IMG/VR virus record: IMGVR_UViG_3300009149_000150
Location: 1 to 33,567 of that record
Reading direction: 5' to 3' (one strand)
Length of the DNA stretch: 33,567 nucleotides
Source of the DNA: a virus
Shown here: positions 1-33,567 of the stretch, one piece after another
Numbering within the stretch: the first letter of the stretch is position 1
Layout of the letters: every line of letters begins with the position of its first letter
Made by a program: the position numbers and the translations under genes
The notes under the pieces: generated by a model
The model's database searches: none
The model's input: only the letters and a program-made list of their open reading frames with translations
Told to the model about the DNA's origin: nothing

Positions 1-121
1 AGAAGTCTCTTTGGTGTTTACGAATGGAAACATATTGATCCAAGCTAATTTCAAACTTCACTCCTTTTATGTAGAATGAACGAATTACACTTTTTGGTGT
101 TGGCATTTTATCTTTTGACAT
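1..121 (-). CDS. truncated hypothetical protein (N-terminal part)
   Basis: The first 40 codons of a minus-strand gene run off the left edge. The protein begins MSKDKMPTPKSVIRSFYIKG and is basic. I do not recognise it. An ECF-like promoter at 139-167 lies 18 bp upstream of the ATG, which supports the start and places the gene in the set controlled like the sigma gene. Confidence 0.6.
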   Translation of the reverse strand, partial: MSKDKMPTPKSVIRSFYIKGVKFEISLDQYVSIRKHQRDF

Positions 122-138
122 TTTTTATATTTTTTATA

Positions 139-167
139 TTATACGAATTATATGGGGAGAGGTTACA
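139..167 (-). promoter_or_regulatory. ECF-like promoter of the truncated gene
   Basis: Minus strand: -35 TGTAAC (162-167), 16-bp spacer, -10 CGTATAA (139-145). The layout matches ECF-sigma promoters (AAC-type -35, CGT-type -10). No class A motif overlaps it. Confidence 0.65.
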
Positions 168-171
168 GGAA

Positions 172-762
172 TTATTCTGCTAGAGTAAAAGTTTTTTTAT
201 AAACATGGTATTGGCCATATTCAACATGTTTCTTTTCTCCTGGTTCATAGTGTTCAAATGCACCATCTAATGTATCTCCTAAAGCGTCAAACACAATAAA
301 CGTTTTTAGTTCCTGTAAGACATTCTTTTGGGGGAAATATATAATGGAGGATCCATAAGTTATTCCTGTACTTTTATCTGCATCCATATATGAAGTTAGA
401 ACAAAGTATGTTGGTGTTATAAACATAATTTTCTTATTGTGTTCTCTGGAGAAGTTTATCATTGTGTAAGTGCTATCACGAATCATGTCTCCAATGGTAA
501 ATGTCCCCAACCAATAATCAAGCCCTAGAGTATCTTTTATACCTTTGGTAAGAGCGTGTTTATATTCTATAGGGTTGAATGGAATATAATCTGCAGGAAT
601 ATAAATTTCCAGGTTTTTCTCGAACCAACTAGAATCTGGTTCTGGGGAGAGCTTTGTTGTATCTGCTTTTGCAACTACAGAATCCTGTATGTTTGGTTTT
701 AGCATATTGGGCACAACAATTGCCGCTGTAGAAATCAAAAAGAAAAATATTATATACTTCAT
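172..762 (-). CDS. exported protein of unknown function
   Basis: 196 residues. Residues 1-20 form a hydrophobic N-terminal segment after MKY, giving a signal peptide or membrane anchor; there is no lipobox cysteine. The remainder is a mixed soluble domain rich in Tyr, Phe and Thr. I do not recognise the family. The ECF-like promoter at 769-797 has its -10 only 6 bp from the ATG, so the mRNA may be nearly leaderless. The DUF932 terminator ends just upstream, so this is a separate unit. Confidence 0.75.
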   Translation of the reverse strand: MKYIIFFFLISTAAIVVPNMLKPNIQDSVVAKADTTKLSPEPDSSWFEKNLEIYIPADYIPFNPIEYKHALTKGIKDTLGLDYWLGTFTIGDMIRDSTYTMINFSREHNKKIMFITPTYFVLTSYMDADKSTGITYGSSIIYFPQKNVLQELKTFIVFDALGDTLDGAFEHYEPGEKKHVEYGQYHVYKKTFTLAE

Positions 763-768
763 AACTTA

Positions 769-797
769 TTGTACGTTAAAATTAAAAAAAGGTTTCA
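769..797 (-). promoter_or_regulatory. ECF-like promoter of the exported protein
   Basis: Minus strand: -35 TGAAAC (792-797), 16-bp spacer, -10 CGTACAA (769-775). It has the same spacing as the other ECF-like sites but a weaker -35. The ATG at 760-762 lies almost at the expected transcription start. Confidence 0.5.
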
Positions 798-802
798 ATT
801 AA

Positions 803-828
803 AAAAGAGGGAGACTTTTGCCTCCCCC
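803..828 (-). terminator. intrinsic terminator of the DUF932 gene
   Basis: Minus strand: GGGGAG/CTCCC stem around a GCAAAAG loop, followed by CTTTTTT. It lies 23 bp downstream of the DUF932 stop codon. Confidence 0.8.
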
Positions 829-850
829 AATTCCTATGTGGTTTCTGAAT

Positions 851-1801
851 TTACAACGCTAACAATAATTCTGTTGCTCTTGTTGCAATTAATGTAGAAG
901 AGCCTCCAATAATGTTATCGAACTTTGTTGCATCGTTGCGGTAGTTCTTAACGTGGTCCAAGTAAAATGTAATCCCGTTAATTGCCCCCCAAGCTGTTCC
1001 AATAATCTTCTCCTGGCCAACACCTGTGAAGTAGCACTCCAATACAGCATCCTCAATATTTTTAATTCGAGTGCTGTCACGCTCTTGCTCATTGAACAAG
1101 TTACGAATCAATTCCTTCACTGCATCGTCAGAAACATATTTCTTTGACAAGTGGTTGAAGCACTCATTTGCCTCTTGAACAAACACTTTAGAAATCCCCA
1201 ACACTTTGTGGGCTTCAGCCAATCTGTCTTTAACAACAGAGGTATGACGAATCGCAACACGGTTAATGGTATTGCTAAGAGCCATGTTGAGGGTATTCTG
1301 GCACACAACTCTTACAGGAGTCACAGCTGCAATAATGGAGCCTGAACCATCGTGTGAAGAAGTTAAGAGAACATAAACTTCTGTAAGGTCATCAGTGCCT
1401 GCAATGCGAATGGTATCTGGCATCTTGGCTGTGACGAAAATCTTCTCACCAATTCCCAATACTCCTGCAGTTTCATACACTGCCGCACCCGCTTGTGTAA
1501 TGGTGTCGAAGAAATCAAAAGCTTCTAAGTTTTGAACTATGGTGTAGTTCTTCCCAATACGGTCTCCCAAAATTTGGTTCGTATCTGTTCTTAGGGTTGA
1601 GAACGAAGCAGGGGTGTCCAGGAACTCGCCGTTATGGTAGGCAAAGTTTGGTACCTTTACAACTTCATAGTCTAGGTGTGCAAGTCTAATTGCCTCCTGT
1701 GCTGTCATTGCACCGCCAACAATTTGACCAAGTCCGTGCCATGCTGTTTGAGTGCTAGCAAATGAAGCCACTCCGTTTTTAATCTCTAAATTGTGAGCCA
1801 T
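851..1801 (-). CDS. DUF932 (phage/plasmid-like) protein
   Basis: 316 residues beginning MAHNLEIKNGVASFASTQTA. The pattern T-AWHGLG near residue 20, followed by 'A-EAIRLAHLDYEVVK', and the C-terminal FTGVGQEKIIGTAWGAINGIT stretch in shortened form match DUF932 (TIGR03299-like). The family is widespread on phages and plasmids and has no established function. The length is typical. The gene forms its own unit, with a composite ECF/class A promoter at 1831-1869, a second class A-type promoter at 1924-1951 and a terminator at 803-828. Confidence 0.88.
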   Translation of the reverse strand: MAHNLEIKNGVASFASTQTAWHGLGQIVGGAMTAQEAIRLAHLDYEVVKVPNFAYHNGEFLDTPASFSTLRTDTNQILGDRIGKNYTIVQNLEAFDFFDTITQAGAAVYETAGVLGIGEKIFVTAKMPDTIRIAGTDDLTEVYVLLTSSHDGSGSIIAAVTPVRVVCQNTLNMALSNTINRVAIRHTSVVKDRLAEAHKVLGISKVFVQEANECFNHLSKKYVSDDAVKELIRNLFNEQERDSTRIKNIEDAVLECYFTGVGQEKIIGTAWGAINGITFYLDHVKNYRNDATKFDNIIGGSSTLIATRATELLLAL

Positions 1802-1830
1802 AGTTAAAAAATTTAAAAGGTTTATAATTG

Positions 1831-1869
1831 TTATACGATTATATAGAAAGAATGTAACAGAAAACTTAA
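1831..1869 (-). promoter_or_regulatory. composite ECF-like + class A promoter of DUF932 gene
   Basis: Minus strand. ECF-like: TGTTAC (1854-1859), 16 bp, CGTATAA (1831-1837). Class A: TTAAGTT (1863-1869), 16 bp, CTATA (1842-1846). The two are interlaced on the same DNA. Confidence 0.7.
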
Positions 1870-1923
1870 ATTAATTTTTATTTTTATTTTGCTGTTCTGA
1901 TCAATCATTCCCATCGACATATA

Positions 1924-1951
1924 CATAGAAGTATTCCTATTGAAAACTTAA
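1924..1951 (-). promoter_or_regulatory. class A-type promoter upstream of DUF932 gene
   Basis: -35 TTAAGTT (1945-1951), 16-bp spacer, -10 variant CTATG (1924-1928). It lies about 120 bp upstream of the DUF932 start, in tandem with the composite promoter. Confidence 0.5.
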
Positions 1952-2002
1952 AAAAAATTAATTAAAAAAAGTTTTTAAGTTTTTCATCTGTTTCTTTCTA
2001 TA

Positions 2003-2045
2003 GGTTGGCGCACAAAAAAAGGTATCGCAAAATACGATACCCTCA
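2003..2045 (+). ncRNA. class B short RNA B1 (candidate)
   Basis: Plus-strand promoter: TTAAGTT (1975-1981), 16 bp, CTATA (1998-2002), then GGTTGGC (2003-2009). The transcript would run into the GGTATCG/CGATACC hairpin that is also the endolysin terminator on the other strand. No ORF is present. Confidence 0.45.
2014..2041 (-). terminator. intrinsic terminator of the endolysin gene
   Basis: Minus strand: GGGTATCG / CGATACC stem, then TTTTTTT. It lies 24 bp past the endolysin stop codon. Confidence 0.85.
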
Positions 2046-2064
2046 AATAACTTTTAATTAACTA

Positions 2065-2520
2065 TTAACTAAAGTATAGATCAGATTCTGCCTGGCGTCT
2101 TTTTGTCAGGCCTTTTAATGCTCTTCCCCCAGCTTTATTCCACCTAAGGAATTCCTGTGCGATTGTTGGATCATTAGGGTTTACGTTTGCTTTCTTTAGA
2201 AGTGTGCTGCTTTTTAAATTTGCAGGACCTAAGTTGTAACAGAAGCTCACCAGGGCGTCAAATTGATTCTGGTTGATGTCATCTCTACAATATGAGTCAA
2301 CATATCTCTCAAAGCCCTTAAGAGAGTCTAATAACAGCTCGCTTGCTCTTTGTTCTGTGATTGAAGGGTCTGTAAGTTTAACCTTTTTACCATTCTCATA
2401 GAATGTTGATCCGTATCCAACGGTGGGCACATTTGCAGGGCACAGGTATGGCTTTAGTTTTAATCCCTCAAAAGACTTTATCAGATTTAATCCTTTGGTT
2501 CCAATTTTTGTGATTTTCAT
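2065..2520 (-). CDS. phage endolysin, GH24 lysozyme (muramidase)
   Basis: 151 residues. It would hydrolyse the MurNAc-GlcNAc bond of host peptidoglycan at lysis. The catalytic triad reads E18-x8-C27-x5-T33, the E-C-T form of the T4-type family found in P1/P21 endolysins. The substrate-cleft motif VGYGST follows directly, and FDALVSFCYNLGP and FLRWNKAGGRALKGL are further family motifs. There is no obvious signal-anchor, so export probably depends on a holin outside the window. The gene has its own terminator but no class A or ECF-like promoter upstream. It sits just after the tRNA terminator, so a different, perhaps late, promoter within 2521-2612 is implied. Confidence 0.95.
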   Translation of the reverse strand: MKITKIGTKGLNLIKSFEGLKLKPYLCPANVPTVGYGSTFYENGKKVKLTDPSITEQRASELLLDSLKGFERYVDSYCRDDINQNQFDALVSFCYNLGPANLKSSTLLKKANVNPNDPTIAQEFLRWNKAGGRALKGLTKRRQAESDLYFS

Positions 2521-2580
2521 ATTATAATATTTTATAAATAAATAATATGAATTTAAGTTTTTTAGTTTTTTCTTTCTATA

Positions 2581-2643
2581 GGTTGGCTTTTGGGGATGAG
2601 GTTTTGGGGAATAAAAAAAGTGACCAGGTTATCTGATCACTCT
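2581..2643 (+). ncRNA. class B short RNA B2 (candidate)
   Basis: Plus-strand promoter: TTAAGTT (2553-2559), 16 bp, CTATA (2576-2580), then GGTTGGC (2581-2587). It points at the terminator of the tRNA pair. No ORF is present. Confidence 0.45.
2613..2642 (-). terminator. intrinsic terminator of the tRNA-Arg/tRNA-Leu unit
   Basis: Minus strand: AGTGATCAG/CTGGTCACT stem, then TTTTTTT, right after the tRNA-Leu 3' end. Confidence 0.8.
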
Positions 2644-2645
2644 TG

Positions 2646-2727
2646 TACTCTGGGAGGGACTCGAACCCTCACACCTTGCGGCACTGCGCCCTTAACGCAG
2701 CATGTCTACCAATTCCATCACCAAAGC
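2646..2727 (-). tRNA. tRNA-Leu, anticodon AAG
   Basis: 82 nt and class II. The acceptor is GCTTTGG/CCAGAGT with discriminator A. The D-arm region carries GGAATTGGTAGAC, typical of Leu. The anticodon stem is CTGCG/CGCAG with loop TTAAGGG, giving AAG at 2691-2693. There is a long variable arm, and the T-arm is GAGGG-TTCGAGT-CCCTC. CCA is not encoded. An A34 Leu tRNA is unusual for a bacterial system, where GAG normally reads CUU/CUC. Confidence 0.88.
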
Positions 2728-2733
2728 ATATTG

Positions 2734-2807
2734 TGATCCCGAAAGGATTCAAACCTTTGACCTATTCATTAGAAGTGAATTGCTCTATTCAGCTGAGCTA
2801 CGGAACC
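2734..2807 (-). tRNA. tRNA-Arg, anticodon TCT
   Basis: 74 nt. Acceptor GGTTCCG/CGGGATC with two wobble pairs and discriminator A. D-arm GCTC/GAGC. Anticodon stem ATTCA/TGAAT with loop CTTCTAA, giving TCT, which reads AGA, a codon favoured in AT-rich phage genes. T-arm AAAGG/CCTTT. CCA is not encoded. Co-transcribed with tRNA-Leu, 6 nt apart. Confidence 0.92.
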
Positions 2808-2821
2808 AAAAAACTTATGTG

Positions 2822-2829
2822 CAAATATA
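2822..2829 (-). promoter_or_regulatory. host-type -7 element (TAnnTTTG) for the tRNA pair
   Basis: TATATTTG on the minus strand, 15 bp upstream of tRNA-Arg, fits the Bacteroidota -7 consensus TAnnTTTG. No clear -33 TTG is seen at the right distance. Confidence 0.45.
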
Positions 2830-2843
2830 ATAAAAAAATTTAA

Positions 2844-3260
2844 TTAATGCACGCATCTAATATTTTGATCAAAAAGAATTCTACCTCTGTCACCTGGTAA
2901 CTCCTGAAACAGAGAGAAATTACCGCTTTCTCTTTGCCATAAAATATATAATTCTTTTTGACTCGTGTGTGAATTTAAAACCGTGAACTGTGTTACGACT
3001 TCACCTAATATTTTATCTTTAGCCTGTACCATAGAAATAACCTTACTTCTAAATTCTTCATTTGAATCTGGGAAGTTTCGGACGAAAAGACTATCATCAA
3101 ATGAAATTGTAAAATTTTGACGCATGCTTTCACTATCAAAAAATTCACCATTCCTATCAAGGAACACATCTGTTCGTGAGTTAATAATTATTTGAGAACT
3201 TGACTCTGAATCCATACCAATAAATAAAATTGTTGTGGCAAATATAAGTAATTTTATCAT
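2844..3260 (-). CDS. exported protein of unknown function
   Basis: 138 residues. An N-terminal hydrophobic stretch (residues 3-16) preceded by a lysine reads as a signal peptide. The mature part is hydrophilic and contains a FTISFDDSLFVRNFPD segment. I do not recognise it. It is the second small exported protein in this part of the window. A class A promoter at 3286-3313 lies directly upstream. Confidence 0.72.
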   Translation of the reverse strand: MIKLLIFATTILFIGMDSESSSQIIINSRTDVFLDRNGEFFDSESMRQNFTISFDDSLFVRNFPDSNEEFRSKVISMVQAKDKILGEVVTQFTVLNSHTSQKELYILWQRESGNFSLFQELPGDRGRILFDQNIRCVH

Positions 3261-3285
3261 TAAAGTAAATTTGTTTGTTTTTATT

Positions 3286-3313
3286 TATAGAAATTAATTG
3301 GGGCTAAACTTAA
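3286..3313 (-). promoter_or_regulatory. class A promoter
   Basis: TTAAGTT (3307-3313), 16 bp, CTATA; serves gene 2844-3260. The -35 contains the stop codon of gene 3310-4167 and lies in the loop of a GGGGCTAAA/TTTAGCCCC hairpin (3299-3327). Confidence 0.8.
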
Positions 3314-4167
3314 ATATTTTTTAGCCCCTCAACCAATTTGTCCACATCAAACTTATAAGGAATCGTCACCTTTGAATTTGTGAACACAACTTCAGAGTTA
3401 TGTTCATAAGCTCCAAGTTTCAATTCAATCCCATTCTCATATGTAAGTGTGAATTGACCTTGTGCTATTGAAATCTTAACGCCTTCATTTTTCAAGTGTC
3501 CGAATTTATTTTGGAACGCAGCTTCAATTCTTTGTTGTTGTAAGTCTGCAGCATTTCTACTTTCAATTCTCATGAAAGCTACTTCTGACAATTCAGTCAA
3601 TTTATTCACAACAGACTTAGGGTTTACCATTTTCCCTTTACCATCCCAAGAGTTAATTCCTGTGCCTTGAATTTGCATTTTATGCCCTATTGCACGACTA
3701 CTATACTTTGGGGTAATTGGAGTTGCAATAACATGGAATGAATGCCCTTCAGGAACTTTTCCTGTGTATGAAAGTTTTATGTCATATGAATATGAATCAA
3801 GAGTAACCTTTTCTTTGGGCTTCACTCTACTTTTTATCCTTCCTTCTTTATCGTAAAGCATTGTAATCTCATACCCGTCACTGTCAAGTTCAAACAACTC
3901 AATTGTTTCTTTGTTGTTTATTTTCTTGCAATCCAATTTGAATACTGGAGAGACAGCAGTCAAACTTTCAAAGAAACCCTCATAGACTTTCTTTTTGTTT
4001 TCAGCATCTGTTTGAGTTCTCTCAATACTTTGCTCATGACGTTTAATTTTTTCTGTCTTGTAATGGTCGTAGGAAGTGCGCAATGCTTCTGCCTTTGCTT
4101 TTTCCTCTGCTCTCTTTTGCTCAATGAGAGTTAGTTCTTCTGCGGTTAGTGTGATTGTGTGTGCCAT
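3310..4167 (-). CDS. coiled-coil protein of unknown function
   Basis: 285 residues. Residues 8-65 are a charged, Glu/Lys/Ala-rich helix likely to form a coiled coil. The rest is a mixed soluble domain, including GHKMQIQGTGINSWDGKGKM. No transmembrane segment. I do not recognise the family. A composite ECF-like/class A promoter at 4190-4226 ties it to the sigma-linked gene set. Its stop codon lies inside the -35 of the next promoter. Confidence 0.75.
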   Translation of the reverse strand: MAHTITLTAEELTLIEQKRAEEKAKAEALRTSYDHYKTEKIKRHEQSIERTQTDAENKKKVYEGFFESLTAVSPVFKLDCKKINNKETIELFELDSDGYEITMLYDKEGRIKSRVKPKEKVTLDSYSYDIKLSYTGKVPEGHSFHVIATPITPKYSSRAIGHKMQIQGTGINSWDGKGKMVNPKSVVNKLTELSEVAFMRIESRNAADLQQQRIEAAFQNKFGHLKNEGVKISIAQGQFTLTYENGIELKLGAYEHNSEVVFTNSKVTIPYKFDVDKLVEGLKNI

Positions 4168-4189
4168 GTTTATTTATATGTTTAATTGT

Positions 4190-4226
4190 TTATACGGATA
4201 TAGAAACAAAAAGTTACAGAACTTAA
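4190..4226 (-). promoter_or_regulatory. composite ECF-like + class A promoter
   Basis: ECF-like: TGTAAC (4213-4218), 16 bp, CGTATAA (4190-4196). Class A: TTAAGTT (4220-4226), 16 bp, CTATA (4199-4203). Serves gene 3310-4167. Confidence 0.75.
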
Positions 4227-4245
4227 AAAAAAATTATCTTAAAAT

Positions 4246-4276
4246 AAAAAAACCCAAGAGGTGGCAACTCCTGGGT
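4246..4276 (-). terminator. intrinsic terminator of the candidate small RNA
   Basis: Minus strand: 9-bp stem ACCCAGGAG/CTCTTGGGT with one wobble pair, followed by TTTTTT. Confidence 0.85.
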
Positions 4277-4331
4277 CATTTAACATTATGACAGAGACTA
4301 ACAAACAACAAGCTTATCTCTGTGTCTTATA
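4246..4331 (-). ncRNA. candidate ECF-controlled small RNA
   Basis: A well-formed ECF-like promoter (4337-4365) is followed by about 85 nt without an ORF of note. That stretch holds a CAGAGA...TCTCTG stem and a strong terminator (ACCCAGGAG/CTCTTGGGT plus T-run). The next gene to the left, 3310-4167, has its own promoter beyond the terminator. The simplest reading is a stand-alone small RNA. The terminator may also end transcripts of gene 4361-5077. Confidence 0.5.
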
Positions 4332-4336
4332 TCTTA

Positions 4337-4365
4337 CTATACGGAATAAGAATAAAAAGGTTACA
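4337..4365 (-). promoter_or_regulatory. ECF-like promoter of the candidate small RNA
   Basis: TGTAAC (4360-4365), 16-bp spacer, CGTATAG (4337-4343). The -35 contains the stop codon of gene 4361-5077. No class A motif overlaps it. Confidence 0.65.
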
Positions 4366-5077
4366 GTTCTGTATTATCTTTTTTTTCTGATTCACCGCTT
4401 CCGCCTTTTTTCTTTGTATCTTTCTCAGCAATATTATCACGTATTGAAGCTGCCCACAACCAATCTTCTGCATCAACAGCCAGTTTCAGTTCTGCTTTTA
4501 ATTCTCTTACACTTAAAGTATCGAGCATTTCCTGCTTGGTCATTTTCTTTCCTTTAAACTCCTTTTGAGAATTGAGCATTTTATCGATAAGATTTTTTCT
4601 GATCTCATTCATTTCTTCTGAGTTTTTAAAGTCGCCTTGAAATATTGGATTATCTGGATCACTTGCATCATACAGCGATATTGATCCTGTAACATCATCA
4701 TTATCCATATCCATTCCTGGCTGTTTGCCGAATAGATTTTTAAGTATATCTCCAAAAGACGCTGCTGGCTTTGGGCCTACACCATTTACTTTAGTCTTAA
4801 GTAAGTGTAAAACTCCTTTTGCTATTGTTTTATTTTGATCTCTAATTTCTGACAATAGATTTACTATTGCTATCAAGAACAATAAAAGTATTCCAGATGT
4901 GAAATACATTAAGTCTAAAGTTGTTAGATTGTATTCTGTGAAGAAAGCTCTGAGCAAGTTAAATATCCCCAATGCAGTAAAACATAGAGAAGAAACAACA
5001 AGGGTAATACCTAGAAAAGCTACAATAATTTTATTTGTTTTCTTCTCTTTTGAGATTGGGTTTAAATTTGAAATCAT
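4361..5077 (-). CDS. two-TM membrane protein with UVR-like tail
   Basis: 238 residues. Two hydrophobic helices lie at about 17-39 and 53-75, then a long cytoplasmic-looking part. Near the C-terminus (about 192-217) the pattern ELKAELKLAVDAEDW..AASIRDNI resembles the UVR motif (UvrB/UvrC interaction helix pair), which also occurs outside repair proteins. The last 20 residues are Lys/Glu/Ser-rich. I cannot assign a function. It is the only gene here with a full host-type promoter (5099-5129), so it may be expressed early by host RNA polymerase. Confidence 0.78.
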   Translation of the reverse strand: MISNLNPISKEKKTNKIIVAFLGITLVVSSLCFTALGIFNLLRAFFTEYNLTTLDLMYFTSGILLLFLIAIVNLLSEIRDQNKTIAKGVLHLLKTKVNGVGPKPAASFGDILKNLFGKQPGMDMDNDDVTGSISLYDASDPDNPIFQGDFKNSEEMNEIRKNLIDKMLNSQKEFKGKKMTKQEMLDTLSVRELKAELKLAVDAEDWLWAASIRDNIAEKDTKKKGGSGESEKKDNTEL

Positions 5078-5098
5078 TTATATAAAAATTGTTTGATA

Positions 5099-5129
5099 CA
5101 AATTTAAATTTTTTTTTTAAAAATAGCAA
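5099..5129 (-). promoter_or_regulatory. host-type (Bacteroidota vegetative) promoter
   Basis: TTG (5127-5129), 20-bp spacer, TAAATTTG (5099-5106) on the minus strand. This matches the Bacteroidota consensus TTG-N19-21-TAnnTTTG, and no phage-type motif is present. It serves gene 4361-5077. Confidence 0.6.
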
Positions 5130-5134
5130 GTTTT

Positions 5135-5392
5135 TTATTCTATTTCGTCCTGCATTTTATTGTATATATTTTGAATCTCAGTTTTTGCATCTTCTATGTC
5201 CTGATCATAAGCTGTGACTTCATCGACATAAAACATAAGTTCACTGGTAATCTCCAGGACGTCGTATGCGTCGCAAACTTGCTTAACATCCCGATAGAAA
5301 GAGTCTAGTGCGTCATTTAAGTTGTGGTCTTCTAGCAAATAGCATAAATCCACAATCTCATCAAACAACGCTTTTGCTTCTTTAAGAGTCAT
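5135..5392 (-). CDS. small helical acidic protein, unknown
   Basis: 85 residues, almost wholly predicted helix from its heptad-like Leu/Ile/Val spacing, and strongly acidic (C-terminus YNKMQDEIE). I do not recognise it. It follows the sigma-factor terminator. No class A or ECF-like promoter is visible between that terminator and its ATG, so its promoter is unclear. Confidence 0.7.
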   Translation of the reverse strand: MTLKEAKALFDEIVDLCYLLEDHNLNDALDSFYRDVKQVCDAYDVLEITSELMFYVDEVTAYDQDIEDAKTEIQNIYNKMQDEIE

Positions 5393-5419
5393 CTTTTAAA
5401 TTTCTCTTAAATAGAATAC

Positions 5420-5453
5420 AAAAAAGAAAAACCCAATCTTTTGAATTGGGTTC
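5420..5453 (-). terminator. intrinsic terminator of the sigma gene
   Basis: Minus strand: AACCCAAT/ATTGGGTT stem with loop TCAAAAG, then TTTCTTTTTT. It lies 22 bp past the sigma stop codon. Confidence 0.85.
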
Positions 5454-5474
5454 TTAAATTATATGCTTTATACC

Positions 5475-6125
5475 CTAGGCTTTAAATCCTTGTCTGTCTA
5501 AAATATTTCTCAAAGAAATTTTTGCTCTATGTAACAAAACTTTTACTGAACTATTTGAAATATTCATTTCATCTGAAATTTCTTTGTATGACTTTTCTTC
5601 CAAATAATAAAGAGTTAAAACTTTTTTGTGGTCTTCTCTTTTCAATTTGTTCAAGGCATTCAAAAGTTCAAGAACTCTTTCTTTTCTAATCATTAAATCG
5701 CTTGAATCATTTGCGTTATTATCTGCAATTTGGAATTTAGGAACATTTTCATCTGAATCGTTGTTTTTAGTACTATTATCAAACAAAGAATCTATACTTA
5801 ATGTATCTTTGTTTGCTCGTGACCTAAGGTGGTCTATCAAAACATTTTTTGAAATTCTATGAATCCAAGTTGAAAGTGCCGCTTTTTCCGCTGAATAAGA
5901 ATCAATGTTTATATGAACTTTCATAAACACCTCTATCATCAAATCCTTTGCAGTTTCTCCATCAGAGAACAATGCTTTGTTGAAGAAATTAAAAATCAAT
6001 GGTTTAAATTTTTTAAACAACAACTCAAAACCTGCCTCCTTTTCTGCTTTTGAACCAAGTTTAATCATTGACAAAATCTTGTTGTTCAACTCTGCTGACT
6101 TCTCTTTCTCTTTTAACTCTCTCAT
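5475..6125 (-). CDS. ECF-like sigma-70 family RNA polymerase sigma factor
   Basis: 216 residues. Region 2 spans about 33-103 (FKKFKPLIFNFFNKALF, the KDLMIEVFMKV helix, and the ALSTWIHRISKNVLIDHLR -10-binding part). An acidic Asn/Asp-rich linker follows (about 110-145). Region 4 is at about 152-210, with helix-turn-helix YKEISDEMNISNSSVKVLLHRA. There is no region 1 or 3, the ECF layout. It would redirect host RNA polymerase to phage promoters. Its own upstream region carries a composite ECF-like/class A promoter (6149-6185), so auto-activation is likely. Eight ECF-like promoters of identical spacing occur in the window. Which promoter class it reads is inference. Confidence 0.9.
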   Translation of the reverse strand: MRELKEKEKSAELNNKILSMIKLGSKAEKEAGFELLFKKFKPLIFNFFNKALFSDGETAKDLMIEVFMKVHINIDSYSAEKAALSTWIHRISKNVLIDHLRSRANKDTLSIDSLFDNSTKNNDSDENVPKFQIADNNANDSSDLMIRKERVLELLNALNKLKREDHKKVLTLYYLEEKSYKEISDEMNISNSSVKVLLHRAKISLRNILDRQGFKA

Positions 6126-6148
6126 CTGTTTATGTGTTTAATTGTTTA

Positions 6149-6185
6149 TTATACGTTTATAGAAGATAAATGTTACAAAACTTAA
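6149..6185 (-). promoter_or_regulatory. composite ECF-like + class A promoter of the sigma gene
   Basis: ECF-like: TGTAAC (6172-6177), 16 bp, CGTATAA (6149-6155). Class A: TTAAGTT (6179-6185), 16 bp, CTATA (6158-6162). The region is also coding: it gives the last codons and the stop of the endonuclease gene. Confidence 0.75.
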
Positions 6186-7077
6186 AAACTTTTTTTATTT
6201 TTTTTAATCGATCAATAATATTTTCATCATATTTTATTCTCTCTAGACTTATATTATGTTTAAAACAAAAATTGTTTTTAAACTCATCTCTTTTTTTGTT
6301 TTCCAACAAAGTGTTTTCTCCTCCAAAATGTTCAATCGGATGATAATGTTGTTCTCCATCAAATTCAATACATAAATTATAATCAGGCAAGTAAAAATCA
6401 AAATATAATTGCCTTTTAAATTTACAGTTGTTAAAAGTTTTTTGTTTTTTAAAATTTATTTTTTGTTCTACCAACCATTTACTTATTTCCCTCTCTCCTT
6501 TTGATTCTTTACAACTTGCACACCCAATACCAGCCAAATGACTTCCAGCTCCCTGCAAAAACTCGCCATGCATTGGACATATTATTATAACTTTTTGATA
6601 ATGATTAATGTATTCAACTAAAGAATAATTATACTTATTATCATGTATGTTTTTTGATCTATCTATAAATTCTGTAGTAGTCAATTTTTTACTACCTGAA
6701 CAAGACCTACAACCTTTTCCAGATAAGTGACCATTTGGTTTTTGTTCCCAAATTCCATGTATATGGCATAAAATTTTTACTTTAGTTTGTGTATTTGTAT
6801 AATTAACTAAAGAATAATCATAATTCTCACCATGTACTTCTATAGCTTTTTCTATAAACAATTCTTTAGTTAGACTAGTTTTTAAATTAGCTATTTTTCT
6901 ACCACACTGTTTACACCCTTGACCTATTAAATGTTTCTTAGGGGTAATATAAAAATACCCATGTTCTGCACAAAATATACTTACTTTAGTGTATGTGTTT
7001 ATATATTTAACTAGAGAATAATCATATTTTTCTCCATGTATTTCTTTAAACCGTATTTTAATTTCTTCTGTTTTCAT
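6157..7077 (-). CDS. putative homing endonuclease, zinc-ribbon repeats + Vsr/DUF559-type nuclease
   Basis: 306 residues. Three tandem repeats (about 6-59, 74-126, 137-189) share the pattern H-x-x-KYxYSLVxY...KVxIxCxxHG...HLxGxGCxxC, a DUF723-like DNA-binding zinc unit. Residues about 195-300 carry a Vsr/DUF559-type nuclease with FDFYLPDYNLCIEFDGEQHY; D227, E238 and Q243 are candidate active-site residues. Such free-standing enzymes promote their own spread between phages. It has no class A or ECF-like promoter, and its last nine residues and stop are read from the sigma promoter, so it looks inserted there. Confidence 0.85.
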   Translation of the reverse strand: MKTEEIKIRFKEIHGEKYDYSLVKYINTYTKVSIFCAEHGYFYITPKKHLIGQGCKQCGRKIANLKTSLTKELFIEKAIEVHGENYDYSLVNYTNTQTKVKILCHIHGIWEQKPNGHLSGKGCRSCSGSKKLTTTEFIDRSKNIHDNKYNYSLVEYINHYQKVIIICPMHGEFLQGAGSHLAGIGCASCKESKGEREISKWLVEQKINFKKQKTFNNCKFKRQLYFDFYLPDYNLCIEFDGEQHYHPIEHFGGENTLLENKKRDEFKNNFCFKHNISLERIKYDENIIDRLKKIKKVFKFCNIYLL

Positions 7078-7108
7078 TTCTTTTTTTTAATAAATATATT
7101 AAAAAAAA

Positions 7109-7270
7109 TTAACTTCTAGCCCAGCCTTTTGGAGTTGGGTTTACGAGAGGTCCTGGCACATTAAAAGGATCATTCTCATCTGGATCAACCTGTGGAACCG
7201 TCTTAGGTTTTGGCACAACGATTGGTCTGGGGAGAACTTCTGGTTGGGGAGATTTCAAATAACTTTCCAT
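7109..7270 (-). CDS. small proline-rich protein, overlaps upstream gene
   Basis: 53 residues, about a quarter proline, beginning MESYLKSPQPEVLPRPIVVP and ending PKGWARS. The ATG (7268-7270) lies inside the 3' end of gene 7255-8322 in another frame, a 16-nt overlap that suggests translational coupling. Continuous sense codons, distinct composition and the tight overlap argue that it is real. Function unknown. It belongs to the operon driven from 8975-9002. Confidence 0.6.
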   Translation of the reverse strand: MESYLKSPQPEVLPRPIVVPKPKTVPQVDPDENDPFNVPGPLVNPTPKGWARS

Positions 7271-8322
7271 ACTTCTAATTTTATTCTGGCCTTATCTTTG
7301 TCATCCATCATTGCTCTAAATATTTCTGTTAATGTTTGGTATGATAACTTTGACAGTTTCATTATTACACGTGGAAGATCTTCTGGCAATATATCTGCTG
7401 TTTCCAGCAAATCATTCCAGAGTGTCGGCGACAGCAGGTAATGCCAAAATTCATTTTCATATGCATCAGCCTTGCTGTAATAATACCTTAGCTCTTCTTC
7501 TGAATATTCCTGTGGGATTCCACGACAGATCAAATAATCCATCACCCCTTTATTCAGTTCGTGCAACAATACAGGAAAATTAATCCCCTTACAAAGAACG
7601 GTTGCCTCTGGTCTACCAGGCTCATCAAATTTTATTTCGTTGAACCCCTGTGTAATCTGTTGGCCTGAGCTTATAGCTTCCTGAATCGTTGCAGGATCCA
7701 TTGTCCAAAAAAGGAAATTTACTCCTGCTGTATACTCATCATACAATTGTATAAGCATAGGATTTAAATTCATTAGTTTATCACGAACAATATAATATAC
7801 ACTCTTCCAGATGTACATCGATGAACCGTGAACTAAACCATTCAGGATAACTCTCTTTTGAATCTCATCTCTCATTTTGTTTTTCTGCTCCAGGGAGAGA
7901 TTAAGAAACGGTTTTGGATTGTGATCCTGATCAGTACTTAAATCAATATTTGTTTCAATGAACGCCTGCAGGTTTACATGATCAGGAACTTTATATAAAT
8001 CCCTTATCGTTTCAACTGCTATTTTTTTAAGATCTTCCTTATGGGGAGACTCTTGTTTTGATATAAAAGAAAAAAGACCTGCTACTTTTAAACTTATGTC
8101 TTTTGTTGTTATCTCATTTCCAAAACGCCTTTCTGCTAAACTGCAAGAAGCCTCAAATTCTTTTGCCCCCAAATATTCAGGCTTATAACTAAATACATTA
8201 TTTGCATCCAAAGAAAACATCTTTGCATCTAGCGCTTTTGCTATATTTTTGTGGGGAGTAAAACTTAAATGCTGTATTGCTTTTGTAAAAGCTTTGTTCC
8301 CAATGTCTAATTTTTTGGCCAT
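7255..8322 (-). CDS. conserved-looking phage protein, unknown (possible virion-related)
   Basis: 355 residues starting MAKKLDIGNK at ATG 8320-8322. A TTG three codons upstream (8329-8331) could also serve but is less likely. Mostly helical, no TM segment, with several Trp/Tyr-rich stretches such as MYIWKSVYYIV and YENEFWHYLLSPTLW. I do not recognise the family. Its size and neighbouring unknowns leave a structural role open but unproved. It starts 25 bp after gene 8348-8947 without a promoter, so it is the second gene of a three-gene operon. Confidence 0.78.
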   Translation of the reverse strand: MAKKLDIGNKAFTKAIQHLSFTPHKNIAKALDAKMFSLDANNVFSYKPEYLGAKEFEASCSLAERRFGNEITTKDISLKVAGLFSFISKQESPHKEDLKKIAVETIRDLYKVPDHVNLQAFIETNIDLSTDQDHNPKPFLNLSLEQKNKMRDEIQKRVILNGLVHGSSMYIWKSVYYIVRDKLMNLNPMLIQLYDEYTAGVNFLFWTMDPATIQEAISSGQQITQGFNEIKFDEPGRPEATVLCKGINFPVLLHELNKGVMDYLICRGIPQEYSEEELRYYYSKADAYENEFWHYLLSPTLWNDLLETADILPEDLPRVIMKLSKLSYQTLTEIFRAMMDDKDKARIKLEVWKVI

Positions 8323-8347
8323 CAGGAACAAAGTTACAAATTATTTT

Positions 8348-8947
8348 TTAATCTTCCTTAAAATTTGGTACAATTTCTTTGAAGTCTGCAGGAATTTCTT
8401 TTTCTACAGAAATAACATCTGCAGCCCACGTTCCAACAAAATCATTGTCCCCTCTGAAATCACCACCACCTCTGCCGTTTCCTGAAGAAGTCAACAAGGA
8501 AAGTGGGTGAATCTGCCATCCATCAACATTCGGAACTTTTTTCTTATCAACAAACTCTTTCTTTGTATGGTTAACAATGAATTGAAACTCTTTTGCCTGC
8601 TTTGCTGTTAGAGGTTTAGGAATCAACTCTCTGGCAACGTGCTCTCCTTCATCTGTTGAATCACACATATCGGAGTAGTTCATTTCATTTCTAACATGGT
8701 CTGAATAATCACCCGCCCACACAATCGGTGTTTTGTGCCATTCTCCGCCCTCAATCAAAAGAGCTTCTACACATAACATCATTTTGTTTTTCAGGTATGA
8801 ATGTTCCATTAACTTAAGCCCTTGACCTGAAGTGTGCATTTTTCCGTCATAGCCTTTATAACGACTTGTAATGTGGTGAGAGTAAACGTAACTCTTAACG
8901 TTTTGTTTGTCACTCGTAAGTGAAACTGGCATAAAGTACTGGTCCAT
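8348..8947 (-). CDS. hypothetical phage protein, first gene of operon
   Basis: 199 residues, soluble. The middle part, WHKTPIVWAGDYSDHVRNEM..SDMCDSTDEGEHV, is rich in His/Asp/Cys, and a flexible SSGNGRGGGDFRGDN glycine loop follows. I do not recognise it. The class A promoter 8975-9002 lies upstream with a 27-nt leader. It heads the operon with 7255-8322 and 7109-7270. Confidence 0.75.
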   Translation of the reverse strand: MDQYFMPVSLTSDKQNVKSYVYSHHITSRYKGYDGKMHTSGQGLKLMEHSYLKNKMMLCVEALLIEGGEWHKTPIVWAGDYSDHVRNEMNYSDMCDSTDEGEHVARELIPKPLTAKQAKEFQFIVNHTKKEFVDKKKVPNVDGWQIHPLSLLTSSGNGRGGGDFRGDNDFVGTWAADVISVEKEIPADFKEIVPNFKED

Positions 8948-8974
8948 CTTTAATTGTTTTTATGTTTATATTGT

Positions 8975-9002
8975 TATAGAAAGTTTTTAAATGAAAACTT
9001 AA
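8975..9002 (-). promoter_or_regulatory. class A promoter
   Basis: TTAAGTT (8996-9002), 16 bp, CTATA; drives the operon 8348-8947 / 7255-8322 / 7109-7270. Confidence 0.85.
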
Positions 9003-9031
9003 AAAAATAGGGAGAGTTTTTATTCTTCTCC
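9001..9031 (-). terminator. terminator at the 3' end of the YubB-like gene
   Basis: Minus strand: GGAGA/TCTCC stem, then CTATTTTTTT. The stem includes the stop codon region (stop at 9020), and the T-run touches the -35 of the next promoter. Confidence 0.55.
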
Positions 9032-9922
9032 TTTATTTTCTAATGCTGTAATTATATTATCCACCTTTGCTATGAATTCGTACAACTCATTTTCAATAAG
9101 AGTTTGTTTTAACGTTGTCAAGAATGTATTAGAGCAGTATAATTCATCACCTACAAACTCTAACTCATCAATAACTTCTTTTGGGGAGAATTGCTCAAAC
9201 ATGCTAGTCAATAAGTTTGAAATGAAATTCTCATCTTCACTATCTGCTATTTGACTTAACATCCGTTCTAAACTCACCTGCTGTATTTTACCTGCAAGTA
9301 TGTAAGCCTCTCCTGAACCACCCTCTGGAATATTTTCTTCTATTGAATCTCCTGCTAAGAAAATAATTTCTCCACAATTGTAACCTAAATCCTCATCTGC
9401 GAATTTAAGTGTTATTCTAACATCAGGGAACATCTCCGAAAGTTTTTGAATAACTGGCAATGGAGTGCTCCACGCTGTATCAAAAGTTATTGTGTCGCCG
9501 TCATCACTAACGCTGTAAGCATTCCGCTTTGTCCCCCAATTTGCTATGGACCATGAATACCAATCCTGGTGTCTGTATTTTTCCAAGTTATCTAAAGCAA
9601 TGCGAGCCATTTCCAAATCTGCCTTATCTTCTTTCACAAGGTAGTTCGCAAGTTTTTCAGGCGTATTTATATTTTCAGCCTTAACCCAAGGGTAGTTTAA
9701 AATAGGAAGCAATTTAGAAGCATCTCCTTTTTCTCTGAACATTAATACAGCAACTCCGTAATCCACTTTTGAACCAGACGTAATATCTAAAGAGTTTGGT
9801 CGTGGAATAATTTTATCGAAATCTATTCCCTGATCCTCACCTCCTTTAATTTTGTTTTTTAATTCTACAATACTTTCTTTATGTCCTTCGAAAGAAAGTA
9901 TGTTTGTAACATGATTCGGCAT
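9020..9922 (-). CDS. YubB/Api92-like (DUF1281) protein 1
   Basis: 300 residues. It starts MPNHVTNILSFEG and carries DWYSWSIANWGTKRNAY, FDTAWSTPLPVIQKLSEMFP and FADEDLGYNCGE, the signature of the YubB ferredoxin-like / Api92 family found on phages and plasmids; function unknown. A paralogue lies at 14595-15419, and both have a long acidic insert and a charged helical tail. Own class A promoter at 9944-9971. Confidence 0.85.
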   Translation of the reverse strand: MPNHVTNILSFEGHKESIVELKNKIKGGEDQGIDFDKIIPRPNSLDITSGSKVDYGVAVLMFREKGDASKLLPILNYPWVKAENINTPEKLANYLVKEDKADLEMARIALDNLEKYRHQDWYSWSIANWGTKRNAYSVSDDGDTITFDTAWSTPLPVIQKLSEMFPDVRITLKFADEDLGYNCGEIIFLAGDSIEENIPEGGSGEAYILAGKIQQVSLERMLSQIADSEDENFISNLLTSMFEQFSPKEVIDELEFVGDELYCSNTFLTTLKQTLIENELYEFIAKVDNIITALENKGEE

Positions 9923-9943
9923 ATCTTTTTATATTTATATTGT

Positions 9944-9971
9944 TATAGAAAAATTCTTGGGGAGAACTTAA
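9944..9971 (-). promoter_or_regulatory. class A promoter
   Basis: TTAAGTT, 16 bp, CTATA; serves gene 9020-9922. The spacer carries TCTCCCC. Confidence 0.85.
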
Positions 9972-9974
9972 AAA

Positions 9975-10283
9975 TTAAATATGCCCCAAAAACTGACTAG
10001 GGAAAAAGCTGTCATGTTTGTGACCAGTTTCATTCTCCTTAAGCATTCGGAATCCTTTCACCAATTCCCCACAAACTTTCTTTGCATCTTCATTGCGCAG
10101 GTCTGTTGAGTAATCTTCTTTACCAACCATTTCTATTACTTCCAGGAACATTCTAATTGTTGACTGTTGTAAAGTTCTGTGCTGTCTGCGGAAGGCATCT
10201 TTAAAACCTTCTTTGTCAAATCCATAAACATTAACGAAATCTGTTATGTCGTTCATCAATTCCTGTGCTGTCTTTCTTTCCAT
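9975..10283 (-). CDS. small hypothetical protein
   Basis: 102 residues, helical and charged, beginning MERKTAQELMNDITDFVNVY. Its N-terminal pattern and a RxxHR..QQSTIRMFLEVIE stretch resemble in layout the 64-residue protein at 15845-16039 (ETYLDVIIKRH), a weak hint of kinship. Function unknown. The composite ECF-like/class A promoter at 10304-10342 makes it the rightmost protein gene with an ECF-like site. Confidence 0.75.
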   Translation of the reverse strand: MERKTAQELMNDITDFVNVYGFDKEGFKDAFRRQHRTLQQSTIRMFLEVIEMVGKEDYSTDLRNEDAKKVCGELVKGFRMLKENETGHKHDSFFPSQFLGHI

Positions 10284-10303
10284 AATTAAAGTGTTTATAA
10301 GTG

Positions 10304-10342
10304 TTATACGATTGTATAGAAAAAATGTAACTGTAAACTTAA
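10304..10342 (-). promoter_or_regulatory. composite ECF-like + class A promoter
   Basis: ECF-like: AGTTAC (10327-10332), 16 bp, CGTATAA (10304-10310). Class A: TTAAGTT (10336-10342), 16 bp, CTATA (10315-10319). Serves gene 9975-10283. Confidence 0.7.
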
Positions 10343-10351
10343 AAAAATATT

Positions 10352-10384
10352 AAAAAAAAGAGGGAGACCTTTTGGATCACCCTC
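10352..10384 (-). terminator. intrinsic terminator of the HNH gene
   Basis: Minus strand: GAGGG/CCCTC stem with a long loop, followed by TTTTTTTT. Confidence 0.7.
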
Positions 10385-10410
10385 AATTTTAAAAAAAGAC
10401 AATTATGAAA

Positions 10411-10947
10411 TTATTTTTTAAATATTATTCCTGCATAAGTTTTCGCTTCTTCAATTAATTTTATATTTTGGTAATCCGAATGTTCAAGCCTATGACATAA
10501 TACACATAAAAGTTTACATTTATCAAGCTCTTTTTTAACTACATCCCATTTTTTATTTGCTATTGTTAAAGCATTTATAGTAAATTCTTTTTTATTTGGA
10601 TCTTCATGATGAAAGTCAAATCCTGAAATATTTTCATTCCAACCACAATGTTCACATTTACCACCAAGATAATTAACTGCAAATAACTTTGCTCGATATC
10701 TTCTAACTTTAGTATCACAGGTTCCGCACCTTCTCCTATTTCCTTTTTGGTTAGATATTTCTTTTTCGCAAATAAAACATTTTGAAAAAACTTTTTCTCT
10801 AAGTGCGATATTATTTCTTTTTAATATTTGATAAACATTTTTTCTTTGTATGGATACAATTTTGGAAATGTTCATACAGCTTTCATTATCCTCTACATAA
10901 AGTTTTATTATGTATTTTTCTCTTTGTTTTTTATCATCACTATTCAT
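10411..10947 (-). CDS. HNH endonuclease (homing-type)
   Basis: 178 residues. A helix-turn-helix-like N-terminus (about 20-50: SCMNISKIVSIQRKNVYQIL) would bind DNA. Then come a zinc knuckle (C57, C60, C74, C77) and an HNH nuclease with C98/C101, the FDFHHEDP core (H113, H114), C148/C151 and H152. It would cut DNA and probably acts as a mobile, free-standing homing enzyme. It has no class A promoter and lies between the tRNA-Phe terminator and its own terminator, again as if inserted as a unit. Confidence 0.88.
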   Translation of the reverse strand: MNSDDKKQREKYIIKLYVEDNESCMNISKIVSIQRKNVYQILKRNNIALREKVFSKCFICEKEISNQKGNRRRCGTCDTKVRRYRAKLFAVNYLGGKCEHCGWNENISGFDFHHEDPNKKEFTINALTIANKKWDVVKKELDKCKLLCVLCHRLEHSDYQNIKLIEEAKTYAGIIFKK

Positions 10948-10977
10948 AACATTTTTATTATAAATAGTATTAAAAAT

Positions 10978-11025
10978 AAAAAAGACTCACTTATTTTATT
11001 ATAAAATAAAAGATGAGTCTTTTTT
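10978..11025 (-). terminator. terminator of tRNA-Phe (bidirectional)
   Basis: A 12-bp arm AAAAAAGACTCA / TGAGTCTTTTTT encloses an AT-rich inner hairpin. It ends in T-runs on both strands. Confidence 0.85.
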
Positions 11026-11028
11026 ATG

Positions 11029-11103
11029 TAGAGTGGCCTAGATTTGAACTAGGGACACATGGATATTCAATCACATTGCTCTACCAGGCTGAGCTACCAC
11101 TCT
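11029..11103 (-). tRNA. tRNA-Phe (GAA), extra base in anticodon stem
   Basis: 75 nt. Acceptor AGAGTGG/CCACTCT with discriminator A, D-arm GCTC/GAGC, T-arm CCTAG-TTCAAAT-CTAGG. The only fold I find for the anticodon arm is ATG(T)GA/TCCAT with loop TTGAATA, giving GAA. It needs one unpaired T inside the 5' strand of the stem. A tRNA variant or a decayed gene are both possible. CCA is not encoded. The strong terminator at 10978-11025 follows. Confidence 0.7.
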
Positions 11104-11151
11104 GTGTTGTTATAAATATACCCAGGGAGAGCTATAAAATAAATGGAAAAT

Positions 11152-11619
11152 TTAAAAAAAGTGAAACAAATATTTTCCCGTATCTGTAATTGAAATGAAT
11201 TCACCCAATCTTTCGTCGCTTCCTTTTCTAGAAATTTTTATAATGTGTGTCCCCAACGCCATTCTTTGGTCTTGCTTTTCAAGCCCCAACATTTGAATTA
11301 AAGCGTATGCTTCCATTTTTTCTACTTTTCTTCTGTAGGTATGAATCGTAATAATAACCTCCTCATATGTATCGTATGAAAGAATAGAAGACACGTAAGT
11401 GCATGCTTCTAGGTAATCTTTATGATCCGTAATAAAAACATTTAATAGTGAAAACAAATATTCTGCTTTGTCTTTATCTTTTATTTTTATTTTACCAAAA
11501 CTACAATTTGAGTTTGTTACATCAATCCCGTATCCATCTCCATCTCTGAAAGCCAAAACATATAAAGTATCTTTTTTATATCTATGTCTTTCTTCGGTCA
11601 ATATTCTGAATGGTTCCAT
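11152..11619 (-). CDS. hypothetical protein, second gene of operon
   Basis: 155 residues, mixed alpha/beta, no TM or cysteine motif. It includes a VLAFRDGDGYGIDVTNSN strand-rich N-terminal part and a central helical stretch. I do not recognise it. It starts 18 bp after gene 11638-12024 with no promoter between, so the two are co-transcribed from 12038-12065. Confidence 0.72.
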   Translation of the reverse strand: MEPFRILTEERHRYKKDTLYVLAFRDGDGYGIDVTNSNCSFGKIKIKDKDKAEYLFSLLNVFITDHKDYLEACTYVSSILSYDTYEEVIITIHTYRRKVEKMEAYALIQMLGLEKQDQRMALGTHIIKISRKGSDERLGEFISITDTGKYLFHFF

Positions 11620-11637
11620 CCTATATGTGTGTTTGTG

Positions 11638-12024
11638 CTAAATAAGTAATTCTGAAATCGACACTTGTTCCTTTGGTAAGACTACAACAAAGTCAATCAT
11701 TATGTAAGACTTTTCGTATCCTGTGAAAGTTGAGTCTGTGAAATTTCTGTAGGTGTATTTGTAATATACTCTTTTTGGTGAATCAATACCCCTACCAAAT
11801 TTAGAAATTTCTTTTGTGTCTTCTAAAATCTTTTTTATTTGCTTGTTAATATTTCTTAAGTTAAATTTTTTTGTCGTTGGTTTATTGTCCTTATCCAGCT
11901 CCAAGTATGCGACAATTTGAAAGTCGCCGTATTTATTGTAGTCATCTACATGAGCAGAAGAAACGCCTTCTATGCTTTCAGTCTTTTCTGCTACCGCTCG
12001 TGCTATTTCTATCTTATCTTCCAT
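11638..12024 (-). CDS. hypothetical protein, first gene of operon
   Basis: 128 residues with a charged N-terminal helix (MEDKIEIARAVAEKTESIEG) and a basic central helix (NLRNINKQIKKILEDTKEI). Function unknown. Class A promoter at 12038-12065. Confidence 0.72.
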   Translation of the reverse strand: MEDKIEIARAVAEKTESIEGVSSAHVDDYNKYGDFQIVAYLELDKDNKPTTKKFNLRNINKQIKKILEDTKEISKFGRGIDSPKRVYYKYTYRNFTDSTFTGYEKSYIMIDFVVVLPKEQVSISELLI

Positions 12025-12037
12025 GTCTTTTTTTATT

Positions 12038-12065
12038 TATAGAAAAACTTAATCCATAAACTTAA
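12038..12065 (-). promoter_or_regulatory. class A promoter
   Basis: TTAAGTT, 16 bp, CTATA; drives 11638-12024 and 11152-11619. Confidence 0.85.
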
Positions 12066-12116
12066 ATTTTTTTTTTATTTATTTTTTTTTAAGTTTCTTT
12101 TCTTTTTCTTTCTATA

Positions 12117-12180
12117 GGTTGGCGCTTTTGATTTGGGGGCTTTTAAAAAAAAGGAGAGGATCAAATCCCCTCCTGGTTAA
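12117..12180 (+). ncRNA. class B short RNA B3 (candidate)
   Basis: Plus-strand promoter: TTAAGTT (12089-12095), 16 bp, CTATA (12112-12116), then GGTTGGC (12117-12123). It runs into the terminator hairpin of gene 12183-12749. Confidence 0.45.
12145..12173 (-). terminator. intrinsic terminator of gene 12183-12749
   Basis: Minus strand: GGAGGGGA/TCCTCTCC stem around TTTGA, with one wobble pair, followed by TTTTTTTT. Confidence 0.88.
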
Positions 12181-12182
12181 TA

Positions 12183-12749
12183 TTAATCATCCTCCTCCTC
12201 ATCATCCTCCTCCTCATCATCCTCCTCCTCATCATCGTCATCGAAGAAGTAACCTTGAGCACGACAATCTGTTGGGTATGGTATGCTATGGAAGTCGCTA
12301 GGAATTTCCTCAACCAATTTCGGTAATTTAATCCCATTCTTTGCTGCAATTTCAAATTTACCGTAGCCATTTGGGTGAACTTGTTTCCAGCCCTCCGACA
12401 CCAACAAGTTTGCTGTTTTTCCTCCCTCAGTTTCTAGTGGTTGTTCCCAATTGGTAAAGTCAACTCCTCGTGTGTATGAACGCTCTCCGTTCGTTATTAT
12501 GGTCTTATGCAACAAGTCAATCGCTGCTCCTCTCTTTTGGTCTGTATCTCCATCAAGACACAGTCCATTCATTTCAGCAATCAACTCGTAAATGTCTGTA
12601 CCACCAAACACTCCGTAGCCCTCGTATTCTTCTTCTGTGAACACTCGTCCATCTTCTGTAATCATATGGACAACAAATGTGTCTCTACCAGAATATTGGT
12701 TTGCAATGCTTCTGTTTGTGTCTGAAGTTTTCCAACTAAAAAATCCCAT
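12183..12749 (-). CDS. phage protein of the MGFFSWKTSDT type with acidic repeat tail
   Basis: 188 residues. The N-terminal MGFFSWKTSDTNRSIAN and the D-G-R-V-F..EEEYEGYGVFGG-x-D pattern recall an uncharacterised protein group seen in many tailed phages. The C-terminus is a pure Asp/Glu tail made by a 15-bp tandem repeat (about three copies, 12186-12230). Such acidic tails can mimic DNA or bind basic proteins; that role is speculation here. Class A promoter at 12779-12806, terminator at 12145-12173. Confidence 0.8.
   Translation of the reverse strand: MGFFSWKTSDTNRSIANQYSGRDTFVVHMITEDGRVFTEEEYEGYGVFGGTDIYELIAEMNGLCLDGDTDQKRGAAIDLLHKTIITNGERSYTRGVDFTNWEQPLETEGGKTANLLVSEGWKQVHPNGYGKFEIAAKNGIKLPKLVEEIPSDFHSIPYPTDCRAQGYFFDDDDEEEDDEEEDDEEEDD
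12186..12230 (+). repeat. 15-bp in-frame tandem repeat (Asp/Glu)
   Basis: About three direct copies of a CATCCTCCTCCTCAT-type unit, read on the minus strand as alternating Glu and Asp runs at the protein C-terminus. Length variation by slippage is expected. Confidence 0.75.
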
Positions 12750-12778
12750 ATCTTTATTTTTTTATTTGTTTATATTGT

Positions 12779-12806
12779 TATAGAAAAATTTGTTTTAAAA
12801 ACTTAA
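12779..12806 (-). promoter_or_regulatory. class A promoter
   Basis: TTAAGTT, 16 bp, CTATA; serves gene 12183-12749. Confidence 0.85.
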
Positions 12807-12809
12807 AAA

Positions 12810-12995
12810 TTATCTGTCTTTTTCTATTACAAAATATGAATCCAATTCTTCTTCCTGGTCATCTTGTGTTCCATCTTCATTATGGATCACAGGAAATTTT
12901 ACATATAAAAAATCCCATCCGTCCTCATATGAATCAAACTCATGAGCCGTGAAGCAATGGTTATCAAACTCATCTACAATTATAAACTTTTCCAT
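12810..12995 (-). CDS. small acidic protein, unknown
   Basis: 61 residues, very rich in Asp/Glu (DGTQDDQEEELDSYF near the C-terminus) with aromatic residues in the first half. A DNA mimic or protein inhibitor would fit the composition but nothing proves it. Own class A promoter at 13010-13037. Confidence 0.7.
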   Translation of the reverse strand: MEKFIIVDEFDNHCFTAHEFDSYEDGWDFLYVKFPVIHNEDGTQDDQEEELDSYFVIEKDR

Positions 12996-13009
12996 CCTGT
13001 CTTTTTATT

Positions 13010-13037
13010 TATAGAAAGAAACTAATTAAAAACTTAA
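13010..13037 (-). promoter_or_regulatory. class A promoter
   Basis: TTAAGTT, 16 bp, CTATA; serves gene 12810-12995. The -35 contains the stop codon of gene 13034-13501. Confidence 0.85.
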
Positions 13038-13501
13038 TTTACTTTCATCATTGCTCTGTTAATAATTTCAGCATATGCACCAATAATCAATTTTCTGTTT
13101 TCTGAATGATTTTTGTTATCAATTATTCTTTGTTCTGTTCGAATGTTTTCTTCGTGTACATATTTTCTCCATTCGCTTACATCATCCCCAAAATCAATTT
13201 GTCTTTCAATCGTTAATGAAATTCGCAATTCGGGTTTCAACTCAATTTCTAAATTAACTTCACGAACAATTCTTTGCCCAAAATTATCTCTCAACTGAAT
13301 ATATTTTTTGCCAGTTAGAAAACCAATAAAACGCAAAAATACAGTTGACTTTTCATCTCTCTTTTTTTCTTCCAATTCTTGTAAGAACTGACGAACTTCT
13401 AGTTGTTCACTTTCGGTTACTGAAAAGTCAACTCTTTGTCTTGCTACAAGAACTTTTCCAAGCAACAATTCGTTTATTCTGAATGTATTAAAATCTGGCA
13501 T
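13034..13501 (-). CDS. hypothetical protein
   Basis: 155 residues, charged, with an RQFLQELEEKKRDEKS helix and an alternating strand region (LEIELKPELRISLTIERQIDF). Unknown. The stop codon falls in the next promoter. Class A promoter at 13520-13547. Confidence 0.72.
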   Translation of the reverse strand: MPDFNTFRINELLLGKVLVARQRVDFSVTESEQLEVRQFLQELEEKKRDEKSTVFLRFIGFLTGKKYIQLRDNFGQRIVREVNLEIELKPELRISLTIERQIDFGDDVSEWRKYVHEENIRTEQRIIDNKNHSENRKLIIGAYAEIINRAMMKVN

Positions 13502-13519
13502 ATGTCGTTTGTTTTATGT

Positions 13520-13547
13520 TATAGAAAAATTTTGAATGAAAACTTAA
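13520..13547 (-). promoter_or_regulatory. class A promoter
   Basis: TTAAGTT, 16 bp, CTATA; serves gene 13034-13501. Confidence 0.85.
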
Positions 13548-13549
13548 AA

Positions 13550-13789
13550 TTAATTAAAATTTAAACTGCAAATCATACAAGTTTGTGCGTATCGAATGAA
13601 ATCTTCAAAGTCCATGTTTCTATAAATCCAAGACAATTCTTTCTCATTGAATATCCTGCCAGTTTTGTAATCACAAGCAGAAACAATATTCTTATCTCTC
13701 TCGTACATCAAGTAAGTATCGAATCCAATAAGTGGGTATACCCACAAATTATCTGTTGACTTAACCCCTATCATTGTTGTATTTTTCAT
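13550..13789 (-). CDS. small hypothetical protein
   Basis: 79 residues, aromatic-rich (WVYPLIGFDTYLMY; WIYRNMDFEDFIRYA), with two cysteines in CMIC near the C-terminus and one in SACDY. Unknown. Class A promoter at 13805-13832. Confidence 0.7.
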   Translation of the reverse strand: MKNTTMIGVKSTDNLWVYPLIGFDTYLMYERDKNIVSACDYKTGRIFNEKELSWIYRNMDFEDFIRYAQTCMICSLNFN

Positions 13790-13804
13790 GTCTTTCTTTT
13801 TATT

Positions 13805-13832
13805 TATAGAAACTTTATTGGGGAGAACTTAA
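13805..13832 (-). promoter_or_regulatory. class A promoter
   Basis: TTAAGTT, 16 bp, CTATA; serves gene 13550-13789. The spacer has TCTCCCC. Confidence 0.85.
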
Positions 13833-13838
13833 AAAATA

Positions 13839-14213
13839 TTATACTATGTAAACTCCATAGTCAACGGTCACAATCTTATCAACAGGGAGACCATCAACAT
13901 TCTCATCATTCAACATCCAGTGAGGCGTAACTCTAGGGTTGTAACGAACTCTCTCTCCAGACAAATCTGCTTGTATGAAATCATTTGTTTTAATCCCTAA
14001 CGACTTGCATAGAATCCAGGCACAAACAACTTTTTCGCCACCATCAAAAATCTTCTGTGCGGTTTTTTTGTGGTTCTTTAACGTACAATCACGCATAAGC
14101 AATTGGACATCAGTTGGTCTGTGGTATTCAATGGTTCCATCAATATACTGAACTTTCCACTTCATGTAGTTCTTTCCTCTGCCCAAGTTAAATCTGATCT
14201 TAATACTTTTCAT
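13839..14213 (-). CDS. hypothetical basic protein
   Basis: 124 residues with a basic start (MKSIKIRFNLGRGKNYMKWK) and the stretch KIFDGGEKVVCAWILCKSLGI followed by RYNPRVTPHWMLN. A later ATG (MKWKVQY) is possible, but the upstream one lies at the usual distance from the promoter 14232-14259. Unknown function. Confidence 0.72.
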   Translation of the reverse strand: MKSIKIRFNLGRGKNYMKWKVQYIDGTIEYHRPTDVQLLMRDCTLKNHKKTAQKIFDGGEKVVCAWILCKSLGIKTNDFIQADLSGERVRYNPRVTPHWMLNDENVDGLPVDKIVTVDYGVYIV

Positions 14214-14231
14214 ACTTTGCTTGTTTTAATT

Positions 14232-14259
14232 TATAGAAAGTTTTTTGGTGAGAACTTAA
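14232..14259 (-). promoter_or_regulatory. class A promoter
   Basis: TTAAGTT, 16 bp, CTATA; serves gene 13839-14213. Confidence 0.85.
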
Positions 14260-14262
14260 AAA

Positions 14263-14547
14263 TTAATGTTTAACAAACCTGTCTTCTTCCACATAGAATG
14301 AAAACATTGTCATATAGGTTCTTGAAATTGTATTGAACACAGAAGCCTCAATATTAATTTTGCGTTCTGGCATCCAAGTTTTCATAGTATTGGCCAAGTG
14401 TCGCAAATTGAACTCCACGTTTTCAGTAATCATTTCTACATCGTATGAAAATGAAATCTGCTTGTGTCCGTACTCATCTAAAATTAATTTTCCATTCTCA
14501 TCACGAACTTCAATTCTAACTGTATAATTTTCAGCGTTTCTTTTCAT
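14263..14547 (-). CDS. small hypothetical protein
   Basis: 94 residues, strand-rich. It begins MKRNAENYTVRIEVRDENGK and has a basic helix RHLANTMKTWMPERK in the middle. Unknown. Class A promoter at 14563-14590. Confidence 0.7.
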   Translation of the reverse strand: MKRNAENYTVRIEVRDENGKLILDEYGHKQISFSYDVEMITENVEFNLRHLANTMKTWMPERKINIEASVFNTISRTYMTMFSFYVEEDRFVKH

Positions 14548-14562
14548 ATCTTTGTTTTTATT

Positions 14563-14590
14563 TATAGAAAATTTATTGGGGAGAACTTAA
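14563..14590 (-). promoter_or_regulatory. class A promoter
   Basis: TTAAGTT, 16 bp, CTATA; serves gene 14263-14547. Confidence 0.85.
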
Positions 14591-14594
14591 AAAA

Positions 14595-15419
14595 TTATGC
14601 TTCCTCCCCACTTTCTTCTTTTGTTTTTAAAATATCTCTAATCTCCGTAGCCAATTCAAAGTTTTCATCATTAAGGGCCAATTCTAAGAACTCATTTAAT
14701 ACATTGGTAGGGAAACCTTCATCTACTGCTTTATTCTCTTCGTATGAAATTTGAATCATTGTTTTGTAGTAAGTTTCAATATCTTCATTTTCATCAACAT
14801 CAAAGAACATATCCCAAGTGTAGTAATCATTTCCCCCTTGAATATCTAAAGCCAATCTGTATGCTTCCTCGCTGCCCCCCTCTGGAATGTTGCTATCAAT
14901 TTCTACACCATTCAATAAAGAAAACTCTCCAACATTGTGTCCGAAATCTTCATCTGCAAATCGAATAGAAATTACAACTTCAGGAAACAATTCGCTTAAC
15001 GCTTCAAAAATAGGCGCTGGAGTGGACCAAGGAGTATTAAAAAACACAGAGTCTTCTGAAACAATTATCTCACTTGCGTTCCATTTTGTACCCCAATTTG
15101 AATTTTGCCAGTTATACCAATTATCAGTACCAAATTTGTTTATGTATTCATCTGACAATTCTTTTGTCAACCCTCTAGAAATACCCCAATCTTTTTCCTC
15201 TTTGGTTAATTCTCCTTTAGCAAGTCTTTTCTCCTGCTCATCGTATTCTTTTTTAGAAATAATTTTTGTGGGTGCTTGTGTGCCTTCCAATTCTTTTGGA
15301 ATGGGTGCAATCTTATTAAAGTCAAACCCTCTATCTTCACTTTTAACAAATTTCAATAGTGCTTCAACTTGTTCTTTTTTTCCTGTGAAATTTACTTCAT
15401 TGCTTATCCAGTTCGGCAT
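14595..15419 (-). CDS. YubB/Api92-like (DUF1281) protein 2, UVR-like tail
   Basis: 274 residues, paralogue of the protein at 9020-9922. It shares MPNWISNEVNFTG, NWYNWQNSNWGTKWNAS, FFNTPWSTPAPIFEALSELF and FADEDFGHNVGEF with the YubB ferredoxin-like family. The C-terminal ELALNDENFELATEIRDILK looks like a UVR motif, as in the membrane protein 4361-5077. Function unknown. Class A promoter at 15447-15474. Confidence 0.85.
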   Translation of the reverse strand: MPNWISNEVNFTGKKEQVEALLKFVKSEDRGFDFNKIAPIPKELEGTQAPTKIISKKEYDEQEKRLAKGELTKEEKDWGISRGLTKELSDEYINKFGTDNWYNWQNSNWGTKWNASEIIVSEDSVFFNTPWSTPAPIFEALSELFPEVVISIRFADEDFGHNVGEFSLLNGVEIDSNIPEGGSEEAYRLALDIQGGNDYYTWDMFFDVDENEDIETYYKTMIQISYEENKAVDEGFPTNVLNEFLELALNDENFELATEIRDILKTKEESGEEA

Positions 15420-15446
15420 ACTTAAATGTTTTAATGTTTATATTGT

Positions 15447-15474
15447 TATAGAAAGTTTATTGGGGAGAACTTAA
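15447..15474 (-). promoter_or_regulatory. class A promoter
   Basis: TTAAGTT, 16 bp, CTATA; serves gene 14595-15419. Confidence 0.85.
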
Positions 15475-15478
15475 AAAA

Positions 15479-15709
15479 TTAAATGTCATCTCTAGGAACT
15501 GTAAAAATACCTATGTCTATCAATTGAACCTCTTGGTCGACCAAATCATCAATGAAATATTTTCTTCCTTTGTCATCTTCAAAAGTCATGTCATCACTAA
15601 AGTTTTCAGTATCGTGTAAGACTGAAAATATCACATCGCTTTTATTTGAGGAGTTTGTTCTGCCTAAATTATCAAGCACTTCTGAATAGTAAACAATTTT
15701 AATAGCCAT
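15479..15709 (-). CDS. small acidic protein, unknown
   Basis: 76 residues, acidic (FSDDMTFEDDKGRKYFIDDL), strand-rich at both ends. Unknown. Class A promoter at 15723-15750, which directly follows the end of short RNA B7. Confidence 0.7.
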   Translation of the reverse strand: MAIKIVYYSEVLDNLGRTNSSNKSDVIFSVLHDTENFSDDMTFEDDKGRKYFIDDLVDQEVQLIDIGIFTVPRDDI

Positions 15710-15722
15710 ATCTTTTTTTATT

Positions 15723-15750
15723 TATAGAAAGTTTATTGGGGAGAACTTAA
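15723..15750 (-). promoter_or_regulatory. class A promoter
   Basis: TTAAGTT, 16 bp, CTATA; serves gene 15479-15709. Confidence 0.85.
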
Positions 15751-15805
15751 AAAAAAGTTTTTATTAAAAACGGATCAGCCAGGGAGAGGTTTTTAATTGC
15801 CAACT
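15750..15805 (-). ncRNA. class B short RNA B7, same strand as genes
   Basis: Minus-strand promoter: TTAAGTT (15827-15833), 16 bp, CTATA (15806-15810), then AGTTGGC (15799-15805). About 55 nt later comes its own terminator: ATTAAAAAC/GTTTTTAAT stem and eight T. There is no ORF. The next gene has a separate class A promoter immediately after. This copy shows a class B unit that does not borrow a gene terminator. Confidence 0.6.
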
Positions 15806-15844
15806 TATAGAAAGTTTTTAAGAAAAAACTTAAAAACCCAGAAC

Positions 15845-16039
15845 CTATTCAGTTCTAGGTTGAAATTCTATACCTGCGTCACTGTTTTGAGAATCAATAT
15901 ATTCTTGAACTGCTTCTGCTTTGTGACGTTTAATAATAACGTCTAAATACGTTTCTATTAAAATTGCCTCTGGGGCACCTTCTTTTCTTAGTGACTTAAG
16001 AATATCACTTGTCATTTCCTGGGGAGATTTTGCTGCCAT
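15845..16039 (-). CDS. small hypothetical protein
   Basis: 64 residues, helical (MTSDILKSLRKEGAPEAI; ETYLDVIIKRHKAEAVQEYI). It may be distantly related to the 102-residue protein at 9975-10283. Unknown. Class A promoter at 16070-16097. The stop is followed directly by the B7 promoter. Confidence 0.7.
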   Translation of the reverse strand: MAAKSPQEMTSDILKSLRKEGAPEAILIETYLDVIIKRHKAEAVQEYIDSQNSDAGIEFQPRTE

Positions 16040-16069
16040 AGTGTTTACGTTTTTATATTGTTATATTGT

Positions 16070-16097
16070 TATAGAAAAAAACTGAGGGAGAACTTAA
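16070..16097 (-). promoter_or_regulatory. class A promoter
   Basis: TTAAGTT, 16 bp, CTATA; serves gene 15845-16039. The -35 lies in the loop of a GAGGG/CCCTC hairpin (16084-16110) followed by a T-run, probably the terminator of gene 16121-16876. Confidence 0.8.
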
Positions 16098-16120
16098 AAA
16101 GATCACCCTCAATTTAAAAT

Positions 16121-16876
16121 TTATTTTTTTAGGGAGACTTTTGCAACATTTGTGCGAATTGCGAATCCACTTTCAAAAGCTTCGCTATTGTTAGCACCTT
16201 TGCCCGTAAGTTTTTTGTATTTTAAACCTACAATAACCCCTTGGTTATCTAAGAAACGTAAATCTGTTTCATCACCGTCAACCACTTGAAAACCTTCAAA
16301 TTCTGTAGGCGGCACGTCAAATACCATTGCTACATTGAAACCTTTCTTTAAAATTTCAATTGACTTTTCGTGGTTTGTTTCAGAACGTGAAAATACAATT
16401 GAATAATTTGAAGGCAATTGAATATTGAAACGTAAATGGTTTTTTGTGTAATCGTAAAACTGCAGGTTAGGAAATAATTCCATAAGGTTTTTATTGTCAC
16501 GAACTTTAAACTTTTCCCAACGAATATCGGACGTTCCGTTTAAACGAATTGCAACGTTTTCACCTGAATGTTTCTTTGAAATCAAAGTTAATTCTTTGTA
16601 CAATTTTTCTAAAAAACCAACTCTGTTTTGTAAATAGAACTCTGTTTTGTTTCTACGACCTGTTTGAACTGAAGAGGTGAACCCACCACGACCCGAACCG
16701 TTAAGACAAGCAGCGGCACAACCTGCAGTAGCGTGAGGGCATAAATTTACACCCAATGAATTGTCAGTAAATGGTGACATATACATAATATACGTTTTCC
16801 ACCCTTTCTTTTCACCTTTAATAGTTTTGGCGTCACCACCTTTGCTTAATAAATTGTTCGGTACATAGTAACTCAT
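16121..16876 (-). CDS. GP88-like phage protein
   Basis: 251 residues. Resembles the phage 'gene product 88' family. Features are the N-terminal C46-x6-C53-x3-C57 cluster in LCPHATAGCAAACLNGSGRG, then GRRNKTEFYLQNR, an IRLNGTSDIRWE segment and a late YDYTKNHLRF. The function is not established; the cysteines could bind a metal or iron-sulfur cluster. Codon use is richer in GC-ending choices (e.g. AACG, CGA) than the neighbours, a weak sign of a different origin. Two class A promoters in tandem (16905-16932, 16977-17004) precede it. Confidence 0.8.
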   Translation of the reverse strand: MSYYVPNNLLSKGGDAKTIKGEKKGWKTYIMYMSPFTDNSLGVNLCPHATAGCAAACLNGSGRGGFTSSVQTGRRNKTEFYLQNRVGFLEKLYKELTLISKKHSGENVAIRLNGTSDIRWEKFKVRDNKNLMELFPNLQFYDYTKNHLRFNIQLPSNYSIVFSRSETNHEKSIEILKKGFNVAMVFDVPPTEFEGFQVVDGDETDLRFLDNQGVIVGLKYKKLTGKGANNSEAFESGFAIRTNVAKVSLKK

Positions 16877-16904
16877 AATCTTTCTGTTTATCTGTTTATA
16901 TTGT

Positions 16905-16932
16905 TATAGAAAAAAACTTTAAAGGAACTTAA
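16905..16932 (-). promoter_or_regulatory. class A promoter (proximal)
   Basis: TTAAGTT, 16 bp, CTATA; serves gene 16121-16876. Confidence 0.85.
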
Positions 16933-16976
16933 AAAATAATTTTAATTTTATTTTTTGTTTCATTCGCTTATGTATG

Positions 16977-17004
16977 TATAGAAGTAAACGAACAAAGAAC
17001 TTAA
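16977..17004 (-). promoter_or_regulatory. class A promoter (distal, tandem)
   Basis: TTAAGTT (16998-17004), 16 bp, CTATA (16977-16981), about 70 bp upstream of the proximal copy. No ORF lies between. Confidence 0.65.
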
Positions 17005-17064
17005 AAATAACAGCAAAAAAAACTTTTTTTTATTTTTTAAGTTTTGGATCAAAAACTTTCTATA

Positions 17065-17108
17065 GGTTGGCTTGATCCAAGAGACCGCTTTTTTGTTTGT
17101 GGCCAACT
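17065..17108 (+). ncRNA. class B short RNA B4, convergent with B5 (candidate)
   Basis: Plus-strand promoter: TTAAGTT (17037-17043), 16 bp, CTATA (17060-17064), then GGTTGGC (17065-17071). It faces B5 on the other strand across only 44 bp. A T6 stretch inside could end the transcript. Confidence 0.45.
17065..17108 (-). ncRNA. class B short RNA B5, convergent with B4 (candidate)
   Basis: Minus-strand promoter: TTAAGTT (17130-17136), 16 bp, CTATA (17109-17113), then AGTTGGC (17102-17108). Its transcript would be fully complementary to that of B4. Confidence 0.45.
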
Positions 17109-17166
17109 TATAGAAAAAAAATAACTACAAACTTAAATTTAAGTTTTTAAATAAAAACTTTCTATA

Positions 17167-17228
17167 GGTTGGCTTTTAAGAAAACAGATTTAAAAAGAAA
17201 GAGAGGCCATTCAGCCCCTCAGTAATCA
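17167..17228 (+). ncRNA. class B short RNA B6 (candidate)
   Basis: Plus-strand promoter: TTAAGTT (17139-17145), 16 bp, CTATA (17162-17166), then GGTTGGC (17167-17173). Back-to-back with B5; runs into the terminator of gene 17286-17642. Confidence 0.45.
17192..17220 (-). terminator. intrinsic terminator of gene 17286-17642
   Basis: Minus strand: GAGGGGC/GGCCTCTC stem around TGAAT, followed by a T-rich TTCTTTTT. It lies 66 bp past the stop. Confidence 0.7.
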
Positions 17229-17285
17229 TTTTAAATAAAAACTAACATAACTTATTAAAACTATTTATTTATTCGTTAAAACTGT

Positions 17286-17642
17286 TTATTCAAACTCAAT
17301 CGCCACTTCTGTGACATAAATATCTGAACTATCAAAGCCTGGTCTTCTCATTTTCAAAAAGTAAATGTCAAAGTAACCATACAATTCTTTTTCTGGAATA
17401 TCAAAACCCCCAACAAAATTATAATCACATAATTCATCTTCTTTTTCAGAAATATCTTCTAATACAATTTTATCTTCAAACAATTCTGAAAGTTTTTGCT
17501 CTAAGCTTTCTTTGTTAAACCTAGATCCAACCAACTCTTCTAAGTTAGTTCGAATATCATATTCTTTTTTGTTTATGAAAGAATTTCCTATCTTAACGTG
17601 AGTTATTTCTCCATTATCTCCTCGCTTTACTGTTTGTCCCAT
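17286..17642 (-). CDS. hypothetical acidic protein
   Basis: 118 residues, Glu/Asp-rich, with a helical middle (NLEELVGSRFNKESLEQKLSEL) and a strand-rich end (YGYFDIYFLKMRRPGF). Unknown. Class A promoter at 17660-17687, behind which lies the palindrome 17715-17734. Confidence 0.72.
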   Translation of the reverse strand: MGQTVKRGDNGEITHVKIGNSFINKKEYDIRTNLEELVGSRFNKESLEQKLSELFEDKIVLEDISEKEDELCDYNFVGGFDIPEKELYGYFDIYFLKMRRPGFDSSDIYVTEVAIEFE

Positions 17643-17659
17643 ATCTTTATATTTATATT

Positions 17660-17687
17660 TATAGAAAGATTTGATCCCAAAACTTAA
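17660..17687 (-). promoter_or_regulatory. class A promoter
   Basis: TTAAGTT, 16 bp, CTATA; serves gene 17286-17642. Confidence 0.85.
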
Positions 17688-17714
17688 ATAATAATTGTTT
17701 TTTTGTGAATTTAA

Positions 17715-17749
17715 ATGTTACCAGTTGGTAACATACCAAATAGTAACAT
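17715..17749. promoter_or_regulatory. GTTACC/GGTAAC palindrome, candidate operator
   Basis: A perfect 20-bp inverted repeat ATGTTACC-AGTT-GGTAACAT (17715-17734) plus a further GTAACAT half-site (17743-17749), between a stop codon and the next promoter. It lacks the T-run of a terminator. The half-site spacing suits a dimeric DNA-binding protein. Confidence 0.4.
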
Positions 17750-18315
17750 TATATTAAATGAATTTTTTCTATAACTTTACCATTCTCAATATCAATAATT
17801 GCCCAACCTTTTTTTGTGGGTGTTGCTACAAATGTCGTCCCCTCAAAGTAAATTGTTTCTCCACTCTTTGCTTCTTTATATAAATGAAAACGTGGACAAT
17901 CATCATCTTCTGGGTCTGCTCCTTCATCATCTGCATTAGGAAATTTCTTATTGCTACGAATTCCAAAACAAAGTACATTGCCTTGAATATAAGCTACATG
18001 TTCAAAGTATTGTGGTTTATCATCTTCTTGAACGTCAGCAACTTCAAGGTCTATAAAGGCAGGAAAATCAACTCCATGCTTGTGGGAAAACGAATCAAAA
18101 TCATCTTGTGAAATTTCAATGGTAACTTTGTAATCTCCACTAAAAATACCAATCAAACCAAGGTAATCAAAGTGAGCATAAGAAAGTTTATCTTTTGCTT
18201 CATCCCCTAAACAACCATTCTCCATTAAAGCTTTAATATTTTGCTCAGCATTAACCAAAGCTAGTTTAACCAGGTTGTCATCCATAGGAATTGTTACTCT
18301 TTTCATCTTGCTCAT
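17749..18315 (-). CDS. hypothetical acidic protein
   Basis: 188 residues, acidic in the middle (DADDEGADPEDDDCPRF in part), strand-rich ends. Residues 1-4 (MSKM) may be skipped in favour of MKRVTIP. Unknown function. Class A promoter at 18332-18359. Confidence 0.74.
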   Translation of the reverse strand: MSKMKRVTIPMDDNLVKLALVNAEQNIKALMENGCLGDEAKDKLSYAHFDYLGLIGIFSGDYKVTIEISQDDFDSFSHKHGVDFPAFIDLEVADVQEDDKPQYFEHVAYIQGNVLCFGIRSNKKFPNADDEGADPEDDDCPRFHLYKEAKSGETIYFEGTTFVATPTKKGWAIIDIENGKVIEKIHLI

Positions 18316-18331
18316 ATCGTTTGTTTTTAGT

Positions 18332-18359
18332 TATAGAAATTTTTATTGAAGAAACTTAA
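18332..18359 (-). promoter_or_regulatory. class A promoter
   Basis: TTAAGTT, 16 bp, CTATA; serves gene 17749-18315. Confidence 0.85.
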
Positions 18360-18361
18360 AT

Positions 18362-19429
18362 TTATTTGTCATCAATGTTAAAAGCATTGTCCTCAACGAA
18401 TAATAATTGTTTTGCCATTTGGTCTAACATTCCAACTTGGTCTAGAATGTATTGCATTGTTTCGCCATCAACTTCAATCTCTTTCAACTTCGCAATAATA
18501 TCTTTTACGGCATTATGCTTGTCTTCGTCTTGACACAACATTGTTGGTGCTTCATCGTCTTCTGGAGAGAACATATTTTTTCTCCAATCGTGGTCGGGTT
18601 CACTGTAGGTATTATCTTTATTCCAAAAACCTACTGACAACATATCATCAGAATCGTGGTCTAATTCCTGGTCTATTGAGTTTAGAAATTTCTCATATTC
18701 AACTAAGTCAATTTTAACAATATCGAATAAGTAATTTCGAGCACCTCTAATTTCTTCGTCACCTTCAACCTTTAGTACAACACCATCTTTGTCACATGTA
18801 ATTTCACCCCAACTGCTCTCAAAAGTCATAAATACTTCTTGCTTAATTGGAACTTTGGTCAAGTCAATTTGTTTGTTTTTTACTATAACAATAAATTCAT
18901 TGTTTCGAACAACATAGTTTGTTTTATTGCCCTCACCAATTGGAAATCTCTCATCACTCTCACACCATATCAAACCTAATTCACAAAGTTTAACAAAATC
19001 ACTCTCATATACATCTCCAATTATATCAGTATTATCAGAATTACCAATCGTATAAACATCTTCGGGAAATTCATATTCAATATTACCAACTTCAATTGGT
19101 TTTAATTCTTCTTTTTCTGAAAACAATTTATACCAATTATCAACCACACACATATTATCATCTAAATCAGCTACAATCAAAATATCATTTGCACCTCGCA
19201 AAACCATATCATGGTTGTCAACTGTCATTATGAATGGCTCAACCTTATCAACACTTTCTGTGTAGTTGCTAATTGCAAGTATAATATCGTTAGCCATTCT
19301 ATCAATACATTCTAAACGTTTTTGAACCTCATCAATTTTATTTTCCAATTTCTGAATCGCTATAGCAATATCATTAGAATAAGGTTTTTGTTGCAATAGT
19401 TTTACCAAGTTGTTAAATTCTGCTCTCAT
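18362..19429 (-). CDS. large hypothetical acidic protein
   Basis: 355 residues. A helical N-terminus (about 5-55, LVKLLQQKP then KLENKIDEVQKRLECID) and a helical C-terminus (IIAKLKEIEVDGETMQYILD, VGMLDQMAKQLLF) flank a strand-rich acidic middle. The ends look like one domain split by an inserted middle, which is a guess. Not recognised. It is the largest protein in the right half. Class A promoter at 19451-19478. Confidence 0.75.
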   Translation of the reverse strand: MRAEFNNLVKLLQQKPYSNDIAIAIQKLENKIDEVQKRLECIDRMANDIILAISNYTESVDKVEPFIMTVDNHDMVLRGANDILIVADLDDNMCVVDNWYKLFSEKEELKPIEVGNIEYEFPEDVYTIGNSDNTDIIGDVYESDFVKLCELGLIWCESDERFPIGEGNKTNYVVRNNEFIVIVKNKQIDLTKVPIKQEVFMTFESSWGEITCDKDGVVLKVEGDEEIRGARNYLFDIVKIDLVEYEKFLNSIDQELDHDSDDMLSVGFWNKDNTYSEPDHDWRKNMFSPEDDEAPTMLCQDEDKHNAVKDIIAKLKEIEVDGETMQYILDQVGMLDQMAKQLLFVEDNAFNIDDK

Positions 19430-19450
19430 AATTCTTTGTGTTTATATTGG

Positions 19451-19478
19451 TATAGAAAAAAATGTTATGGAAACTTAA
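19451..19478 (-). promoter_or_regulatory. class A promoter
   Basis: TTAAGTT, 16 bp, CTATA; serves gene 18362-19429. Confidence 0.85.
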
Positions 19479-19481
19479 AAA

Positions 19482-19712
19482 TTAATCCTCAATATGTTCC
19501 CAACCTTCCAACTCATTCAACTTCACTCCAATAGGTCTTAAACCATATGGGTCAGCATCCAAATAATATTCAAAGGTATAACCCAAAGGCTCAATAACAG
19601 CCAATATTCTATCCAACTCGAAATACTCATTATCAGAATCTTCATCAAAGCTTTCCAATACTGCTTGAACTTCTTCGGGAATTAATTCTGGCGTTTCAAA
19701 TAAATCTTTCAT
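19482..19712 (-). CDS. small acidic protein, unknown
   Basis: 76 residues, strongly acidic (LESFDEDSDNEYFELDRIL) with the stretch YTFEYYLDADPYGLRPIGVK. Unknown. Class A promoter at 19733-19760. Confidence 0.7.
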   Translation of the reverse strand: MKDLFETPELIPEEVQAVLESFDEDSDNEYFELDRILAVIEPLGYTFEYYLDADPYGLRPIGVKLNELEGWEHIED

Positions 19713-19732
19713 AACTTTTCTGTTTATATTGG

Positions 19733-19760
19733 TATAGAAAATTATTGAGGGAGAACTTAA
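19733..19760 (-). promoter_or_regulatory. class A promoter
   Basis: TTAAGTT, 16 bp, CTATA; serves gene 19482-19712. The -35 contains the stop codon of gene 19757-20062. Confidence 0.85.
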
Positions 19761-20062
19761 AAAATTTCGTTAATAATTAATTGACTTTTAATATACCTAT
19801 CGTTAATCACTCTACGAATTTCTCTGTCTAATGTTTCAACGTTATTGAAAAGTTTTTTCCCTTTGTAGTCCGTTACTGCAATTGGCAAAGGTTCTCTTAA
19901 TTGCATGTTGGACATAGAGAAACCCATTCCAGAATCTTGCCACCCACCATAATATGAATATGAAAGTGTATTGTCTTCACGCAAAGTTACTGACAAAGTT
20001 TTAGGGTTTGCTCCATCGCCATAGCATGGATCATGCATTCTGTAAACAATTAATCTTTTCAT
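19757..20062 (-). CDS. small basic hypothetical protein
   Basis: 101 residues, beginning MKRLIVYRMHDPCYGDGANP. It has a serine/tyrosine-rich SYSYYGGWQDSGMGFSMSN loop and a basic C-terminal helix. Unknown. Class A promoter at 20083-20110. Confidence 0.72.
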   Translation of the reverse strand: MKRLIVYRMHDPCYGDGANPKTLSVTLREDNTLSYSYYGGWQDSGMGFSMSNMQLREPLPIAVTDYKGKKLFNNVETLDREIRRVINDRYIKSQLIINEIF

Positions 20063-20082
20063 ATCTTTTCTGTTTATATTGG

Positions 20083-20110
20083 TATAGAAAATTATTGAGG
20101 TAAAACTTAA
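20083..20110 (-). promoter_or_regulatory. class A promoter
   Basis: TTAAGTT, 16 bp, CTATA; serves gene 19757-20062. Confidence 0.85.
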
Positions 20111-20112
20111 AA

Positions 20113-20457
20113 TTATTTTTTCTTAAATAATTCTTCCAATGCTTTTTGGTTTTTAATTTTTTCCTCAACATCTTTCTTTGTCAGTCTATGTGCGTAATGG
20201 AAATCCCAAGCATCACCCAAAGGTATATGAACCAATTCTAAAGGTGTCGTACTAGCAATCATATATTGAGCATAGCCATCTGCAACTGGAAAACGAATAA
20301 TCTCGCCAACAAGTTTTTGTGTTGGTTTTCGTTTGGTCAACATGTCTTTTAGTTGATCCAAATATGCTTTTTCCTCTGTTATATTTTCCTCGTGTGTATT
20401 TCCAAATTTCCATTGAGGAACTGCAATCGAACTTGGTGCTGCGAATATCTTTGCCAT
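20113..20457 (-). CDS. small hypothetical protein
   Basis: 114 residues. N-terminal FAAPSSIAVPQWKFGN, helical charged C-terminus (KKDVEEKIKNQKALEELFKKK). Unknown. Class A promoter at 20478-20505. Confidence 0.72.
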   Translation of the reverse strand: MAKIFAAPSSIAVPQWKFGNTHEENITEEKAYLDQLKDMLTKRKPTQKLVGEIIRFPVADGYAQYMIASTTPLELVHIPLGDAWDFHYAHRLTKKDVEEKIKNQKALEELFKKK

Positions 20458-20477
20458 ATCTTTTCGTTTTATATTAT

Positions 20478-20505
20478 TATAGAAATAAAAAGAGGGAGAA
20501 CTTAA
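20478..20505 (-). promoter_or_regulatory. class A promoter
   Basis: TTAAGTT, 16 bp, CTATA; serves gene 20113-20457. The -35 contains the stop codon of gene 20502-20825 and sits in a terminator loop. Confidence 0.85.
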
Positions 20506-20514
20506 AAATTCTCC
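20484..20514 (-). terminator. terminator overlapping a class A promoter
   Basis: Minus strand: GGAGAA/TTCTCC stem whose 8-nt loop holds TTAAG of the -35, followed by CTCTTTTTATTT. The 5' arm is the last codons of gene 20502-20825. Confidence 0.6.
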
Positions 20515-20825
20515 ACAACTTGTGAATATTGTTCAACCCAAGGTTTTTCTGTTACAATATAACCCATTCTATTAACTATAGAATAACCAGCAGAAATAAC
20601 AAAATCATCTTCACATTCTATAATTGTCCAAACATATTTTCCTTTTTCTTCTTTTATTAAACTCTGAATATATTCCAATTCCTCTCCAAATGTTTCATAC
20701 ATTGTTCCGCTCCAAGGCGCAACGTCTTCATCAGCAGTCAAATTCGAAACATTTGATCTGGCTATATGGTTAATTTGAGGTTTGTACTCGTCGTAAAATT
20801 CTTCTTCTGAAATTTCTAAACTCAT
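20502..20825 (-). CDS. small acidic protein, unknown
   Basis: 107 residues beginning MSLEISEEEFYDEY. The reading frame is open for 20 more codons upstream, but that extension is just the promoter 20846-20873 read through, so the ATG at 20823-20825 is chosen. Acidic, with an ECEDDFVISAGYSI stretch. Unknown. Confidence 0.74.
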   Translation of the reverse strand: MSLEISEEEFYDEYKPQINHIARSNVSNLTADEDVAPWSGTMYETFGEELEYIQSLIKEEKGKYVWTIIECEDDFVISAGYSIVNRMGYIVTEKPWVEQYSQVVENF

Positions 20826-20845
20826 ATCTTTTCGTTTTATATTGT

Positions 20846-20873
20846 TATAGAAATAAAAAAAAGGAGAACTTAA
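20846..20873 (-). promoter_or_regulatory. class A promoter
   Basis: TTAAGTT, 16 bp, CTATA; serves gene 20502-20825. Confidence 0.85.
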
Positions 20874-20883
20874 AAATTCTCCC
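20855..20883 (-). terminator. terminator overlapping a class A promoter
   Basis: Minus strand: GGAGAA/TTCTCC, loop TTTTTAAG containing part of the -35, then eight T that form the promoter spacer. It ends gene 20893-21438. Confidence 0.7.
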
Positions 20884-20892
20884 AATTATTTT

Positions 20893-21438
20893 TTATAATT
20901 TTATACCTAAACTCTCAAGGTTTGTGTTTAAGAAAACTTCGCCCTCTTTTAATTCTTTCTTGTACTTATCTACAATTTCTTGCAATCTATTTGTAGTAAC
21001 TTGAGCAAGTGGAATTTTAAACTTCACTTGTGAATAAGAATGTCCTTTAGGTTTACCCCATATAATTGAGTTAACCATTTGCTTTTCCATTTTCTTTTTT
21101 TCTTTCTTTTCCAATTCGGCAGTAACCAAATTATCAATGAAATGTTCCAAATTCATATCGAATTCAAAGTCATATTCTTCAACACGAACTTTAGGGAGAG
21201 AAAGGCAATATGTTTCTGCTTGTTTAAGCAATTCTCTGTTTCGTTCTTTTTCACTATCAGAAAGAAAAGTTTGCTTTTTTGCATCATATGTTCTCACACT
21301 ATAAAACGTGCAACCCCCACGACCATCATTGTTGGCTTCGCCTACCAATACACCATTAACAGCTAAGTCAGCCGTAAACATTGTTGTTTCCTCGCTAAAA
21401 GTAAGGTTAATCTTTAAATTCTTTAATTCAATTTTCAT
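20893..21438 (-). CDS. phage protein with N-terminal NNDGRGG motif, unknown
   Basis: 181 residues from MKIELKNLKI (ATG 21436-21438); the longer open frame reads through the promoter 21464-21491. The pattern 'ADLAVNGVLVGEANNDGRGG', then 'FDMNLEHFIDNLV', a Lys/Glu helix, and 'MVNSIIWGKPKGHSYSQVKF' resembles an uncharacterised protein group in many phages and prophages. Role unknown. Confidence 0.78.
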   Translation of the reverse strand: MKIELKNLKINLTFSEETTMFTADLAVNGVLVGEANNDGRGGCTFYSVRTYDAKKQTFLSDSEKERNRELLKQAETYCLSLPKVRVEEYDFEFDMNLEHFIDNLVTAELEKKEKKKMEKQMVNSIIWGKPKGHSYSQVKFKIPLAQVTTNRLQEIVDKYKKELKEGEVFLNTNLESLGIKL

Positions 21439-21463
21439 ATCTCTTATATATTCGTTATATTGA

Positions 21464-21491
21464 CATAGAAAGATTTTTGGGGGGAACTTAA
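21464..21491 (-). promoter_or_regulatory. class A promoter (CTATG variant)
   Basis: TTAAGTT, 16 bp, CTATG; serves gene 20893-21438. The -35 lies in the loop of a GGGGGAA/TTCCCCC hairpin (21480-21502) with a poor T-run. Confidence 0.75.
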
Positions 21492-21512
21492 AAAATTCCC
21501 CCAATATTTTTT

Positions 21513-22067
21513 TTATTCTGCCGCCATACCAAAGAAGACAAATTTTCCTTGTTTTTCAGTTGTGCTTTTTTTGTACTCAATCTCTGCAACCTTTGGCGAA
21601 CCTTTATCTAATACTTTAATCATTTCAATATGAGTACGTTCTTGTGTTTTTTCAGTATGCTCACGAGCAATTTTAACCGCATCACCCTTTGTGATCTTTG
21701 TACCTACAACTCTTCCCGAACCACTTGTAACAACATATTTCAAAACCCATTTCTTAGTGCCAGGAGTAACAATGTGTTTCACTTGCGACTTAATCTTGTT
21801 TGTATTTCCTTTTGGCTCTTCAATGCAAATCGCTAGACAAGAACCCCATTTTTCAGCTCTATGAATGTTATCATTAATGAAATCTTGCAAAGACTTTCCA
21901 CTTCTTTTAAAATCGCTTGTGACATCACGAAACCCACTTGTGGTTGAAATCGTTCCGTTATAGCCATCTTGGTGGCCATATTCGTCTCTTGAATCTTCAC
22001 ACAAATTAGAATATACCTCCCTCATTGTTTTTCCTCTTCCAGTGTTTTGAAAACTACATGCACCCAT
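21513..22067 (-). CDS. phage protein with N-terminal MGACSF motif, unknown
   Basis: 184 residues from MGACSFQNTGRGKT (ATG 22065-22067); a longer open frame covers the promoter. N-terminal 'A..VYSNLCEDSRDEYGHQDGYNGTI' matches a common uncharacterised phage group with a GHxGYxGTI signature. The C-terminal half (KKWVLKYVV...KAREH-like) is basic and may bind nucleic acid; this is inference. Class A promoter at 22096-22123. Confidence 0.78.
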   Translation of the reverse strand: MGACSFQNTGRGKTMREVYSNLCEDSRDEYGHQDGYNGTISTTSGFRDVTSDFKRSGKSLQDFINDNIHRAEKWGSCLAICIEEPKGNTNKIKSQVKHIVTPGTKKWVLKYVVTSGSGRVVGTKITKGDAVKIAREHTEKTQERTHIEMIKVLDKGSPKVAEIEYKKSTTEKQGKFVFFGMAAE

Positions 22068-22095
22068 TTTGTATCCGTTTTTATGTTTATATTGA

Positions 22096-22123
22096 TATAG
22101 AAATAAACGGATCATAAACTTAA
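22096..22123 (-). promoter_or_regulatory. class A promoter
   Basis: TTAAGTT, 16 bp, CTATA; serves gene 21513-22067. Confidence 0.85.
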
Positions 22124-22183
22124 AAATAACAACAAAAAAAATCTTTTTTTATTTTTTAAGTTCTAGCAACAAATATTTCTATA

Positions 22184-22248
22184 AGTTGGCTTTTGATTGA
22201 TTATGGATCGGCACAAAAAAACCCCACCATTGCTGGCGAGGTCATTCT
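22184..22248 (+). ncRNA. class B short RNA B8 (candidate)
   Basis: Plus-strand promoter: TTAAGTT (22156-22162), 16 bp, CTATA (22179-22183), then AGTTGGC (22184-22190). A GGATC and an A-run precede the hairpin shared with the terminator of gene 22284-22646. Confidence 0.5.
22214..22241 (-). terminator. intrinsic terminator of gene 22284-22646
   Basis: Minus strand: CCTCGCC/GGTGGGG stem with AGCAAT loop, then TTTTTTT. Confidence 0.85.
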
Positions 22249-22283
22249 ATAAACGAAACGAAACTATGAAACAAAAATATCTT

Positions 22284-22646
22284 TTAATTAAACTTTATCA
22301 ACTCATCTGCTTTCCCAATGAACTTATAATCACTTAAAGTGTTTATGCCTTCTTCTGTGTTTAAATCAACCCAATCAACCATAGACATACCATTAACAAT
22401 TACAACATTCCACATGTCGTTATAAAAACATAATTTACCTGTAAAAGAAATAAATAAGTCGCTAGTTGGCTCAAATACTTCTTTTTTTGTAAATGTAATT
22501 TCAATATCTTCTGGAAATACATTATATTTAATGGCTAAATTAGTTTTTAATTCTTCTGCTTCACTAATTGTATTATTTTCCAACTCTAAAGAAGCAACAA
22601 TCTCTTCTCCAATTTTGAACTCCATTAAACTTAAAATCTTTCTCAT
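22284..22646 (-). CDS. hypothetical acidic protein
   Basis: 120 residues, beginning MRKILSLMEFKIGEEIVASL; an internal start at MEFKIG is possible. Helix-rich acidic N-terminal half. Unknown. Class A promoter at 22667-22694, terminator at 22214-22241. Confidence 0.72.
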   Translation of the reverse strand: MRKILSLMEFKIGEEIVASLELENNTISEAEELKTNLAIKYNVFPEDIEITFTKKEVFEPTSDLFISFTGKLCFYNDMWNVVIVNGMSMVDWVDLNTEEGINTLSDYKFIGKADELIKFN

Positions 22647-22666
22647 TTGTTTTTTGTTTATATTGT

Positions 22667-22694
22667 TATAGAAAGAAAGTAAACTAAAACTTAA
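22667..22694 (-). promoter_or_regulatory. class A promoter
   Basis: TTAAGTT, 16 bp, CTATA; serves gene 22284-22646. Confidence 0.85.
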
Positions 22695-22716
22695 AAACTT
22701 TTTTTCTTTTTTTTTG

Positions 22717-22806
22717 TAGTCAGATTTGGAATCGAACCAAAGACCTCAGTTTTCCCTCAGTGAATAAACACCTATACTGCACTCTAACCAACTGAGCTAC
22801 CTGACT
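22717..22806 (-). tRNA. tRNA-like element B, abnormal anticodon region
   Basis: 90 nt. Acceptor AGTCAGG/TCTGACT with discriminator A, normal D-arm GCTC-AGTTGGTTA-GAGT, and T-arm TTTGG-TTCGATT-CCAAA. The 39 nt between D- and T-arms do not fold into a standard 5-bp, 7-nt anticodon arm, so no amino acid is assigned. It could be a decayed tRNA, one with an insert, or a tRNA-like RNA. Confidence 0.5.
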
Positions 22807-22885
22807 TGTTGGAGTCGAACCAACGTAAAAAAAGCGTAACACTAACTGACAACCACTCAGTTTTAGTTTTAAGCATCGTAGTCAG
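22801..22885 (-). tRNA. tRNA-like element M, Thr(GGT)-type anticodon arm, no D-stem
   Basis: A perfect anticodon arm ACTGA-GTGGTTG-TCAGT (22845-22861, anticodon GGT) and T-arm GTTGG-TTCGACT-CCAAC (22808-22824). The possible acceptor CTGACT/AGTCAG overlaps the acceptors of elements A and B. The 17 nt before the anticodon arm form no D-stem. Confidence 0.35.
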
Positions 22886-23018
22886 GACAGGATTCGAACC
22901 TGTACAAAGGATGGTTCCTTTATTAGTTACATAAGGTAATTACTCCTTACTTTACCTACCATGTAATGCTTAAGTCGACTTCCACATTACCAAAGCGATT
23001 CCACATTCGCCCCTGACT
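22879..23018 (-). tRNA. tRNA-like element A, with about 65 nt of extra sequence
   Basis: 140 nt. Acceptor AGTCAGG/CCTGACT, discriminator A, a D-arm-like GCGA/TCGC hairpin, and T-arm ACAGG-TTCGAAT-CCTGT. In place of a normal anticodon arm there are several hairpins (GTAATG...CATTAC; AAAGG...CCTTT). No anticodon is assigned. It lies first behind the composite promoter 23025-23061. Confidence 0.45.
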
Positions 23019-23024
23019 ATTTAT

Positions 23025-23061
23025 CTATACGAGTATAGAAAAAAAATGTTACAAAACTTAA
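23025..23061 (-). promoter_or_regulatory. composite ECF-like + class A promoter of the tRNA-like array
   Basis: ECF-like: TGTAAC (23048-23053), 16 bp, CGTATAG (23025-23031). Class A: TTAAGTT (23055-23061), 16 bp, CTATA (23034-23038). The -35 contains the stop codon of gene 23058-23549. Confidence 0.75.
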
Positions 23062-23549
23062 TTTTTATCACAAATCTTTTCTGTTAATTCTACAAATTTC
23101 GGTCTTGCTTTACTATTATCACGAACATACCATTTATTCTCTTCCACAACAAATAAATAATCATATTCTTGTGCAATTTTATTGTTTGGTTCTTTACCAT
23201 AGAAAAAAGAAGAATGACAATTTTTTTCCCCTCTATCTCGCATATAAGCAACAACAACTCCATTGTGTGGTTTATCAAAAGAATGAGGTTCATTTGTAGG
23301 AATTAAATCATATTCATAATTTTCATTCATTTTTCTTAAAACTCCACTTTTACTTGGACTTACATTTTCAGCCAAAGAAGAAATGTCGCCCAATGCAATT
23401 AATTCTTTTACTTTATTTGCATCTTGGTAATGTTCTAACAAAATACGACCATTATTACTTGGGTAACTATCCCAGTGGGTATATATTGTTTCTCCTTTAC
23501 CCTCATTTGTTCTTTTGTCTACTATTGAAATTGTTCCTCTTGTTGCCAT
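23058..23549 (-). CDS. phage protein of the MATRGTI type, unknown
   Basis: 163 residues. MATRGTISIVD, YTHWDSYPSNNGRILLEHYQD, KVKELIALGDISSL and an N-terminal-to-middle His/Trp pattern match an uncharacterised family common in tailed phages. Function unknown. Class A promoter at 23570-23597. The stop is shared with the -35 of the tRNA-array promoter. Confidence 0.8.
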   Translation of the reverse strand: MATRGTISIVDKRTNEGKGETIYTHWDSYPSNNGRILLEHYQDANKVKELIALGDISSLAENVSPSKSGVLRKMNENYEYDLIPTNEPHSFDKPHNGVVVAYMRDRGEKNCHSSFFYGKEPNNKIAQEYDYLFVVEENKWYVRDNSKARPKFVELTEKICDKN

Positions 23550-23569
23550 ATCTTTTTTATTTATATTGT

Positions 23570-23597
23570 TATAGAAAAATTTTTATTTAAAACTTAA
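23570..23597 (-). promoter_or_regulatory. class A promoter
   Basis: TTAAGTT, 16 bp, CTATA; serves gene 23058-23549. Confidence 0.85.
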
Positions 23598-23699
23598 AAA
23601 AAACAAAGAGTAGTGCAAGGTGTTTGTTTTTTGGGGAAGTCTACTTTATCCTTGATTTTGAGTGTCGACTTATTTCACTCCAATAACGCACCGCTCTTA
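23596..23699 (-). ncRNA. candidate small RNA between two class A promoters
   Basis: The class A promoter 23706-23733 is followed by about 100 nt with no plausible ORF, ending in CTTTG-TTTTTTTT just before the next promoter. Local stems are weak (AGTG/CACT; CAAA/TTTG). Either a small RNA, the leader of gene 23058-23549, or the remnant of a lost gene. Confidence 0.35.
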
Positions 23700-23705
23700 T
23701 ATCTT

Positions 23706-23733
23706 TATAGAAACTTTTTGAGGGAGAACTTAA
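23706..23733 (-). promoter_or_regulatory. class A promoter without a following ORF
   Basis: TTAAGTT, 16 bp, CTATA. The -35 contains the stop codon of gene 23730-23912. No protein gene lies between it and the next promoter. Confidence 0.8.
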
Positions 23734-23912
23734 AAAAAATGTTTTTTAATTTTCTTAAATTCTTCTTCTGTGTACTCTCCAGAAATATCATTTCCATTAA
23801 AAGTCCACACAACCCAATTTCCAGAATTGAATTGCTCTGCGGATCTTAGCAAGTTTCCGCTCTTTGAATATTTCTCTAAATACATTCCTTTACATGATTT
23901 TTCGTAACTCAT
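23730..23912 (-). CDS. small hypothetical protein
   Basis: 60 residues, beginning MSYEKSCKGMYLEKYSKSGN and ending in a charged helix (YTEEEFKKIKKHFF). Unknown. Class A promoter at 23937-23964. Confidence 0.68.
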   Translation of the reverse strand: MSYEKSCKGMYLEKYSKSGNLLRSAEQFNSGNWVVWTFNGNDISGEYTEEEFKKIKKHFF

Positions 23913-23936
23913 AATATCATTTTTTATTTATATTGT

Positions 23937-23964
23937 TATAGAAAGTTTTTGAGGGAGAACTTAA
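23937..23964 (-). promoter_or_regulatory. class A promoter
   Basis: TTAAGTT, 16 bp, CTATA; serves gene 23730-23912. Confidence 0.85.
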
Positions 23965-23965
23965 A

Positions 23966-24175
23966 TTATTCCTCTAAATTACAAAAAAAATCTTCTTCAA
24001 CAAAAATTGTATCAGCATAGTGTGCTTTTACCAAGTCCATAGGTATTTCTACTTCTGAATCAATTTCTTTTTCCATAACTTCATCTAACGAACCATCGTC
24101 AAGAAATTGGTGGTAAAGTCTACTTCTTAATTCTTCTAATTCTTTTTGACTTAATTCATCTACACTTTTGTACAT
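23966..24175 (-). CDS. small acidic helical protein
   Basis: 69 residues, helical N-terminal half (VDELSQKELEELRSRLYHQF), acidic C-terminus (VEEDFFCNLEE). Unknown. Class A promoter at 24194-24221. Confidence 0.7.
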   Translation of the reverse strand: MYKSVDELSQKELEELRSRLYHQFLDDGSLDEVMEKEIDSEVEIPMDLVKAHYADTIFVEEDFFCNLEE

Positions 24176-24193
24176 ATCTCTTCGTTTTTTATT

Positions 24194-24221
24194 TATAGAA
24201 AGTTTTTTGTAATAAACTTAA
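24194..24221 (-). promoter_or_regulatory. class A promoter
   Basis: TTAAGTT, 16 bp, CTATA; serves gene 23966-24175. Confidence 0.85.
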
Positions 24222-24223
24222 AA

Positions 24224-24745
24224 TTATCTTAAAAGAATTGTTGCCAATGTTACCTCTGCTCTTGGGACTGGTGTGCTACCCACATTAAATCCAATAATCT
24301 CGAACTTTGGAATATCTTTGCTTCCGTTGTTTTCTTTTTCTAAAGGCGAATCGTGGTATGCAATATCAACACAACCTGCACCCTCCATTACTGAAACGGT
24401 AATTCTCTTGCCCTCTTTGGTCTTAATTGAAATTGTTTGGTTTGAATCTTCGCACTCAACAAACGTATGTTTGTATGAAGAATTGAATGAAGCGAATCCT
24501 TTAACCTCTGCAATAATCTCTACAAGGTATGAATGGAACTCTCTATAACCCTCAGCTTCTTTGTCAGCAAGTTTGGTTATCTCTCCAAAACTTTCATCTA
24601 TGCCACAATTATTAATTGCCCAAATGAAACTCTCTAGCGAACGAACTGTTGCTACATAGTGTTTGTTCATTCGTACATAGAAAGAACTAATCATATCAAT
24701 ATCCTTAACTCTTTGTGGTAACTCAAATGTAAAATCAGCTTTCAT
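24224..24745 (-). CDS. hypothetical protein
   Basis: 173 residues, soluble. A central helical stretch (LADKEAEGYREFHSYLVEII) precedes a strand-rich half with two cysteines. Unknown. Class A promoter at 24766-24793. Confidence 0.74.
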   Translation of the reverse strand: MKADFTFELPQRVKDIDMISSFYVRMNKHYVATVRSLESFIWAINNCGIDESFGEITKLADKEAEGYREFHSYLVEIIAEVKGFASFNSSYKHTFVECEDSNQTISIKTKEGKRITVSVMEGAGCVDIAYHDSPLEKENNGSKDIPKFEIIGFNVGSTPVPRAEVTLATILLR

Positions 24746-24765
24746 ATCTTTTCCGTTTATATTGT

Positions 24766-24793
24766 TATAGAAAGTTTTTATCTAAGAACTTAA
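24766..24793 (-). promoter_or_regulatory. class A promoter
   Basis: TTAAGTT, 16 bp, CTATA; serves gene 24224-24745. Confidence 0.85.
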
Positions 24794-24811
24794 AAAATTC
24801 TCTCCTTTTAA

Positions 24812-25081
24812 TTAAATTAATTCAACTTCGTAATCAACAAACGTTTCTCCTATTTCACCTTCTGAATTCTCATAACCCTCAACAATGTTTAAAGGAATAA
24901 TATCTATGTTGCATTGGTCCAAAAACTCTTGTCCTATTGTGGTTACATTTTTTTCTCCACTTAAAAGAACGTCAATAATACTTTCCCCTAAACTTTGTGC
25001 TATTGAATCTTGCTCTTGGTCAGAACCACTTTTGAAATACCAATTAAGAAAATTCTGTGTTTTAATTTTTAACTTTTTCAT
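24812..25081 (-). CDS. small acidic protein, unknown
   Basis: 89 residues. Basic start (MKKLKIKTQNFLNWYFKSGS), acidic remainder (GYENSEGEIGETFVDYEVELI). Unknown. Class A promoter at 25102-25129, back-to-back with class B promoter B9. Confidence 0.7.
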   Translation of the reverse strand: MKKLKIKTQNFLNWYFKSGSDQEQDSIAQSLGESIIDVLLSGEKNVTTIGQEFLDQCNIDIIPLNIVEGYENSEGEIGETFVDYEVELI

Positions 25082-25101
25082 AGTATCTTTGTTTATATTG
25101 T

Positions 25102-25129
25102 TATAGAAAGTTTTTGCCCCAAAACTTAA
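25102..25129 (-). promoter_or_regulatory. class A promoter
   Basis: TTAAGTT, 16 bp, CTATA; serves gene 24812-25081. Confidence 0.85.
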
Positions 25130-25169
25130 AAAAAGAATTATTTAAGTTTTTAAAATAAATCTTTCTATA

Positions 25170-25238
25170 GGTTGGCTTTTGATTGGGGGGGTCAAAAAGA
25201 TCACAAAAAAACCCCACCATTCCTGGTGAGGTCATTCT
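25170..25238 (+). ncRNA. class B short RNA B9 (candidate)
   Basis: Plus-strand promoter: TTAAGTT (25142-25148), 16 bp, CTATA (25165-25169), then GGTTGGC (25170-25176). It ends at the hairpin that terminates gene 25258-25563. Its hairpin region is nearly identical to that of B8. Confidence 0.5.
25204..25231 (-). terminator. intrinsic terminator of gene 25258-25563
   Basis: Minus strand: CCTCACC/GGTGGGG stem, AGGAAT loop, TTTTTTT. Confidence 0.88.
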
Positions 25239-25257
25239 ATAAACGAAACGAAACTAT

Positions 25258-25563
25258 TTAATCTTCTTCTTCTTTTTGCTCTTTTTTATATTGTTCACAA
25301 ATAACTAAAATTTCTTTTAAAACATCCGTGTCCAATTCTTCGTAGGTAAGAGTATAATCATCCACTGCATCTGAACTGAAACTTCTAGGTTCATATACAT
25401 TAACCTCAACCTCATCAAAAAATCCTTCTGCTATGGCAGCAAAATTTCCCATTTCATTTACGCATATACCTTGAGCTTCCACATCTCCAACTTCTCCAAC
25501 GTAAAACCCACCAAACTCGGTAATAATTTCTTTAATCTGCTGAACAATCTCTTCTTTTTGCAT
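25258..25563 (-). CDS. small acidic protein, unknown
   Basis: 101 residues, strongly acidic (FFDEVEVNVYEPRSFSSDAV; end KKEQKEEED), with an IKEIITEFGGFYVGEVGDVE start region. Unknown. Class A promoter at 25584-25611. Confidence 0.72.
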   Translation of the reverse strand: MQKEEIVQQIKEIITEFGGFYVGEVGDVEAQGICVNEMGNFAAIAEGFFDEVEVNVYEPRSFSSDAVDDYTLTYEELDTDVLKEILVICEQYKKEQKEEED

Positions 25564-25583
25564 AGTATCTTTGTTTATATTGT

Positions 25584-25611
25584 TATAGAAAGTTTTTGAG
25601 GGAGAACTTAA
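25584..25611 (-). promoter_or_regulatory. class A promoter
   Basis: TTAAGTT, 16 bp, CTATA; serves gene 25258-25563. Confidence 0.85.
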
Positions 25612-25614
25612 AAA

Positions 25615-25824
25615 TTACTTGTAAGTTCTATCGTGCATCGCAATCTTTTCCAAAACTTCTTTGTAGGTTTCTTTAACGTAAATACCTCCATTGTTGGTTA
25701 ACCCACCTATGTAAGTAGTTTCGTTTGGCTTGTCACCTTTCGAATCTATAACTCTTTGAATTTGTAATAATCCTGCCAAGAACTTTTCACCAGTTGGGTT
25801 TGTTAATTCGATAAAGTTTTTCAT
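25615..25824 (-). CDS. small hypothetical protein
   Basis: 69 residues (MKNFIELTNPTGEKFLAGLL; NETTYIGGLTNNGGIYVKET), strand-rich. Unknown. Class A promoter at 25852-25879. Confidence 0.7.
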   Translation of the reverse strand: MKNFIELTNPTGEKFLAGLLQIQRVIDSKGDKPNETTYIGGLTNNGGIYVKETYKEVLEKIAMHDRTYK

Positions 25825-25851
25825 AATTGTAAGTATTTGAGTTTATATCTT

Positions 25852-25879
25852 TATAGAAAGTTTTTGTTTGAGAACTTAA
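25852..25879 (-). promoter_or_regulatory. class A promoter
   Basis: TTAAGTT, 16 bp, CTATA; serves gene 25615-25824. Confidence 0.85.
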
Positions 25880-25886
25880 AAAGTTT

Positions 25887-26249
25887 TTACATAATTGTTG
25901 CAATCACAACAATATATTCATATTCAGTTTCAACAATCTCAAACTCATATTCTCCATAGTTGCTTGAATTTCCAATAAACCCATCAACTTCAAATAAGTC
26001 TGAAACCATTAGGTGCAAACCAACAAGTTCATCTTCTTGAACATCTAATGTGTTTTTCTCAAAAATTTCTTTTGAAACTCGCTCGGCTTCATTCTCAAAA
26101 CCCAGCTCCAGTGTGTCTATACGAAAGTAATCTTCGTTCTCTGAAAAATCATTGTCTTGCTCTAAAATAGAAATTAAAGACGTTTCATTCACTCCATGTT
26201 TATCAATTCGACAAATAAAAAGTTTTGGTGTATTGTTTAAATTGCTCAT
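25887..26249 (-). CDS. small acidic protein, unknown
   Basis: 120 residues, strongly acidic throughout (LEQDNDFSENEDYFRIDTLE), with a YEFEIVETEYEYIVVIATIM end. Unknown. Class A promoter at 26270-26297. Confidence 0.72.
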   Translation of the reverse strand: MSNLNNTPKLFICRIDKHGVNETSLISILEQDNDFSENEDYFRIDTLELGFENEAERVSKEIFEKNTLDVQEDELVGLHLMVSDLFEVDGFIGNSSNYGEYEFEIVETEYEYIVVIATIM

Positions 26250-26269
26250 ATCTTTTCTGTTTATATTGT

Positions 26270-26297
26270 TATAGAAAGTTTTTGCTGGAGAACTTAA
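26270..26297 (-). promoter_or_regulatory. class A promoter
   Basis: TTAAGTT, 16 bp, CTATA; serves gene 25887-26249. Confidence 0.85.
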
Positions 26298-26300
26298 AAA

Positions 26301-26519
26301 TTACTTCAAAATTATTTCATGCAAATAAACTTGTGCTTCACTTCCACCACCATATTGAATAAGAATAGGGTACATACTAAAATCGTCTTCATCAAATTCT
26401 GGGTCAATATCCTCAATGAAAGTTATAGTGTAATCATTTCCGTCAATCGGATCAGGGTCATTCCAAACCAATTCTTTTTTGTCTGCAATCGCTTTTTTTA
26501 ATTCTATTACACTGTCCAT
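26301..26519 (-). CDS. small acidic protein, unknown
   Basis: 72 residues, acidic centre (IEDIDPEFDEDDFSMYPIL), with a basic start helix. Unknown. Class A promoter at 26540-26567. Confidence 0.7.
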   Translation of the reverse strand: MDSVIELKKAIADKKELVWNDPDPIDGNDYTITFIEDIDPEFDEDDFSMYPILIQYGGGSEAQVYLHEIILK

Positions 26520-26539
26520 ATCTTTTCGTTTTATATTGT

Positions 26540-26567
26540 TATAGAAAGTTTTGTGGGGAGAACTTAA
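26540..26567 (-). promoter_or_regulatory. class A promoter
   Basis: TTAAGTT, 16 bp, CTATA; serves gene 26301-26519. Confidence 0.85.
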
Positions 26568-26572
26568 AAAAG

Positions 26573-26800
26573 TTATAATTGAATAAGTGTAAAAACTTCA
26601 TCTTCAAAACCATTATCGTCTAAATAATCTTGAATGGCCTCTTCGGAACTATCGTCATTTGTTAAGTCCAATGAAAAAAACTTTTCTGGCTCATTATTAA
26701 TTATCTCATAAACTGAAACAGTTTTGTGTCCAGTTGTTTCTTCAAAATCGTCAACACTCTGCAATTCTTTTTCAATAATGTAATATAGTTTCTTTTGCAT
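26573..26800 (-). CDS. small acidic protein, unknown
   Basis: 75 residues, acidic (LDLTNDDSSEEAIQDYLDDN), beginning MQKKLYYIIEKELQSVDDFE. Unknown. Class A promoter at 26821-26848. Confidence 0.7.
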   Translation of the reverse strand: MQKKLYYIIEKELQSVDDFEETTGHKTVSVYEIINNEPEKFFSLDLTNDDSSEEAIQDYLDDNGFEDEVFTLIQL

Positions 26801-26820
26801 ATCTTTTTGTTTTATATTGT

Positions 26821-26848
26821 TATAGAAATTTTTGTGGGGAGAACTTAA
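26821..26848 (-). promoter_or_regulatory. class A promoter
   Basis: TTAAGTT, 16 bp, CTATA; serves gene 26573-26800. Confidence 0.85.
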
Positions 26849-26853
26849 AAAAG

Positions 26854-27099
26854 TTATGGGTGCAATGCTATAAAAATTCCCAAATCTTTAATAAAAACTT
26901 TATCCAAATCTAATTGGTCAGCAATTTCTTGCTCATTTACAATAGCCTCTTCAACGTCTTCCTTTCTCGTTGAAACATAGAAATAACTATTATTTGCACT
27001 TTCTATGTCATCAATGGCTTCTGCGAAAGTCATATCTTTTCTTAATGTTGTATCGCAATAAGAGTTAAACTCTTCAACAGTTTCTTCTCTGAAATCCAT
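26854..27099 (-). CDS. small acidic protein, second gene of operon
   Basis: 81 residues from MDFREETVEEFNSY (ATG 27097-27099). The open frame extends 46 codons upstream, but that part overlaps gene 27110-27325 out of frame. Acidic, helical, with DMTFAEAIDDIESANNSYFY. Unknown. Starts 10 bp after gene 27110-27325; both use the promoter 27345-27372. Confidence 0.7.
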   Translation of the reverse strand: MDFREETVEEFNSYCDTTLRKDMTFAEAIDDIESANNSYFYVSTRKEDVEEAIVNEQEIADQLDLDKVFIKDLGIFIALHP

Positions 27100-27109
27100 A
27101 ATCTTCGTT

Positions 27110-27325
27110 TTATATGAAACTTTTAACTCCGAATTTGTAATCAACCACTTCGTTTTCTTCACAAAGTATTTTTGCACCTTTAAAGTTATTACTAGTACCG
27201 ACATGTTCTTGACATTCACTATCCTTAAACACGACATACTTTAATAACATTGGGTGATTCTGTTCTTGAATGAAACATCCTTTATACCACCATTCACCCA
27301 CTTCAATTGCTGTTGGTTTTCCCAT
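27110..27325 (-). CDS. small hypothetical protein, first gene of operon
   Basis: 71 residues (MGKPTAIEVGEWWYKGCFIQ; FKDSECQEHVGTSNNFKGAK), three cysteines. Unknown. Class A promoter at 27345-27372. Confidence 0.7.
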   Translation of the reverse strand: MGKPTAIEVGEWWYKGCFIQEQNHPMLLKYVVFKDSECQEHVGTSNNFKGAKILCEENEVVDYKFGVKSFI

Positions 27326-27344
27326 AATCTTTGTTTTATATTGT

Positions 27345-27372
27345 TATAGAAAGTTTTGTGGGGAGAACTTAA
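27345..27372 (-). promoter_or_regulatory. class A promoter
   Basis: TTAAGTT, 16 bp, CTATA; drives 27110-27325 and 26854-27099. Confidence 0.85.
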
Positions 27373-27376
27373 AAAA

Positions 27377-27661
27377 TTACATTACCAAATAAACTTGGTT
27401 AATTTTCAATCTTTCATCTAAATGAACCTCAAAGTATTCATCATTTTGTTCGTTGCCACAAAAAAAGAAAATGTGAGAATCTTTTAAACCAGTTTCTTCA
27501 TCCATATTGTATTCATCAGTTAATCTTTGAAAATAACCCTCAAATCCCTCAACTCTTATTCTATCAAAGAATTTTGCCGTTTGTAATTCTCTGTTATTTT
27601 TAAATTCTTCAACCAACTTTACATGAAAATTTGTTGTAACCAAAGGTAAGTGTCCTGCCAT
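27377..27661 (-). CDS. small hypothetical protein, second gene of operon
   Basis: 94 residues (MAGHLPLVTTNFHVKLVEEF; DSHIFFFCGNEQNDEYFEVH). Unknown. No promoter directly upstream. It follows the 26-residue membrane protein gene by 31 bp and is probably driven by 27791-27818. Confidence 0.7.
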   Translation of the reverse strand: MAGHLPLVTTNFHVKLVEEFKNNRELQTAKFFDRIRVEGFEGYFQRLTDEYNMDEETGLKDSHIFFFCGNEQNDEYFEVHLDERLKINQVYLVM

Positions 27662-27692
27662 AATATTTTTGTAAATTTAATAATGTAACATT

Positions 27693-27773
27693 CTAACAAT
27701 CCCAATTATCAGGATTAAACCCTCCACAAAATATCCCAACAAATAAAGCTAATATAATAAAAATTAATCCCAT
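27693..27773 (-). CDS. 26-residue membrane microprotein
   Basis: A single hydrophobic helix (about residues 2-17, GLIFIILALFVGIFCG) followed by GFNPDNWDC at the C-terminus. The gene has a full class A promoter (27791-27818) and the usual promoter-to-ATG distance, which supports it despite its size. It would insert in the inner membrane; two cysteines flank the short polar tail. Function unknown; a role in superinfection exclusion or lysis control would be a guess. Confidence 0.6.
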   Translation of the reverse strand: MGLIFIILALFVGIFCGGFNPDNWDC

Positions 27774-27790
27774 AATCTTTCGTTTTTATT

Positions 27791-27818
27791 TATAGAAAGT
27801 TTTTGTTTAAGAACTTAA
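27791..27818 (-). promoter_or_regulatory. class A promoter
   Basis: TTAAGTT, 16 bp, CTATA; drives 27693-27773 and probably 27377-27661. Confidence 0.85.
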
Positions 27819-27821
27819 AAA

Positions 27822-28121
27822 CTAACAAGAAATAATTCTTACCAATTCAGTTTCAATAATTTCTGCCAAATTATCAACCTGGTCAATCATTTCTTGACTA
27901 ATTTTAAAAATCTGTCTATTGTTTTCATCTGCTTTAATCAATTCAGCCCATTCACTTGCAATCGTTTCAAACACATCTCCACAATATAATTGTTCATTGA
28001 ACTCAACGTCTTTCATCGTTTCTCTGCCGCTCAATTCTTCTAAAACTCCTGGCAATAAATTATCTCTGTGAATGTCGGTTGCTGAAACCACATCAAAACT
28101 TTCTTTTGTGAACTTTCCCAT
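27822..28121 (-). CDS. small acidic helical protein
   Basis: 99 residues (VLEELSGRETMKDVEFNEQL; MIDQVDNLAEIIETELVRII), acidic, mostly helix. Unknown. Class A promoter at 28135-28162. Confidence 0.72.
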   Translation of the reverse strand: MGKFTKESFDVVSATDIHRDNLLPGVLEELSGRETMKDVEFNEQLYCGDVFETIASEWAELIKADENNRQIFKISQEMIDQVDNLAEIIETELVRIISC

Positions 28122-28134
28122 AGTCTTTTTTATT

Positions 28135-28162
28135 TATAGAAATTTTTTTTGAATAAACTTAA
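28135..28162 (-). promoter_or_regulatory. class A promoter
   Basis: TTAAGTT, 16 bp, CTATA; serves gene 27822-28121. The -35 contains the stop codon of gene 28159-28419. Confidence 0.85.
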
Positions 28163-28419
28163 ATTTGTGGCTCTAATTTTTTGCCACTTTTTATTTGCTC
28201 TATTTCACTTTCAGTTGGTCTGTAATGCAATTTAAAGTCTGACTTGTGAAAAGTGTTTATGCTAGGAATTGAAAGTTTTTGGTGAATCTCCATAACCTTT
28301 AAAGAAGAAACTTCTTCATCATCTGCTAACTCATCTACAACAAGGTAAACTTCTGTTTTTTCTTGTTCATTCATTGGTGTATGAAAAACAACAAAATCAA
28401 ATTCTTTTAGTCCGTTCAT
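28159..28419 (-). CDS. small acidic protein, unknown
   Basis: 86 residues from MNGLKEFDFVVFHTPM (ATG 28417-28419); a 32-codon upstream extension is only the promoter and class B region read through. Acidic (VDELADDEEVSSLKVMEIH), basic end. Unknown. Confidence 0.7.
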   Translation of the reverse strand: MNGLKEFDFVVFHTPMNEQEKTEVYLVVDELADDEEVSSLKVMEIHQKLSIPSINTFHKSDFKLHYRPTESEIEQIKSGKKLEPQI

Positions 28420-28438
28420 ATCGTTTCGTTTATATTGG

Positions 28439-28466
28439 TATAGAAATTTTTTGTTTGAGAACTTAA
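28439..28466 (-). promoter_or_regulatory. class A promoter
   Basis: TTAAGTT, 16 bp, CTATA; serves gene 28159-28419. Confidence 0.85.
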
Positions 28467-28506
28467 AAAAAAATCTTTTTAAGTTTTGGATCCATTTCTT
28501 TCTATA

Positions 28507-28575
28507 GGTTGGCAATTTGGAAATTCAGGATCTGCTGAAATAAAAACCCCAACATTTCTGTTGAGGTCTAATTTT
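28507..28575 (+). ncRNA. class B short RNA B10 (candidate)
   Basis: Plus-strand promoter: TTAAGTT (28479-28485), 16 bp, CTATA (28502-28506), then GGTTGGC (28507-28513). Contains GGATC and the CCCCAAC...GTTGAGG hairpin. Confidence 0.5.
28542..28567 (-). terminator. intrinsic terminator of gene 28590-28889
   Basis: Minus strand: CCTCAAC/GTTGGGG, AGAAAT loop, then TTTTTATTT. Confidence 0.85.
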
Positions 28576-28589
28576 ATCTTAAGGAGTTA

Positions 28590-28889
28590 TTACCAATCAA
28601 ATCCCCCCTTAAACTCTACTTTTGTCTTAATCCAACTCATTACCTCATCTGCATAGTAATGTGTCGTCAAATCCTTTAAAAAGTCAATCATTTTGCGTTC
28701 AGCATTTGAATCCGTTGACAGAACTGTTTCTCTATCGAATTCCTTTGCATTTGACTGGTTGCTTTTCTTTGTGTAACCTGCTGAGGTATCCCAATCTTTT
28801 GCAATAATTGAAATAACCTTACCTTTTGTTTCAACGGTAATTATGCCGCCTTTGCAGTATTCTCCAATCTTCCACGTTTTTGTTGCCAT
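28590..28889 (-). CDS. small hypothetical protein
   Basis: 99 residues (MATKTWKIGEYCKGGIITVE; YADEVMSWIKTKVEFKGGFD). Strand-rich start, helical end. Unknown. Class A promoter at 28910-28937. Confidence 0.74.
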   Translation of the reverse strand: MATKTWKIGEYCKGGIITVETKGKVISIIAKDWDTSAGYTKKSNQSNAKEFDRETVLSTDSNAERKMIDFLKDLTTHYYADEVMSWIKTKVEFKGGFDW

Positions 28890-28909
28890 AGTTTCTCTGT
28901 TTATATTAG

Positions 28910-28937
28910 TATAGAAAGAAATTTAGGGAGAACTTAA
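28910..28937 (-). promoter_or_regulatory. class A promoter
   Basis: TTAAGTT, 16 bp, CTATA; serves gene 28590-28889. The -35 lies in the loop of a GGGGGAA/TTCTCCC hairpin (28926-28947) with a weak T-run. Confidence 0.8.
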
Positions 28938-28954
28938 AAATTCCCCCAATTTTT

Positions 28955-29416
28955 TTAAAACCTTTTTGAAACTCTTTCAAAGTCAAGTATTCTGGTAATA
29001 TCTTTAATAATTTCCATTAGGTTTCCACTCACATCAGTAAAGTTAATTAACACTTCAACGTATCCATGTGGCTGTGGAACATCAGCCATAAATCTATCTT
29101 CCCCTTTGCAAGTATCGTATTTTTCAACAATCCAGCCCAAATTCCATTCGGGTCTTGCATCTTTTCTGTAACCTAATACTTTTGTTCTGAATCTGCAACC
29201 ATTTTCATCAGCACTAAAGAATATAGTATCAATGTAGTTACTTTGCTTTTTAATTCGGTAAGTTGTACTATCTTGGTTATCAACATTAGAAACATAAAAA
29301 GTATAAACTTGTTGCAAATCTCCAATAAGTCGTCTTAAGAACTCTTTGTTCTTTTTAATTTTGTTTATTTTTTCAACTTCTGAATTGCCTATTGCTTGTA
29401 ATACTAAATTTTCCAT
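28955..29416 (-). CDS. hypothetical protein
   Basis: 153 residues, helical N-terminus (EVEKINKIKKNKEFLRRLIG), then a strand-rich part with CRFRTKVLGYRKDARPEWNL. Basic at the start. Unknown. Class A promoter at 29436-29463. Confidence 0.73.
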   Translation of the reverse strand: MENLVLQAIGNSEVEKINKIKKNKEFLRRLIGDLQQVYTFYVSNVDNQDSTTYRIKKQSNYIDTIFFSADENGCRFRTKVLGYRKDARPEWNLGWIVEKYDTCKGEDRFMADVPQPHGYVEVLINFTDVSGNLMEIIKDITRILDFERVSKRF

Positions 29417-29435
29417 TTCGTTTCGTTTTTTTATT

Positions 29436-29463
29436 TATAGAAAGTTTTTGTTTAAGAACTTAA
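29436..29463 (-). promoter_or_regulatory. class A promoter
   Basis: TTAAGTT, 16 bp, CTATA; serves gene 28955-29416. Confidence 0.85.
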
Positions 29464-29464
29464 A

Positions 29465-29698
29465 TTATTTTTTAATAACTTTACCAGTGTGTATTGAATT
29501 GCCAAACAAAACACAAACTTTTTCGGCCTCCTCACGGTCATAAAAAACCATTGCTTTGGACTTAACAAAAGAAATATGTTCAGTATAAACATTCATAACG
29601 TCCAATCTATTTGGATCTGTTAAAGAAATTTTTTCATGGAAAGCCATTTTGTCTTCTCCATTAATTCGTGTATTATACTGAATGATAAATTTGTCCAT
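29465..29698 (-). CDS. small basic hypothetical protein
   Basis: 77 residues (MDKFIIQYNTRINGEDKMAF; MVFYDREEAEKVCVLFGNSI), ending KVIKK. Unknown. Class A promoter at 29719-29746. Confidence 0.7.
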   Translation of the reverse strand: MDKFIIQYNTRINGEDKMAFHEKISLTDPNRLDVMNVYTEHISFVKSKAMVFYDREEAEKVCVLFGNSIHTGKVIKK

Positions 29699-29718
29699 AG
29701 TTTCTTCGTTTATATATG

Positions 29719-29746
29719 TATAGAAATAAATGAATCAAGAACTTAA
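29719..29746 (-). promoter_or_regulatory. class A promoter
   Basis: TTAAGTT, 16 bp, CTATA; serves gene 29465-29698. Confidence 0.85.
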
Positions 29747-29806
29747 AAAAAACAACAACAAAAAATCTTTTTTTATTTTTAAGTTTTGAATCTAAATCTT
29801 TCTATA

Positions 29807-29875
29807 GGTTGGCTTTGGTTAGGTGGATCCGCATAAATAAAAAAAATCCCCAACGTTTCTGTTGAGGGTTTTTTC
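29807..29875 (+). ncRNA. class B short RNA B11 (candidate, bidirectional terminator)
   Basis: Plus-strand promoter: TTAAGTT (29779-29785), 16 bp, CTATA (29802-29806), then GGTTGGC (29807-29813). The hairpin CCCCAAC...GTTGAGGG is followed on the plus strand by TTTTTTC, so a defined 3' end of an RNA of about 65-70 nt is plausible here. Contains GGATCC. Confidence 0.55.
29839..29874. terminator. bidirectional intrinsic terminator
   Basis: Stem CCCTCAAC/GTTGGGG with T-runs on both strands. It ends gene 29887-30402 on the minus strand and short RNA B11 on the plus strand. Confidence 0.85.
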
Positions 29876-29886
29876 TATAAACTAAA

Positions 29887-30402
29887 CTATAACTCACTTA
29901 AAATTATGTTTTCAAGGTGTTGAATCGCTTTTTCTAAATTGTTAAATATATTGTTTGGTAGCTTGTTTAAATCTCTTAATTTTAATGTTTTATATTCCTG
30001 AGTAAATTCCATGATTTTACCTTCAGCTAATGAATTATATGTACGAGAATGAGAAAGTATAGTAAGCTGAACTCTATCTCTATAATTTTCTACGCACAAG
30101 AGAATTTTTCCACTTTCTAAAAGTTCTGTCAAACCTAAAGACTTCTGCTCTAAATATGACTTATTTCTACGTTCAATTCTTTCAGAAATAAAAGGGCGAA
30201 TATCTTTTTTATTTGCAATAACAAAATGTCTTTCTCTTGTTGGTATGCAACCCCAGTTATGCCCACCACCAAGTTTAATAACAGTTCTATTTCCCTCCGT
30301 AATTGCATCGGCTAATGTTGTTTTACATATTTGTATAACTTCTCCATTAAAATAGCAAGTGGAATTTGCGAAAATCGTTTGGTTTAATTTTAAATCGTTC
30401 AT
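29887..30402 (-). CDS. hypothetical protein
   Basis: 171 residues. Middle stretch KLGGGHNWGCIPTRERHFVIA, then a basic segment (RPFISERIERRNKSYLEQKS) and a helical C-terminus (NIFNNLEKAIQHLENIIL). Not recognised. Class A promoter at 30422-30449. Confidence 0.74.
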   Translation of the reverse strand: MNDLKLNQTIFANSTCYFNGEVIQICKTTLADAITEGNRTVIKLGGGHNWGCIPTRERHFVIANKKDIRPFISERIERRNKSYLEQKSLGLTELLESGKILLCVENYRDRVQLTILSHSRTYNSLAEGKIMEFTQEYKTLKLRDLNKLPNNIFNNLEKAIQHLENIILSEL

Positions 30403-30421
30403 ATGTTTTTTTTTATATTTT

Positions 30422-30449
30422 TATAGAAAAATACTTAGAAGAAACTTAA
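30422..30449 (-). promoter_or_regulatory. class A promoter
   Basis: TTAAGTT, 16 bp, CTATA; serves gene 29887-30402. Confidence 0.85.
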
Positions 30450-30488
30450 ATTTTTTTTATTTAAGTTTTGGATATAAATCTTTCTATA

Positions 30489-30558
30489 AGTTGGCTTTAA
30501 GTAAACGGATCAATAAAAATCAAAAAAACCCCCAACATTTCTGCTGAGGGTTATTTCT
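30489..30558 (+). ncRNA. class B short RNA B12 (candidate)
   Basis: Plus-strand promoter: TTAAGTT (30461-30467), 16 bp, CTATA (30484-30488), then AGTTGGC (30489-30495). Contains GGATC; the hairpin CCCCCAAC...GCTGAGGG is followed by TTATTTC. Confidence 0.5.
30522..30552 (-). terminator. intrinsic terminator of gene 30592-30765
   Basis: Minus strand: CCCTCAGC/GTTGGGGG with wobble pairs, AGAAAT loop, TTTTTTT. Confidence 0.85.
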
Positions 30559-30591
30559 ATAAACTAAACTATAACTATGAAAACAAAATTC

Positions 30592-30765
30592 TTAATTTTT
30601 TCTTTTTTCTAATGCAATTTTATACTCCTGTAACAATTCATCGTACATTCCTTCATTTACGTTTTTTAACCTATTCAATAAAGGTGCAATTTCAGTGGCT
30701 TCTTTTGTTCCGTTTTTAATTCCATTAATTCCGCCTTTTACTTTTTTAATCAATAAATCTTCCAT
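30592..30765 (-). CDS. small basic protein of 57 residues
   Basis: Begins MEDLLIKKVKGGINGIKNGT, then a helical ATEIAPLLNRLKNVNEGMYD and a Lys-rich end (ALEKRKN). The ATG context AAAGAT-ATG and the class A promoter at 30786-30813 match the neighbouring genes. Unknown. Confidence 0.66.
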   Translation of the reverse strand: MEDLLIKKVKGGINGIKNGTKEATEIAPLLNRLKNVNEGMYDELLQEYKIALEKRKN

Positions 30766-30785
30766 ATCTTTTCGTTTTATATTGT

Positions 30786-30813
30786 TATAGAAATTTTTGC
30801 GGGGAGAACTTAA
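30786..30813 (-). promoter_or_regulatory. class A promoter
   Basis: TTAAGTT, 16 bp, CTATA; serves gene 30592-30765. The -35 contains the stop codon of gene 30810-31028. Confidence 0.85.
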
Positions 30814-31028
30814 ATTTTTTCTGAAAAATAATTTACAACTTCTGGAATGTACTTTTTATAATATGGTTGGTTATCCATACACCAAGACTTTACTTCTTCT
30901 TTTGTCTTAAAAGGTTGTTGCCAAGACTGGCCACGCATTATCATATCAAATTCAGGCTCAAGCTCTTCAATAAAACTTCCAACTGTCCAACCTTCCCAAA
31001 TGTGTTTGTTCAAATTTATATTTGCCAT
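30810..31028 (-). CDS. small hypothetical protein
   Basis: 72 residues, aromatic-rich (HIWEGWTVGSFIEELEPEF; WCMDNQPYYKKYIPEVVNYF). Unknown. Class A promoter at 31048-31075. Confidence 0.7.
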   Translation of the reverse strand: MANINLNKHIWEGWTVGSFIEELEPEFDMIMRGQSWQQPFKTKEEVKSWCMDNQPYYKKYIPEVVNYFSEKI

Positions 31029-31047
31029 TTCTTTTCGTTTATATTGT

Positions 31048-31075
31048 TATAGAAATTTTTGTAGGGAGAACTTAA
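31048..31075 (-). promoter_or_regulatory. class A promoter
   Basis: TTAAGTT, 16 bp, CTATA; serves gene 30810-31028. Confidence 0.85.
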
Positions 31076-31088
31076 AAAATTATTTAAT

Positions 31089-31367
31089 TTAATAACTTAA
31101 AATATAAAAAATACCTCTATTACCACAACCCAAAGAAAGACTATCCGCTTTCAATCTTTTTTGAACATCAATCAAATCAGCAATATCAATCGTTTCTAAG
31201 TTTAGAGTATATACATACACAACATCTTTTTTATTATGTATATTGCGTGTTTTACTTAAATAGGTAATTTCTACAATTCCATAAAACTCTTTGCAAATTT
31301 CTTCAACTGAAATTGGAGTATTTTCTGTTCTATATGTTACCTCAACTTCTCTAATGTTTGTTTTCAT
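31089..31367 (-). CDS. small hypothetical protein
   Basis: 92 residues (MKTNIREVEVTYRTENTPIS; IDVQKRLKADSLSLGCGNRG). Alternating strands and helices with two cysteines. Unknown. Class A promoter at 31387-31414. Confidence 0.72.
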   Translation of the reverse strand: MKTNIREVEVTYRTENTPISVEEICKEFYGIVEITYLSKTRNIHNKKDVVYVYTLNLETIDIADLIDVQKRLKADSLSLGCGNRGIFYILSY

Positions 31368-31386
31368 AGCTCTGTGTTTATACTGT

Positions 31387-31414
31387 TATAGAAATTTTTG
31401 TGGGGAGAACTTAA
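31387..31414 (-). promoter_or_regulatory. class A promoter
   Basis: TTAAGTT, 16 bp, CTATA; serves gene 31089-31367. Confidence 0.85.
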
Positions 31415-31417
31415 AAA

Positions 31418-31693
31418 TTATAAAAAATATCTAAGGTTTTTAATTTCTTTTTTTACATACTTTTCAAAGGAGGTTCCTTTGCCTTTGTATTGTTCTGCTT
31501 CATCTTCCAATAAAGCCGCTGCAATAATTTTTGGTAGTATAAACGTTCTTTCATCCCAAGAATCAATATCAAGAGAACCTGAATTTATTGCTTTATCAAT
31601 TTTATCTTTCATTGCTTTTTGTGAATCTTTTAATAATTCACTTGCTAATCTTTTAAGTTTAGCTTTTTTTCTTTTCTCTTCTAATTTTGACAT
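31418..31693 (-). CDS. small basic helical protein
   Basis: 91 residues. Lys-rich N-terminal helix (MSKLEEKRKKAKLKRLASEL) that could bind nucleic acid, and another basic C-terminal stretch (FEKYVKKEIKNLRYFL). Unknown. Class A promoter at 31714-31741. Confidence 0.72.
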   Translation of the reverse strand: MSKLEEKRKKAKLKRLASELLKDSQKAMKDKIDKAINSGSLDIDSWDERTFILPKIIAAALLEDEAEQYKGKGTSFEKYVKKEIKNLRYFL

Positions 31694-31713
31694 AGTGTTT
31701 CGTTTTATATTGT

Positions 31714-31741
31714 TATAGAAATTTTTATAAAGAAAACTTAA
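31714..31741 (-). promoter_or_regulatory. class A promoter
   Basis: TTAAGTT, 16 bp, CTATA; serves gene 31418-31693. Confidence 0.85.
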
Positions 31742-31742
31742 A

Positions 31743-32132
31743 TTATTTATTCAATAACTCATTTTGTTTTCTCAAATTACTTTCAATATATTTCAAATGG
31801 TGTTCTTCTAATTCATAAACATCAATAGAACGAATTGAGAAAATTGAGCTTTTTTCCGTTGCACGTTCAATAACTTCTTTTGCTTTCAAATAATTTTCAT
31901 CAGAAAGAATGCCTGAAAAATCCATTGGGTGCATATATAAATTTTGTTCCCCTTGAACTCCTTCTGGACAACTGAATGAGCTTGAGCCATCATTCGCAAT
32001 ATCGAATCCTAACTCATTTAGAATGGCCAACACTTCTTCATTAAAAGGTTCACTCAATTCTTCACTCATACCTTTGCCCCACTCATATGGAGAATTTAAT
32101 CTGAAATAAACTTTTTTTAAATCTGTTCTCAT
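31743..32132 (-). CDS. hypothetical protein
   Basis: 129 residues from MRTDLKKVYFRLNSPYEW (ATG 32130-32132); 13 upstream codons are promoter sequence. Contains NDGSSSFSCPEGVQGEQNLY and a helical end. Unknown. Class A promoter at 32153-32180. Confidence 0.73.
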   Translation of the reverse strand: MRTDLKKVYFRLNSPYEWGKGMSEELSEPFNEEVLAILNELGFDIANDGSSSFSCPEGVQGEQNLYMHPMDFSGILSDENYLKAKEVIERATEKSSIFSIRSIDVYELEEHHLKYIESNLRKQNELLNK

Positions 32133-32152
32133 AGTTTCTCTGTTTATATTAA

Positions 32153-32180
32153 TATAGAAATTTCTAATCACAAAACTTAA
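32153..32180 (-). promoter_or_regulatory. class A promoter
   Basis: TTAAGTT, 16 bp, CTATA; serves gene 31743-32132. Confidence 0.85.
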
Positions 32181-32249
32181 AAATAAAATAACTTTTTTTT
32201 AAATTATTTTTTTATCTTTTTTTAAGTTCCTGATCTTTTTCTTTCTATA

Positions 32250-32318
32250 AGTTGGCTTTAAGTGAGCGGATCTATATAAAAAAGAAAAACCCCCACGAAT
32301 TTGTGAGGGTTAAACTCT
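32250..32318 (+). ncRNA. class B short RNA B13 (candidate)
   Basis: Plus-strand promoter: TTAAGTT (32222-32228), 16 bp, CTATA (32245-32249), then AGTTGGC (32250-32256). Very similar to B12 up to the GGATC; ends at the hairpin of the terminator 32285-32310. Confidence 0.5.
32285..32310 (-). terminator. intrinsic terminator of gene 32343-32570
   Basis: Minus strand: CCCTCAC/GTGGGGG, AAATTC loop, TTTTTC. Confidence 0.85.
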
Positions 32319-32342
32319 ATAAACTAAAACTAAACTATGAAA

Positions 32343-32570
32343 CTAAAACTCTACAAAATGAACTCCACTATTAATTAAATCGTTAATTAAAAACAAATCT
32401 TTATTATTTGTCATTTCCCCTTGTGCCTCAACAAGATCAGCAACCATATTAATCTCATACTGACAACTTGTTTGGTCATGTGAAATCATACTAGGTGTTA
32501 CATTATCCTTTATCAACTTTTCTGTTGAACTTGATATTTCTGGGTTATATTCTACAATTACTCTTGACAT
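32343..32570 (-). CDS. small hypothetical protein
   Basis: 75 residues from MSRVIVEYNPEISSSTEK (ATG 32568-32570); the longer frame is promoter read-through. Unknown. Class A promoter at 32587-32614. Confidence 0.7.
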   Translation of the reverse strand: MSRVIVEYNPEISSSTEKLIKDNVTPSMISHDQTSCQYEINMVADLVEAQGEMTNNKDLFLINDLINSGVHFVEF

Positions 32571-32586
32571 ATCTTTATTTTTTATG

Positions 32587-32614
32587 TATAGAAACTTTTG
32601 TGAGGAGAACTTAA
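32587..32614 (-). promoter_or_regulatory. class A promoter
   Basis: TTAAGTT, 16 bp, CTATA; serves gene 32343-32570. The -35 contains the stop codon of gene 32611-32802. Confidence 0.85.
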
Positions 32615-32802
32615 AAAATTGTTTGTTTTTCCATGTTGGGAGCCTTGAAAACAATCAAAGGTAAATCTTCGCCCCATCTATCAAATTGCTCTTCCTTAAT
32701 TCTTGAAAGTTCTTTATCGAACTGTTCTTGGGTTTCTTGCTTTCCATAGCCCAGCCATTCATCGTCTTCGTTTACAATAACGTAATCAAATCTCTCTTCC
32801 AT
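32611..32802 (-). CDS. small acidic protein, unknown
   Basis: 63 residues (MEERFDYVIVNEDDEWLGYG; FDKELSRIKEEQFDRWGED), acidic with several Trp. Unknown. Class A promoter at 32823-32850. Confidence 0.7.
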   Translation of the reverse strand: MEERFDYVIVNEDDEWLGYGKQETQEQFDKELSRIKEEQFDRWGEDLPLIVFKAPNMEKQTIF

Positions 32803-32822
32803 TTATTTTCTTTTTATATTGT

Positions 32823-32850
32823 TATAGAAATAAAATTATTGAAAACTTAA
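32823..32850 (-). promoter_or_regulatory. class A promoter
   Basis: TTAAGTT, 16 bp, CTATA; serves gene 32611-32802. Confidence 0.85.
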
Positions 32851-32852
32851 AA

Positions 32853-33074
32853 TTAAATTGGGGAAATTTGACTTCCCCTTGCCCAATGCCCATTGTTAAG
32901 GTCAACGACAATTCTGTCTTTTTTATTCCAAGAAACTTCATCTACAGAATTTCCATATTTTTCTCCTGCTTTGCAAAGTTCAATGCTTTCAACAACTGCT
33001 TCTTTTGGAGCATCACTACCAAAACCACCTCGCCACATTACTTTGTCGCCAATTTTAAGAATTCCATTTGCCAT
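32853..33074 (-). CDS. small protein, possible SH3-like/KOW-type fold
   Basis: 73 residues: MANGILKIGDKVMWRGGFGS..AVVESIELC, KKDRIVVDLNNGHWARGSQI. The 'GDKV.WRGG' start, strand-only pattern and 'NGHWARGSQI' end suggest a small beta-barrel of the SH3/KOW kind, by pattern only. A GGGGAA/TTCCCC hairpin overlaps its last codons. Class A promoter at 33095-33122. Confidence 0.72.
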   Translation of the reverse strand: MANGILKIGDKVMWRGGFGSDAPKEAVVESIELCKAGEKYGNSVDEVSWNKKDRIVVDLNNGHWARGSQISPI

Positions 33075-33094
33075 TTCGTTTCGTTTTATATTGT

Positions 33095-33122
33095 TATAGA
33101 AATAAAAAAGGGAAGAACTTAA
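33095..33122 (-). promoter_or_regulatory. class A promoter
   Basis: TTAAGTT, 16 bp, CTATA; serves gene 32853-33074. Its -35 lies in the terminator loop 33104-33134. Confidence 0.85.
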
Positions 33123-33134
33123 AAAATTCTTCCC
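33104..33134 (-). terminator. terminator overlapping a class A promoter
   Basis: Minus strand: perfect 8-bp stem GGGAAGAA/TTCTTCCC, 9-nt loop containing TTAAG of the -35, then TTTTTT, which forms the promoter spacer. Ends gene 33159-33323. Confidence 0.75.
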
Positions 33135-33158
33135 AACTTATATATAAACCAAAGAAAT

Positions 33159-33323
33159 TTATTTTTTATTATGACAGTCAAACCAATCCTCAAGATCAGT
33201 GCAACTACAATTTTGACACATCGTTTCCACTTTCACTTCTTCACTTTTTGGAGTGCGTGTTTTTCTTCTCAACCTTTTCGGGAGTTCTAATTTAATTGTT
33301 TTTAGAATTGTTTTTGCTGCCAT
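33159..33323 (-). CDS. 54-residue basic protein with C-terminal cysteines
   Basis: Basic first half (LELPKRLRRKTRTPKSEEV), then C36-x2-C39-x-C41 and C50-H51 in MCQNCSCTDLEDWFDCHNKK, a possible small zinc site. No promoter in the 28 bp upstream, so it is probably co-transcribed with gene 33352-33561. Followed by a strong terminator. Confidence 0.6.
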   Translation of the reverse strand: MAAKTILKTIKLELPKRLRRKTRTPKSEEVKVETMCQNCSCTDLEDWFDCHNKK

Positions 33324-33351
33324 AGTTTGTTTCTAAATAGTTAAAAAAAAC

Positions 33352-33561
33352 CTAATCCACAGGACGACACATCATTAAAAATTCATACACCAAATCTTCA
33401 TCTTCTGTATAGAAAGAATTGTTCTCTGGAATATAGTATTGAACATAGTCAACTTCCACACAAATATGGTCGTCCATCATCAACTCAACAAAGTCAGAAC
33501 TTTCTCCTTCCAAAACTTTGGTGCCGTATGTTTCTAGGAAATCTTTTATTAATTGTTTCAT
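33352..33561 (-). CDS. small acidic protein, unknown
   Basis: 69 residues, acidic (LEGESSDFVELMMDDHICVE; FYTEDEDLVYEFLMMC). Unknown. The upstream region and promoter lie beyond the right edge of the window. Confidence 0.68.
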   Translation of the reverse strand: MKQLIKDFLETYGTKVLEGESSDFVELMMDDHICVEVDYVQYYIPENNSFYTEDEDLVYEFLMMCRPVD

Positions 33562-33567
33562 ATATAT

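Follow-up and report, generated by a model that had tools for sequence, protein, structure and literature searches.

Promoters are usually judged by the gene that they drive. A viral DNA of 33,567 nucleotides (IMG/VR record IMGVR_UViG_3300009149_000150, positions 1 to 33,567; hereafter the window) carries a family of promoter-like sites, conserved in three related phages, that drives no gene, although its start sequence is fixed and its back-to-back arrangement is phased. What might such sites do? An initial annotation had offered three roles, namely small regulatory RNAs, insulators at the borders of transcription units, and R-loop primers for replication. Here we compare the window with two related contigs, G001 and G002 (76-kb), and weigh these roles along with others.

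The core was searched as TTAAG...CTATA, with spacers of 14-24 nucleotides permitted. All 69 exact sites in the window had a spacer of exactly 18, with 58 on the minus strand and 11 on the plus strand; two conserved blocks with fixed spacing upstream of starts constitute an arrangement of the ECF type. Sites with this -35/-10 core (TTAAG-N18-CTATA) and no heptamer are termed class A, and in the window these lie at least 14 nt upstream of ORF starts. Class B sites have the heptamer RGTTGGC directly after the core, and include 11 of the 11 plus-strand cores and 2 of the 58 minus-strand cores (Table 1), the same 13 sites as in the initial annotation. The window contains 14 copies of RGTTGGC where 3.6 would be expected; none of 100 shuffles reached 14, and 13 of the 14 copies directly follow a class A core, the exception being the copy at 22464. 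Class A sites match the heptamer at 0-3 of 7 positions and class B sites at all 7, with no intermediates; by this measure class B is a discrete class that does not grade into class A.

Across the three contigs, an ORF of 50 aa or more begins within 60 nt of 139 of 155 class A sites and of none of 32 class B sites (Fisher 2e-24), and plus-strand ORFs were rejected as class B products on this count. The sites had been described as mostly opposed to gene direction, with no protein genes on the plus strand, and we likewise saw no convincing plus-strand gene in the window, where long plus-strand ORFs overlap minus-strand genes. The heptamer also appears dispensable for basic promoter function, as had been suggested, given that class A does without it. 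By these features class B makes up a further, non-coding set of predicted promoters that share their -35/-10 core with the gene promoters. An ECF-like sigma factor is encoded in all three contigs, the homologues in the relatives being 43% and 35% identical, and class B is probably read by this phage-encoded protein.

Table 1. Class B sites, the terminators that they face, and the candidate sigma factor in the window. Gap, distance in bp between back-to-back -35 boxes.
Feature	Position	Strand	Details
Class B	1974..2009	+	-35 TTTAAGTT, -10 TTCTATA, heptamer GGTTGGC 2003-2009; class A at 1951, gap 23; orthologue G001 19034-19069
Class B	2552..2587	+	Faces tRNA-pair terminator; orthologous sites G001 19628, G002 8447
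Class B	12088..12123	+	Class A partner at 12065, gap 23; G001 orthologue 30707, gap 22
Class B	15799..15834	-	Gene strand, immediately downstream of terminator
Class B	17036..17071	+	Class A partner at 17004, gap 32; converges on class B 17102-17137
Class B	17102..17137	-	Convergent with 17036-17071; back-to-back class B partner 17138-17173, gap 2
Class B	17138..17173	+	Back to back with class B 17102-17137, gap 2
Class B	22155..22190	+	Class A partner at 22123, gap 32
Class B	25141..25176	+	Class A partner at 25129, gap 12
Class B	28478..28513	+	Class A partner at 28466, gap 12
Class B	29778..29813	+	Class A partner at 29746, gap 32
Class B	30460..30495	+	Class A partner at 30449, gap 11
Class B	32221..32256	+	Class A partner at 32180, gap 41
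Terminator	2018..2044	-	Faced by class B heptamer at 2003
Terminator	2616..2644	-	Follows the tRNA gene pair; faced by class B at 2581
Terminator	12152..12174	-	Faced by class B at 12117
Terminator	17201..17220	-	Faced by class B at 17167
Terminator	22220..22243	-	Faced by class B at 22184
Terminator	25210..25233	-	Faced by class B at 25170
Terminator	28544..28569	-	Faced by class B at 28507
Terminator	29848..29867	-	Faced by class B at 29807; only one with good T-tract on both strands
Terminator	30527..30552	-	Faced by class B at 30489
Terminator	32288..32311	-	Faced by class B at 32250
ECF-like sigma factor	5475..6125	-	Has only regions 2 and 4; candidate reader for both promoter classes

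The transcription start was placed at base 6 after CTATN because 25 class A genes of G002 have their ATG exactly there, with none at bases 1-5 or 7-11. The heptamer would then span about -5 to +2, which makes it part of the promoter DNA and not a tag on the RNA. Transcription from class B probably starts near the heptamer end, and the heptamer is best read as a discriminator and start region that replaces the ACAATATAAAC found after class A cores. RNAs with a constant 5' heptamer, as envisaged in the initial annotation, do not fit with a start at this position.

A minus-strand terminator hairpin stands ahead of 10 of the 11 plus-strand class B sites in the window. That these sites face hairpins had been noted before, at a distance of 30-45 nt; the facing was confirmed, and the interval from heptamer end to terminator stem is a little shorter, at 27-34 bp for nine sites and 8 for one. 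The proposal that class B makes short regulatory or antisense RNAs draws on this layout, in which a complete promoter without an ORF faces a hairpin at near-constant distance and would transcribe the 3' end of the upstream gene in antisense. We consider it unlikely, as the RNA would include just the last 2-3 heptamer bases and the hairpins do not favor a plus-strand RNA. Strand energies were compared, since these hairpins fold on either strand and covariation would not separate a plus-strand RNA from a minus-strand terminator; all ten were more stable as minus-strand RNA (mean -13.4 versus -7.7 kcal/mol for plus RNA), and their G-U pairs fall almost only on the minus side. Their T-tracts are on the minus strand, with a plus-strand T-tract at only 1-2 of 11 sites, which argues against an intrinsic terminator belonging to class B and against the earlier suggestion that the hairpin ends a plus-strand RNA.

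Nor does the sequence behave as a conserved RNA. The facing hairpins differ from site to site and the stretch after the heptamer differs among class B copies; at three orthologous sites in G001 the heptamer is intact, and two of the three have a changed stretch between heptamer and hairpin. Where class B sites converge in pairs, their heptamers are only about 30 nt apart, a further point against such transcripts, and no Rfam family other than tRNA was found in the window. The motif GGATC, reported earlier between heptamer and hairpin, is present downstream of 5 of the 11 plus-strand sites. GATC is enriched at class B overall (20 of 32 sites versus 6 of 155 for class A).

On its other side, class B is positioned with respect to a second promoter. 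A class A (or class B) promoter lies back to back with class B in a divergent layout at 10 of the 11 plus-strand sites, and in 22 of 24 back-to-back pairs the gap between the -35 boxes is 2, 11-13, 22-23, 32 or 41-42 bp. These gaps are phased at a period of 10 (R = 0.87; p ~1e-4 with related copies counted once). Two gaps fall outside the main series, 16 and 92, and the latter is still in phase. One orthologous pair differs by about one turn, with a gap of 23 in the window and 32 in G001. Tandem class A distances are unphased in the window (R 0.17) and in G002 (R 0.12), and give R 0.44 in G001 over 11 distances. The DNA between back-to-back -35 boxes is made up of A-tracts and T-tracts.

Helical phasing, A/T tracts and the divergent layout would all be expected if class B were an upstream partner, with a second polymerase or shared UP-like tracts raising or timing class A expression. 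We regard this too as improbable. Most class A promoters have no class B partner; for at least one conserved class B site (2552-2587, plus strand) no divergent class A partner was found, and its G001 orthologue likewise lacks one; and such a role leaves the facing terminator unexplained.

The initial annotation had named loss of the heptamer in close relatives as evidence against its family. The heptamer is instead kept: class B numbers 13 sites in the window, 6 in G001 and 13 in G002, where it has the form [RT]GTTRGC. Beyond these contigs the promoter was hard to trace. It was found only in G001 and G002 of 8 contigs searched, which included the closest by GP88 protein, and in a wider viral collection many contigs had a single chance match to TTTCTATARGTTGGC, with the promoter system present in two contigs only. 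Matches in a scan of genome contigs came one per contig from unrelated organisms and were taken as chance, and no relative of the conserved protein was found among the contigs scanned. BLAST of the class B module against phage records returned weak AT-rich matches only, and the right-hand half of the window had no DNA-level match in the phage collection.

Two further possibilities concern the start region itself. The initial transcribed stretch of class B is enriched in G in the window and G001 (23-25% versus 13-15%), and this, along with the precedent of T4 oriF, a promoter-linked R-loop origin, could suggest replication origins at which promoter-made RNA is kept as a primer. Apart from the G-enrichment, which is lower in G002 (19%), we found no positive evidence for the R-loop primers proposed earlier, and we think them quite improbable: 13 sites in 33 kb would be a large number of origins, rightward-primed leading strands would oppose both gene direction and GC skew, and helical phasing with class A is not predicted. 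A still fainter prospect is that the heptamer forms a hybrid host promoter in which the Bacteroidetes -7 element TAnnTTTG overlaps the phage -10, given that TARGTTGG agrees with TANNTTTG at 7 of 8 positions in the window and G001. Flavobacterium promoters almost always have T at -6 and hardly ever G at -10 or -9 (PMC6847099), whereas none of the 32 class B sites has T at -6 and all 32 have G at -9; a Bacteroidetes primary-sigma promoter (TAHHTTTG) was rejected on these two positions. Host-type promoters were not clearly enriched in these contigs, for which the Bacteroidetes consensus may not be that of the host.

Among the three roles first proposed, insulation at unit borders is the best positional fit. 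The class, its non-coding nature, position, phasing and conservation are all established from sequence, and this anatomy is well supported; from it we infer a function, that class B is a boundary element between transcription units, to which we give somewhat less than an even chance. Class B sites would mark the borders of units. A polymerase loaded there would aim at the upstream unit's terminator, some 30 bp away, and so would have to interfere with polymerase reading through; it would also share a helical face with the next gene's promoter, set back to back with class B. Whether docked or firing, it may reinforce termination of the upstream unit and insulate, perhaps even help, the class A promoter behind it. 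More tentatively, this phage family may use fixed-start non-coding promoters as a polymerase-based boundary that separates single-gene units and is phased with the next promoter.

Several observations count against a boundary role. Four separate terminators in the window have no facing class B, and the two promoters of the gap-2 pair (17102-17137 and 17138-17173) lie so near each other that they could not be occupied together. By standard footprints the class B open complex would meet an oncoming polymerase before the U-tract is finished, so a simple aid to intrinsic termination is not obvious, and the GATC enrichment is left unexplained. If class B is a boundary element, it would provide a simple promoter-based insulation of tightly packed single-gene units, and polymerase interaction across helical turns at divergent promoters would become directly testable.

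Parallels to known systems are partial. Like the two-block promoters of ECF sigma factors, these have two short blocks with rigid spacing, and a sigma factor limited to regions 2 and 4 is encoded nearby here too, its recognition of the sites being predicted. Unlike usual ECF promoters, there are two sub-classes with one core and a different fixed sequence after the -10, and one sub-class drives no gene. The mobile regulatory cassettes (PeSLs) of T4-type phages are repeated modules that pair a terminator hairpin with an early promoter in the spaces between small genes; the window also contains repeated modules (families D12, D16 and D17), some apparently duplicated as units. Unlike in PeSLs, a second promoter here points back towards the terminator and has a conserved start region of its own as well as helical phasing to the first. 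PeSLs were reportedly described by Arbiol et al. in 2010 (cited in PMC4177764). In the bidirectional promoters of Warman, Grainger and colleagues, opposite starts share one symmetric -10 element (PMC12825309). Divergent transcription, here predicted, would likewise arise from compact DNA, but a shared -10 was rejected for our sites, which are two full promoters set back to back by their -35 boxes, with separate -10 elements outside them. Promoters that fire antisense and polymerases that collide head-on at the ends of genes are treated by Brophy and Voigt 2016 (PMC4731013) and reportedly by Wang et al. 2023 (cited in PMC10310618). Class B resembles these in lying at the 3' end of a gene, against the gene and near its terminator, and differs in being a family defined by sequence, whose start sequence and spacing are fixed within one phage group.

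A strict search of the window with the pattern TTAAG-N(14-24)-CTATA returned 69 sites, and the spacer was exactly 18 in every one. These cores fall 58 on the minus strand, which is the coding strand for nearly all genes in the window, and 11 on the plus strand. The heptamer RGTTGGC, which is over-represented in the window (14 observed vs 3.6 expected), directly follows the core at 13 sites, comprising all 11 plus-strand sites and two on the minus strand. These 13 sites (class B) do not intergrade with the gene promoters that have the core alone (class A), and the counts agree with the initial annotation, which had claimed 13 such cores, 11 of them on the plus strand. The same promoter system is carried by two related virus contigs, G001 with 6 class B sites and G002 with 13, where [RT]GTTRGC follows CTATA or CTATT. 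Loss of the heptamer in close relatives, which would have counted against the initial annotation, was not seen: the region common to the window and G001 includes three class B sites, and all are in the same place with the heptamer intact (one with an allowed G-to-A change). Two of these three sites have diverged in the segment that separates heptamer from hairpin.

Class B drives no gene. Across the three contigs, an ORF of 50 or more codons begins no further than 60 nt from the -10 at 139 of 155 class A sites but at 0 of 32 class B sites (Fisher 2e-24), a contrast valid on both strands and in each contig. Of the 11 class B sites on the plus strand of the window, ten face a minus-strand terminator, its stem lying 8 nt from the heptamer end at one site and 27-34 nt at the other nine. 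Each of the ten hairpins folds more stably as minus-strand RNA (mean -13.4 vs -7.7 kcal/mol as plus; Wilcoxon p 0.002), a result somewhat favored by their having been called on the minus strand, and of the G-U pairs 19 are on the minus side against 1 on the plus. Every hairpin has a minus-strand T-tract, while a plus-strand tract is good only at 29867 and weak at 28569. The hairpins are terminators of upstream genes and not, as had been proposed, the 3' ends of plus-strand small RNAs.

In the minus-strand block of G002, 25 class A sites are followed by an ORF whose ATG has its A precisely at base 6 after CTATN, and no site has it at bases 1-5 or 7-11; the plain reading is that these genes probably have leaderless mRNAs with +1 at base 6. 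Unlike these, ATGs in the window are mostly 14-33 bases after the -10, and its class A sites have an almost invariant A at the sixth base, usually preceded by T. With the start position transferred from class A, RGTTGGC would span about -5 to +2; a class B start at the base-5 purine would make this -4 to +3. Most of the heptamer would then be discriminator DNA, with GC or RGC as the first bases of the RNA, which argues directly against a family of RNAs with a constant 5' heptamer.

Class B might still make small or antisense RNA, only activate class A, or prime replication. The simplest account to take in the whole anatomy is a boundary element, in which the terminator of the upstream unit would be followed by a class B promoter aimed back at it and then by the class A promoter of the next unit. 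With ordinary polymerase footprints, a polymerase at class B would overlap another that is ending transcription at the terminator, and the two must therefore interfere; the class B polymerase may raise termination, block readthrough, or help the class A promoter. Convergent class B pairs occur in all three contigs. The one in G001 sits where the plus-strand gene block borders the minus-strand one, and the two in G002 lie at, or close to, the ends of the main minus-strand block; such positions fit a boundary role, although the cases are few. The plus-strand block of G001 has no exact class A promoter, so other promoters must serve it, and its last gene is TnpB-like (OrfB_IS605).

Class B sites are also arranged back to back with another promoter, of class A or class B, at TTAAG-to-TTAAG gaps in the three contigs of 2, 11, 12 (seven times), 13 (four), 16, 22, 23 (twice), 32 (four), 41, 42, and 92. 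These gaps are concentrated at period 10 (circular R = 0.87), with R 0.82 (p about 1e-4) after related copies were collapsed by our own judgement, and R 0.90 (p about 9e-4) in the window alone with three related 32-bp copies counted once. Tandem class A distances have no such phase (R 0.17 in the window, 0.12 in G002, and 0.44 in G001 from only 11 distances). The gap of one orthologous pair differs by almost a full helical turn between the window (23 bp) and G001 (32 bp). This phasing, which is new relative to the initial annotation, suggests that the two promoter complexes, or proteins bound along with them, act on a single face of the DNA.

A GATC is found no more than 38 nt downstream at 20 of 32 class B sites and at only 6 of the 155 class A sites (p 9e-14), mainly in the window and G002 and hardly in G001; the proposed readings do not account for this enrichment. 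Some terminator hairpins are built directly over a class A -35 box, so terminator and next promoter share sequence. A segment repeated between stop codon and terminator is the reverse complement of class A leader-like sequence, and mRNA 3' ends could therefore pair with leaders.

Contigs and features, with coordinates
Feature	Contig	Position or length	Strand	Remarks
Window	IMG/VR virus record	33,567 bp		
G001	IMGVR_UViG_3300016476_001223	30.8 kb		~12 kb common with left of window, roughly 72-87% identity
G002	IMGVR_UViG_3300047678_000276	76.3 kb		more distant
ECF-like sigma	window	5475-6125	minus	regions 2 and 4 only; also encoded in both relatives
Class A with GTAAC or GTTAC in spacer	window	1869, 4226, 6185, 10342, 23061	minus	
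Convergent class B pair	window	17036-17137		
Convergent class B pair	G001	15295/15399		
Convergent class B pairs	G002	1433/1527, 53092/53187		
Gene block without exact class A promoter	G001	1-14000	plus	
Strong GATC enrichment immediately downstream of class B	window	22155-32256		also at G002 sites
N6/N4 DNA methylase	G002	27779-28621	minus	
Terminator hairpins over class A -35 box	window	20495-20514, 20862-20883, 28926-28947, 33110-33134		GGGAGAACTTAAAAATTCTCCC type
Repeated segment before terminator	window	22244-22267, 25234-25257, 29868-29886, 30553-30568, 32312-32328		TCTATAAACKAAAC
tRNA-like gene, four-base anticodon	window	11028-11103		ARAGORN; Rfam supports as tRNA
tRNA-like gene, four-base anticodon	window	22716-22806		ARAGORN

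That class B is a host promoter is contradicted by the Flavobacterium consensus (PMC6847099). A candidate reader of both classes is the ECF-like sigma of the phage, because of its co-occurrence with the promoters and their two-block, fixed-spacing form. One of the class A promoters with GTAAC or GTTAC in the spacer lies before the sigma gene, and most of this subset have CGTATA downstream. These sequences are a possible operator. The sigma's matches in the phage collection share about 24-29% identity with it; among them are sigma factors from crAss-like phages and places in Prevotella Lak phages.
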